Shown: positions 1-64,000 of the stretch, piece by piece
How the letters are laid out: each line of letters opens with the position of its first letter
Position numbering within the stretch: position 1 is the first letter of the stretch
From: Buxus sempervirens
Taxonomy: Eukaryota; Streptophyta; Magnoliopsida; Buxales; Buxaceae
Direction: 5' to 3'
DNA length: 64,000 nucleotides
Assembly: GCA_947561395.2 (NCBI GenBank)
Contig: OX387194.1
Coordinates: forward strand, 30,948,036 to 31,012,035
The notes under the pieces: generated by a model
Database searches by the model: none
Told to the model about the DNA's origin: nothing
The model's input: only the letters and a program-made list of their open reading frames with translations
Made by a program: the position numbers and the translations under genes

Positions 1-89
1 GGAGGAATCCTTTAATTGCTTTCCTTGTCATTCTTTTCCCCCTCATCTCCTCCTTTCTATGGGAGGATGGCTGATTCAGATATCCGGAT

Positions 90-821
90 CTATGCTAGCT
101 TGTCGGAAATGTCTTGTCCTTTAGCAGATCTTGTTTTCTCGATAAGCTCCTTCAAGAGTCCTTGATCAATCAGGTCTTGAATGTCATGCCGTAGATCCCA
201 ACATTGCTCTGTGCTATGCTCCGGGAAACCCATGTGGTAAGCACAAAATTGACATGGTTTATAACTGTGGCTAGCCGCTGCTTGTGGGCTAGGACACTTA
301 AGCTGTAAAAGGCCTCCCTTTAGCAAGTCAGGTAATATCTGGACTGGTTGAACGTTTAGAGGGGTGAACTGCCTTTTAAACCTAGCCTGCATTTCTTCTG
401 GAGTCCTCTTTGGGAGATCCTTCGAATGATTCATCAATCTGTCATGCTTCCCTTTGCCATAGTGGGCATTCAGCTTGTTCGCGATTTGGGGACCATCTGC
501 TGCTACAGCTCTTCCTTTCCCTCTTTGTTCTTGACCATCTGCTAAGGTGGGTGGAAGGCTTACTTTCTGGTTGCTCTAGGGTATCTCTCCCTTCAAGCTC
601 TTGATCTCTTCTTCAAGAACACCTACTCGAGATCGTAACTCAAAATTCTCTTCCCCTAATGCTTCCCAGCATTTGTTCCATGTTTCTTCCCTAATTGTTA
701 TCGTCCGCAATAGGCTTTGTACAGAAGCCACTATGCTGATTATTTGTTGGGCTGCATCAAGACTTATTTCTGGGATATGGTCCATGTTGATCGCCAATGA
801 GGTTCTTGCCAAGAGAAACAA
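90..821 (-). pseudogene. Second gag C-terminal segment with coiled coil and zinc-like motif
   Basis: The first part, 576-821, encodes about 70 residues after an ATG near 792, ending in a heptad-like Leu/Glu-rich helix (ENFELRSRVGVLEEEI) and a TAG. The second part, to position 90, encodes a basic linker and then FCAYHMGFPEHSTEQCWDLR plus HDIQDLIDQ, which is again the gag zinc-like motif; a TILPDLLK-like block precedes it, as in intact gag (LLPTLLKAGY). This is a second, separate occurrence of the motif found at 1040-1215, so the gag tail appears to be duplicated or two gag copies are joined here. The continuation toward pol lies off the left edge. Confidence 0.65.
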
Positions 822-867
822 ACATTAGAAAGCAGAGTATATGATACGAAATACCAAGATGCATGAT

Positions 868-1040
868 GATGATGATATTTTTTTTCTCTTTTTTTTTTCT
901 TTTCTTTCTTCTCTTTTTTGTTCTTTCTTTTTGTTTTTGTTTTGTTTTTGTTTTTTTTGTTTTGTTTTTGTTTTTTAGTTTTGTTTGTTGTTTGTTGTTT
1001 TTTTTTCTTTTCTTCTTTTTTTTTCTCTTTTTTTTTTAAT
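868..1040. repeat. Long pyrimidine (T-rich) tract
   Basis: Almost pure T with scattered C and G on the plus strand, so a purine (A/G) tract in the sense of the minus-strand element. It separates the two gag zinc-motif copies. Similar tracts occur in R1 (15895-16078, 17430-17480, 25375-25430). Confidence 0.8.
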
Positions 1041-1215
1041 CCGACGGAGGATCAATTTTGAGTTCCTTAGCTTCAAGAAGATCTTGGACTGCATGACGAA
1101 GGCCCCAACATCCATCAGTATCATGGCCTTGTGCACCCATGTAATATTCATAGCTCTTGTTTGCATCATAGCCTTTCATTTTTTACGCCTTAGGATTTGG
1201 CTTTGCCAGTTGCAG
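1040..1215 (-). pseudogene. gag C-terminal zinc-binding-like motif, first copy
   Basis: The minus strand encodes a YYMGAQGHDTDGCWGLRHAV block followed by QDLL. This matches the CDYHMGAPGHPTDKCWPLKH block of the intact gag at about residue 407. The leading Cys has become Tyr, and no long open frame surrounds it. The motif belongs to the same broken gag as 1429-2427; the stretch 1216-1428 between them has stops and a frame change. Confidence 0.7.
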
Positions 1216-1428
1216 GTGTCCCTTTCTCAAGAGTGTCGTTAATAATTCGGCCATCGTTTATGGAAGCAGAGTGAATTCCCGGTTCTTTCTTTCCTCCTTG
1301 GTAAGACACCTCCTGAGGCGAGACACAGTATCGTTAGCGGAGGGAAGGGTCACGCTTCTTGAGGAATGGATGTGAAATGGCACAGAAGGTTCTACATGGT
1401 TAACTATACTTGTGCTGTCGTCATTCTC

Positions 1429-2427
1429 CTACTTCTTGTCTCTTAAGATTGTTCCATGTAGCAAGTTTGTCATGGAGCCCCCGAGCTTCTCCATTTTAAC
1501 CGCATCCTCAATTCTATCTGCTGCCATGATTAGGTCGGTGAAACTTGCAGTGCATTGTCTCAACAACATTGTGAAGTATGGTTGTCCCAGCGAGGATATG
1601 AACAAGGAAGTCCGCTCTTGTTCAAGAAGAGGGGGTTGTACCACGTTGGCTAATTCCATCCACCTTTTAGCGTAATCTCTCACAGATTCGTTATTCCTCT
1701 TTGACAATATCTGCAAGTCTGCCCAGGTTTGAACCATTTGGCTATTTAAGCGGTATTGCTGGACGAACACAACGGCGAGGTCATTCCATGTCTTAACCTT
1801 CTGCTTATCCAGACTTAGGAACCAAGAATATGCTGCCTCAATTAGAGATCTCTAGAAGAATTGAACCATTATCTTTTCATCCTTTGCATATTGGCACATA
1901 TCACCAACATATGATTGAAGGTGTATCAAAAGACAGCCAGTGCCGTCGAAACTATGCAGTTCAGGACATCAGAATTTTGTTGGAAGTTGGATGTCTGGGA
2001 AGAAGCACAGGCTCTCTAGAGTGGTTTCATCTTGCATTGGGTTGGGCTGGAGTTGCTTCAAGAAATCTTCTTTCATTGCGGCCATTCGAGCCTTATTGTC
2101 TTCCTTCATTGCTGCCAATATTTCTTCAAGCTGGGCCTCCCTTGCCCTATTCTGATCTTGCTCTTTCTGCCCCAGTTGGACAGGCACAAATGGTTCCTGT
2201 TGTGGAGGATGGATCGGATTTGCCACCAAACGTGGGAACAAAGTATCCTGCAATGGCTGATGTGCTGCCATTAATGCTGGCTGAGGGGGTTGCTCCTACT
2301 GGATTTCTGGTATTTGAATTCTCATAGCTCGCATCACGGCCACCTGTTGGCTTAAATCCATTATGACCGGTTGTTCTTCAACCCCTTGCTGTGAGGATGA
2401 CGGAGTTAGTACCTCAGAAGAATTCAT
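1429..2427 (-). pseudogene. Decayed gag (capsid part) of an outer Tat-type Ty3/gypsy element
   Basis: Reading the minus strand from an ATG at 2427, the translation aligns along its length with the intact gag at 21533-25078: a Gln/Pro-rich N-terminus, the LPTKF and DGTGC blocks, a WNDLAVVFVQQYR block and the retrotransposon gag core with YAKRW, LGQPY and ADRIED. Capsid proteins of this family package element RNA. The frame is broken by a TGA after LPTKF, by a TAG where the intact copy has Gln in its FQRSL block, and by a TAG near residue 45. Just upstream, at about 2437-2450, lies an acceptor-like TTTCAG, so the ancestral gag was probably reached by splicing a leader. The element continues off the left edge, and its leader, primer site and 5' LTR lie far right at 37991-40114, separated by later insertions. 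Confidence 0.85.
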
Positions 2428-2599
2428 CGCAATCCTTTCTTACTGAAAGTACAGTGTTCTGAATGGTGGTCTTGGTGTAAAATGTCTGAAAGATTACATC
2501 AAGAGGCTGGCTTGTTGTTCATTGCACCATCCTGAAAGTCTATGTCTACAAATAGATATCAAAACACATCCCCAAAAGTGTGTGCACAGTCCTAGGAAA

Positions 2600-5500
2600 T
2601 GCAAAATCCCTAATTTTTATGCAAATAGAAAATTATATTAGTTTAGTATCTTAAATAAAAACTAATTAGTGGTTTTTGCAGAAGAGGTGACCATATGGAC
2701 TTAAATTAAAATCCGGGTGAACCATCTTGGAGATCTTTTATTTATTAAGGTAAGGAAAAATTTTTGTAGTGTTATTATGAGAGTTAAGTTGGTTGCTGAT
2801 GTGGAAACTTAATGCGCAAAAATAAAAATAAGCTGCAGATGTAGGAGGGATATGGTGGAGTGGCACTCACATGAGCATGGATGAAATGTTGCTGGGCGGC
2901 AACTATATAAGTAAGGGAAAAAAAATCAGTTGCTGGTTTTTGCTTTTAACGAACTGAGTTTTGAAGCTCTTAGAAAAGAGGAGGAGGCGAGAGGATTCTG
3001 GACCAGATCTGGAGATCAAGAACTGCTCAAGAGGATTGGTTGTGGTTGTCGATAGCTGTCCAAGAGAAGTGGAAAAAAATTCCAGCAGTACCTGAGTTAG
3101 GCCAGCAAGAACAATTGGAGCAGGTGTGTTCGTTTAACTCAATGAGGAGATTAACAATTGTTTTGGTTGCTGGTTAAGTTTTATATTAGTTCAAAATCAG
3201 ATCTCAGATTTGATTTCTTGTGTTCAGATTTAAGTTCAGAGGTTAGAAGAAGAGGGCGGCTAGGTTGTTTTTGAATTTGGGAGTGTGCATGCCCATTGAG
3301 AAGGTTCAGATTGGTGGAATTGCATATCTCATGTAAGTGGCAGTTTTCTCTTATGATTTCAGATGGTTTTCTAAGTAGCACAAGATGTTCGTTTAGATTA
3401 TTCAAAAATTTGATTTAGTTTTCAGTTCTTGAACTAGAGATTTGCTGATCCTCTGTTTTACAACAAAATCTGGCGTCTAGGCATTTGACAGTAGTAGTGT
3501 GTGGATTTACATTTATTCTATTGTTGGTTTACTATTTTATATAGTCGATTTACTGAACTAAAATTTACGTGAATGATCAGGTGGTATTCCTATTCAGTAG
3601 TGGAAATATTATTGCTGATTTTCAATTGAAGTATATGCATGAGCAACCAGATCTATGCAACTGTTTTGTTTACTTACTTAGATCCAAATATAGTAAATGA
3701 TGGAACCTGGATTCCTGTTGGTAATGGCAGGGATGACAAGTTGTAATTATCTTGAATTGAACTGGCTTAGATGCTTTAATTGAAAATGTGGTACTGAATT
3801 AGCATTAGTAAATTGTTGTCTCTGTTTCTGGTTAGTCATGGGCGACTAGGCATGAATAGTTATAATTTTGTTTCAACAAGAATTAAGGGTAGAGTTGCTG
3901 TTTTATTAGGTGAATTGAAGTGGATTGGTGATGAAGAACAGGGAAATGAATGGATTAGATTAATTGGGAATTAAGTTCATGTGGATATGGCAGAATTTTT
4001 AAATGAATGTTTAAGAGGGGCTGCTGTTTGTGTTATGGTCTGAAAGACATAAAAAAAAATCAAAGTGGGTTAAATACTTGAAGAGAAGACTTAGGGATAT
4101 GTTGTAAGAAATTTGTGAGTGAAGATCTAGTTAAATCTTAAAGCCTTTGAATTATGCAGGTATGGTACAACAATAGGTTGCTGGTGCCAGATCTGTTATT
4201 CATGGCCGAATGGTATTCAGTCCAGTTCAAAGGTTTTAGGTGCTGATATTCAGCCTATTTGCAGCTCATGTATAATTGTTGTTAAATGTATTTTGGGAAA
4301 TTCTTAGGAACTCATTAAATTGTTGTTGCTGAACTTCCAATGGAAGGGGGTATTCTAGAAATGGGAATTTGATTTTGAGGTCAATTAATAAAGAAAAATC
4401 AAAAGTTGGTGCTTAGTTTCTTTTTAGTTTTATCATTGTCTAAAACAAAATCTGGGTTGATAATTCTCACCACTTCTAGTGGCTGGGGAATGAAACCAAC
4501 ATCAAAGGTTTAACTCTCTTTTAGCTCTATTTAAACTCTCTTTCAACTGAACCTGTAGTAGCTATACTAAAGGAGAATTAGGTAGTTGAGGTCAATAGTA
4601 TTGTGCTGGTGTCTACTTTCTTAAAAGTCAGCAGCAACTTCATCACTATTGTTAGTATCAAGCATTACATTTCAGTTAGGGGTTTGCTCATGACTAAATT
4701 AGAAGTTGTATTTATGGGTGAATGTGCTAAATGGGAAGCACAATTGAAGTCAAAAATCTGAAGTCTGAACCTATGTGTGGAAAAACCAAGTGCTGTTGTG
4801 ATTGGGGACATCACTTGTTTTGTACTCTATGAACTGTTTTTAACTTCTAATTTTGGGAAATTAATTAGGGAATTAATCATTGGTATTAATAAACTATTGG
4901 GAAGCAACAAAGGCTGAACCTGGGGAAAAACTTTTCAGGTATTAGGATGTGAAAGACCAGCAACTAGTTTAGCAGAAGTTGAGTAAATTTTAGGTGCTGA
5001 ATAATTCTCCAGCTCATGCACCTTGTACGTGACTCACTAAAATTGTGAGAGTAAGTAATGAGCTAGTTGTAGATGAATAAATGGGTTATGGATGAACCTT
5101 ATGATGCTGAAATAAAATAAGTAAACAAGGAATGTAGACATGGAGTGAAGAGTTAAAAATAGGCATTGTGAACTTGAGTAAAGAAAATTGTTTAGAGTAT
5201 AAAATTACAAGTAGGAGCTGCTGTTGGGCGTATATCTTATGATAACATGAATTAATTTAGTAAATGAGGTTAATGGAGTGTTTAGATAAAATAAGAAATA
5301 TTAAGAAAAGCATTGAAGATTTTAGGCTAAATAAGAGTGGCATGAGTATAAGCTTGGCCTTTAAATTCCTGTTAAGGTAAAGGAAAGTTAATAAAGGTTC
5401 TGATTTCAAGAGTGAAGTTAAGATTAGATTTAAACACTAAGTTTTGCCGGTTTAACCAAGATTTGTCAGTTTTGGAAACTTTTGACTAAAAAGGCACTTT

Positions 5501-6647
5501 ATGCAAGATTTCAGACAAAGGATTTTAAAACCATTTGGTTTTGGGAATAAAAATCTAGTTATTGGGAATTATCCATCTATTTGAAGGATAGTTTTTATCG
5601 CTTCTGATGAGAAGATGCTACTTTACCTCCGTGTATCTCAGAATGAATTTGGAACCTCTCCATGTACCTTGGAGAGAAGATTTGTTTACTCCATGTATCT
5701 TGGAGGGTGATGATGATTGATTGGCACTATTAAATTTGTTTGGTTATTTTAATTATTGGTTTTGAGTCTAGATGGCATAGCTCGGTGTGGATCCACATTT
5801 GTCAAGTTAAGAGCTAGGTAGTGGAATAGATTGATCTTTGCTAGCTGTAATAACTTGTTCGCGCACGCGTTTCCATCGTGTAGCTCGATGAGGCCTTCTA
5901 TGTATTTGGTTGGCTGCGGCTATGTTAGGATAGTACATGCCAACCCATGTCTGTATCTGAATGGGTTCTCCCGCAATAAGTCGATGACCGTGTAGCTCAG
6001 TTTCGCACATAAGCCGGGAGGTGGCATAGTGAGTTTTGTTTTACGCTAGTTAAAGGCAGTTTATTTCATGAGTCCACCGTGGACTTACTTCTAATGATTG
6101 CACATTTTCGATTTCGATTATACAGTGATTGTAATATTTTCCTTTTATGAGTATATTGTGGTTTCAGATTATTCGGTTTAACCAATAAGGTGAGTTATCT
6201 TTATTCAAGCATGTTTTAAATCAGAGGCATGTTTAAAACTTTTATTAAATGTTTTACGCATGCATATGCTACTTGCTGGGATATTCGTATCTCATTAAGT
6301 TTGTTTTGTTTTGTTTTTAGATCTTGGTGAGGACGATATTTGTGGGGTTGAGCCAGTCGCGGATTACCCCGAGTATAGGGGAGAGGATTATTTTGTTGAG
6401 TGACATTTGAGAGATATCCTTAGTTGTTGATTTCATTTGATATAGTGAGTAAACTTTGATTGGTAATTCTTTCTTTAATTGTGGATTGGTGATTGGGTAG
6501 TAGTGGCGAACTCTAATATTGTTGTTGATGTTAATAAAATGCAATTTCATGTCTTTACATTCTGATATAGATCCTGTGGTTGTATTTATCTAACACCTCG
6601 GGTACGAGTTATGGTTCCTATACGTAACCCAGATCTGGGGCATTACA
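2600..6647 (+). mobile_element. Solo LTR J, R3 family
   Basis: Begins TGCAAAATCCC and ends CTGGGGCATTACA. Flanking 5-bp duplications GGAAA are at 2595-2599 and 6648-6652. No polyprotein lies inside, so it is a solo LTR; at 4.0 kb it is the longest of its family in the window. Orientation follows from a TATA box (TATATAA, 2904-2910), a splice donor after GGAGCAG (GT at 3124), the TTTCATGAGTCC block at 6064-6075 and an acceptor TTTTTAG ending at 6320. It interrupts the gag/leader of the outer element. Confidence 0.85.
6321..6403 (+). other. Conserved short exon-like frame inside LTR J
   Basis: Directly after the acceptor TTTTTAG the frame reads LGEDDICGVEPVADYPEYRG and then EDYFVE before TGA. 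The same acidic, Tyr-rich ending is found in LTRs A, B and C in the same position and frame. No in-frame ATG could be assigned, so translation is unproven. Confidence 0.5.
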
Positions 6648-6652
6648 GGAAA

Positions 6653-7287
6653 GGTTGGTGCCTATCAAGGCACGACTCCTAGACATACTTGTGTAAGGAA
6701 GCACACCCAAGTCCTGACCAGCCTTATCCTTTTATATGCTCTTTCATCTACTAATGTAAAACTTACAACTTGCCAGCTAGGGCGAAAATTACATGATGTT
6801 CAAAAAGCTGAAAGATAATGCAATCGAAGGGGTTTTGAGAACTCTAAGAAAGGATACATTTGATTCAAAAAGGGTAGGTTGAAAAGGCCTAATTCTAGGG
6901 TTCAACTTTCTTTGTTCTGATATGGCCTGCTTTCATCTGCTTAAAGACTGATCCGGACTCAAGATACTTCTTATGGACTCAATGGGTCGAGGCCCACGGC
7001 TCTCAGGACTCAATTCATGGATCTGGGGTGGTTCCCCTGATCAAAGTTTAGGTAAGCTCCCTAATTTAGGGTTGAGGTAGCCCGAAATCTAGGGTCCACT
7101 CAATTTGATGCAAAAGGAGGCAAGGGTTGCTGCCCCTGATGGACTCTTGGGTTTTAGACTTATTTCAACTCCTCTTCATTCATCATTCACATTCATATTC
7201 ACATAGTAGGGTGCATCAAAACATTAGGTGGGAAGAGGGTACCCAACCCGAGACAAATGCCTACAAGGGCCTGAGCCAAATACTAGA
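6653..7287 (-). other. Leader remnant of the outer Tat-type element
   Basis: Non-coding stretch between solo LTR J and solo LTR H. Removing H (TSD CTAGA) joins it to 37996-38615, which runs to a primer-binding site and LTR. By position it is the 5' leader of the element whose gag lies at 1-2427. No gene is seen. Confidence 0.6.
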
Positions 7288-8219
7288 TGTGCATGCCTGT
7301 TTTCGGGTCGCATTGGGTAAAAATGGGAAATTGGAATCGCCACCGCCTGATGGAGTGCAGGCGGACACTGGAGTGCCTAGATTTCCTATTAGGCTTGGTC
7401 TGCGGCTTTGAGATTCTAAGCAAGTTCTCGGTTGCGGTCTAGGGAAGTCCGTAGACACCCCGGTCCACCCCATCAAGTGACGGGTCCCATAGGTTTCCCT
7501 GGTTTGAGTCAACTTTGGTCTCTCACTCATCCAATTCCTATTCTAGCATTCAATTTGGTTTAGTCTGGTGGGACCGCCAAAGTGGTGTGGGTCCCTTTAC
7601 TTAATTTTATCTTCTTAGTTAAAGTGATCTAGGTCTGGTGGGGTGGGCCTCGTTGGAGGGCCCACGGGTCCCTTGGTGGGCCAAATGTGGCCACATGTTC
7701 CTTGGTGGGCCTCAGTCTAAGCCTGAGAGGCCTTTTGGACTTTGGTTTAATTTGACTTGATTTTATTTTGAGGTTCAAGTTTGGTCATTAAGTGATTTCC
7801 ATGCAAAGTGGGGGGGATTGCTTTGCGGGACCCTGAGTGGGCCCCCACAGTTGGTTGCCAAAATGATTTGAGATTATCTTGATTAGTTATGCCAACATGG
7901 GCCAGGCTTTGGGCTTGGGGCCCTTTACCTGGGCTTGGGCTTGAAAGCCCAGGACTTCCTGGGTTAGGGTTTTGAAACCCTAACCTTGCTTGGTTTTGTG
8001 GGCTTAGTGGGCCCGACAGGCCCTACCCTTGGTCTCGGCCAAACCACAATCTTAAGCTAAACATGCATGCCTCAAGCTGGGCCTGGTTGGGCCTCCAATG
8101 GGTTTGGCCCACTCAATCAACGTGATTAACGTTATTTTGAGCAAAAAGTAAGTTATCGGGCTGGGTGGGCCCCGTTGGAAGGCCCACTGGAAATCAAATT
8201 GGACCGGGGGTCCAAGTCC

Positions 8220-10025
8220 TGTGAGACATGGAAAAATCAATTTAATGATTTCCTAATCATCACAGGGGATTATATAAAACAAAGAGTCGCCACCATTCAA
8301 TTTAGGTGTGAATGGACACCAAAATATTAAATAAGCACAAAAGGCAAATTTTAGGGCAAAATATCCCTCCTAAAAAAAACAACCAGAGATGGGTAAGGGG
8401 ATTAAGTTATGAACAGGGGAAGGTGTTAGGCACCCCTATTCATCCACACAAGGTGGTTGCCAGGTATTGTTCATGTTTAAAATAAAGGAAAAAGCTTGCT
8501 ATAAAAATCACAAAAAAGGCAAAAATATATGGTTTTTTCATATGAATAGTCTGATTGATCCAGAACTATCAAACATGATCATACCATTCCTAGGGTTTCA
8601 TGATCAAAATAAAATTGAGATAAAATCAAATAAAATCAATTTAAAGTGAAAAATCCAAAAATCTGGCTTCAAGCTAAATTCTAGAAATCTAGAAAAATAT
8701 GATTTTTATAAAATATTTCAAAATTGAACTTGAATAGTCCAGGACATAGATAAAGCTCAAATTTCACATTAAATCAGAAAATAAAAACCAAAAATACCCA
8801 CATTAATGAAGAACACCAAAAGGGGAGAACTGAGACCGTAGGGTCTTCTCTCAATAATGAAAAACGATTTAAAAACCACATCATGAAACCCTAGAATTTA
8901 CTTTCAGGCTTCTGGATCCAGATCTACCATATTGATCATGATAAATCCAGGATCTTAGCCTAAAACCACCAAAAATCACGAAAACAGTGCTGTAGGTGCA
9001 AAAGTGGCAAAAATCCAAATTTTAGCAAAAAGTGGGGATCTCATGCTATAAACATCATAGATTCATGTAATTCATTCAGATATATCATAAAAAGCATTAA
9101 AACATGATCAAGATATTCAAAACAGCCACATCTCACAGATTATAGCACATGGGGGTCTACCCTACGGATCCACCTGTTCCCCTTTCCCCTAGTTCTCTCT
9201 TCACATTTTACGGTTAGAGAGACTCTTGAGGTACTTAGAGATAGGTTTGGGTATACAAACACAATCACAGGCCTTATTCTATGAAAAAAAAGAAAAAAAC
9301 AGATATGGGGTTCTATTCTAGGGATCCACCTGTTCCCCTTTCCCCTAGTTCTCTCTTCACGTTTTACGGCTAGAGAGACTCTTGAGGTACTTAGAGACAA
9401 GTTTAGGAATACGAAAATAGATATGGCCTTATTCTACAGCAATAGAGATGATCCTATCACTTCTAGAATTGAAGACAGAAAATAAAAAGGGATAGGGGAC
9501 TTACCTGGATTGAGCAGGCAGGCAGCAAGAGTTCTTTCTCTTCTCTTGGAGCTTCTTAGAATTCCTTGGACTCAAAATTTCGTGGCCTTTTGCTTGAGAA
9601 AAGAGCCTTTATTTATAGGCAAGCACAGGGGCAAGACTGGTCCAGAAGGATATATCCTAATCCTCAGGATAGAGGGAGAATTGGAGATAATGCCCATCCA
9701 TAGCCAACCAAGGTGGCTTCAGCGAATAAAATACGTAATTCGCTCATTTAAAGATATATTGGATAAAAGATAAAGCTCGGAAATCGAGAGAAGGACAAAA
9801 CTCGCACGTGTTTTTAGTAACCGTAAATGCACTACAGTCCAACGGTGACCGTATAGTTTCCACGGGCGCGCCTGACCGTAGAGCGATCTCGGGCGCGATC
9901 GGCCCGTGAATGAAATACGGGCAAAGCCTGTTTATTCAATTTTCATGCATTTTTGACCTGTTTTAAGCTCTAATTACATGTTTTTATTATTTTCTCATTT
10001 TGTAGTGATATTTGGGGTGTCTACA
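8220..10025 (-). repeat. R1 3' LTR
   Basis: In the element's sense it begins TGTAGACACCCC and ends CCATGTCTCACA. It contains a TATA box (complement of atttata, 9611-9617) and, about 75 nt past the likely start, a consensus splice donor CAG|GTAAGT (complement at 9499-9508). The palindrome array at 9816-9935 lies about 200-330 bp upstream of the TATA box. Confidence 0.93.
9816..9935. repeat. 28-bp-period palindrome array in the 3' LTR
   Basis: Four dyad units start at 9834, 9862, 9889 and 9917, preceded by a partial CCGT unit. Each unit is 18-19 bp, of the form ACGG...CCGT or CGGGC...GCCCG, separated by 9-bp linkers. Example: ACGGGCGCGCCTGACCGT. It lies in the presumed U3 upstream of the LTR TATA box. 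Confidence 0.85.
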
Positions 10026-10040
10026 GCTGCCCCCTCTTTG
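10026..10040 (-). other. Polypurine tract of R1
   Basis: Minus-strand CAAAGAGGGGGCAGC abuts the start of the 3' LTR, the expected site of plus-strand DNA priming. Immediately beyond it, 10044-10061, is a perfect palindrome GTAATTGGAACCAATTAC. Confidence 0.85.
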
Positions 10041-10364
10041 CTGGTAATTGGAACCAATTACAAGCAGAGAGCAAAAAGACCCACCAATTGCACTTTCTGA
10101 GATTTTTGTCTAATCAATTGCACTTTGCAAGGATTAAATGGATGATTTTTAAAAAAAAATTTATTGTGGAAGATTTGCTAAGAAATCCCTCAGCTTAAGG
10201 GCCAAATCCTCCTCTCTCCTCTCACTGAGCACTTGTGGGCTATGAAGTGAGATTTGAGACAAAATTTTTAAACAAAAGTGGGTAAGGTGGCAATCCTTGC
10301 AACTTACAACTAATATGAACATTAATCTTTTGAAAAGTGTGGAGAAAATAATAAAATGTGCAAT

Positions 10365-10481
10365 TTTTGGCTTCGCCCGTATTTCTATCACGGACAGATG
10401 CTGCCCGTAGCTGGTTCACGGACGGTCGGGACCGTAGTGCTTTCACGGGCATCTAATGCCCGTACTGATTTTACGGATTTT
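10365..10481. repeat. 28-bp-period palindrome array upstream of antisense gene 1
   Basis: Dyads start at 10390 (ACGGACAGATGCTGCCCGT), 10418 (ACGGACGGTCGGGACCGT), 10445 (ACGGGCATCTAATGCCCGT) and 10473 (partial), with a partial unit ending at 10380. Linkers are 9 bp. The array precedes the presumed promoter and 5' UTR of the gene that starts at 11876. Confidence 0.85.
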
Positions 10482-11875
10482 ACTCTCCTTCTTAAGACCG
10501 CGACCGCGACCTTTCTTCTTCTGCTCGCATTCAAGCCCTAAATCCTTTGCGACCGTAGTCTTCTCTCCGGTCTTCTTCAACCTCAACAGTGACTCGACAC
10601 CTTCTCCGGCGACACTCAACTTCTCCGGCGACACTCAACTTCCGGCGACTTTTCTTCAGTCGACGATTCACCTTCTCCGGCAAACCACTTCATTTCAGTT
10701 GCACCTTGCTGTTGTGCCATTCGTTGCTTCTAGTTCCAAGCCATTCGCCAACCGATTTCTTTCTCAAGTGAGTAGAACCCTTGCTTTTGAGGCAAGCTCA
10801 TACAAATTTTTACCTTGCACAGAGGTATGCCGAAAAATCAATTCCTCTTTTTTGACTGACTACTTTGCAATGCATCTTGAGCAATTTCTCCAAACTATAT
10901 GCTTTGCAATTTCTGTTCTTGAATGAGCATTAGATGATTACTTTTTTGCTGCAAATGTTATGCTATGAATTCCATATACTTCATCTAGAGTTGCTGTGCA
11001 ATCGGCCATAATGCCTGATTTTTCTGTTATGCCATTTTTCTGTTCTTGCATGTGTTAACCTTTGTTGTGCAATTCCTCCATTCCTGATTGAATGCTTTAG
11101 ATTCGGAATCCTCCACATGCTAATTTACCTCATGATTCAACACTGTTTTGATTTTTATACCACTGTTCTATCCGAAAATTTATGCTTTCTGCAACCCCAT
11201 GTATTTTTTCTAGCTGTTTGAATGAACAACTTCCCAAGCTTTTGGATTTTATTCATGGGGTACCCAGCTGATTCTTCTTATTGACAACCCATGCATGAGT
11301 TATACTTGCTTGCATGGTTTTAACAAATCCTAATTCTTCTTTGCTCTGTAATTGGTTAAGATGAACCCATTGTCTGAAGTATTTCTCTGCAAAAACTAAT
11401 ACTCATGAAGTGACTTTGTCTTTAGTAATACTGATCAATGCCTCTCTTTCCAAGCATTTCGTTCAGTGGTTCTAGTAGGTAATTTTTGATTTTGCACATT
11501 TTTTTTCTCTGTTATCCCAGTCTCATCATAAGTGTGCTTGAACTTCTCTCCTGAAACCAAGTAAATTTAGATGTTTAGGTTTCTTTAGAATATCCAAAAG
11601 AGGAAATTAAGATCTTAACACATTAATACACATATATTTTTTTCTTATAAAGATAATATACAGGAAGCCTAAACTTCCTATAAATTTTTAATCAAAACCA
11701 AGACAGGTAACAATAAAATTTCTCAAAATAAACTCCTTAGTTGACTTCTGATTTTGGACGGGATTTTCTGAAGCACTTTCTTTCCTGCTAATCAATTAAA
11801 CTTGGTTAAAATAAAGATTAAGCAATTAAAAATTTTAACAAGAATAATTAACCAACTCCCTGGTTTGAACCGTAG
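10482..11875 (+). other. Probable 5' UTR and first intron of antisense gene 1
   Basis: Pyrimidine-rich, CCGGCGAC-containing leader resembling plant 5' UTRs, with a 19-bp direct repeat (TTCTCCGGCGACACTCAAC, near 10602-10640). A consensus donor GTGAGT begins at 10768, and an acceptor-like CCGTAG lies right before the ATG at 11876, which suggests a 1.1-kb leader intron. No TATA box was recognised. Open frames here have no recognisable product. Confidence 0.45.
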
Positions 11876-14760
11876 ATGGCCCATCTTCGATCAGCATCCC
11901 AAGATCCTGCAGATGAGCCTTCCTCTTCGAGGGTTAGGCGAGATCCTGCTGATGTGGCCTCGTCTTCGAGGGCCGAGAGGGATTCGGATTCTGATGTCCC
12001 TGATCTTCCTTCTGGGGATTCGCGTGAGGCGACCCCAGAGGTATACTCTAACCTTTATGAAATTTCATATTCTTTCCCAAAATACATCCTCCTGATTCTT
12101 TCCTTCCTTCAATTATTTTCTTTTAGCCGGCTGTTGAGGCTTCTGGCGGAGATAGGAGCCGTAGCAGGCGTCGGGCTGGAGGCCGAGATGGAGGCCATGA
12201 TGAGGGCCGTAGAGGAGGCCGCAGAGGGGGCTGTGGCAGAGATGATGCTAGGACCAGGGTTGAGATCCCTGAGAAGGTGGCTGCCCAGATTAGGGATACC
12301 GACCTCTTGCATGGCTTGAGGACTCATCCCTCAGCGTGTATTAGGGCGGATATCCCTTTGGAGTATGCTATGTCCCACTATAGAGGGAGCTGGGCCAGTT
12401 TCATTAGATTCTTGGGAGCGTGCAGTTCGGCCTACCGTCGGGAGCTAGGCTTGTATGGTTTTGTATGTTTATCACCATCCCGGACGTGCGCTTGGATCGG
12501 GCCCTCATTGCTGCACTGCTGGAGAGGTTTTTCCCGGAGACATTGAGCTTCCACTTCCCAGATATTGAGATCGGGATCCGGCCTTCTGACTTCACCCTTA
12601 TCACTGGGATTAGGATGATCGGTGATGTTATTCCCGAGATGGCGATGCCAGAGGCTGATGAGGTTGCTGGTTATCTTGGATATATCGTGCTGCCTCCAGA
12701 GGCCTGGGATCGGGGGAGAGCGAGATTGTCTCTGACATGGTTGAGAGAGACTTTCAGGAGGAGGCAGTTTGGTTAGCTTGCTGCCAGTGATCATGTTTTC
12801 CCATTCGCCTTCTGATTCCTCTTTCTATATATCATGGGATCTTGTTTCTTCCCAGAGGACACGACTTCAGTTAGTCCTCATTTTCTGAGCTTACTGGGAG
12901 ATCTTCAGCGGGCGAGGAGGTATGCATGGGGCCCGCTCATTTTTGGTACTATTTTGGCCGGCCTTCGCCGATCAGTGAGCAGCCTCTCTACTTCCAGAGG
13001 GGCTGGAGTTGGGTGCAGATTTTTCTGGCCTTTTCTGCAGGTGAAATGTCTATTTCTCTTTTCTTTCTTTCTCTTTCTCTTTCTCTTTTTCTTATCTCTC
13101 CTTTTCTATTCCTCTAACTCTTTTCTTCTTTTTGCAGTTTTTTGCTAGGGTTTATATACCCTATTTCCGTCCTATCTCTACGATGTCTAAGGAGACATAT
13201 CCCATGGCACGTAGATGGTGTCATGTAGAGCACGACTCTGAAAAGAGTCGTCCCAGGTCCGCCCGGGCCCACTTGGACAGGTTGTACCGGTCTGAGGTAA
13301 TCTTCTTTAATTTCTCTACTTTCTTCTTTTCTTTTCTTCCTGGATCACATATCTGATGTCCTGTTCTGTTTTTCAGCTATTTGTCCCCAGGATGGAGGAC
13401 ATTCATGAGGTACTGGCCCTGCAGGCAGCCAGAGATGATGCATTTGTCCCTGACCAGAGACGACAGAGATACCAGTTCTTTATTGGTCAGCTGGGCAGCA
13501 TTTGGTACTGCGGCGAGCGCTTCTTCTTTCAGCATGTGGGAGAGCCACGGATTCCTGCCATCCCGCCAGATACTACTCCTTCCTACCCTCCTATGCCTGT
13601 TGATCCTGCCCAGTTCCTAGGTTGGACTGAGGCAGAGACTTTATTAGAGGAGGGTGACTATGATGCTTGGTTCAGGCGAGCTTCAGTTGGGTGCCTCATG
13701 CCACCTATGCCTGTCCGTGGCGGAGTCACTGAGATTCGAGGGGTAGTGATTAGGGCCTATGACACCACGGTATGTCTTCTTCCTTTTCACCTTTCTATTT
13801 TCATTTCATCTGAACTTAGCATTTTTCTGACTTTTTTCTTTCCTATTTCAGGAGGCCCAGTTGGCAGAGATCCGGTCTCGATATGCTGATCTAGAGCGCC
13901 AGGGAGATGCTGCGATCGCCGAGCAGGATGCCCTCTATATCACCATTTCAGACCTCCGGGGGCAGCTAGCCAGAGCACAGGGCCAGGAAGGTCCATCTGA
14001 TGCACAGGACTAGGCGGGTCCATCTTACACTCAGGTTAATTTCTTCTTTTATTTCCATTCCTGCTCTTGCATTAGTTTGTCTTGTTCTGACTGAAATTCC
14101 TTTTCTTAGTTTCAGGAGGACACAGCCGGCCCTTCTTCACCTGCTTCACCTGTGCCCATGCATTTTCGGGATGAGGTATTTTCCGTGGCACGGGTGGAGT
14201 TCGTGACGTCTCCCAGTCCAGTAGAGGTTCCTGCAGCAGAGTCCGAGGTCGAGGCTGATATTATACCTGCTGCTGAGGATGTGCCAGAGTCTGCCCCAGT
14301 AGCTGAGGCTGCTCCTGATGCATCTGCTGATGTAGATATGGATTCGGCTATGGACGCCGCTGTGGTAGAGCCTATCGTGGAGGCTGTGGTGATGGAGGAG
14401 GCTACAGCTGATCCTGTAGAGCCCGGTCCTGATGCTGATGTACCTGGGACCTCTGCTCCTGCTAGTCCTGCTATGGAGGATGCCGAGGAGACGCATGCTG
14501 CTGTTGATACGTCAGCGGATTCTTCCCGTACTGATTCTGATGTAGATACTTCAGGGTACGTCCCTCCTGATCATCCCACTGCTGGCCTTGTGCATTTATA
14601 TATGTGGCATGATATTCAGTCTGTTTTGAGCAGGATGACGCGTAGCACAGCCCGCAATGTTGTGCGGCATGTCTTTGAGCGCAGGCGATCTTCAGGCCGT
14701 GGTCGAGGCAGACGAGGAGGCCGTGGCCGTAGGATTCTCTTATGTATATTTGTATTTTGA
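11876..14760 (+). pseudogene. Plant mobile domain (aminotransferase-like) protein gene carried antisense in R1
   Basis: Seven exons can be drawn with GT-AG introns, all phase 0: 11876-12040, 12127-13040, 13138-13296, 13377-13769, 13852-14034 and 14116-14760 (the second may itself be two). The N-terminus is Asp/Ser/Arg-rich, followed by an RG-rich block (GGRDGGHDEGRRGGRRGG). The PMD core follows: VRLDRALIAALLERFFPETL, DFTLITGIR, then LFLYIMGSCFFPE and RRYAWGPLIFGTI, then YIPYFRP. The tail has a helical segment, a long acidic Ala/Val/Pro-rich region and an RGRGRRGGRGRR end. PMD proteins of the MAIN/MAIL group act in the nucleus in transposon silencing and genome stability; PMD copies in Ty3/gypsy elements are known. 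This copy is broken: frame changes at about 12465 and probably at 12405 and 12430, stops at 12774, 12813 and 14011. A coding origin is certain; function of this copy is doubtful. Confidence 0.8.
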
Positions 14761-14935
14761 CAAACTGATGTACTCATTCATATATATATAAAAGAAGTTT
14801 GATTTGTGTTCATTTGTGTACTTTTCTTCTTTCTTTTCAGTTTTTATTACATGAAGAATGTTAAAACAGGAACAGGTGAAGCTTAGGAAAACAAAGAAAT
14901 TAAAACTGCCCAATTTTTTGCATTTTTCGGAAGTA
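14761..14935. other. Short spacer after antisense gene 1
   Basis: AT-rich 3' flank with TATATATATAAAAG and TTTCTTTTCAG-like stretches; no gene. It leads directly into the palindrome array that precedes antisense gene 2. Confidence 0.4.
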
Positions 14936-15074
14936 ACCGTACCTAGACTACGAGCAACCTGTGCCAGTAATATGAACACGGGCGCACTGTGCCCGTAAAG
15001 TTTTCACGGTCACAGCCTGACCGTAGTTGTTATACGGGCACGATATGCCCATATTCAATTTACGGATTTTTCCG
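14936..15074. repeat. 28-bp-period palindrome array upstream of antisense gene 2
   Basis: Unit starts at 14950, 14978, 15006, 15034 and 15062 are exactly 28 bp apart; a partial unit ends at 14940. Units include ACGGGCGCACTGTGCCCGT and ACGGTCACAGCCTGACCGT. The second keeps the dyad through paired changes (G to T on the left, C to A on the right). A TATA box follows 16 bp after the last unit. Confidence 0.88.
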
Positions 15075-15089
15075 CCTTACGATTTTTTC

Positions 15090-15097
15090 TATATAAA
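15090..15097 (+). promoter_or_regulatory. TATA box of antisense gene 2
   Basis: TATATAAA lies 99 bp before the ATG at 15189 and just downstream of the palindrome array, giving a predicted start near 15120-15125 and a 5' UTR of about 65 nt. Confidence 0.65.
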
Positions 15098-15188
15098 CTC
15101 ATAGGGAACGTCATTGTGACACTTTTACTAGTTGGAAAACTCCCTGAGCACGTCTTTTCTCGCTTTCCTTGGCTTCTTTGGCGCTTCC

Positions 15189-16999
15189 ATGGCTTCCCCT
15201 ATGCCGCTTTCTCCTGCTGTTGAATCTCCTCCTGCAAGACAACCTGTTAGATCAAAACCTCCTAATCTCACCAGGTATAACATTGTGGACTCTTTCTATG
15301 ACAGGTGGGTTAACTCCATGACCCTTGATGAGGAGATTCGTTGGGATTCCATCCACTTAGGGCATATCCTACACCTCCCTAAAATTCCCTTTAAGTGGGA
15401 AATTATTGAAGCTTTGATTGGACACTGGGTTCCTGAACTAAATCTTTTTTGGTTTGATGATAAAGAGATGACTCCTACCATAGAAGAAATTGAAACCATC
15501 CTTGGCCTAAGATTTTCTGAAAAAGTTGTGAACCCACCCCTAAAGCTTAGTTATAAAAAAGAGGCTTCCACTTTCTTGGGTATAGGGAAGAAGGACCTAG
15601 GAAATTCTGATGCACTATTGACCTTGTCCAAGACCTTTTTGACTGAAAAACTTCTGAGGAGTGAAGACAAGGATGCCAGGTTTAATGCTTTGACTTTGGT
15701 AGTGGTCAATCAGCTGCTTTTTCCACGGGGTGATGACCAGGTTGACTTAGCTCTCATCTCAGTTATCTGCCAGGTTAGGGAACGCGAGAGGTTGGCCCCT
15801 ATGATCTTAGCAGAGATATACTAGGCCCTTACTGACTGTTATTTCAGGAAGAAGAAGCGCTTCCTTGCCTGCGCCCCTATCCTACAAGTAAAAAATATAC
15901 ATATTTTTTTTTCTTTTCATCTTCTTTTTTTTTTCCTTCTTCTTTTTTTTTTCTTTTCTTCTTCTTCTTCTCTTCTTTTTTCCTTTTTCCTTTTTCTTTC
16001 TCTCTTTTTTTTCTTTTTCTTTCTCTTTTTTTTTTCTTTTTTTTCTTTTTCCTTTTTTTTTCTTTTTTTTTTTTGGAAATAAATTGAAATACCCCTTTTC
16101 TGCAGCTTTGGTTGCTTGACCACCTTAGCCAGGTTGAAGAAATAACTCGCCGCTTCTTTCCAAGATTGAAAGTTCCTGTTTTGATGAGCAATATGGGATG
16201 TCCTAACATCCAAGGTGGCGAGCAAGGCTGGTTCACTTTCTTGGGTACTCTTCAGGATGATCAAGTGAGATGGCCTGGCACTTATCAGCCCACTCCAGAG
16301 ACAGTGATCAGCTTTAGAGATAAAAACTTTCTGGTCCTAGCAGGCTTGAAATCTGTTGTTCTCTATCTTCCTTTGAGGGTTCTTCGGCAGTTTAGAGCGA
16401 TCCAGGGAATTATGATCCCTACTGGATATGAGTAGCTTTTAGGGCCACTTACACCAACCTCCATGGGGCTAACTACTCAATTAACGAAAGAGTGGTCCTA
16501 CGTCCGTTTTTTGCAGGGTCCTGTCTTTTCAGAGTCCCATGTGAAGGATTATCAATTCTGGATCAAAGAGCAGGTGCAGAATCATGCCTCAGTACCAGAA
16601 GATCCTCCTGTGGTTCTTCCTCCTACTTATGAGGACATTCTGGAGTCAGAAAGGGCAACCCATAAGCGGCTTCAACAAATATGGGTACGGGAGGCTCAAG
16701 AGCTTAGGATAAAAGTCCTTGTTCTAGAGAGAAAGCTTGAAGAGCAGAAGTCTGGCCGCATTGCCATGGAGAAGAAACTTGAAGAACAAAGGCAGGCTCG
16801 TCGCTTTGAAGTCCGAGTGATGCGGAAGAAGTATCAAGATTCCTTGGCCGACCTTAGGGCGTTGAAGATTAAGCTTTCTTTTTCAGATGAGGTCATCTCC
16901 TTTTTGAGTGATCCTGATGCAGAGGGTGCTTCTGGAATCATTGCAACTCAGGCAGCTAGGATTAGGGAGCTTGAGGAGCAGTTAGGGAGTAGGGATTAG
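15189..16999 (+). pseudogene. Second PMD-like (DUF7745-like) coiled-coil gene carried antisense in R1
   Basis: The ATG at 15189 sits in a good plant context (TTCCATGGCT) behind a TATA box. Exon 1 is 15189-15887 and exon 2 is 16106-16999; the intron begins GTAAAAAATA, holds a very long T/C tract and ends TTTTCTGCAG. The product has blocks typical of the PMD-like DUF7745 family: LGHILHLPKIPFKWEIIEAL, PELNLFWFD, EMTPTIEEIETILGL, FPRGDDQVDLALI and AEIY-ALTDCYF. The C-terminal 120 residues (about 16640-16990) form a Glu/Lys/Arg-rich coiled coil. Two in-frame TAG codons (15822 and 16433) interrupt an otherwise open frame; both could arise from CAG. It shows no strong similarity to gene 1 beyond the general fold-level pattern, and its biochemical role is not known. 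Confidence 0.75.
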
Positions 17000-17960
17000 A
17001 TTCTTTTATCTCTTTTTTTTTTATTCATTTTTTTCCATACTTTTATACAAAAGCAAACTCCATTAGTGGAAAGATAATAGATTTAATTCAAAAATAGGTT
17101 TTATATTATTGGCCTCAGAATTCTCAGATGCTTATAAAAACAGAAGTTTTATGAAAAAGTATTTGATTTCTCATCACTGGCCAAAGTATAGTTTTTTTTT
17201 TTTTGAAAGCTGATCCAAAACACTTAATCACATATAATTAAAGGAATTAAAATCATGTTGAATAATGAAAAGGGTAGTCCAAGCAATAGGGAGAGACCAA
17301 ATCTGTCTACCCCGTGACCTTTAGAATCATCCCCTAATGGTTTTACCTTCATGATGGGCCCTGCTAATCTGCTCAGTTTCCAGTGCTCATGCTGATTGAA
17401 TTTAGACCACATGATCAACTCAACCTTTGATTTTTTTTCTTTCTTTTTTTTTTATTTTTTTATTCTCTTCTTTTTTTTCTTTTTGCCCTTGTTGTCCCTA
17501 GTGCCAATTACGGTTTTCACTAGGGTTGGCCTCTGCATTCCGTCATCACCAATCTTACTCTGAAAGTTGAATGAATATACTAAAATCACCGAGGTCTTAA
17601 TAATAGGACGAAACAAAGGCTAAGCTCGGTTTATGAAAGAAAGGTATTAAAGGCTCAAAATTTTCTAAGTGTGAAAAATGGGTCAACTGGACTTACAGTC
17701 ATGGTGAATTCGATCCCATTCTCCTTCCTTTGTATTTGGTTTTCATTTGCCCTTATTTTTTCTTTTCTCTCTTTTTTTCTCATTTTTTTTTTCTTTTGCC
17801 CCTATTGGCTTTGCCCTTATTGGCTTTGCCCCAGTATAAGACTGTAAGTCCAGTTTAGGTTTAACAAAAAATACGAACAGGCTCAAATTGGCTTGACTAG
17901 GGATGCAAATTTTGGGATATAAGGAAAAATGGCCTCAGATCATTTCCTAGTAATATTCAT
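17000..17960. other. Convergent 3' region between antisense gene 2 and integrase
   Basis: AT- and T-rich, no credible gene. It holds a perfect 15-bp inverted repeat, ACTGGACTTACAGTC at 17686-17700 and its complement at 17840-17854, separated by 139 nt that include T-rich tracts and a tandem GGCTTTGCCCTTATT-type repeat. By position it contains the 3' ends of two converging transcription units. Confidence 0.6.
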
Positions 17961-18809
17961 TCATGGAAAATATCTCTTTACTGTATCAGAGTTAATTGGC
18001 TCAGGAAAATCCTTCCCATCCATTTCTGTTAAGATGAGAGCACCCCCTGATAGGATCTTCTTGACCACATGAGGTCCTTCCCAATTTGGTTTAAACTTTC
18101 CACGAGGATCTTCCAAAAAGGGTAAAATTTTCTTCAATACTAAATTTCCTTCTTGGAAAGTTCTGGGCTTTACCTTCTTATTGTAAGCCCTGGCCATTCT
18201 CTTCTGATACAATTGGCCATGACAAAGCGCTTTTAATCGCTTTTCCTCTATTAGATTGAGTTGATCATGTCTTGATTGTATCCATTCAGCTTTTTCTAAT
18301 TCTGCTTCCATTAGCACTCTTAATGAAGGTATTTCCACTTCCACTGGTAAAACTGCTTCCATTCCATATACTAAGGAGTACGGGGTTGCCCCTGTAGAAG
18401 TTCGAATTGAGGTTCTGTAAGCATGCAGAGCAAGTGGCAGCATTTCATGCCAATCTTTAAAACTCACTACCATCTTCTGAATGATCTTCTTTATATTCTT
18501 ATTTGCTGCTTCTACTGCCCCATTCATCTTTGGTCTATAAGGAGCTGATTTATGATGAGTGATCTGAAATTGTTCACACATCTTCTTCATGTCTTTGTTC
18601 TTAAGGTTTGAAGCATTGTCTGTTACTATGGCACTTGGCAAACCGTAGCGACAAATGATATTGTGCTTCAATAATTTCAGAACGTGGCTACTTGTAATGT
18701 TTGCATATGAAGCTGCCTCTACCCACTTGGTGAAGTAATCAATTGCTACAAGTATAAACCTGTGTCCATTTGATGCCTTTGGAGAGATCATTCCAATGAC
18801 ATCTATACC
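17961..18809 (-). CDS. R1 integrase catalytic core and C-terminus
   Basis: Continues pol in the same frame after a TAG at 18807-18809 (SMTSP-stop-GIDVIG); family members usually have Trp there. The core keeps the DDE residues: Asp in GIDVIG, Asp in IVTDNASN and Glu in NGAVEAANK. It is followed by the WHEMLPLALHAYRTS and GATPYSLVYGMEAVLP blocks and a C-terminal region with GNLVLKKI and GPHVVKKIL. Integrase inserts the cDNA into host DNA. The upstream stop means this copy can make it only by readthrough, or not at all. Ends at 17961 with a natural stop. Confidence 0.9.
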   Translation of the reverse strand, partial: GIDVIGMISPKASNGHRFILVAIDYFTKWVEAASYANITSSHVLKLLKHNIICRYGLPSAIVTDNASNLKNKDMKKMCEQFQITHHKSAPYRPKMNGAVEAANKNIKKIIQKMVVSFKDWHEMLPLALHAYRTSIRTSTGATPYSLVYGMEAVLPVEVEIPSLRVLMEAELEKAEWIQSRHDQLNLIEEKRLKALCHGQLYQKRMARAYNKKVKPRTFQEGNLVLKKILPFLEDPRGKFKPNWEGPHVVKKILSGGALILTEMDGKDFPEPINSDTVKRYFP

Positions 18810-21572
18810 CTACGGAGATGTCATACTGTGTAATTCACTTGGGGGTGCATTCTTGTTATCCGCGTACACTTGGCATAAATGACACCTTTTAACGTGTATA
18901 TAGCAATCATGCTCCATAGTCGACCAGTAATATCCCAATCGCAGAATCTTCTTGGCAAGCATATGCCCATTCATATGGGGTCCACACACTCCTCCATGTA
19001 TCGTTTCAACTATTCTTTTTGACTCAGTCTTTGCAACACATCTGAGTAGTATATCATTGTGTGATCTTTTGTACAACTGACCACCACTTAGTAAGAACTG
19101 TTCTGCCAGCCTCTGTACTGTTCTTTTCTCTGTAGAGGTGACATTTTCTGGCAAACTTCGATCATTTAGGAAGTTCTTAATGTCTTGAAACCATGGTACA
19201 TCTTCTTCTGGGGTTTCTTCTAGAACAAGGCAATAAGCTGGTTCATCTCTGACTTCAATTTCCAATGGTCTAATATCAACACCTTCTGGCATATTGACCA
19301 TTGAAGCCAATGTTGCTAGAGCATCTGCAAACTGGTTTTTGGCCCTTGGCATATAATTGAAGGAAATTCGAGTAAACTTGGTGCTTATTTCTTCCAAATA
19401 CTGGTGATAGGGGATCAATTTGTGATCCTTGGTTTTCCATTCACTAGTTGTTTGGAAGATGATAAGACTCGAATCTCCATATACGTCAAGTTCCTCTACT
19501 TCATGGTCTAAGGCAGCTTGCAACCCAATTATGCATGCTTCATATTCTGCTATATTGTTTGTACATTGGAACCTTAGCTTTACTGCGATTGGGATATGTG
19601 CCCCATTTGGCTTGATCAGAACAGCCCCTATTCCATTTCCATTCATATTGGCGGCCCCATCAAAAAACATTTGCCATGAGCTTTCACCTTCTTCCTCTTC
19701 AGCAAACAGGATTGCCTCATCAGGGAAGTTGGTCTTTAAGGGTTGGTATTCTGGTAAAGGGTGTGCAGCTAAGTGATCTGCAATGGCTTGACCCTTAATG
19801 GCCTTCTGTGTGATATAGGTGATGTCAAATTCAGAGAGTAACAATTGCCACTTTTCTGTTCTGCCAGTTAAAGCTGGTTTCTCAAATAGATACTTCAAGG
19901 GGTCCATTAGGGATATCAATAAGGTGGAATGACTAAGGAAATAATGCCTCAGTCTTTGAGTTGCCCACACTAAAGCACAACAAGTCTTTTCTAGAGGGGA
20001 ATATTTTGCTTCATATTCTGTAAATTTCTTACTCAGGTAGTAAATCGCCCTCTTCTTTCTGCCTGTATCGTCATGTTGTCCTAAGACACACCCCATTGAC
20101 GTCTCTAAAATAGACAAGTATAAAATCAATGGTCTTCCTGGAGTTGGTGGCACTAGCACAGGTGGGTTCAATAAATACTCCTTTATTGTGTCAAAGGCTT
20201 CTTGGCAATCATCATTCCAAACTGTTGGGTTATTCTTTCTTAGAAGTTTGAAAATTGGTTCACAGATAGCGATGAGCTGTGCTATGAACCGGCTTATGTA
20301 CTGAATCCTTCCAAGAAAACCATGAACTTCCTTCTCCGTCTTGGGTGATGGCATTTCAATGATTGCTCTGGCTTTAGCTGGGTCAATCTCAATTCCCTTC
20401 CTGCTTACTATAAAGCCCAACAATTTTCCTGATGTAGCCCCAAAGACACATTTCGCAGGGTTAAGTCTTAGACTGTATTTCCTAAGCCGGTCAAACACCT
20501 TCTTCAAATTGATCAAGTGGTCTTCTTCTTCACATGATTTGGCTATTATATCATCCACATAAACCTCCATCTCCTTATGGATCATATCATGGAATAAGGC
20601 TGTCATGGCCCGCTGGTAGGTTGCCCCAGTGTTCTTAAGTCCAAATGGCAAGACAGTGTAGTGGAAGGTACCCCAAGGGGTGATAAAGGCTGTCTTCTCT
20701 TGGTCTTCCTTAGCCATCTTAATTTGATTGTATCCAGAAAACCCGTCCATGAATGAGAATAGACTATGTACAGCAGTGTTGTCCACCAAGATGTCAATAT
20801 GTGGAAGTGGAAAATCATCCTTTGGACTTGCCTTATTCAAGTCTCTGTAATCTACGCACATTCTGACCTTTCCATCCTTCTTTGGTACTGGCACTATATT
20901 TGCAAGCCATTCAGGGTATGTGGAGACCGCTAAGAATCCGGCTTGGAATTGTTTAACCACTTCATCTTTGACCTTCGACGTCCATTCAAGTTTTAACCTT
21001 CTCAGTTTCTGTTTAACTGGCTTAGCATCTGGTAGAATAGGTAGCCTATGCACAACCATGTCTGTGTCTAGCCCTGACATATCCCGATACGACCATGCAA
21101 ATACATCTTCATAGTCGGCTAAGAACCGTATCATTTCTTCCCGCTGTACCTCAGATAGACATACCCCAATCTTTACTATTTTTGGGTCATCTTCGGTCCC
21201 TAGGTTTATTGATATGGTTTCTTCAATATTGGGTTGGACCCCCTTTTCATGACGCTCTAATTGATATGTGATTTCTTTTGGAACGTCGTCTTCTTCGTCC
21301 TCGGTCTCTTCCTCAACCCCCATTAGATCAAAGTCGAGCTCAAAGTCGAAGTCATACTCATCCTGATCCAATTCCGTTTGCTTATATGGTTCATAAATGG
21401 TTTGGATCTTTTTGAAAAATTTATCTTTTCTAGAAAAAATTGAAAAATCTTTTTGTGTTTTTTGAGAGCCTTCTACAAAATCTTTCCCTGAACACGAAGG
21501 CTCATTAAAACCTTCAGGAAAAGGGCTTTCCACTAATGGAGTTTTTTTTTGGAAGCCATGTCTGTTTGCCAA
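18810..21572 (-). CDS. R1 pol: reverse transcriptase, RNase H, second RNase H, integrase zinc domain
   Basis: 920-codon frame. After an acidic linker, RT spans roughly residues 180-480 with NIVPVPKKDGKVRMCVDYRD, LPFGLKN and the YVDD catalytic box near residue 337. RNase H follows (MGCVLGQHD); its first catalytic Asp appears replaced (LSILETSMG, where relatives have LDNSMG). A second RNase H near residue 630 (MFFDGAANMNGNGIGAVLI, YGDSSLI) is the Tat-lineage hallmark. The end holds the integrase HHCC zinc domain (HGGVCGPH...CHLC, about residues 862-905). The frame overlaps the end of gag-protease by 40 nt in the -1 frame; the initial Met is only the first codon of the open frame, since pol is normally made as a fusion. 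Confidence 0.93.
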   Translation of the reverse strand: MANRHGFQKKTPLVESPFPEGFNEPSCSGKDFVEGSQKTQKDFSIFSRKDKFFKKIQTIYEPYKQTELDQDEYDFDFELDFDLMGVEEETEDEEDDVPKEITYQLERHEKGVQPNIEETISINLGTEDDPKIVKIGVCLSEVQREEMIRFLADYEDVFAWSYRDMSGLDTDMVVHRLPILPDAKPVKQKLRRLKLEWTSKVKDEVVKQFQAGFLAVSTYPEWLANIVPVPKKDGKVRMCVDYRDLNKASPKDDFPLPHIDILVDNTAVHSLFSFMDGFSGYNQIKMAKEDQEKTAFITPWGTFHYTVLPFGLKNTGATYQRAMTALFHDMIHKEMEVYVDDIIAKSCEEEDHLINLKKVFDRLRKYSLRLNPAKCVFGATSGKLLGFIVSRKGIEIDPAKARAIIEMPSPKTEKEVHGFLGRIQYISRFIAQLIAICEPIFKLLRKNNPTVWNDDCQEAFDTIKEYLLNPPVLVPPTPGRPLILYLSILETSMGCVLGQHDDTGRKKRAIYYLSKKFTEYEAKYSPLEKTCCALVWATQRLRHYFLSHSTLLISLMDPLKYLFEKPALTGRTEKWQLLLSEFDITYITQKAIKGQAIADHLAAHPLPEYQPLKTNFPDEAILFAEEEEGESSWQMFFDGAANMNGNGIGAVLIKPNGAHIPIAVKLRFQCTNNIAEYEACIIGLQAALDHEVEELDVYGDSSLIIFQTTSEWKTKDHKLIPYHQYLEEISTKFTRISFNYMPRAKNQFADALATLASMVNMPEGVDIRPLEIEVRDEPAYCLVLEETPEEDVPWFQDIKNFLNDRSLPENVTSTEKRTVQRLAEQFLLSGGQLYKRSHNDILLRCVAKTESKRIVETIHGGVCGPHMNGHMLAKKILRLGYYWSTMEHDCYIHVKRCHLCQVYADNKNAPPSELHSMTSP

Positions 21573-24500
21573 ACAAACGCGGCTTCAAAAGTAAGGGGAG
21601 TTTCCTCCCAATTATTCAGAATAAAAGAATCTGGGGCAGGGATACAAGCCTGCTCCTCAAGCTCAGGGTCTGCATCAGAGATCACCAGTACTGGGTGAGT
21701 TGCGTCGCCTGCTTCTCCTGTAGGGCTGGTCCCAGATGGAACTTCTACTGCAGCCCAATCAATAAAGGGTAGCTCCTCTGCTACTTCTTCTTGTTTTCCT
21801 TCTGTCATGGCAAAAAATGATCCAATGTCTTCTGAAAAGTCCTGCTCTTGTTCTGCCTGTGGCTCAGGCCCACCCGATGCTTGTGGAGGTAGAGGTAGAA
21901 CATATGGTTGTGCGGTTGAGGATTTGGGTTTCTGGAATGGGTTGACATTGTAGTATGGAGGTTTGGACTGATCCTCAGGAGGAGACAGTTGAATCATGTG
22001 AGAAAGCTTTGGAAAAGTTTCCCTGATATGCGGGAATTTTATGTCTTCTATTTCCTTCTGACTTTTCCATTTTCTTGGCTTGGACCCCAATCCTGCTCTA
22101 TGAACCATCTTCTTAACCTTTATTGGTTCTATCCTTCCTTCCAGGTTAACCCCCAGACCTTTTCCAGGGTGAAAGTTGTACTTTTCCAGCACATTCTTGA
22201 CCATCCTCTCAGCACAGGTCAACTTTCCTTCTTTTTCCTGATACCCCCCAGGTATGAAATTAACAGTTTCAAATTGGAAAGAGTGAAATGTCATCTTATC
22301 AGCAGTCATTTCCATGTTAATACAAGGTACATCAGGGGACCACATGGGGGGAACCAAATTTTCGGCTAGGACGGTAATCACCTTTTGCCCTCTAATATAT
22401 TTGACTCTTTGGTGGAGGGTAGATGGTATGGCCCTAGATGTATGAATCCACGGCCTTCCTAGGAGTAGGTTGAAGGCTGCAGGTATATCCATCACCTCAA
22501 ATGTGATGTTAAAAATATACCGTCCAATTGTGACCGGCAGTTCAACCTCCCCTAGGGAGTGTGTTTTAGAGCTGTCAAATGCTCTTATGATTCTTCCATT
22601 TTGTTTTATTTTGTTTCGCTCCAAATTGAGCTTAACAAAGGTTACTAATGGGCAGACATTGAGAGCCGACCCATTATCAATCAAGACCCGGGCTATCATG
22701 CAACCCTTACTGAGTACAGCTATGTGCAATGGGTCAACATGATGGTACCCTGCTGGACTGATTTCAGTCTCAGAAAAAGTTATCACATTGTGGGATAAAA
22801 TTTGACCAACCATCCGGCCTAGTTGGTCTGGTTCAATATTTTTAGGCACATGGGCCCCCTGGAGTATCCTTAACAAGGAGTCCCTATGTTTTTCTGAATT
22901 TAACAATAGGCCCAGTATTGAGATCTGGGCGGGGACTTTGTTCAATTGCTCGACAACATTGAACTCACTCTTTTTTATTATCTTAATGAGGTCAACAGCC
23001 TCACTGTTAGTTACTTGAGGGGCCTCTTCCCCTACCTTGGTCTTGCCTTTATTTTTTTTTTCTTCTTTCTTTTCTTTCTCTGTCTCTTTTTGTTTTTCTT
23101 CCACCCCTACACATTTTCCTGACCTCATCATGAGGTTTACTTCTTCCTTGCTTTCAGCTGCAGGGCATGTAGTGGTAAAAGCTTCACTGTAGTTCCATGG
23201 TACAGCCGATTCAGAGTAGGAAGGCTTGGGGACATTTACCACTAATGGAGGAAGTTTGGACTTGGATGCGGAAGTCTGGGTAAATGGAACATTAATAACC
23301 AGAGGTGGAAGTTGCTTTGATGGAGGAACATTAACAACTAAAGGTGGAAGTTGTTTTGATTGAGGGGTTGTAGAAGTGACTGATGCACTAAGGGGGTCAC
23401 AGTTTATGACCAATGGCGGTTTTGATTGAATGGGTGGAGTAAAAGTGGATGGATTGTAATTAATGACCAAAGGTGGCTTGGCGATGTTCATCTGGGCCAT
23501 GAGGGATGAGACCCGGTCCAAAGATGAGCTAATGTTCTCTGCAGCACTATCATTCTCCTTTGAAATCACATTTACTTCTTTGTCTTCATTTCTCCTGTCA
23601 AAATACACTTTGACCGTTGTCCCTATGGGAGCAATTAATTGAGACGGGTCAAAGGTTATTTTGTCAGAAGAGATGACTCCTATGACATTATATGGGCCTG
23701 CCCCGTGATGCTGGGGCAGTGGGTTTTGTCCAATATCGGTTCTTGGAGGATTGGGAGCCCCTGTATTGAAAGACAGGGTATTCTGGTCTAGTAAATCCTG
23801 AATGGCGTGTTTCAAAGGCCAGCACTTGTCTGTAGGGTGCCCAGGTGCTCCCATATGGTAATCACAAGTGGTGGAAGGGTCAAAATTTCTCCCCTTGGAT
23901 GCATTCGGATTAGGTTCTCTTAAGGTGACATACCCTGCTTTCAATAAAGTGGGCAGCAACTGAGAAGGAGTCATGGGAATAGGGGTGAAAACCCTATTTC
24001 TCCTTGCTGCAAAATAGGCATCCTTTTCCTCCTTAGTAAAAACCCTTTTTTGGTCTGAAGGTGTTGCTGGAACATTAACCCTCATGGGGGCCGGGGTAGA
24101 TGGAGCAGGTGGAGTAGGAAAATGAGCTGGCATGTTGATTTGTATAGGCTTGTTAGGGCCAGATGGTGGCTGTACCATGTTTACCTCACCCTCCTTCTTG
24201 TTCCCATTCTTTTTTATCCCGCTTCCTTTCTTCAGATTAGGGTCTTGCTGACTAACCATGGCAGAGTGGTCAATTATCTTACCTGACCTGATCCCGTCTT
24301 CTATTCGGTCAGCCACTTGAACCAAGGCAGCAAAATTAGTGGTGGTCTGACCCACCAGGTTGCTGTAGAATGGTTGACCCAAAGTGCTGATGAAAGTAGA
24401 AATCATTTCCTGTTCTAGCATGGGTGGCCTGACCTGGGAGGCCGTCTCCCTCCACCTCTTGGCATATTGCCTTACAGTCTCATCCCTTCCCTTGCTCATC

Positions 24501-25078
24501 CTCATGACGTCGTACCTGTCTGGCACGATCTCTGAATTGAACCGGTATTGAGCCAGGAAGGCATCGGCTAGGTCCTTCCATCTTTTGATCTTTCCATGGT
24601 CCAGAGTGGCGAACCATCTTAATGCGGTTCCGGTCAGGCTCCTTTGGAAAAGTTGGATCAAGATACCCTCATCCTGCCCGAACTGGCATAGGGCACCGCA
24701 ATATAACTTTAGGTGGCTCATGGGGCAACCAGTGCCATCATACTTGTCCAAGTCTGGGCACTTAAACTTAGCCGGCAGGTTAACATTGGGGTATAGGCAC
24801 ATGTCTTCAAAATTGGTGCGTCCAAAGTTGTTTACCCCTTTGACTTCCCTTAGTTCATCCTGGATCATTTCCAGTTTTTGCATGAACTTCTTTTCCATTT
24901 CTTCCCTCATTTTTTCCTTTTCCTTAGCCTTTTCTGATTCAACTGTTTCATCTTTGGTCACCATAGGTTCATAAGTGGTTTCATGGATGGGTTCAGGAAT
25001 TGGTTGCACTGGGGGTGGAATATTGATTTGGGGTGGAGGTACAGGGTTGGAAGTGGATGCTTGGTTCTGGGCCTGCAT
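21533..25078 (-). CDS. R1 gag-protease
   Basis: 1181-codon frame. The gag core lies at about residues 90-270 (YDGTGCP, LFQRSLTGTALRWFATLD, YAKRWRE, FISTLGQPF). A zinc-like CDYHMGAPGHPTDKC block is at about 407. A run of short PPLVVNVP/PPLVINVP repeats lies at about 530-640, then a Lys/Glu-rich linker. The aspartic protease follows near 800 with IARVLIDNGSALNVCP (DNGS in place of the commoner DSGA) and FNLLLGRPWIH. A G-patch-like GKGLGVNLEGR block is near 968. The frame ends in an A9 run shared with pol. In-frame sequence continues upstream to about 25263 behind two stops, so the annotated Met is probably internal. Confidence 0.92.
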   Translation of the reverse strand: MQAQNQASTSNPVPPPQINIPPPVQPIPEPIHETTYEPMVTKDETVESEKAKEKEKMREEMEKKFMQKLEMIQDELREVKGVNNFGRTNFEDMCLYPNVNLPAKFKCPDLDKYDGTGCPMSHLKLYCGALCQFGQDEGILIQLFQRSLTGTALRWFATLDHGKIKRWKDLADAFLAQYRFNSEIVPDRYDVMRMSKGRDETVRQYAKRWRETASQVRPPMLEQEMISTFISTLGQPFYSNLVGQTTTNFAALVQVADRIEDGIRSGKIIDHSAMVSQQDPNLKKGSGIKKNGNKKEGEVNMVQPPSGPNKPIQINMPAHFPTPPAPSTPAPMRVNVPATPSDQKRVFTKEEKDAYFAARRNRVFTPIPMTPSQLLPTLLKAGYVTLREPNPNASKGRNFDPSTTCDYHMGAPGHPTDKCWPLKHAIQDLLDQNTLSFNTGAPNPPRTDIGQNPLPQHHGAGPYNVIGVISSDKITFDPSQLIAPIGTTVKVYFDRRNEDKEVNVISKENDSAAENISSSLDRVSSLMAQMNIAKPPLVINYNPSTFTPPIQSKPPLVINCDPLSASVTSTTPQSKQLPPLVVNVPPSKQLPPLVINVPFTQTSASKSKLPPLVVNVPKPSYSESAVPWNYSEAFTTTCPAAESKEEVNLMMRSGKCVGVEEKQKETEKEKKEEKKNKGKTKVGEEAPQVTNSEAVDLIKIIKKSEFNVVEQLNKVPAQISILGLLLNSEKHRDSLLRILQGAHVPKNIEPDQLGRMVGQILSHNVITFSETEISPAGYHHVDPLHIAVLSKGCMIARVLIDNGSALNVCPLVTFVKLNLERNKIKQNGRIIRAFDSSKTHSLGEVELPVTIGRYIFNITFEVMDIPAAFNLLLGRPWIHTSRAIPSTLHQRVKYIRGQKVITVLAENLVPPMWSPDVPCINMEMTADKMTFHSFQFETVNFIPGGYQEKEGKLTCAERMVKNVLEKYNFHPGKGLGVNLEGRIEPIKVKKMVHRAGLGSKPRKWKSQKEIEDIKFPHIRETFPKLSHMIQLSPPEDQSKPPYYNVNPFQKPKSSTAQPYVLPLPPQASGGPEPQAEQEQDFSEDIGSFFAMTEGKQEEVAEELPFIDWAAVEVPSGTSPTGEAGDATHPVLVISDADPELEEQACIPAPDSFILNNWEETPLTFEAAFVWQTDMASKKKLH
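21542..21550 (-). other. A9 homopolymer at the gag-protease/pol frame change
   Basis: On the minus strand nine consecutive A residues follow GCTTCC, four codons before the gag stop, and pol is open in the -1 frame across the same run. It may be a -1 slippage site or a one-base indel in a homopolymer. In Ogre-type elements the protease-RT junction is often an intron instead. Confidence 0.5.
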
Positions 25079-25265
25079 TTGTTGGGCCTACACTTGTTGG
25101 GCCTGTACTGACAGTATGTTCTCTAGCATTCAGGCTAATCCTGCCACTTGTTCTTGGAGTAGAACAACATCTGGATGAGGAGCATCAACTTCATCTTCAA
25201 TGGGATTTATGGCGCAAGCTCTTGATCTGGTTACAGGAGCTATGATTGCAAGTGTATTAGTACCT
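25079..25265 (-). other. Upstream in-frame part of gag with a splice acceptor
   Basis: Reading into gag, the frame NTLAIIAPVTRSRACAINP continues through DEVDAPHPDVVLLQEQVAGL into the Met at 25078, broken by a TGA and a TAG. It starts at an acceptor-like TTTTGTATCCAG (AG at 25264-25265). With the donor in the 5' LTR this suggests a leader intron of about 3.9 kb. No in-frame ATG precedes the stops. Confidence 0.5.
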
Positions 25266-25475
25266 GGATACAAAATAAAGGAAAAAATATCAGTGCCCAA
25301 TTAATCTCATTCACATGCTTAGGAATGCCTATGTGCAAGCTGGGTGAACACGAGTTTGGATTTTTTCTTTATTTGCTTCTTTTTATTTTCTTTTTTTTTT
25401 TGTTTTTTTTTGGTTTTGAATTGAATTGTTGGAATATTCTAGGGCTTCCAACAGGTCCCACAAAAGAGAGAAAGA

Positions 25476-26301
25476 TCTGAAATTCAAAGGCTTTCAGAGG
25501 CCCGGGGGGTTTTTGAAAAAGGTCTGAAATTCAAAGGCTTTCAGAGGCCCAGGGATATTTTTGGAAAAGGTCTGAAATTCAAAGGCTTTCAGAGGCCCAG
25601 GGATATTTTGAGAAAAGGTCTGAAATTCAAAGGCTTTCAGAGGCCCGAGGATTTTTGATGAAAGTCTGAAATTCAAAGGCTTTCAGAGGCCCAGGGATAT
25701 TTTGAGAAAAAAAGTCTGAAATTCAAAGGCTTTCAGAGGCCCAAAGATCTGAAATTCGAAGGCTTTCAGAGGCCCAAAAGAAAAAAGGTCTGAAATTCAA
25801 AGGCTTTCAGAAGCCCAAAAGATCTGAAATTCAAAGGCTTTCAGAGGCCCAAAAGAAAAAGGTCTGAAATTCAAAGGCTTTCAGAGGCCCGAAGATCTGA
25901 AATTCAAAGGCTTTCAGAGGCCCAAAAGAAAAAGGTCTGAAATTCAAAGGCTTTCAGAGGCCCAAAAGTTCTGAAATTCAAAGGCTTTCAGAGGCCCAAA
26001 AGAAAAAGGTCTGAAATTCAAAGGCTTTCAGAGGCCCAAAAGATCTAAAATTCAAAGGCTTTCAGAAGCCCCAGGATTTTTTGAAAAATCTGAAATTCAA
26101 AGGCTTTCAGAGGCCCGAGGATTTCTTTGAGAAAAAAAGTCTGAAATTCAAAGGCTTTCAGTGGCCCGAGGATTTTTTTGAAAAATCTGAAATTCAAAGG
26201 CTTTCAGAGGCCCAGGAGTTTTGAAAAAGTCTGAAATTCAAAGGCTTTCAGAAGCCCAAGAGTTTTGAAAAAGTCTGAAATTCAAAGGCTTTCAGAAGCC
26301 T
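25476..26301. repeat. Minisatellite in the R1 leader
   Basis: About 20 copies of a 28-bp core starting TCTGAAATTCAAAGGCTTTC and ending AGAGGCCC, with variable A/G-rich spacers (0-20 bp), giving alternating short and long periods. The core carries an internal dyad (CTGAAA...TTTCAG). Copies differ by only a few bases, so amplification is recent. T-rich tracts flank it on both sides. Confidence 0.92.
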
Positions 26302-26476
26302 AAGGAACCTTTCTCTCACACATTTTTTTTCAATTATTTTGTTTTTGTTTTTGTTTTTTTTTTTGAAGCATTTTATTCAAACTTGTTTCCCTTTATCATT
26401 ATTTGAAGGTTAAAGGAAGATTTTAGTGGGAAAAACTGATTAAAGTTGAATATTCCGAGAAAACTGTATACACAGT

Positions 26477-26600
26477 ACGGTCCAGCCTTGCCCGTATTCA
26501 AATTACGAGCAAGTCGTGACCGTATGGAAAACACGGGCAAGCCTAGCCCGTATAACCAATACGGGCAAGCCCAGCCCGTGTACTAAATGCGGTTTTACGG
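26477..26600. repeat. 28-bp-period palindrome array in the R1 leader
   Basis: Unit starts at 26477, 26505, 26533, 26561 and 26589 are exactly 28 bp apart. Units include ACGGGCAAGCCTAGCCCGT and ACGGGCAAGCCCAGCCCGT; the 9-bp linkers are AT-rich. Confidence 0.88.
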
Positions 26601-27802
26601 AACTCTGTTATATTTTTCCAGTTTTTACATGGTTTGATCACTTTAATTGCTCATCCAAACATACGGTTCACCCAGTGCAAGGCTTCTAAACTGTCCCAAA
26701 GTGGACCTTGGCCTTTTTGCTAAAACACATGCTTAGGAGGGCACATGTACCCTCTGAATTGACTCCATATTCTAGAATTTGGTACCCTTGTGTTGCCTTT
26801 TGTATGAACATTGGGTAGGATTGATTCTAAACAGAGTTAGAAACTCTTCCTATGGGCTGCACCAATTTTAGAAAATATGCATATTTTGGGACCAATTTTA
26901 TCCCGAACCAATGGGCACCATGACACCCCTATGACATGAAAATAATGCAAAACAATAGGATTACTTTGTTACCTTGTTTACCTTCAATATGGCATCCGCA
27001 TTATGCCCTAGTTTGTAAGCCATGCATACGGCCTTCCCACAATCATACAAACCCATATCCCCACGTAATTGTATACTTTAGCCAAAAACGTGTAGCTCCA
27101 CCTTCAAGCGTAGGGGTTTTGGGGTTTTGGCTTAATGGCAAATTAGCACTCAAGCCTAGTGATGACCAGAATCCCAGATCCACGTTATCATCACATCATT
27201 AGCTCAAAGTTCTAAGGTGAATGTTTTCACTTTCGCTTTCCGAAGTATCGACCTCGTTGCGCCAAGCTACACACATTCGGGTTCAACTTCCTATAGGTTA
27301 AGGGTAGGCTGTGTAAAAGTAAAAGGTGCACTGTGCATTGTAAAAATAGGTTACATTCACAACGTCCCAAACCCTTGCCACTCTTTTCGCAGCCATGCAT
27401 AAACAAACCAAGGCATAATAGGAAATCATATTTAAAATAAACAAGTAAATAAAGCAATCCTATAGTACCTAAAACATGCTCATAAAAAAAATCATCTATC
27501 ATGCAAACATATGATCATGTTATACACCCAAAATCATCATGGAGATCATGCTGAAAATTAAAACATGCTATTATAAAAATATAGCAAAAAATAAGCATGG
27601 TTCAGCAAAACGAACCTCCCCTACGCATGTTTGTAGAAACAATCCTATAAATCAAAATTAAGCATGTTTCTACCCCCATGAATTCTTGAGCAATAATTCA
27701 GATTTAAAACATACTCAACATGCTTAAGAACACAAAATAGCAAACAAATCAAAAAGTATCAAAAAACATGAACTAAAACACCAAAACGCTCAAATCCACA
27801 AG
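26601..27802 (-). other. R1 5' leader proper
   Basis: About 1.2 kb between the primer site and the palindrome array, without a credible reading frame on either strand. Ogre-type relatives may carry an extra ORF in this place; none is seen here. Confidence 0.55.
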
Positions 27803-27820
27803 TCTCCAGCAGAGTCGCCA
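27803..27820 (-). other. Primer-binding site of R1
   Basis: Minus-strand TGGCGACTCTGCTGGAGA starts two bases inside the 5' LTR. It closely matches the complement of the plant tRNA-Arg 3' end used by Ogre/Tat elements, apparently with two mismatches. Confidence 0.8.
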
Positions 27821-27822
27821 GT

Positions 27823-29637
27823 TGTGAGACATGGAAAAATCAATTTAATGATTTCCTAATCATCACACGGGATTATATAAAACAAAGAGTCGCCACCATT
27901 CAATTTAGGTGTGAATGGACACCAAAATATTAAATAAGCACAAAAGGCAAATTTTAGGGCAAAATATCCCTCCTAAAAAAAAACAACCAGAGATGGGTAA
28001 GGGGATTAAGTTATGAACAGGGGAAGGTGTTAGGCACGCCTATTCATCCACACAAGGTGGTTGCCAGGTATTGTTCATGTTTAAAATAAAGGAAAAAGCT
28101 TGCTATAAAAAGCACACAAAATCACAAAAAGGCAAAAATATATGGTTTTTTCATATGAATAGTCTGATTGATCCAGAACTATCAAACATGATCATACCAT
28201 TCCTAGGGTTTCATGATCAAAATAAAATTGAGATAAAATCAAATAAAATCAATTTAAAGTGAAAAATCCAAAAATCTGGCTTCAAGCTAAATTCTAGAAA
28301 TCTAGAAAAATATGATTTTTATAAAATATTTCAAAATTGAACTTGAATAGTCCAGGACATAGATAAAGCTCAAATTTCACATTAAATCAGAAAATAAAAA
28401 CCAAAAATACCCACATTGATGAAGAACACCAAAAGGGGAGAACTGAGACCGTAGGGTCTTCTCTCAATAATGAAAAACGATTTAAAAACCACATCATGAA
28501 ACCCTAGAATTTACTTTCAGGCTTCTGGATCCAGATTTACCATATTGATCATGATAAATCCAGGATCTTAGCCTAAAACCACCAAAAATCACGAAAACAG
28601 TGCTGTAGGTGCAAAAGTGACAAAAATCCAAATTTTAGCAAAAAGTGGGGATCTCATGCTATAAACATCATAGATTTATGTAATTCATTCAGATATATCA
28701 TAAAAAGCATTAAAACATGATCAAGATATTCAAAACAGTCACATCTCATAGATTATAGCACATGGGGGTCTACCCTACGGATCCACCTGTTCCCCTTTCC
28801 CCTAGTTCTCTCTTCACGTTTTACGGTTAGAGAGACTCTTGAGGTACTTAGAGATAGGTTTGGGTATACAAACACAATCACAGGCCTTATTCTATGAAAA
28901 AAAAGAAAAAACAGATATGGGGTTCTATTCTAGGGATCCACCTGTTCCCCTTTCCCCTAGTTCTCTCTTCACTTTTTACGGCTAAAGAGACTCTTGAGGT
29001 ACTTAGAGACAAGTTTAGGAATACGAAAATAGATATGGCCTTATTCTACAGCAATAGAGATGATCCTATTACTTCTAGAATTGAAGACAGAAAATAAAAA
29101 GGGATAGGGGACTTACCTGGATTGAGCAGGCAGGCAGCAGGAGTTCTTTCTCTTCTCTTGGAGCTTCTTAGAATTCTTTGGACTCAAAATTTCGTGGCCT
29201 TTTGCTTGAGAAAAGAGCCTCTATTTATAGGCAAGCACAGGGGCAAGACTGGTCCAGAAGGATATATCCTGATCCTCAGGATAGAGGGAGAATTGGAGAT
29301 AATGCCCATCCATGGCCAACCAAGGTGGCTTCAGCGAATAAAATACGTAATTCGCTCATTTAAAGATATATTGGATTAAAGATAAAGCTCGGAAATCGAG
29401 AGAAGGACAAAACTCGCACGTGTCTTTAGTGATCGTAAATGCACTACGGTCCAACGGTGACCGTATAGTTTCCACGGGCGCGCCTGACCGTAGAGCGATC
29501 TCGGGCGCGACCGGCCCGTGAATGAAATACGGGCAAAGCCTGTTTATTCAATTTTTATGCATTTTTGACCTGTTTTAAGCTCTAATTACATGTTTTTATT
29601 ATTTTCTCATTTTGTAGTGCAATTTGGGGTGTCTACA
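27823..29637 (-). repeat. R1 5' LTR
   Basis: Near-identical to 8220-10025, with about 30 differences by eye. It retains the TATA box (complement near 29225-29231), the CAG|GTAAGT donor (complement near 29110-29119) and the palindrome array. It would drive the minus-strand transcript of gag-pol. Confidence 0.93.
29446..29547. repeat. 28-bp-period palindrome array in the 5' LTR
   Basis: Units start at 29446, 29474, 29501 and 29529 and match those of the 3' LTR. Two base differences restore the dyad relative to the 3' LTR copy: ACGGTCC here against ACAGTCC there, and GACCGGCCCGT here against GATCGGCCCGT there. Confidence 0.85.
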
Positions 29638-29663
29638 AGTCCCATATTGGGTTTCCGGGTGAC

Positions 29664-31462
29664 TGTAAGACATGGAAAAATCAATTCAATGACTTCCTAA
29701 TCATCACACGGGATTGGTTAAAAACAAAGAGTCACCACCATTTTGTTTAGGTGTGAATGGACACCAAAATCTTAAATAATCACAAAAAGGCAAATTTAGG
29801 GTAAAAATAGCCCTATTAAAAAAAACTAGAGATGGGTAAGGGGATTAGGTTATGAACAGGGGAAGGTGTTAGGCACCCCTATTCATCGACACAAGGTGGT
29901 TGCCAGGTATTGTTCATGTTTTTCAAAGGAAAAAAGGCTTGCTACAAAAATCATAAAAAATCACAAAAAGACAAAAGTGTATGGTTTTTTCATATGAATA
30001 GCCTGATTGATTCAGAACTTTTAAATATGATCATACCATTCCTAGGGTTTCATGATTAAAATAAAATTGAGATAAAATCAAATAAAACCAATCTAAAGTG
30101 AAAACTTAAAAAATCTGGCTTCAATTTAAATTCTGGAAATCTAGAAAAATATGATTTTTATAAAATATTGTAGAATTGAACTTGAACAGTCCAGGATACA
30201 GGTATAGCCCATGTTTCACATTAGATCAAGAAATCAAAACCAAAAAAACCCACATTGATGAAGAACATCAAAATGGGAGAACTTAGACTGTAGGGTTTTC
30301 TCTCAAGCATGAAAAACAACTCAAAAACCATCTCATGAAACCCTAGAAGTTATTTTCAGGCTTTTGAATCCAGATCTATCATATAGATCATGATAGATCC
30401 AAGATCTTAGCCTAATATCACAAAATTCACGAAAACAGTGATGTAGGTGCAAAGATTTGAAAAATCCAATTTTTAGAAAAAAAAGGATTTCATGCTATAA
30501 ATATCATGGATTCATATGATTCATTCAGATTCAATCACAAGATCATTAAAACATTAGTAGGATATCCAAAGTAGCCATATCTCACAGATTAGAGTACATG
30601 GGGGTTTACCCTACGGATCTACCTGTTCTCTTTTCCCCTAGCTCTCTCTTCACGTTTTACGGCTAGAGAGGATTCTTGAGGTACTTGGAGACAGGTTTAG
30701 TGATACAAACACAATCAAAGGCCTCATTCTACAAGAAAGGAGAAAAACAGATATGGGGTTCTATTTTAGGGATCCACCTGTTCCCCTTTCCCTTAGCTCT
30801 CTCTTCACCTTTTATGGCTAGAGAGTATTCTTGAGGTACTTGGAGGCAGATTTGGGAATACAAGTATAAGAAGGCCTTATTCTAAAGCAATGGAGAAGAT
30901 CCTATTATTTCTAGAATTGAAGACAAAAAATAAAAAGGAAAAGGGACTTACCTGGATTGAGCAAGCAGAGCAGTAGGGATTCCTCTCTTCACTTGGATCT
31001 CCTTAGACTTCAAATTTTCATCGCCTTTGCTTAAGAATCTCACCTCTATTTATAGGCAAACCCAGGGGTAAGGCTGGTCCAGAGGGATATACCATGATCC
31101 ACCAGATTGGATTAAAAATAAGGATAATGCCCATCCATGGCCAACAAGGATAATTCGAATAAATAAATAAATAAATTCAATCACCTAGAGAGATATTTGG
31201 ATGCAGATAAGGCTTAGAAATCGAGCAAGGATAAAATTCGCAAAAATCTCCTGTGCCCATATATAAATTGCGGGCAAGTCATGTCCGCATTCTTATTACG
31301 GGCACGGTATGTCCGTATATAAAATTCGGGCACGACCAGCCCGTAGGTACAATACGAGCACTGCTTAAATGATGGAATTTCATGCATTTTTGACCTATTT
31401 TAAATCCCAATTAATATTTTCAATTATTTTCTCATTTTGTAGTGCAATTTGGGGTGTCTACA
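29664..31462 (-). mobile_element. Solo LTR I, R1 family, older copy
   Basis: TGTAAGACATGG to GTGTCTACA with GTGAC duplications at 29659-29663 and 31463-31467. It aligns throughout with the R1 LTRs but is clearly more diverged. It retains the splice donor (complement near 30949-30958), a TATA-like box near 31055 and a palindrome array. Confidence 0.9.
31256..31366. repeat. 28-bp-period palindrome array in solo LTR I
   Basis: Units start at 31270, 31298, 31326 and 31354, exactly 28 bp apart, with bases different from the R1 LTR array but the same dyad form (ACGGGCACGGTATGTCCGT, TCGGGCACGACCAGCCCGT). Spacing is kept although sequence has drifted. Confidence 0.85.
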
Positions 31463-34011
31463 GTGACTCGGAAACCTTATTAGTTCATTTGGTTTGGTTT
31501 GAAGAGGTCATCCACATCTAGCAAAATCACAGAAATCAACCAATCACAAAAATCACAGAATATGCAAAAATGGCATTTTTCAATGGAGATTGGCTCACTT
31601 AGCAATCTCCGATTGGGTTGGAATTGATGGCTCATATTCTGGGTCCAAGGGGAGGGACCTGGACGCGCAATGAACAACAGGGTTGGGGGGGTGTGGGGGG
31701 CGAAGCCCCCCGTGGCATAGTCAAGGGTATTTTCGGGTTTTCAAAAATACCGGGTTTGGGGTTGGCTAGCCGCAAGCAATTCGGCAAATTAAGGGGGTGC
31801 GCTAACCTCAGGCGCTCGGCACGAGCTCGGCCGAACCAAAAATCAACAAAAAAAGACGCCCAGCGCGAGCTCGGCCCGAGCTCGGTGGACGCAAAATCGC
31901 CGGGAGCGAGCTCGGCGCGAGCTAGGTGCGAGCTCGGCGCGAGCTCAGTGCACACCCCTGACGAAACGCGACTCTCTATTTTTACTCAAACTGCATGACT
32001 GTCTGGTTTTTTAACCTCTGTAATAGCTTTCTGGTGTTCCTTAGATTCCTAGAAGACATCTAAACACACTTCGAAATTAATCTAACCTAACTTCTCATCA
32101 CGACTCACAATATCTTCGCAGACATCCCAAATCCGAAAACCAAACAGAATACGACTAACGAAGGGAAGAGGGGGTTTACATCGGGGTACAACAGATGAAG
32201 CGAATCTGAGGGAACATGCTCTCCCTCCGAATCAAACCAACAATAACGGCAAACAACTAAGAAGCCATTAACTCACACTTGAAATACCATGCTTGGACAG
32301 AAATGGGAAACATGTGAGAGATGGAAAACACAATAACCATGCTTGAGCCTATTTTTTATTCATGCTGAAGGACGAGTTGTGGGAAACATTACCTTGGGTT
32401 AACGAACCCTGGCAGGATGTGTTGAACCTCCTTGAGCACGAACGACTGCCAGAGCAACACCTCTCCTCACCAATAGCAAGCTTGTCGTCCTCTTGGTTGT
32501 GAGGCAACGGAGGGGAAGAAGGGAGGTTTTCGACTCAGGCAAAGTGGAGGAAGGAAGGTTGTCGCCGGCGACCAAATAGCTAATCGAAGAGGAGTTGAAC
32601 TCCCTGGGGGAAGAGAGCCAACCAACGAAAGAAAAGCCCCCCACCTAGAAGGAAAAAGCTGAACCCTTTTCAAGACGGAGGCTGCTGTATTTATAGGGGA
32701 AAAATTGGGTATCCACCGGGTTGGTGCCGAGCTGGCGCCAAGTAGCTGGAGCTCAGTGCGAGCGACAAAATGATTAAAACAATAAATTCGGCCGCTGATT
32801 TGTCTGAAAAATCTAGTATTTACAGATATAGTCCCTGGGATATTTTGAAAAAAAATATTATTTTATTTAGATATTTTCAGACATTTTTAGATTGGTCCCT
32901 GGGATCTTTTGAATGTTTTGATATTTACGGATTTGATCCCCGAGATATTTTCCTGCATCACTTGCTGTGCGCGCGTCGGGAACGCGGCACGGGAAAGCTC
33001 GGAGTCGCCACCGCTTGATGGGGTGTAGGCGGACACCTGGGTGCCTAAGTTAGTCTATTTTGGGCTTTGGTCTGCGGCTTGAGATTCTAAGTAGGGTCTC
33101 GGTTGTGGTCTGGGGAAGTCCGTAGACACTCCAGACCACCCCATCGGATGACGGGTCCCATGGGTTCCCTGGTTCGAGTCAGATTACCTTGGTCTCACCT
33201 GATTCCTAATCCAGCATGCCATTTGTTTAAGTCTGGTGGGACCACCTAGGTGGTGTGGGTCCCTTTAATTGCTTTTATCTTGATTAATTAGGTAATCTGA
33301 GTCTGGTTGGGTGGGCCCCGTTGGAAGGCCCACGGTGTCCCTGGTGGGCTTGGTTAAGCCCACATATCCCATGTGGGCCTCTGTCTAAGCCTAAGAGGCC
33401 CTTCGGGTTTAGGTTTAGTGAATTGATTTTATTTTAAGATTTAATTTAAGAATTTGAGTAGCTTTCATGCACAAATGGGTCAGCCTTGGTTTGCGGGCCC
33501 TTGGTGGGCCCCCATGATGGTTGCCAAAGTGTCTTCGAATTTTATTCTTACTTAAACTTGCCAGGGTAGATTGGACATTGGGCTTGGGGCCCATAGTCCA
33601 ATTTTAGGCTTGAAAGCCCAGGTTCTAGAAGTGTAGGGTTTTGAACCCTCACTTGGTTCATTAGTGGGCTTTAGTAGGCCCGATAGGCCCTAGCCCAAGG
33701 TCTCGGCCAAACCATGCTATTAAAACACACTACTTCTCAAGACAAGGTCGGGTGGGCCGCGTTGGGTTTGGCCCACCCGGTTCAATCAGTTGATTTCACT
33801 TAAGTTGCTTAATTTCATGCTTTTGGGATTTATCGGGTTTGGTGGGCCCCATTGGAAGGCCCACGAATGTTTCCAATTTGGACCGGTGGTCCAGGTCCCA
33901 AGTTTGGTTTCCGGGTGACCTGGAGACCTTGTTGGTTCACTTGGTTTTGTTGAAAATATCATGAAAATTCGACGAAACAAAAGGGCAAACACAAAGTGGC
34001 ACTTTTGCTAA

Positions 34012-34076
34012 GTATCCGGCCTCAGTTGCCGGCTAAGCACATGCAATAGGTGATCCGGCCTGAGTTGCCGGATCAC
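34012..34076. repeat. Palindrome pair with 39-bp spacing in LTR G
   Basis: Two TATCCGGCC/GATCCGGCC dyads start at 34013 and 34052, 39 bp apart; the second reads GTGATCCGGCC...GGATCAC. The core word matches that of the array at 36742-36987, 2.7 kb away in the same LTR. Confidence 0.65.
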
Positions 34077-36741
34077 CTTAGAACTTCTCTTTTTTGAGTT
34101 TTGGCAATGGGGATGGTTTCCAGGGGTTCCTAGGAGCTTTCTACAAGTCATGTGGGCCCTTGGGAGGGCCCACCTTGGTTCAAATTTGGGGAGGAGCCTC
34201 ATTTAGCTTCCTTTGGGTTTCTCCAGCAAAGGCAATGACGCACACAAGAGGACATGAGGTATGGGCATGCATGCCGGTACAGCCGGCTGCTGTTGGGACT
34301 TGGGGCTTCCTAACAGGTGGTGAAGAGGTTGGGAGGCATGCTTAAGGGCACAAAAATGGCATAGGGATAGGGTGGGGCAGCAAGCATAGCATGGCATGTG
34401 TATTCACGCATAAAGAAGGAAAACACCACATGCTATAAAAAGTAGTGGGGGCAGCGAGCTTGGGGAGAAGGGAACATGCATCCATGCTTTTAAAAAAAAA
34501 CCAGATAAAGGGAAAGAAAAACATGGCATGTGAGTTGAAATAGCCAAGGAGAAGACATGATACTGCTGCCGCCAGCCATAAGCCCAAAACTAACCCACAT
34601 GCTTACTAAGCTAACAGGAAAGTAAATGGAGAAGAATGGGTGAAGGAGGGGGTGCTGCTGCTGCTCCCAGCAGCAGCCAAGGTGAGTCATGACAGTAGTG
34701 AGGTGGGTGGCATGTTGTCATTCAACAAACAAAAAACAGCAGCCACTATGCTTCAAGAAGATCTCTCACCCAAGGCTCACTAGGACAGCCTATGCCACTT
34801 GGAGGCATCTTGGGATTGGGGGATGAGCACTGGTCGTGCCCTTGGCTCCAACAAGTACCATGCATGAGGCTATCATGCATGGAAGTAGTATGCCAGCAAT
34901 GGGAGTGCTGCTGTTGTTTCCAGCAGTAGCTAAGGCAGGTCATGGCATATATAAAAAAACAGCAAGTTACTAAAAGACAAAAGAGCATGCACTTCTATCT
35001 TGACCTACAAACAAAAAAAGTAAACAAGACATATTGTAAGCTCATAATAGACAAACAAAGGCCTGCTGTGAACAGGGGACAGCAACAATTGGCTTGAGCC
35101 TTGGGGGGACTTAACTCGCTACTGGGGGTGGGAGGTTTACACTCATGGGGGTTGCATAGTATTGGAAGACCTGTTGGGGGAGGTGGGACAGCAACCAGCA
35201 ACCAGCAACCTGAACTTGCTGCTGTCCCATCCCCCATCAACAACTTGCATGGAGCTTGGGGGGTCTTGCAAAGTAAAGGAAAGAGGAGGGCAAAAGGGGG
35301 GTCATGCTCATGGGATTAGTAGGCCTGGTGTGGGAAGGATGTGATGAACTCCTCCACTATTTTTTGGGTGCTGGATCCAGCATGTGGATGGAGGAGCCGG
35401 AAGTGGGGAGGAGTGCTGCTGCTGTTCCCAGCAGCAGCCCATGCAAGCTCCTATAGTAGGCTATGGGGGTGAGGGGGATCATGACAGCAGCTCGGAGACG
35501 TGTACATTGGTTCACCAACAGAGGTAGGACAGCAAACTAAGAAGATAGGGGGTGAGGGAGCATGCAAACCACTCCACACAGCAACATGATGACCTTATGG
35601 CATAGAAAGCATGCTTTGATACATAAAAAAAAGCAAGCTCTAGAGAAAGGAAAAAGAACATACATTCATTCCCAATAACAATAGCAAGCAAGTAAACAAA
35701 CAAAAAAGGAAAAGCTCCCAAGCAAAGCTACGACCAGCACCTGGTCTCCAAGGATTATATGTCTAGAAAAAAAATGAAACTCAGACCTGAACCTACCTAG
35801 GCATTCTCCCTAACCAATTGACACTTTATAAAAGAAGAACATGAGAGAGACTGCATGCTGATGTGTGTGAGAACAGCGGGTCAAAGGTGGTGAAAGATCG
35901 TACTCATATGTGCACATGATGAAAAACATGAGCTGCAGAAAACATAGAGCATATGCTCATGTAGGCACCATGCAAAGAGAGAAAACAAAAAAAAACCCAT
36001 AAAACAAAGGGGCTGCTGTATGCATGCAAATGGGGAATATGTCCAGCAGCAAGAATCCCCAAAAAAATTGATTAAAACCAAGACAATAGAAGGACAAAAC
36101 AGAAAAATCAGATTTTGAAGGGGGATGGGGGCTTACTTCGGGGATACATTAGAGGAAGAATAGAGAAACATGCTCCTCTTGGGGTGGTTTAAATGCAGCC
36201 CAAAACAGCAACTTAAAGAGGCTTGAAATGAGGTGGACTACCTCCCTCCTCTCTCGTGGCACCAACCGTGGGGTCTCACTTACCTTTAGAGGCTCCCATG
36301 TTGCCAATAGAAGGAGGAACATGCATGCAAATGAATACCAAAACAGATTCATGCTAGGAGAGAAAACAAGCTTAGTAGAATCTAAAAAGAAGCCTCATTT
36401 TAATATATGTTAAAACAAAGGTCACCAGGAGCCTCACCTGGTGGTTCTTGAGCTCTGGAGCAAGGTGGAGACACCTCCTTGAGGAGGCAAGTGGTGCTGG
36501 AACTTCCCTCCACAGCATCAACAGCAGGTGTTCTTCTTCTTGTTGGAGTAGGAGACCAAAGAAAAGGATGAAGGACAAAGGATTAGATGGTATGGAGGGG
36601 GTAGGGGGTGGGTGTGGAAGCAAATGAGGTTGGAGAGAAAGGCAATCGGATGGGGACAAGTGGTGGAAGAAGGCCAAAAGGAAGCAAAAGGAGCCAACCC
36701 CTTGAATGGCCTTGTTGATGGCTTTTTATAGAAAAAAAAAG

Positions 36742-36987
36742 GTATCCGGCCATATAGGTCGGATACACTAGCTCCTTAGTGTATCCGACCTATATGGTCG
36801 GATATACTAGGGTCCCTTTGTATCCGATATTAAATATCGGATACAAAACATAATGATTTGAAAAATCAATGCCGCCGCAAATTTGTCGGTGAATCGGCGC
36901 AAATCTCGCGGGCTGATCTCCTTTTATCCAATGAATAGTGTCGGTTACACACTGAGGTATGTGTATCCGACATATTTGGTCGGATAC
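36742..36987. repeat. 39-bp-period array of 25-bp palindromes in LTR G
   Basis: Perfect or near-perfect dyads of the form GTATCCGACC...GGTCGGATAC start at 36742, 36781 and 36820, exactly 39 bp apart; a degenerate one at 36924 and a good one at 36963 are again 39 bp apart. The array sits just upstream (minus strand) of the LTR TATA box. Confidence 0.8.
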
Positions 36988-37995
36988 AAATCAAAAAAAT
37001 TACGGATTTGCCCCTCGACTTGACCGATTCGACCGATTTGACACTTTTGAGCAATTACGGATTGGTCCCTGCGAATTTTGGTTTAGTCCCTGAGATTTTT
37101 AGCAACTTTTGGATATTTAGGATTTAGTCCCTGAGATATTTTTCTGCGTTGGCTGCCACGTGTTCAGTTCCTACGCCACGTGTGCAGTTTCCTGTTTTGT
37201 TGCTCGGAAACTTCGACAGCTCATATCTCCTTCATCTGAACTCCGATTTGAGCAAACTCAATTGCGTTAGACTCGTATCGGAGCCCTCTATCCAATGACA
37301 TAGGGCTAAGCACTTGGCACGGGGTTCGAGAAAAAGTCAACTTTAGGCTCCCCTTTAAGTTTGACCGGTCTGCAGAACCTTCATCCAGACTCTGATTCCA
37401 GCAAACTCAGTTGCGTTGGACTCGTGTCAGGATGCTCTATCCCTTGAGATAAAGCAAGGTGGTCAATTATCACTGGATCAAAAATTCAAATTTTCACCCC
37501 TTAGGGTTTGACTTTTTAGCCAGGTTTTGCATTTCCGGTTTTTACGGGAGCGCAAAAATGAGGTGCTTACACTTGCCACGTATGCAGCTTTTTGCCACGT
37601 GTGCAGTTTGCCGGTTTTGCTACTCGGAAACTTTGACAGCTCATATCTTCTTCACCCGGACTCCGATTCCAGTAAACTTAGTTGCGTTAGAACCGTATCG
37701 GAGCCCTCTATCCAATGGCATGGAGGTAAGCACCTGGATCGGGGTTCAGCAGAAAGTCAACTTTCAGCTCCCCCTCAAGTTTGACTGACTTGCATAACCT
37801 TCATCCGGACTCCGATTCCTGCAAATTCAGTTGCGTTGGAACCATGTCAGGATTCTCTATCCATTGAGATAAAGCGAGGTAGCCAATTATCACTTGCTAA
37901 AAAAGTCAATATTTGTCCCCTCAGGGTTTGACTTTTCCGTTAGGTTTTCTTTTTCAGCACTTCCAGGGGTGCAAAAATAAGGTTCTTACACTAGA

Positions 37996-38615
37996 CCCTC
38001 GCATACCACGGCAAGAAACCAGTGGCGCTATAGGAATCCAGATTCCTGGGGGGATGTTTTACCTCGCTTTCCCTGGCAAGCCAAGGGCGCATGAGGCTAA
38101 TACCAACCCAAAATTTGTTTATACGATAACGAAAGGTGGCTGCTAGAGAGATCTAGGTTTTGGTAATCATTCAATCGGATGTGTGCATGGGAAGGTAATC
38201 ATTCCCTCGCGCGTGTCACCCCACACAATTTATATCAAAGCATGTAAAGAAATCCCATGTGCGTGAGTGCACATGTGTGCATGGGAAGGAATTGTCACTG
38301 TTTGATATAGTAAAGTGATGAATTAGTACACAAAACAATGTTCTGGGAGAGTTCCCAGGTAATTGGAGGGGTCACAGTGGTCCCACTTAAAAACCAATTT
38401 CCTTAGGCAATTATCTCGTCCTTTATGACAGAACACCCCAGAATATGTTTTTGCGTATATTCAACACTTACTAAGTAAGGCGGCAAATCTTCTTTGACCC
38501 ATTTGTGCAAGTGTGTGCATATGTACAAAAAGATTGTGCGTGTATGTGCAAGTGTGTGCACATGTGCAAAGAATAAACCCATTATAATCCAACTAATCAA
38601 ACCGAGTTAGGTCAG
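37996..38615 (-). other. Leader of the outer Tat-type element, primer-site side
   Basis: Non-coding; contains GTGTGCAC/GTGTGTGCA word repeats at 38180-38300 and 38500-38575. It joins 6653-7287 once solo LTR H is removed, and ends at the primer site. Confidence 0.55.
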
Positions 38616-38633
38616 TCCCCAGTGGAGTCGCCA
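38616..38633 (-). other. Primer-binding site of the outer element
   Basis: Minus-strand TGGCGACTCCACTGGGGA, three bases from the LTR edge; complementary to the plant tRNA-Arg 3' end with about one mismatch. It is a better match than the R1 site. Confidence 0.75.
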
Positions 38634-38636
38634 AGC

Positions 38637-40114
38637 TGTGCGCACCTCGGGCGCGCGAAAAAACGTGTAACACGTTTTTTCAGCGTGCCCAAGGTGCGCA
38701 CACTAATCAATCCAATATTTTCCACAAGTCAAATCGAAACCGATGCAAAGGCCATTGCCAAACATTGATGTAAAGGGTATTTTTGGGATTTTAAAAATAC
38801 TGAGTTTAAGGTTGGTATATAAATATTGATGTAACCCTACTTGACGTTTTTTCATTGTGGAAAATTTTGCCGTACACAGTGGACGTAGGCACATTGCCGA
38901 ACCACTTAAATTTGCGTGTTCTTCTTCTTCTTCTTCTCTCTATTTTTCTTTACTATTTAGATTGCATGATTTTCAATAGTGGGAGAGCAACCGTGCTTCC
39001 AAGAAACATGGAAGGACCAGCAAAATCAATCCAAATTGCAATAAAAACCATATAGTACGAACAAAACAAAAAATTGACTTATTATAGTATAACGTGCTCA
39101 AAATCTTTTCTAAAATTCCGAAAATCATTTTACTAGTGAAAAGAAGATCCACATCTTATTGACAATTGAGTTGAAATTCTATAAAAATTCGTTTGCAATT
39201 GAAAACATGGCCAAATTGGTCAACGCTAAAAATCTGCAATTTGCCACTCGAGCTGAGGTCGGGTAGGGAGAGTAAATCCGAAGTTTGAACTCGGGTCGAG
39301 CGAAGGGGTCGGGCATGAGCTGGCAGCGCTCAAGCTAGGGTCGTGAGCCGAGGGAAAAGGCTAAAAGTTTGTTTTTCTGGGGTTTTCCTGCAAGTCTGAT
39401 TTTCCACTTTGGTCTGCTTAAAACATGATCGAACCTCTCGTAAAAAACCATAAAATCATACCCAAATGATCACAACTCATCCGAACTTGAAGATCATAAT
39501 AAACAGAAGATTAAACATCCGATAATAAGAGATTTCCGCCGTAAAATACATACAAAAGCATGTTTTAAAACCATTATAACATTTCGAAACCTTCCAAATG
39601 ATCAAAATCAGTATGAAACCACCAATGGCTTAACGCTTAACCCAAAACATATGCAAGTATAATTTGAGGTTTTCAAGGGTTGCTACTTTCCTTCGATTGC
39701 AAAACAATCCGCAAAGCCTCTCCCAAACGATCACAGCAACTCCTAGAAATCGGGATCTCTCAGAAACTAATGCTCCAAATATTTTTCACAAATCTGAGCG
39801 TCGGGTTTGTGTTTTTTTCCCTCTAAGTCGACTACTCCCCAACGAAATCAGCAATACAGTCCGAGAAAAGTAGCAATTAGAAACTCTTTTATAATATAAC
39901 CCTGATCTCATGTACCTCACCTCCAGTGTGCTCATATACATCATCCAATAAGATTTAAGATAAGTTACTTAAATACAATTACCTTTGATAAAATAATTTC
40001 CAGCCATCTTATCACCACCTATTTAAAACAAACTTGGATTAATGCACGCATCCCAAGAACTAACCAATTTAATTTAATTAATTAAAATAGTTAAGGAAAA
40101 ATCAGGGTGTTACA
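38637..40114 (-). repeat. 5' LTR of the outer Tat-type element
   Basis: Minus-strand TGTAACACCCTG to GGTGCGCACA, adjoining the primer site. A TATA-like TTATATTATAAAAG is on the minus strand (39884-39899). The other LTR lies outside the window, so no duplication can be checked. The edge next to the primer site (38637-38702) is a nearly perfect 66-bp palindrome. Confidence 0.7.
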
Positions 40115-41040
40115 AAAGTTACCACGACGGCTGTGCCATGTGTTCATTTGAAGGTAAATTTTGATTTTTAGAAGTCTTTTTTGGAGCACCGTTGCGTTGA
40201 TTTTAATTATTTTGGCTTCGTGAAAGGCGACAGGCATTGATTTCGTTTGCGCTAAGGAATTAAGGGTAGTGTTTTCTCATTAAGATTATTATTACTAGTG
40301 ATCATTTACGTCCTGTTTAGTGTTTTCTTACAGCGACAATGAGAATTCGAATTTGAAGAAAACCGGACGGCAAATTATACATTGGGAAGATTCATTTATT
40401 TATATATCGAAAATAAATTGCAACTTTAGTACATTAAAAATTTAGAATTGAGTAATCTTTCTGAAATTCCCACACCAATATACTCTCATCGACATCAACC
40501 ATGGAAGCCAAATTTCATGAAGTTATTTAGTCCCATATCATGGCCACGGCTAGCTACAACTCCAACGCCAGCAAGTACAGCGAGGACCTTGAAGAACGGA
40601 AAAGTAGAAGAAGACCCCACAAGTAATGCCCACGGAAATAGCATATATCCAATCAGCAACTGCTCATTGTGTTGTGGCATCAATGGCTATCCCTATCCTT
40701 ACTCCAATGGTACTTGAAATAGCTAAAGCTAAAGAATAGGCATTGGTTACTAACAACGGTGAGAACGTGTTTTCCCACTAACAACGGTAACAACGGTGAT
40801 AACAGTTCACAATTCCATTCAAGTAATACTTATCATTTTAAAGTTTAAACCAACTCTAAAAATAGACAAAATCAGCAGTTTTAAGATAAAATATAAAGAA
40901 CCAATTCTAACCTGCCTCTTAAATATAGACATATATAGGTACCGACCAAATAACCGTATCCCCTCATAGACTAGATAAGATCGACCATGTGACCAACTTA
41001 ATTTGGAAATTACCTCCGAATTTAGAGCCCTTGAGTTTAG
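40115..41040 (+). other. Upstream region of the beta-xylosidase gene
   Basis: AT-rich. A short open stretch at 40448-40717 has no recognisable product on either strand. At 40749-40803 three CAACGGT words occur, two within the repeated phrase ACTAACAACGGT; AACGG is the core of MYB/MSA-type sites. No other gene is seen. Confidence 0.4.
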
Positions 41041-41052
41041 GCTCCCTGGTCC

Positions 41053-41059
41053 TATAAAA
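41053..41059 (+). promoter_or_regulatory. TATA box of the beta-xylosidase gene
   Basis: TATAAAA 46 bp before the ATG at 41105; the predicted start near 41085 leaves a short leader of about 20 nt ending AATCACCATGG. Confidence 0.7.
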
Positions 41060-41104
41060 CCCATCAGCTCGTTTCATTCTAAGCACAAAAGTACTCAAAT
41101 CACC

Positions 41105-43989
41105 ATGGCTTCCCTTTCACTATTGTCCTCCCTTCTGCTCCTCCTCTCTATGCACTCCGGTGCGCAAGCCGAAACTAAAATCTGCAACCCTGATGCATTC
41201 CGGGTGATGGGAACCAATATGAATACATTACCCTTCTGTGACACCAAATTGCCATACAATGTCCGAGCCAAGGACTTGGTGGACCGAATGAAACTTCAAG
41301 AGAAGGTTGCACAGCTCGGAAACCAAGCTGAAGGCGTGAAGCAATTGAACCTCCCCGGTTATCAGTGGTGGTCAGAGGCTCTTCATGGAGTGTCTGATGT
41401 CGGACCTGGCACCCGTTTCGACAATAATGTGCCCGCCGCAACCACCTTTCCTACAGTGATCCTCTCCTCAGCCTCATTCAATGAGACATTGTGGAAAACA
41501 ATAGGCCAGGTATAATAAAAATGTAGCTCAAAACACACACTAGGACTTAAACATTGCACAAGTACATATACCAGCAGTTACTCATCTCTAGCCATTTTTA
41601 AAGCTGTGAATTGCATCATATTCTAATAGACCTTTCATTATCTTTTGGGTCCTCATTTTGTTTTGGAGCAGGCTGTATCGGACGAGGCTCGAGCAATGCA
41701 CAATTTGGGGTTAGCAGGATTAACATTTTGGAGCCCAACCATTAATGTAGTTAGGGATCCAAGGTGGGGAAGGATTACAGAAACGCCGGGGGAGGACCCA
41801 TTCCTTGTTGGGCGATACGCAGCTAACTATGTTAGGGGTTTACAGGACGTGCCAGGCTTTGAGAAGACTAAAGATCTCAATACAAGGCCACTTAAGGTTG
41901 CAGCTTGTTGCAAGCACTATGCAGCTTATGATGTTGATAATTGGAAGGGAATCGATCGTTATCATTTCGACGCCAAGGTGACTGAAAGAGATATGGCCGA
42001 GACCTTTGTGTATCCATTTGAGATGTGTGTGAGAGAAGGCGACGTAGCCAGTGTTATGTGTTCATACAACCGAGTGAATGGCATACCAACATGTGCAGAT
42101 CCAAGGCTATTGAATCAGACAATCAGAGGACGATGGAACCTTCACGGGTAAGTCTATTGCAAGTACAATGTACCGGCAAAAACTGGTTTTGATCCCCTTT
42201 GTTATACTTAATTTACATCAAATTAATGAATGACAATATTAATGCAGGTACATCGTCGCCGATTGTGACTCCATCCAAGTCATGGTAGAAGGACACAAGT
42301 ACCTCAACGACACGCCAGCAGAGGCGGTTGCACAAACATTGAACGCCGGTAAGTTCAATACGTTTGGTGTACGTAGTAGTAGAACATTTACCTTCCCACC
42401 GTTGCAACAACGTTTAGCTTATAATTGTATCCCCTTCTTCCCGTTTTCTGATAATCAGGACTTGATCTGGACTGTGGTAAGTACTATCCCGACCACGCCA
42501 CGGCAGCAGTGAAGGAAGGGAAAGTGACCGAGACAGAGATTGATAGTTCATTGAAGAATCTATACATTGTCTTGATGAGGCTTGGGTGGTTCGATGGCAA
42601 CCCCGGCGGATTCTCCGGACTTGGAAAGAATGACATATGCTCTTCACCACACCTAGAGTTGGCGGCCGAAGCTGCAAGAGAAAGCATTGTCTTGCTCAAG
42701 AATGACAAAGACATCTTACCATTGAATTTCAATGGTAAACGGCCTAAGTTTGCCGTTGTCGGACCGCATGGCAATGCCACCAGAGCTATGCTTGGGAGTT
42801 ATACAAGTAAGTTCATGTTGGTAGATATATTTCATCCATTTGGACATCTAATTAGAACAAGAATACAAATAAAGATAAATACACACAATTCTTCAAGTCT
42901 ATGTAAATTTTTGTCCTCATTTCCAACTGGATATATTGGTTTTCATCTTCCCCAGTCAGGAGCGGTCTTGCCTGCCGCTATTCAACCCCAGTAGGAGCTC
43001 TTAGGGAGTTTGGAGATGTGGTGTATGCACCCGGGTGCCTCGATGTGAAGTGTCAAACAAATAATAATTTCGGCCAAGCAATCCAGGCCACTGTTGGAGT
43101 GGATGCAACATTTGTGTTCGCCGGATTAGACCGCACAGTAGAGGATGAGAGCTTAGACAGGGTCGACCTCAACTTCCCTGGGTTTCAACAATCACTCATC
43201 ACTCAAATCGCTAATGCATCCACCAGCCCTGTGATTCTTGTGATTCTCTCCGCCGGAGGCATTGACATCTCATTTGCCAAGGACAATCCTAAGATCTCAG
43301 CCATCCTTTGGGCCGGCTATCCTGGTGCTGAAGGTGGTGGCGCAATCGCTGATGTCATCTTCGGAAAGTATAGCCCAGGTGGTCGGCTTCCGATTACATG
43401 GTACCCGGCCGATTATGTGAACAAGCTTCCAATGACATCGATGCAACTCAGACCAGATCCTAAAGCGGGCTACCCTGGAAGGACCTACAGGTTCTATAAT
43501 GGATCGACCGTCTACCCATTTGGGTATGGATTGAGTTACACCACCTTCACATACACCATTAAGTCTGCACCAAAACTTGTTACATTCAATCTAGGGAAAC
43601 TCCAAAAATGCAAACAAATAACAATGCTTGACGAGAGCCAGCCAGATTGCCCAGCCATTACAGTGCACGATTCAAGCTGCAGGGAAGTGGTGAAAGTTGC
43701 AGTAGAAGTGAGAAACACAGGAAAGAGAGATGGGGCGAATGCAGTGCTTCTGTACTCAGTCCCACCATCTAATGTCGCAGATGGACCGATCAAGCGGCTC
43801 ATCGGTTTCAACCGAGTGTTCTTGAGGGCCGGACAAGCTCAAGTGGTGAAATTCAGACTAAATGCTTGCAAGAGCTTTAGCATTATTGACGCGGATGCTT
43901 ACGAACTGTTACCTTCTGGAGAGCACTCGATCATCGTAGGAGATGGAAACAATCCAGCTTCTGCCCAGATATCTTTCAGATTTCAATAG
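41105..43989 (+). CDS. Beta-D-xylosidase, glycoside hydrolase family 3, probable BXL6/7-type
   Basis: Five exons (41105-41509, 41672-42147, 42248-42348, 42459-42806, 42956-43989) with GT-AG introns join to 787 codons, the usual length of plant BXL proteins. Residues 1-22 are a signal peptide (Leu-rich core, ending SGAQA), so the enzyme is secreted to the cell wall, where it would release xylose (and perhaps arabinose) from xylan-type polysaccharides. The GH3 N-domain has [54 protein letters not shown] and the nucleophile Asp299 in YIVADCDS. The C-domain has SIVLLKND and VGPHGNAT; an Fn3-like tail ends the protein ([23 protein letters not shown]). All frames join without stops or shifts, so the gene appears functional. 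Subgroup placement is from memory of family sequences. Confidence 0.95.
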
Positions 43990-44250
43990 TACAAGGTAAT
44001 GAGGTTCCACATTAATGATGAATCGGTGGCAATTGCCAGTATGTAATCCAAAGCTTTTTTGTGGATAAAGCATGTCTTTCTTTTTAATTTTTAAATGAAT
44101 ATTTGCATTCACTGCCCAAAAAATGAAAAAGTGGCCAGAAACAGCCGATAAAAAGTGGAAAATCGTCGGTAACTTAGGTAATGGCGCTTTGTCTAAACGC
44201 CATTAACTCCAGTGTTGCAATTAAAATTAATAACTATCATGAACACTTAA
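43990..44250 (+). other. 3' flank of the beta-xylosidase gene
   Basis: Probable 3' UTR; AATTTTTAAATGAATA near 44087-44102 could serve in polyadenylation. No gene is seen before the TIR element starts. Confidence 0.4.
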
Positions 44251-45216
44251 GGCTCTGTTTGCTTTGATATAAAATCTAATGCAAAAAATTTTTTCAGGGT
44301 AAAATGGGGTTTTCCAAGTGTTTGTTTCCATGTAAAACACAACGTTGTGTAAAACTGTTTTCCTAAAAATTAGCTATTTTCTGGAAAATGACATACCTTT
44401 GAATAACCCGTGTGCTTATACGCAATTGGGTGTTGTCCTTTGCGCAACACAAGGAGATCAGAAACCTACTACCCATATGGGGAAAACCAGATGAAGAAAG
44501 TCAGACCCAGATGGGATTTCTACTGGTAATTAGTCTTCGTTTCTATCCTTTTGGAGATGGTGGCATGACAGAAAAGCACATCTTTATTAATTTGTAGAAG
44601 CTCAAATCCCATATCTCTATCCATGCTCATGATACTCCAAAAGATGGGATCAAGTTGTGTTTTCAGTAAGTAGGATTGAAAGCTTTTAAAGACCTTGTTG
44701 CAAAAAATCATTGCTGGATTTGGACATAGCGTTTAGCTTTCGTTTATTTTAAATATCAATTCAGGATTGTTCTTCTTTATCTGCCTTTTGAAATTATTAG
44801 GAGGACTTACAAACAGCATGGAGGAAGGAATGTGTATATATCAACTTATTTCAGATTTGGTAATCCTTGGCTTTTGTTCATAGTCTTATTAGAAAAAGAA
44901 AAAGGGTCTCTCTACTCATAAGCTTGTCGAATTTTTAAGGAGATAGAAGCAACTCCATTAAAGAGGATCAGACAAAGTATTCTTCTCAGTGGTACAAATT
45001 GGCCCTTCAAAAGCGTAGCTGCTTTGTCACTGATTATTTTCGTTTATTATTTTTCTTGTTCCAAACATAGGAAAATGAAAAGAAATCTCATTTTCAAGTC
45101 TATTGTCCAATGTCTATCCAAACATAAGAAAATGAAAACTTTGATTTTCCTGAAAACATTTTCTAATGTCAAATGTTTTCCATAGAAAAGCATTTTACAT
45201 CAAAACAAATGGAGCC
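44251..45216. mobile_element. TIR-bounded non-autonomous DNA transposon, class unassigned
   Basis: The left end GGCTCTGTTTGCTTTGATAT and the complement of the right end, GGCTCCATTTGTTTTGATGT, match at 16 of 20 positions and stay similar inward (TTTTCC-rich). No transposase is coded in 966 bp. No clear target duplication was found; the ends could be hAT- or Harbinger-like. Confidence 0.6.
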
Positions 45217-45243
45217 GAATCAAAATGTTTCTAGTGAACCATA

Positions 45244-47824
45244 TGTAACGCCCCAAATCCAGGTTTATTTAAAAACAATAACCCGAACCTAATACGTTAG
45301 AATAATGGCCCAAAACAACTAATTCCAAGCTTAAACAATTTCAATAATTATAATCAAAGTGCGGAATTTAAAGACATTTCCTCAAAGAAGCGCGGAATAA
45401 TAAAACAATAATCATCCAATATTAAACCATCAATCAAAGTCTGGTTTCAGGTCAACTAAAATAAATGAATCAGCATCAACCAAAGTCATCTAAATAAATA
45501 ATTCAAATATCTCTCAAACCACTAAATCAAAACTCAATGTATTCTCCCTAGACCTACACAGTAATAAAATAGTTGTCTTCCTGATAGTCAATATAATCCC
45601 CTATAGTGTCTACCCCTGCGACGTCCTCTCCAGGAATATCTGAAAACAAAACCGATAAAACGATAACGTGAAAAACAACATCTAAGTAAGCAGTTTTGCA
45701 AATGGTTGGTAATAATAAAATATGCAACGTTTAATCAGGTTAGTCACAAAACAAAAATACAGAATAATAATAATTAAATGAAACTTTAACAAACAAAAGC
45801 AATTCAACCTCATGGGACTCATGAAATAGAAAACCAGAGAAAGAGAGTAGACATATGCCGATATGCTACCCAACCAAATTACAGGTGGACCAGACGGGCT
45901 ATTCGACACCCAGCAGAAGAACCCAACCGACAACCGGAATGAGTTAGCATGTACGGTCCAACCTATCTAGGAATGGGTAACATAGCAACCGACCTATCCA
46001 GAAGCGGTACCATCCTCGAGATGATGGAATGCCTATGACACAGAATTCAAACCACATTAGAAGACTTTTCATTTACTAGCTATTCTATGGATCCATGCAA
46101 TTGCTAAACCCACTCAACGGTGGAAAACCAAACCAAGGAATTGACATATTTCCCAATAACACCTGCACACGTGGAAACACAACTGTGTCAATAACGAAAC
46201 CCGCAACGGTGGAATAAACAAACCAGGCAACTGCCTTGTCAAAACTGTGACCCAAAATCCCACACAAGTGGCACCAAGTCATATGTCCAAACTCCATATT
46301 TCAACTGCAACTATGTCCCGGATGTGTATCGAATCCTTCGATGTACAAAATACACTCAAATAACCCAAATACAGGTGTATGAATTCTTAAAATCAAGTTT
46401 TGTTAAAAAAGAGAATTGTTTGGAACAATGGTTCTAAGTTAAAAAGCCTCTTTGGTAAAATATACCCAAAATCTTTATAAAAAATAATTTTAAACATCTA
46501 TTAATGCAAACTATCTCTAAACACTCTAAAATTAATGGTACATAGATTTAAATTGAATAAAAACAATTTCATGGTGAAAAACTAGGCTAGTTGGGAGCTT
46601 TAGAAAAATCTGACAAATAGTCACTCGAGCAACAATTGGGCGCTCGAGCGGGCTTTGTAAATCAAGTGATTTCAGGGTTGGTCGCTCGAGAGGTCGCTTA
46701 AGCGACGCTTCGGGCGTTCGTTGTTCTGAGTTTTGATCACTTTTGGGTTTCTGAAAATTAAAAAGCACAGGTGGGGCACCTTTGATATCACTCAAGCAGT
46801 ATCGAGCGCCCCTGAACTGCTCTCGAGACCCATATGGGCGCTCGAGCGGCAGTTCGAGCGACTTGTCGCAAAACACACATTCTAAATTTTTTCGAAAAGT
46901 TGCGTAAATCATTCAAAAATCGAAAACTTAAATTCTATAGCATCAAATCCATACCAAACCATTCAGGAATACATTATAAACATGTTAAAACAAATTTTGA
47001 GCAATTAAACCACAATATAATACACAAACGAACAATCAAACATGAGATTAATCACTATCCTCAAATAAACACGAAAATCTGTTTATGAAAATTTAAAAGG
47101 TACTACTCACCTCATTTTGGGGCTTAAGTCTTCTCTAAAAGCAATGCAAAATCACCCCAAAGAATGTCCAAACGAAACCAGATCTCCTTTATCTTGTCTA
47201 GATCAAACAACTCACTTTAAGAACTCATGATCATGTTTAAACTCACAAAAACAGAAACTTTCTTCTAGCTTATTTCTTACCTGAAATCCTAGATGAAAAT
47301 CCTCTCCTTCTCCTTCTAAAAGTTTGCTCCAAAGGTTGCTTAGGATTAGGGTTTAATCACACCAAAGATGAGAAGAAGAATAGAGTAGAAGGTTGGTATG
47401 GGCGGCTGTTCACTTGGTTTTGGATGTGAACAATCACTTGCATGCTTAGGTTATTTTAATAATTCTCTTCCTTTTACTAAAATGCCCCCTTCATTAAACC
47501 ACTCACTCATGCCAAACAACCTTCAAGCTAAACCAATTCTGTGTCAAACTCCACTCTCTGGGGTTCGACTGCCTCCTCTGTTTATTCATATTATTTTTAT
47601 TCCTATCACTTACTTAAACGGATCACATCAATAACAAAATTATTATATTAAAATTATGCTTAACCTTAAATTATGAACTCACCTTAGATGGGTTCCCCAA
47701 TTTCCTCTGGGTCAACTTGGATTTCTCCGGTTTGAACCAATGTCTCATCTCCTGCAGTATTAATAACTTGATCAGTTTATTTAATAATTGGTATTATTTT
47801 ATTTATAAAATCTGGGATTTTACA
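45244..47824 (-). mobile_element. Solo LTR A, R3 family
   Basis: TGTAACGCCCC to GGGATTTTACA on the plus strand, with CCATA at 45239-45243 and 47825-47829. In sense (minus) it carries a donor CAG|GTAAGA (complement 47277-47283), a CGCTCGAGCG-rich cluster (46620-46860), the conserved TTTCATGAGTCC block (complement 45815-45826) and an acceptor TTTTCAG before the short exon-like frame. Confidence 0.9.
45554..45639 (-). other. Conserved short exon-like frame inside LTR A
   Basis: After GTTTTCAG the minus strand reads IPGEDVAGVDTIGDYIDYQE then DNYFITV and TAG. It can be extended back across the presumed splice into an open frame without ATG. Confidence 0.5.
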
Positions 47825-47829
47825 CCATA

Positions 47830-48094
47830 CTTGTTAATATTTGGTTTAAAGACAAATTCAAAATCAATAGTTGCTTACTAGCTACTAGCTAGTGATTTAA
47901 ATAATCTCCAACTTTAAATCATCTGTACATGTGTAATTCGTCAAAATAAATATAATGCACCATATGAACAGCATCCAAAAATAAATACTTACTGTAATTT
48001 GTCAGGATTTATATAAAGTGAAAGACTAAAAATGTGTGGTTAATCTAAATGATTGATTTCCACATATAAAAGCAGTCATTCTAAGCACTTTAGA
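47830..48094. other. Short spacer between LTRs A and C
   Basis: AT-rich; nothing recognised. Confidence 0.4.
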
Positions 48095-49369
48095 TGTAAA
48101 ATCCCAGATTTTTAGTAATTAAGTAATTAAATAAAATAAATATATATAAATTGAAATGTTATTATTTTATTGCAGAGAATGAGATTTTTTATCAACCCGG
48201 AGAATTGCAAGGTGAATCGAGAATTTGGAGAATTAAATTCCAGATGAGATTACATTTTGGTATTATTATTATTATTGTTATTGTTAATTTCTTTAGAATA
48301 TTCATTAAGCTTTATAAAGATAAAATAATATCAACCATGTTTAAGGCTTGGTCGAACCCAAGCATATTAGCATGTAGACGGCTAGGTGATTGGGATTTAA
48401 TCTCATAGCTTAAGAGGAAATCTATATAAGGAAGGAGATATTAGGATAAATACTTTTGCTTGGTCGAAATCTAAGAAAAAAATTTAGAAAGTGTTATTGT
48501 TGATGGAAAGAGTAGAAAAGGGAGAAAGGTGTGGCTGCAGACTTCTCTTCTCCATTGGGGTTTCTCAAGAGTGTTGACCCTTTTACTGTTTGGTCAATCA
48601 TATCAAATAGATAAGAGGGAGAGATATTTCGTTTCGATGTGAGGTATGTAAAATGTATAAACTCATGGTTTATATTTTGTATGCATAGTTTAGTTTATTG
48701 AAAGGTTCTAAGATTATATTCGTATTGATCTAGAAAAGATAAAGTTGTTGTTTTCGTTGGGATTGCAAGAGGGTGATATTTGGTCTTTCGGTGGAGATTT
48801 GAATTGAGAAGCAAGTTAAGTAGCCCCTTACAACTTGAATAAAATCAGAATTTCGGATTTCACCGAATACATGTTTATACATATAGTTTTATTGGATTTT
48901 AGTTGATAAGCATGGTGTTTCAATGGTTTGATGATTTTAGATTGATTTGTTATGTTTGGAAGATGTTATTGGATGTATTAGAACTGGTTTGAAGTGTTGA
49001 GAGCATGATCTATAGCTTTAGTTTGAAATTTCCGAAAGTTTAGAAAATCTGGAATTTTAGAGAATTTGTATGGCCGCCAGAGATTTTTCTTGAGCACCAA
49101 ATCAAGCGCCCTTTTGTATGTTAAGGCCACTTGATACAAATCGAACTTCCAATTAGGTGTCCCACTTGTGTGTAAATTTCAATTTTTAAAACCTGAGAGT
49201 AATGTTTGTTCATTTGTTCTTGCACTCGAGGTGGAGCTCAAACACCATATATAGCGCTCAAATGTTCTTAAACCTAGACTTCATCACCAATTTGTCACTT
49301 GAGCACGACAGCAAGCACCCTTTTCTTTGATTTACCTGCTATTGACGCTTGACTTGACGCCCTACCTAG

Positions 49370-51812
49370 TTTAACGCCCCGGATCCAGGTTTATTTAAAC
49401 ACATAAACCCAAATCTAGTTTGTTAGGGAAAATGGCCCAAAACAACTATTCTAGATTAAACAATTTCATTTATTATATCAGAGTGGGGAAATAAAAACAT
49501 CTTTCAATAAGCACGGAATTAAACCACCAAAATATCCATTAATATATCATCTATAAAGTCTGGAAAGGTTCAACTAAATAAAATTAATAACATCCACCAA
49601 GGGTGTAGAATACAGATACTAATAATCCTTCAAATGACATCAAAATCCTCAAATAAAATACTAAAGTTAATTCCTAAGAAAATAAATCTAAATATCTCTC
49701 CATGTCCTCTTGGACCTACACAGGAATGAAACAGTCTTCTTCCTGGTAATCACAATAATCCCTCGGAGTCTCTACCCCAGCAACGTCCCCTCTAGGAATA
49801 TCTGAAAACAAAACCGATAAAACAATAATGTGAGAAACAACATCTCAATAAGTAGACATGCAAATAGTTGACCACAATTTGTCCACCTCATGGGACTCAT
49901 GAAATAGTATACCAAAAAAAGATAGTAGACATGTGCCAATATACTACCTAACCGAATTACGATGGAATAGCTACCTTGCAGTCTAGCTATTCAATACCAA
50001 CGGAAGAACCCAACAATGAGTTAGCATGTACGGCCCAACCAATCCATGAGTGGTAACGTAGCGACCGACCAATTCTGGAGCGTTACCATCCTCGAGATGA
50101 TGGAATGCCTCAAACATAGAATTAAAATCCCTCTAATACACATTTCACTTACTAGCTATTCTATGGATCCATATAACTGCTATGCCCACTCAACAGTGAG
50201 AAAAACCAACTAGGGTAATGGACATACTTCTCAATAACACCCACCAAATATAGAACCATATCTGTATAACCAAATCCACCCATGTGGGAAACAATAAATC
50301 AGGCACCAGCCTTGTCACACAAATGACCCAAAACCAAAACAGAATGCACCAAGTCATATGTCCAAAACTCTAGGTTTCAACGGGCCAATATGTCCCGAAT
50401 GTGTATCGACTCCATCGATGCATAAAATACCTTCATATCACCCAAATACAGGTTTATGACCTCACAAAACCAACCTTAGTTAAAAGTAAAATCTTTCAGA
50501 ACAATGGAATCAAGTAAAAGGGCCTCTTTAGAAACATCTACCCAAAATCTTTATAAAATTGAATTTTAAACATCCGTTAGTGCAAACAATTCCCAAATAC
50601 TCCAATCTTCATGGTACATAGGTTAAATTTTGATAAAAACACTTTCGTGGTGAAAAACTAGGTTGAGAAGTAAATCCCAAAATCTGACAGACGGGTCACT
50701 CGAGCGGCTAAGGGCTCTCGATCAGCCTTACAAAATAGGTTTTTTCAGGGGAGGTCGCTCGATAGGTCGCTCGAGCGACTGTTCTAGCGTTAGTTCAATC
50801 TGGTTAAAATTTCTCTCGGGTTTTGAATATACACATAGGGCGCTCGAGCGACTGCTCAAGCGGCCCGATACATGAAAAATCCATAACTTTGCAAAATTCA
50901 ACAAAAATTCCACAACTCAATATTCAATGCATCAAAACCATTCTAAATCATTTTAAAACACTTTATAAACATGCTAGAACAATTCCCAACAATTAAATCA
51001 TCATAAATGTCAAAAACAACGCATCAAATCACTGAATAACCATGTATATCGTCTAAACACGAATTGTATTTTTATATAAGCATCAAGGGACTACTTACCT
51101 GATTTTAGGAACTTACATCTTCTCTAAAAGCAATGAAATATCACCACAAATATGCTCGAACAATCTCACAAGTCTTGATCTCGTCTGGGTTAAGAAAAAT
51201 CATGTTTTTAGAATCTAACAACACATCTATCTCTCCAAAAACAAAGCTTTCTCTCGACTTGCTCTTACCTGAGCTTAACTATGCAAAAATCTTCTTCGTC
51301 CTTCTCTAAAACTTCACCAGTAAGTGTTTGAATATTAGGGGGTTTGATCACAAAGAAGCAACGAGAAGAATAGAGGGAAAGAGATGGAACGTGCGGCTGC
51401 TGGTTTCTATATTGTGTTTTAAACTCAACGTGAATCACTCCATGCACTAGTAGGTTTGTTTATTATTTAATTCCTTTTACTATATTATCCTCTTCACTAA
51501 ACCAACACAATCAAACCATAAAGTCTCAACCCAACTAAACCCTTGGGTCAACCCACTCTCTTTGGGTTCGACCAACTCGTTTATTCTCCTTGTTTATTTC
51601 TCACTTTATTCTTACTAATATAAACCATAGCAGCAATAATTATTATATTAAAATAATACCTAGTCCATAATCATGAACTCACCTTATATAGGCTCTCCTA
51701 TCATCTCCGATTCATCTTGAACTCCTCCGGGTTGAACCAAAATCTCATATCTTGCATGTTATTAACCAATTAGTCTATTGATTTATTTATTACTAAAATC
51801 TGGGATTTTACA
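49370..51812 (-). mobile_element. Solo LTR B, R3 family, nested in C
   Basis: TTTAACGCCCC (second base mutated from the canonical TG) to GGGATTTTACA, with CCTAG at 49365-49369 and 51813-51817. Closely related to LTR A over its whole length, including donor (complement near 51266-51270), CGCTCGAGCG cluster (50695-50870), TTTCATGAGTCC (complement 49893-49904) and acceptor. Confidence 0.88.
49716..49801 (-). other. Conserved short exon-like frame inside LTR B
   Basis: After GTTTTCAG the minus strand reads IPRGDVAGVETPRDYCDYQE then EDCFIPV and TAG, in register with the frames in A, C and J. Confidence 0.5.
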
Positions 51813-52683
51813 CCTAGGCTCGACGGCCAGTTCCTAAAATTTCAAAAGATTGACTAAAGTTTAGTTTTTTATTCTAAAATGATTTTTGAGTGATTCCAAC
51901 TCATGTATCAACTAGATTAGGATATTTTGGGAGTGTTTACATTGGCCAAAACTTTATTTAGATTCTTTTAAGAATTTTGGGTACTTTTTGCTAAAAATGC
52001 ATGAGTTTGGATTTTTTCTAAACATGTTGATTTCTTTTAATTTGGAATGTATTTATTGTTTTCAACACTTGGATTTGAACTATTTGGGCATGATTTGTGT
52101 TTCATAAAGGTTTAAACAGAATTTGAACTTAATTTGAGAATTTTGGCCATGTTTTAGTTTATGGTTTAAAGAGATGAAATTTACAATTATCTTGTTCTTG
52201 AGATGTATGTGTCACTGCGTATGCGAGTGTAATGCCCCAGATCCAAGTTACTTAGTGAAACCGTAACTTATCTCCAAAGGGTTAATTAATCCACAAGATC
52301 TATATATCAGAGTGAAGAAAAATATGAATAAAGTAATAAACTACGTAATCAGAGTCATCTATATTCCCAAACACAATATAAAATACCATATCTCAAGTCT
52401 AAACTCACATGATCCAAACATCTACCCTCTGGTGTCAACCTCTCCAAGACCTGAAAACAAGACAAAACTGAATGAGATACAAATATCCCAGCAAGTATCA
52501 CATGAATGCTTAAATACATTTTATTCAGTTCTAAATCATAGATTAGTTATAAAACATATAACAGTGACAATAACACGAATATCCAACCGTAATCCAACAA
52601 TCAATATGAGATAAGCTCGTATAATCCATCATGTAAATCAAATATGTTGTATCGAATCAAAAATCATTAAGTCACAGTAGGAC

Positions 52684-55619
52684 TGTAACGCCCTGGATCC
52701 GAGTTACATAGAAAAAACCATAACTCATCTCCAGAGGTTAATATGTAACACAGGATCGCAATATCAGAGTGAAGGAAAAACATGAATGAACAATAACTAA
52801 AAATCATAGTACGCTAAACAAATCCCAAATTGAAATAAACTCATGTGACCAAGCCACTACCCGAAGTATCTTCCTCTCCAAGAGCAGATGAAAACAAAAC
52901 AAAAACAAACAGAATAAGATACGAATATCTCAGTGAGCAGCACATGCATGCAGAAATACATTTAGTTCAGTTCTAAAACATGCCACAATAAAAGCATACC
53001 CGGTGATGATAATATGCATAGTTTGAATAATCCGACTAAACTTCAACAATCCAATATATATATCAGTGCAGAAATCCATCATATAAATCAAACAATAACA
53101 TTCGTCTCAAATCACGAAGATAGCGATAAAATAATGAGTAACTGACAACAACATAGCGAATAATCATAAATACCAACAAACCAGCGGATAAAACATCTTG
53201 TGACAACTAAAGTCAAACCCAACATTGGTCAATGTCATGTAGTTGCTTACATTGGTTAATTGACATGCCAAGGCGACATCCACCCCTTTATGTACACAAT
53301 TCGGGCCTACTCAGGGTTTCAGACACTCTGAAATGACGGCCTACTCAGGGTTTCGTCATCCAATGCCAGCCTACTCATCAGGTTTTGGCATTGACAACCA
53401 GGCCTACTCAGGGTTTCTGGCTGTTCTACACCGGCAGTGGCAACCCTCAAAGCCATGCAATTACACCAACGAAGTAAAAACATTACATTACTAAGCTTAG
53501 ACTCTGGATCCAGGACAAGCTAAACCAGCAGTAAGTATAAAACTAGCAATTCAACCCAAGGTGTTTTCCATCATGTAAAACTGACACATATAGATCAACA
53601 TGTTCAAGTGCATAACATGGGTCACTCAGGACCAGCTTACTCCCTCATGGAGTCCTCAAAGTAAATTCTCAAATAATTTTCCAGAACAGAATAAGAGATA
53701 ATTCTAAACCGGCCACCGATATAAAACAACATTCAAGTAAATCATTCCTGAAGTGCACCGTGCATTCAAAGGTGAACTAGCATAATAGTGTAGATGAATT
53801 TCAGCAAAACAAATATGGTTTCAAAATTGACCTTTCAGAAGAAAGCACATTATACAGAAATGATTACAGCATCCAAACTTCGATTAAACATAAATCAACA
53901 AAACAACTCATATTCTCAATTTCGCTTTCATAATCCAAATCAATCAAAACGAATGTTATAAAAACCTCAAAACACATTTTGGATGAGTGGGATAGTCTTA
54001 GGATCCCCTATAAGGTCTCCATACCAAAAAACAATCAATTCTGAGACAAAAAGTTTTGGACCTCAAAATATTCTAAGTCTGGTTAAAAACGTTGACTTTT
54101 TGGTGTATAATTTTTCTAGGCAAATCTACAAGGCATTTCGAGCTCAAATTTTGGTTGTAGTCTATTGAAGGGTAAACACATCTCCTAGAATTTTATGGGC
54201 TTCAGAATCACTCATCTGTGTATCAAACCCAAAATGGGATTTTTGATAAAAATCGGGAAAACTAAAAATTTAGGCATGAACTGGAAAGTTGACTTTTTAT
54301 TAGCTGGGAATTGGACCTTGGAAGTATTTTTATTAGTTCCAAATGGGGGGTAAAACCTTATTTACATTTAAAGACTTAAGTAAATGGAACAATAAATACA
54401 AAGGACATTTACTTAAATGTCTTTCATGTAATAAGGTTTCAACAATTAAAACTCATTTGATCCATCTACACCTAGGTTTATACAAATTCATAAATTAATG
54501 AGCATCCTAAAATTTCGATAACACTAAGTTAGTTCCCATAGATTAGTTTTTATGAGGTAAAACCATCAAATTCTGGTTATATACAATTAGCCGCACATTA
54601 AGTGAAAATTTGGTAGGTGCGCTGACCTCGTACTCCTTGGCGCTAGGTCGGCGCCAACTCGGCGGACCCTACAAATCATATGCGCTAGGCTGCTGCCAAG
54701 GAGAAATAGGTTGGCGGAAGCTCCCCTATTTCCCGATAAATTTTTCTACTCTCTGTTAATGCAATATACCTATGACTGTCCTACTTTTACACCTCTACAG
54801 CAATTTTTCCATGATCCTATCACCTTCAATAGACAATTAAACTTGATTCGAAATTAATCCTAACACTTAACAGGATACGACTCCAAAATTTCTTTGAAAA
54901 CCAAATCCGAACTAAGATATTTCCACAATCATGTTTTTCGGCTAATCTCAAAAGTCGAAAACCATAACACAAATTAAACGATGCTACTCACCTACTGTGG
55001 AATCCCTCTAGCTTAGCAACACAAATCTTCGACTGAACACAACCAGCGGCAATTCCCACCTCCAAATCCTCTTGCCGCTCACTTCTAATTTCCGACTCCT
55101 CCGATCTCTTCTGATCGCACAGACAAATCGGCCGAACCTCTGAAATCTCCAGCTGTGACAACCTCCTCCAACCGATTTGAGCGAAAACCCTAGAACCCCA
55201 ACCCAGCTCCTATTTATAAGCTTCCGATGGCGCTCCAATGCTAAACTCATCTCACAATCCCCTGCGTGCTCGCCTACCGAAACTTCATACATGGCCAACC
55301 TCTTAAGCTCGCGATTCGGTGCTTGCCCTGGTACTGGACTACCTATATTAGTCTCTCATTTGCTCACAACAATTTTGTATCCATTATTATTATTAAATTC
55401 AAAATTACCCTCGCTCGCTCCACCACCGAACCACCGATCCTACCAATGAAACTCAGTTAACAAAATTTGTTCATTATAATAGTTTCTCCTATATTATTTT
55501 CTTTTAAGTATTTTTGTCTAAATAATTTCCTTTTCTCTATTTCTAAGATTTTTTATTAATTAACAAATTAACAACAAAATCTAATATTTTTAATGTGATT
55601 AAAAATTCGGGATTTTACA
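52684..55619 (-). mobile_element. Solo LTR E, R3 family, nested in D
   Basis: TGTAACGCCCTGG to GGGATTTTACA, with AGGAC at 52679-52683 and 55620-55624. The TATA box is the complement of 55212-55218; donor GTAG|GTGAGT is near 54985-54992. It contains four GCCTACTCAGGGTTTC-type repeats at 53305-53420. It landed inside the conserved GGACTCATGAAA block of D. Confidence 0.9.
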
Positions 55620-56667
55620 AGGACTCATGAAATAAGATTGCCTTTAACCAGGGTAATATCAATATCCACTATGCCACCTCTCGGCTTATATGCGAAACTG
55701 AGTACACGATCATCGTCATTGCGGGAGAACCCAACTAGTATAGCGAAAGGGCATCTTTGAGTACATGGAGGTATAACATCTACCCAAGTACATGGGTATC
55801 TCAATCCATCTCTCCAAGTACATGGAGGAAAACCAAATCAAAAATCAAATCTCAATCTCCGGGAATAATTCATAATAGTTGAAAACAATGCACGTTTTCC
55901 CACATGATCAAATTATTCCAAAACAACCCAAGATGGAGCTCAAAACATGATTAAATACAATGATTACAAAAAAGGAAATCCTTAAAATCTTTACAATCTA
56001 GTGTAGCATCCCAAAACACAATTTTAACCTCAAACTAAACTAATTTAATGGAATAGGTGGCCAATTATTTGCTAGAATCCCAATTATGCAATGTGCCTTT
56101 GGAAATATCTTAGAAATGATCTCAAGGAAGTGTTACAAGTGGTGGAATCAAAATAAACTCAATCTACTGTGATTTGGAATCAAAAGTCTCTCAAGAACCT
56201 AGTTTAGTAGACTGTGCCCAAACTCTTTGTTAAATTGAATTTTAAGATAAACCCAGTATGAAAACTTTCTAAATACCTACATCTTATTTGTATATAGATT
56301 GAATTTGATCAAAAATCATTTTATAGCTGAAAAGTACTCAAAAGTGTGAAATTAGTGAAATTTCTATTTGGGCGCTTGACATGGCGCTCGAGCATCCAAA
56401 TAGACGAAAGAAGAACCAAATATTCAAGAATGGGCACTTGGCATAACACTTGAGCGTCCTGTTGGACACTCGGCTTATTTGAAAAATTAAACTTTCAGGT
56501 TCTGAGATTTTTAAGAAAACACAGGCAGGGTGCTAGCGATAGCACTCGAGTGCTATTGCAGGCGCTTGGCCAAAATTCAGGTTCACGACAATTTTCCTAA
56601 TTTTTTGAGTTTTTGAAAAATTAAACTACCAAAACCTGATTCTATCACTCTAAATTGTTATGATCAT

Positions 56668-59600
56668 TGTACGCACGTGGGAAACGCGGCACGGGGTAAT
56701 TCGGAGTCGCCACCGCCTGATGGGGTGCAGGCGGACACCTGGGTGCCTAATCTTGCCTATTAGGGCTTTTTGGTCTGCGGCTTGATATTCTAAGTCTGTT
56801 CTCGGTTGTGGTTCGGGGAAGTCCATGGACACCCCGGTCCACCCCGTCGGATGACGGGTCCCGTGGGTTCCCTGGTTTGAGTCAGCTTACATTGGTCTCA
56901 CCTGATTCCTAATCCGATATGCAATTTGGTTAAGTCTAGCGGGACCACCTGAGTGGTGTGGGTCCCTTTAGTTGCTTTTATCTTGATTACTTAGGTGATC
57001 TGAGTCTGGTTGGGTGGGCCCCGTTGGAAGGCCCACGGTATCCTTGGTGGGCTTAGTCAAGCCCGTGTACCCTTGTGGACCTCAGTCTAGCCTGAGAGGT
57101 CCTTTGGGCTTTGGTTAGTTCAATTGATTTTACTTTAAGTTCAGATTTCAAGATTAAGTGTTTTTCATGTACAAGTGGGCCGGACCGGTTTGTGGGCCCC
57201 TAAGGTGGGCCCACATGGTGTCCAAGTATTTTTTATTGGATTTATCTTTTTAATTTTTCCAAAGTGATTTGGACACTGGGCTTGGAGCCCGCAGTCCAAA
57301 TCTGGGCTTGTAAGCCCCAGTTACCGGAAGTTAGGGTTTGTACCCTTCCTTGGTTCGGTTGGTGGGCTTTGGCGGGCCCGGTAGGCCCTTGCCCTTGGTC
57401 TCGGCCAAACCACACAATTCATGCATCAATTTCACATAACAAGGCTCGGGTGGGCCGCATTGGGTTTGGCCCGCCCGGTTCAAATTGTTCATTTTACTTA
57501 AGTTATTTTAATGGCATGCTTTGGTGTTTATTGGGCTTGGTGGGCCCCGTTGGAAGGCCCACTGGAAGTCAAGTTGGACCGGGAGTCCAAGTCCCATGTC
57601 GGGTTTCCGGGTGACCCAGAAACCCTATTGGTTTATCCGGTTCAGTTCGGAAATATCATTCACATCTAGCAATAATCACACAAAAAAAACAAGATAGACA
57701 CTCTGTCAGAGAAAAAAACTGGCTCATTGTGCTGGGTCCAAGGGGAGGTACAGTAAAGGGCATTTTTGGAATTTTTCAAAAATATATCAATTCGGCATAT
57801 TTTAGGGGTAGGCGCCGAGCTCAGGTAGTAGGCGCGAGGTCGGCGCGAAATGGGCGGACCGAAAACCACGAAAAACACAAAAAAATGAGGTGGGCGCGAG
57901 CTTCGCGCGAACTCAGCGGATACTCGATGCTCTGTAACTCATTTTTTAAGCTCTGTAACTCATTTTTTAGGCTCTGTAAGCCCTCCCAGGGCTTCGGCCA
58001 CCCCCCAGAAGACACTTAGACTGGCATTCAAATTAATCTAAACATGCTTCATGCTTTTCAAGAAATAACAGCAAACCCGATATGAACATGGCAGTGGGAT
58101 CTTTACCTAGCATGCATCCATACGAATCCACACAACCTCGGAACCTAAAAATCCGTGCTTCACCTCAGGAGGATTCAGAGAAGGGAACGAGGAGGGGGTT
58201 TACAGGGATACAATGGATCAATTGACATGAGGGAACAAACTCCCTTTTAAAGCATAAAAAAGAGCCCGACCATAGCATTAAGCATGCCCGGATAGTCTGA
58301 GGGGGGGGACTCTCTCTCTCAAGCTACCATAAGCTCCCGGTGGGTCTCTTCCTCACTTAGAGACCCTTCATACGTCGAAATAAAACAAGTGCATACTAAG
58401 CTACCATGGGAACAGAATCGTGCCCAAGGACAAAAATAAGCTTGGCAAAATTATTAAGAACTTCTCATTTCAACACATGTATATCAGGCATAGTAGATAA
58501 TGATACCTGAGGATCCTACAACTTGCTTGAGGCGTGTGGGCTTCTCCCTGCAACAAAGCAAGAGCTGGAGCCCCTTCCTTCGTGTTCCAACAGCGACCGG
58601 CCTCCGCTAGTTTGTGTGGGAGTGACGAAGAAGCAAGAACAGGGGAGTGTCGGATCAAGGTGGGGAGCTTGGGGAGGCCGAAGCCACTGAGACAGGTAGG
58701 GTTCGGGTGGGGAAGGAGCTTGGGCACTGCACCAGAAATTTTTTAAAACCAAAATTTTCCAACCCTTTGCGCGAGATTTCGCGCGATTTATATAGACCAA
58801 GAAAAAAGAGGATCCGCCCACCTCAAAAAAAAGGGGCCGCTCACCTGAAAAAAGGTATCCGCTCAGCTTGAGCTGAGCGCATACCCTGCTGCCACGTCCG
58901 CGCGAGCGGCACAATGATGAGAAATCATTTAATGCCGCCGCTCGCCGGTCGAAAAATCTAAAAAATTCAGATTTAGTCCCTGACAATTTTTGGTAAAATC
59001 AGATATTCTCGGATTTTTACAGATTTAGTCCCTGGGATATTTCGAATGTTCGGATATTTACGGATTTGATCCCCGAGATATTTTCCTGCGCAACTCGCCA
59101 CGTGTGCAGCTTTTTGCCACGTGCGCAGATTGCCGGTTTTGCTGCTCGGAAATTTCATCAGCTCATATTTTCTTCATCCGGACTCCGATCTGGGCAAACT
59201 TAGTTTCATTAGAATCGTATTGGAGCCCTCCATCCCATGACCTAGGGGTAGGCCTCCGGATCGGATTTTAGCAGAAAGTCAACTTTTGGCTCTGCTCAAG
59301 TTTGACCGCCCGCAGAACCTTCATCCGGACCCCGATTCCTGCAAACTCAGTTGCGTTGGAACCGTGTCGAGATTCTCTATCCACTGACCTAGGGGTAGGC
59401 CTCTGGATCGGATTTTAGCAGAAAGTCAACTTTTGGCTCTGCTCAAGTTTGACCGCCCGCAGAACCTTCATCCGGACCCCGATTCCTGCAAACTCAGTTG
59501 CGTTGGAACCGTGTCGAGATTCTCTATCCACTGACCTAGGGGTAGGCCTCTGGATCGGATTTTAGCAGAAAGTCAACTTTTGGCTCTGCTCAAGTTTGAC

Positions 59601-59807
59601 CGCCCGCAGAACCTTCATCCGGACCCCGATTCCTGCAAACTCAGTTGCGTTGGAACCGTGTCGAGATTCTCTATCCAATGACATAAAGCGAGGTGGCCAA
59701 TTTTCACTTGATCAAAAAGTCAACTTTTCACCCCTTAGGGTTTGACTTTCTGTCCAGGGTTTGTATTTTTGGTTTTTTTGTGGGAGCGCAAAAATGAGGT
59801 GCTTACA
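56668..59807 (-). mobile_element. Solo LTR F, R2 family, nested in D
   Basis: TGTACGCACGTGGG to GTGCTTACA, with ATCAT at 56663-56667 and 59808-59812. It is the only uninterrupted R2 LTR and serves as the template that shows how H is split. The TATA box is the complement of tttatatag near 58787-58796. It holds GCGCGAG-type palindromes at 57815-57925 and GCTCAGCTTGAGCTGAGC at 58860-58877. Confidence 0.9.
59173..59760. repeat. 147-bp tandem repeat in LTR F
   Basis: Units marked by TTCATCCGGAC start at 59173, 59320, 59467 and 59614, exactly 147 bp apart; the last three are almost identical. G and H carry two diverged units about 149 bp apart in the same place. Confidence 0.88.
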
Positions 59808-61323
59808 ATCATCTTCTAAATTATTATTCTAACCTTTTCTACTAATTCAAATAACAATTTAGCATAATTAAAGATTAGATCATACTAATTCAACAAAACT
59901 AACTAAAAATCCTGAAATTCACGATCAACATTTCATTTTTCAACTCAACAGGTCTGTAATCCAAAAATTCACACATAGATTGAGTTATAAAGGTTCTAAT
60001 TACCTCAATCAAGCTATAATCCAGCTCCTAAAAGTGATTAGTTCACATATCTGAGTTTATATGATGCAATCTCCTCCAATTCTCTGAAATTTATACCAAC
60101 ATTCCATTCAATCAACTCACTTTGAACATATCTAATTGAGATTGCCTGAATTAATTCTAATTTCAAAATCACAATTTAACTCACCTGAATTCCTCTCTGA
60201 TATGTTATTTCCTCAAGTTCTTCACTGCTCTATGCAAATCTAACTCCTCCAAATACTCTCTCTCTCTCAATCAACAATCGACCATGAAAAAAAAACTCCT
60301 CTTCTTTTTGTTTCTTCTCAGATCTGATCTCCTTCCTCCAATTCTGGAGACTTCCAAACTCTCTGATCCCCATCCTCTTCCAGAAAATTCCAGCTCAACC
60401 AAAACAACTGACTAACTACCATCCTATTTATAAACTTGCTCTTGCTGCCCAACTCTTCCTTTAATTTCCTCTTGTGATTTTCTACCATGCCACTTCACCA
60501 AGTCCTATGTACACACCTATCCAATTTCATAAAGTAATTCACTTGATCCCATGCTTCTATGCTTTGCCACATTATTAATTAAAAACAACATAATCACATA
60601 TCTTAATTAATAGATTCTCCTTCATTAAATTTCTGAAAATTTCCCCAAAATAGCTTTATTTCTCATTTCTTGAAATTTCTACAAATAAAATAATTATTAA
60701 CCATAGAATCCAATTTTAAATTTATATTATATTTAAAATTTATGGATTTTACAGCGAGTGTACTTTTGACATGTATATCTCCACGTATGTGGCCTTGTTA
60801 TATCACGTATGTGGCAATTTATGACGTATGTCCCACCCAGTATTTGTGTTTTCCATTGTCGAGTGGGATTAGCGTTTAATGGATTCATAGAGTAACTAGT
60901 AAATGAAATGGTTTATAGAGTTAGGATTCTATGTCATAAGCATTCCATCATGTTTATGATGGTATCGCTCCAATATCGGTTGGTTGTTAAGTTATCCACT
61001 ACGGTATCGGTTGGAGAGTATATGTTAACTCACTCCGGTATAGATTGAGTACTTCCGTTTGGCGTCGAATAGCCTGACCGGTATTAGTTGGCATGCTTGT
61101 AATTCGGTTAGATAGCATGTTGGTATAGTCTGTCGACTTATCTCTATGTTATATTTCATGAGTCCTACAAGACTTATCGTATATGCTTTGCTTTATGATT
61201 ATATCTATTTTGTTTAATCTGATTTTTTGTTGCATGTTTAGAATTCTATAAAATTTAGTTTTCCACATGGATACTTACTAAGATGTTGTTTCTCACATAC
61301 TGTTTTATCGATTTTGTTTTCAA

Positions 61324-61405
61324 ACCCTCGAGAAGAAACGTTGCGGGATTTGATTCTGAGGGAGACTACCTTGAATACAAAGAGGAGAATTATTTTACTA
61401 TGTAG
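61324..61405 (+). other. Conserved short exon-like frame inside LTR C
   Basis: The frame reads RRNVAGFDSEGDYLEYKEEN then YFTM and TAG, matching A, B and J. The acceptor is damaged (TTTTCAA) and one base is missing just after it. Confidence 0.45.
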
Positions 61406-61649
61406 GTTTAGGGGTTATTACTTTTATTTGATTTGAGACTTATGGATTTTGATTATGGGTTGTATTGGAACAATTTAGTTGACCAGGGACTAGAAATTTA
61501 TTTTTGGAGGGTTATGTTGGATATTGATCACTTTAGTTGTTTTTATGCCACGCTTTGATAGAGGATTTTATTATTATTGCACTCTAATTTTGAATTGCAA
61601 TTAATTACCATTATTGTCTGGTTTAGTTTATATATGTTTTAGGCCACAA

Positions 61650-62370
61650 GTTAATGTCCATTAACCATCGCTAAATCAAATAGCAGTGGTACAACCCCCG
61701 GCCACTCAAAGCCTCGACGCTAAAGGAATTACCGACGCAAATAGCGGCGGTAAAGCTCTACCGCCTCTAAAGAGGACAGAAATGACGACCGTTGTTTTAC
61801 CGGCAATGAATACCGTCACTTATGACTATCAGCGGCGGTAGGTTTCCGCCGCTAATAAAGTCAATGAGCGGCGGTAACCTACTGTTGAATGTGTCGAACA
61901 ATTAGCAGCGGTAGGTTTCTACCGCTAATAAAGTCAATGAGCGGTGATAACCTATCGTCGGATGTGTCGAACAATTAGCGGTGGTAGGTTTCTGCCACTA
62001 ATAATGTCAATGAGTGGCGGTAACCTACCATCGGATGTGTCAATATGTGTCGAACAATTAGTGGTGGTAGGTTTCTGCCACTAATAATGTCAATGAGCGG
62101 CGGTAACCTACCATCGGATGTGTCAAACAATTAGCGGCGGTAGGTTTCCGCCACTAATAACGTCAATGACCAGCAGTAACTTACAGCCAGATGTGTGGAA
62201 CAATTAGCGGCGGTAAGATTTCACCGCTAATAACCTAAATGAGCGGCGAATATTACCGGTGCTAATAATTTTTTGCTCCTTCCCTAGGATCCAACAGCGG
62301 CAGTAAGCGACCGCCGCTATTGATAATTAGCAGCGGTATTAGGCCTACCGCCACTAATGCTCTTACCTGC
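61650..62370. repeat. GCGGCGGTA tandem repeat block, CACTA-like subterminal repeats
   Basis: Many copies of ATTAGCGGCGGTAGGTTTCC-type words and their inverse (CCGCCGCTAATAA), arranged at 61850-62210 as about five units of roughly 73 bp. Such blocks are typical of the subterminal regions of CACTA transposons, but the CACTA terminus itself was not found. Confidence 0.55.
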
Positions 62371-62483
62371 AAAAACAAAAGTTTTGTTAGTTTTTATGGT
62401 TTCTGAACCTATTTAAAAATTACCTGTGACAAATATTACAAAAACAAAGTAATTCAAATCTAATATAACTTATCTACCTGTTA

Positions 62484-64000
62484 TGTAGAACCCTGGATTT
62501 TCCTAATATAAAACAAATGAATGAATAAATTAAATAAGCCTAAACATATTGAGAAGTAAAGATTTAATCTAGGTATTGGAGGACTAACAATATAATCCAA
62601 ATATATATTAGTAATTAAATAAATAATAGAAATTTTGAGTAATTATGAATTTAAATTTTAGGTTCAATTAATTGGAAGAATAATTATGGATTTGACTTTA
62701 GGAAGAGTTAAATAGTAATTAATAATAAATAGAAAAGGGGATAATTGATTAAGATAAATTAGGAGAGCAAATTAAATGTGGAGGTTGGAGAAGATAGGTA
62801 TTTGTTCAAGTGTATGTTAAAGCCAAGAATATTATGAGAAATAAATATGGGTATTTTTGAAAGAGATCCAATGACTAAATGTGAGATAAGTAAAGAAAAG
62901 GGTATTTTAGTCTTTTCCTAATAGGCCAAATTAATAAATTAATTAACTAAGTAATTAATAGAATTGGAAATATTTAATTAGACTTAATGTGGATTAGGTT
63001 TGAATTTAAATGTCATGATTTATGGCTTAAAAGAAGGAGAAAGGGCTTATTGGTAATTATGATCAATTGGGTGCTTCAAATAAGAGGATAAGAGGAGCTT
63101 TTCGGGTGTTTTAGTAATATTTTAAAATAAGGAATTAAATTAGCACGAAAATAGATTAAAATAGAAGTTTCTTATGAGTTAGATTTAAGAGAAAATAATT
63201 AGACGGAGAGATAAGATAGGTAAGGTCTCTAAATAGAATTAGGAATCCTAGTTGGAAAGTTTCCTAAATCAATTAAAACTGATATTTGGATGAGCCTATA
63301 AAAGGAAGGCTTTAGAAATGATTTGGGGTTTCCTACTAATTGAAAAGTAAGGAGAAAAGAAGAGAAAATTCATGTTCATAAAGGGAGGAAAATATAGAGA
63401 GAGAAAGGAGAGAAAGTAAAACACTTTTTAAAGAAAAGAGGAGCTGCAGAGAAGTCCGACCAGTAGTGATCAAATTAAGATCTAGAGACATCCAACCGTT
63501 GGATTAGCCTCAAATTTGGAGGTTATGTTCCTGACTCGTAGGGCGTCAATCTGAATTGTGGAGATTTAATTTGGTGATGCCTAGGGTGGTGCGAAAATTT
63601 CAGAAAGTTGGTGAGAAATCGGGTTTCTTGGAAGAAAGATTCTACATGTTGAGGCAAGTAGCAAACACTTAGAAAACTAGAGGAATTACATGATTTTTGT
63701 GTTTTTATTATGGATGATTTTGATGTATATTATTAAATGATTCAAAAACAAACCATGTTAGTTTATACAAAGATTTTCGTAGGTTTTATGTGTATGTTTT
63801 GGTTTTCTCAAAAACTATTGTGTGTTTATATGATTGGTTTTGATATGATTTGATTTATAAACGAAGTTTTATTTTGTTTAAATTTATCTAACATGTCTAG
63901 AGGATGTTTTTGAATGATTTTGAAGTATTTGAAGAGCTAGTTTGGTGTTATTTGATTTTAGCATAAAAATTTGCAAAGTTTGGAAAACTCAGATTTTCCC
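62484..64000 (+). mobile_element. R3-type LTR L, truncated by the window edge
   Basis: Starts TGTAGAACCCTGGATTTTCC, like the R3 start. TATAAAA is at 63297-63303, followed by a purine-rich leader and a donor-like GAG|GCAAGT near 63650. The right end is outside the window. Confidence 0.6.

Follow-up and report, generated by a model that had tools for sequence, protein, structure and literature searches.

The window, a stretch of 64,000 nucleotides from Buxus sempervirens contig OX387194.1, contains an LTR retrotransposon, R1, in minus-strand orientation. Its 5′ LTR occupies positions 27823–29637 and its 3′ LTR positions 8220–10025 (5′ end at 10025), both on the minus strand; the two LTRs are unlike at 30 of 1810 aligned sites, and AGTCC borders the element at either end. 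An older related solo LTR (29664–31462, minus strand), bordered by GTGAC, is 18% diverged from the R1 LTR. The gag-pro-RT-RNaseH-second RNaseH-integrase region (17961–25087, minus strand) is interrupted and spans three open frames, with pol domains in the order RVT_1, RT_RNaseH, RVT_3 and integrase zinc-binding, and rve in the next frame. RVT_3 probably represents the archaeal-type RNase H domain (aRH). This is the Ty3/gypsy order with an extra RNase H between RNase H and integrase, the arrangement by which the Tat clade (Ogre/Retand) is recognized (PMC6317226).

Two antisense genes lie between pol and the 3′ LTR, as do the antisense ORFs of Retand, Grande and RIRE2 (PMC11963269, PMC7264820). 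Antisense gene 1 (11877–14757, plus strand), which lacks a single open frame, contains a piece of a plant mobile domain (PMD) along with RG-rich and acidic stretches; antisense gene 2 (15189–16996, plus strand) encodes a DUF7745/PMD domain and a coiled-coil-like stretch, its reading frame being broken by a stop. An antisense ORF with TRP28 (PF04195) is found in 97% of Retand clusters (PMC11963269), and the Retand, Grande and RIRE2 ORFs match this domain. In R1, by contrast, TRP28 was not detected at E ≤ 1 among seven antisense pieces scanned, and PMD and DUF7745 were found instead, so that R1 lacks the antisense hallmark of the Retand lineage. Grande gene23 has its own promoter, and a DNA-binding regulator has been proposed among these antisense products (PMC11963269, PMC7264820); excerpts of the same two papers report no shared promoter motif for these ORFs. 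Ogre elements resemble R1 in having aRH between RNase H and integrase and a PMD in extra ORFs, the domain being present in 57% of elements (PMC6317226). R1 differs from them in its two antisense genes, and no promoter motif is described in the excerpted text of PMC6317226.

A scan of the window located the six repeat arrays of the original prediction. They lie in the 3′ LTR (9818–9923; four everted pairs, one half decayed to ACAG), before antisense gene 1 (10374–10479; four pairs), before antisense gene 2 (14934–15068; five pairs, conserved in a second locus, L073), in the leader (26461–26595; five pairs, both terminal halves decayed in R1), in the 5′ LTR (29430–29535; four pairs, 107 bp inside the LTR) and in the older solo LTR (31254–31360; four pairs). 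The unit is formed by two half-sites in everted orientation, TGNCCGTA-N7-TACGGNCA, that is, CCG-N11-CGG. An inward-facing palindrome of about 19 bp had been predicted as the unit, a phasing rejected on the half-site matrix and the array ends: every one of the five distinct arrays has a TGCCCGTA-type first half and a TACGGGCA-type last half, and each is therefore composed of complete everted pairs (4, 4, 5, 5 and 4, the leader ends being decayed). The low-coordinate terminal half of the leader array is retained in three other loci (L049, L051 and L053). Everted spacing is fixed as well. Among local non-redundant arrays the everted CpG spacing was 13 in 74 of 74 cases (12–14 allowed), and the inward spacing was 15 (49 cases) or 14 (7 cases). 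As predicted, three arrays (gene 2, leader and solo LTR) keep a strict 28-bp period; the R1 LTR and gene-1 arrays each contain one 27-bp step.

The prediction placed an array at every transcription unit, and this held in part. A TATA box for antisense gene 2 (15090–15096, plus strand) stands 27 bp past the CpG of the last half-site, and TATATAAA follows the gene-2 array of L073 as it does at the R1 gene-2 TATA box. The LTR TATA boxes (minus strand; 29229, 9617 and 31054) are separated from the LTR arrays by about 205 bp, the 5′ LTR array being upstream of its box. A simple TATA pattern found no box beside the leader or gene-1 arrays. The window also holds an array with a different half-site (36743–36986; four pairs of TATCCG-N11-CGGATA, three at a 39-bp period), which is beside a minus-strand TATA (36730) and adjoins sequence related to the LTRs of a second group of elements, here called B-type.

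The arrays were confirmed and lie far outside chance expectation. Scanning the 64 kb with ACGGGCA-N5-TGCCCGT gave 12 dyads with two or fewer mismatches, all inside four arrays (gene 1, two; gene 2, four; leader, four; solo LTR, two); the two R1 LTR arrays consist of weaker units with 3–4 mismatches. Twenty order-1 Markov controls yielded on average 0, 0.7 and 7.75 dyads at ≤ 2, 3 and 4 mismatches. With a matrix built from other arrays, and with registers placed by hand and scored afterwards, 42 of 44 half-sites reached p ≤ 0.001 against window positions 32000–60000 (one strand), the remaining two being the leader termini (0.021 and 0.0035). The expectation that dyads are kept and linkers vary was borne out: the older solo LTR departs from the R1 5′ LTR at 16 of 64 bases in half-sites and at 17 of 28 in the N7 spacers (Fisher P = 0.0018). 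The further claim that dyads are maintained by paired changes was not. Partner agreement did not exceed that of shuffles in 17 inward pairs (P = 0.19 at position 6, 0.10 over all positions), in 56 pairs after relatives were added (0.053 and 0.58) or in everted pairs (0.15 or more). Half-sites without significant covariation argue for readout as DNA.

Half-site flanking bases distinguish at least three classes, and putatively as many specificities, each examined element carrying mainly one. In the 677-Mb genome, perfect GCCCGTA...TACGGGC pairs (class 1, as in R1) number 11,284 (reversed control, 61), AACCGC-N9-GCGGTT pairs (class 2) 6,847 (reversed control, 1,028) and TATCCG-N11-CGGATA pairs (class 3) 42,340 (reversed control, 146). 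Spacing varied little: N7 in 50 of 50 class-1 pairs listed (3–11 allowed), N11 in all 91 distinct class-3 pairs listed (7–15 allowed) and, among 50 class-2 pairs listed, N9 in 44, N10 in 5 and N13 in 1 (5–13 allowed). Mixed class 3 × class 1 pairs were rare, at 84 forward and 84 reverse places (168 in total). Some mixed class 1/class 2 pairs do occur locally, nine as against 50 and 16 pairs of like halves. Each of the 45 arrays inspected beyond the window, a motif-selected sample, is flanked by sequence that matches R1-type or B-type elements. Among viral contigs no relatives were found by pattern, and an RT check of five pattern stretches gave none. The array pattern occurred in 18 stretches of genome contigs, in bacterial and archaeal records, against a rough chance expectation of a handful; a protein database search returned 157 candidates, none at E ≤ 0.001.

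Related elements keep the geometry and positions of the arrays and change the half-site. One element has class-2 arrays in its LTR, gene-1 and gene-2 promoter regions and no ACGGGC pairs there; class 2 is found at gene 2 in two further loci. In four class-3 elements the arrays occupy five positions that correspond to those of R1, with offsets of 0/3.7–3.9/15.0–15.6/19.5–19.8/20.1–20.7 kb compared with 0/2.9/14.5/19.1/19.6 kb in R1; judged by this layout, two of them probably correspond to the gene-1 and gene-2 positions. Of 17 arrays near a recognized TGTAGACACCCC-type LTR start, 16 begin 102–107 bp inside the LTR and one at 1677 bp. In a B-type element, 19 bp separate the end of an array from the TATA box that follows, and three gag-only elements retain LTR and leader arrays.

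These data suggest that the arrays are sites for a dimeric, lineage-specific trans-acting factor that co-regulates the promoters of the element and is probably encoded by its PMD/DUF7745 genes, a reading whose chances we put at even. As originally predicted, dimer-type sites appear to be common to the LTR and to the stretches preceding the two antisense genes, to judge from fixed spacing, sequence-specific halves and diverged spacers. Each array would be a cluster of four to five putative sites, with the dimer contacting two outward-facing CGG-core half-sites (CCG-N11-CGG); stacking with a period of 28 bp in class 1 and 39 bp in class 3 is compatible with cooperative binding. Because arrays occur at the LTR promoter, the leader and both antisense genes, one factor could switch the element on as a whole. 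The factor would most likely be made by the element, from an antisense PMD/DUF7745 gene or, in B-type elements, a sense DUF7745 gene. DUF7745 frames uninterrupted by stops do occur. It may be a self-specific activator or anti-silencer, and would serve gag-only elements too, whose LTR and leader arrays point to action in trans. Several observations weigh against this reading, among them the lack of a match to the simple TATA pattern beside the leader and gene-1 arrays and the local mixed class 1/class 2 pairs. One B-type element (L065) shares the R1 half-site and has a DUF7745 relative only 32–38% identical in matched stretches, while another half-site, that of class 2, is used by an element with 71% identity to R1 in its gene-2 exon; together these argue against a simple version in which the antisense proteins are the binder. 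Of five DUF7745 genes sampled, two lack an array in the 700 bp that precede them. The AlphaFold model of antisense gene-2 exon 1 has a pLDDT of 38.9, and a sequence search found no PDB relatives at E ≤ 1.

It is also possible, and a reading to which we give real weight while leaning against it, that host dimeric factors such as LBD/LOB proteins bind the pairs, that lineages adopted different paralogues and that the PMD genes are passengers or otherwise employed. Unrelated Ty1/copia elements, the Sireviruses, have CGG-CCG palindromes ahead of TATA and env in several plants (PMC2829016), the CGGNC half, as in class 1, is present in nine of 13 tabulated Sirevirus motifs by our own count (PMC2829016), and the LBD consensus is GCGGCG (PMC4999203). 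Elements that lack PMD genes still have arrays, and class 1 is common to R1 and a B-type element despite very different DUF7745 proteins. However, an element's arrays switch together with geometry kept, which would require several paralogues with the same N11 geometry and different flanks, and the 45 outside arrays, a sample drawn by the motif itself, all lie in these elements.

Two other explanations concern the repeats themselves. Inverted repeats could act as RNA or single-strand hairpins, as a small-RNA source or in packaging or processing. The six arrays form more stable folds than shuffled sequences do (z −1.9 to −6.8), as expected of any such repeat, and small RNAs are drawn to maize Sirevirus palindromes (PMC10760457). 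We nevertheless consider this improbable: compensatory covariation is not significant, halves conserve identity rather than pairing, spacing is near-invariant, and both the LTR arrays and the gene-2 array precede a TATA box. Neutral tandem amplification of a functionless short palindrome, which would account for the tandem layout and for some within-array likeness of spacers (39% vs. 31%) and centres (45% vs. 28%), is more improbable still. Between arrays, spacers are at composition level, while halves are 72% identical both within and between arrays; halves are more conserved than spacers between LTR lineages, and five positions match across different half-site classes.

The arrays have counterparts in known systems. 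Like Sirevirus repeated motifs (PMC2829016), those of R1 are multiple CpG-rich CGG-CCG dyads upstream of a conserved LTR TATA box, and some Sireviruses have a second motif cluster before another gene (env), comparable to the further arrays of R1. Sireviruses are Ty1/copia, whereas R1 has the domain order of a Ty3/gypsy Tat element; its arrays are everted pairs with fixed N11, occur also in the leader and before antisense genes, and belong to at least three half-site classes that switch in concert. The VANDAL-like logic originally proposed is strongly supported, since the half-site changes in concert through the element between related lineages. In Arabidopsis VANDAL elements, short motifs are likewise repeated in non-coding parts and differ between related lineages, with distinct motifs, frequently repeated in tandem, for VANC21 and VANC6 (PMC5735166). 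VANC is a demonstrated, VANDAL-encoded DNA binder of 8–9-bp motifs (PMC5735166); in R1 the sites are paired half-sites in an LTR retrotransposon and the binder is putative. The PMD proteins MAIN/MAIL1 are tied to a promoter motif, DOWN (CATGCAGTTT), as proposed here for R1 (PMC7156037, PMC9899485). Judged by eye, DOWN differs in sequence from the R1 half-site. Direct binding to DOWN is not shown, nor DNA-binding activity of PMD/DUF7745 demonstrated, in excerpts of the same two papers.

The function of Tat-type antisense genes has been described as unknown (PMC7264820, PMC11963269), and a shared, switchable site array at element promoters makes it directly testable. We tentatively propose, at slightly less than an even chance, that Tat PMD/DUF7745 proteins are self-specific DNA-binding regulators that read CCG-N11-CGG via a common CGG core. 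Within a single plant genome they would have diverged into three or more specificities, for the most part mutually exclusive, and they would keep the promoter for genomic RNA in step with those of their own antisense genes. If the PMD/DUF7745 reading is true, unexplained antisense genes would gain a function, and there would be a hint at the way in which host PMD proteins acquired their part in gene regulation. Plant LTR retrotransposons would then run lock-and-key regulatory circuits like those of VANDAL elements, as if each element family had a separate key to fit its locks, and on a very large scale, given the counts of the three pair patterns in this genome.

R1, a Tat-type LTR retrotransposon on the minus strand, spans ~21.4 kb flanked on both sides by AGTCC, with LTRs at 8220-10025 and 27823-29637 that differ at 30 of 1810 aligned sites. 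Its coding order is that of Tat elements (gag-pro, RT, RNase H, a second RNase H (RVT_3), integrase), and two plus-strand, antisense genes separate integrase from the 3' LTR. The first, gene 1, contains a plant mobile domain (PMD) piece (E 2.6e-8; score 33.9 bits, cut-off 34.9), and gene 2 contains DUF7745 (6e-15), PMD (9.1e-9) and, judged by eye, a coiled-coil-like stretch. There is no single open frame in pol or in either antisense gene. Minus-strand gag fragments at 153-2076 are 39-49% identical to R1 gag. Elsewhere in the window, an open frame at 42907-43989, which we take to resemble the C-terminus of a family 3 glycoside hydrolase, lies close to a duplication (45.5-47.8 and 49.7-51.8 kb), and tandem repeats of 147 bp and 73 bp occur at 59172-59685 and 61752-62248.

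All six palindrome arrays of the original prediction are present in the window. Their half-site is TACGGNCA; among 44 half-sites from five distinct arrays, the C, G and G of its CGG are kept in 42, 42 and 40, and the position after it holds G (26), T (12) or A (6), followed by C in 39. At the half-site level, every array opens with a left half facing outwards and closes with a right half that also faces outwards. These ends were found in 47 of 50 arrays from the window and 200 kb of contig C1, and in 18 of the 20 left once arrays at least 75% alike were removed, although such counts are not independent trials, homologous arrays being of common descent. In the non-redundant set, the inner spacing of the everted pair (two outward-facing half-sites, CCG-N11-CGG) was invariant (74/74, with 12-14 allowed), while spacing between pairs was 15 (49) or 14 (7). 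The everted pair is therefore a better reading of the array unit than the inward palindrome first proposed, whose spacing is the variable one; the paired, compensatory changes claimed between halves were not significant. No TATA box was evident at the leader or gene-1 array. Adjoining the leader array, tandem repeats of 34-48 bp (25471-26300) centre on CTGAAATTCAAAGGCTTTCAG, itself a dyad.

Spacers between arrays matched at 31% versus a composition level of 30%, and halves were 72% identical both within and between arrays. Compared with the older solo LTR, from which it is 18% diverged over the whole length, the R1 5' LTR differs within the array at 16/64 half-site, 17/28 spacer and 6/14 centre bases. 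Between the two R1 LTRs, whose divergence dates from after insertion, arrays differ at 3/64 half-site, 1/14 centre and 0/28 spacer bases, all C/T or G/A. The halves are thus preserved for as long as the lineage lives and decay in the resident copy. The decayed terminal half of the R1 leader, TACAG, is TACGG in three other regions of the genome (L049, L051 and L053); L060 stops short of it.

The sole genome surveyed was the window's own (676,531,615 bases, 247 contigs). The 1.5-unit pattern gave 13,767 forward and 13,644 reverse matches, compared with 9 in each direction for its reversed control. Perfect pairs of class 1, the R1 type (GCCCGTA-N7-TACGGGC), numbered 11,284 versus 61 in the reversed control, with identical spacing in 50/50 pairs among the matches listed, and the looser CCG-N11-CGG-N11-CCG numbered 28,546 forward and 28,631 reverse versus 2,450 and 2,651. 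For all 45 arrays examined outside the window, in regions selected for holding the motif, the flanks best matched an R1-type LTR in 14 cases, the R1 leader in four, the gene-2 promoter in one and the LTR of a second, B type in 26; one classed as LTR (L052:6683) also sits at the expected gene-1 promoter place.

The B-type LTR is 2,475 bp long, with CCTATAAATAGA 19 bp past an array. Downstream of the LTR in one B-type element (L065) is an apparent sense DUF7745 gene, its orientation inferred, 32-38% identical to R1 gene 2 in matched stretches. Elsewhere, a B-type insertion interrupts the RT of an R1-type element (L055:4219 to L056:6626). In three elements (L049/L050, L053/L054 and L059/L060), gag-pro gave the sole matches between LTR arrays, with none to RT, integrase or the antisense genes (E<=1e-4), and LTR and leader arrays were retained. 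If arrays are functional in these elements without the genes, the factor acts in trans.

A second half-site class, AACCGC-N9-GCGGTT, keeps the CCG-N11-CGG geometry of R1. It occurs in the LTR and the gene-1 and gene-2 promoter regions of an element (L064 + L069) related to R1 (gene-2 exon 71%, gene-1 PMD piece 67% identical). Ten pairs were found there at <=1 mismatch (N9 in nine, N10 in one). No ACGGGC pair was found in those three regions, one ACGGTC-type match occurs in L069, and R1 has no GCGGTT pair at <=1 mismatch. The class-1 array of L064 lies within an inserted R1-type LTR (86% identity; L064:2684-4333) in the gene-2 tail. At gene 2, the promoters of L071 and L074 each have a class-2 array, and that of L073 has R1's class-1 array and TATA box; L070 and L072, of a different DUF7745 type, had no array within 700 bp, with a lone CCG-N11-CGG in L070. 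Genome-wide, AACCGC-N{5,13}-GCGGTT numbered 6,847 versus 1,028 in the control, with N9 in 44/50 pairs among the matches listed.

A third class, TATCCG-N11-CGGATA, forms an array of four pairs at 36743-36986, three at a 39-bp period, beside a minus-strand TATA at 36730. The adjoining sequence at 37.2-38.0 kb matches the outer part of several B-type LTRs at 72-77% identity. The gap was exactly 11 in 21/26 class-3-like pairs (<=1 mismatch, 3-19 allowed; window and L049-L074), and shuffled windows gave 0.1 such pairs at gap 11. Genome-wide there were 42,340 pairs versus 146 in the control. Among the matches listed, N11 held at 91/91 distinct places, and within-cluster steps were 39 (45), 78 (7), 77 (2), 38 (2) and 103 (1). 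Twenty of the 34 listed clusters form four elements whose arrays occupy five positions that correspond to those in R1; another three fit, by coordinate subtraction, a fifth element with its 3' end in L063, and 11 are unassigned. The L063 LTR starts TGTAGACACCCC, as does R1's, with a class-3 array from 91 bp inside. Two class-3-like pairs (TATCCGG...CCGGCTA and GATCCGG...CCGGATC) stand 39 bp apart at 34013-34074. Of the 27 window occurrences of CCG-N11-CGG listed, 17 belong to the arrays of R1 and the solo LTR and four to the class-3 array, two lie at 34.0 kb and four are scattered.

Class 3/class 1 mixtures (TATCCG-N11-CGGGC) occurred at 84 places in each orientation, versus 859 forward and 903 reverse for the reversed control, whose CpG content differs. 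Local data held 9 class 1/class 2 mixtures versus 50 (class 1) and 16 (class 2) like pairs, so these two classes are separated less sharply. Further classes may exist, because the classes were identified by inspection. The spacing is fixed, the halves are sequence-specific and show no significant compensatory change, the arrays occupy promoter positions, and pairing is mostly homotypic; together these features point to putative binding sites of a homodimer.

Plant retrotransposons were already known to carry CGG-CCG dyads ahead of a TATA box, as Sirevirus LTRs show (PMC2829016). In the partial literature covered, we found neither a description of these arrays in Tat elements nor one of arrays shared with antisense-gene promoters or of half-site class switching. 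The concerted change seen across the arrays of an element is the outcome that a self-encoded, diverging factor would predict, as with VANC21 (YAGTATTAY) and VANC6 (AGTTGTCC, AGTTGTAC) (PMC5735166).
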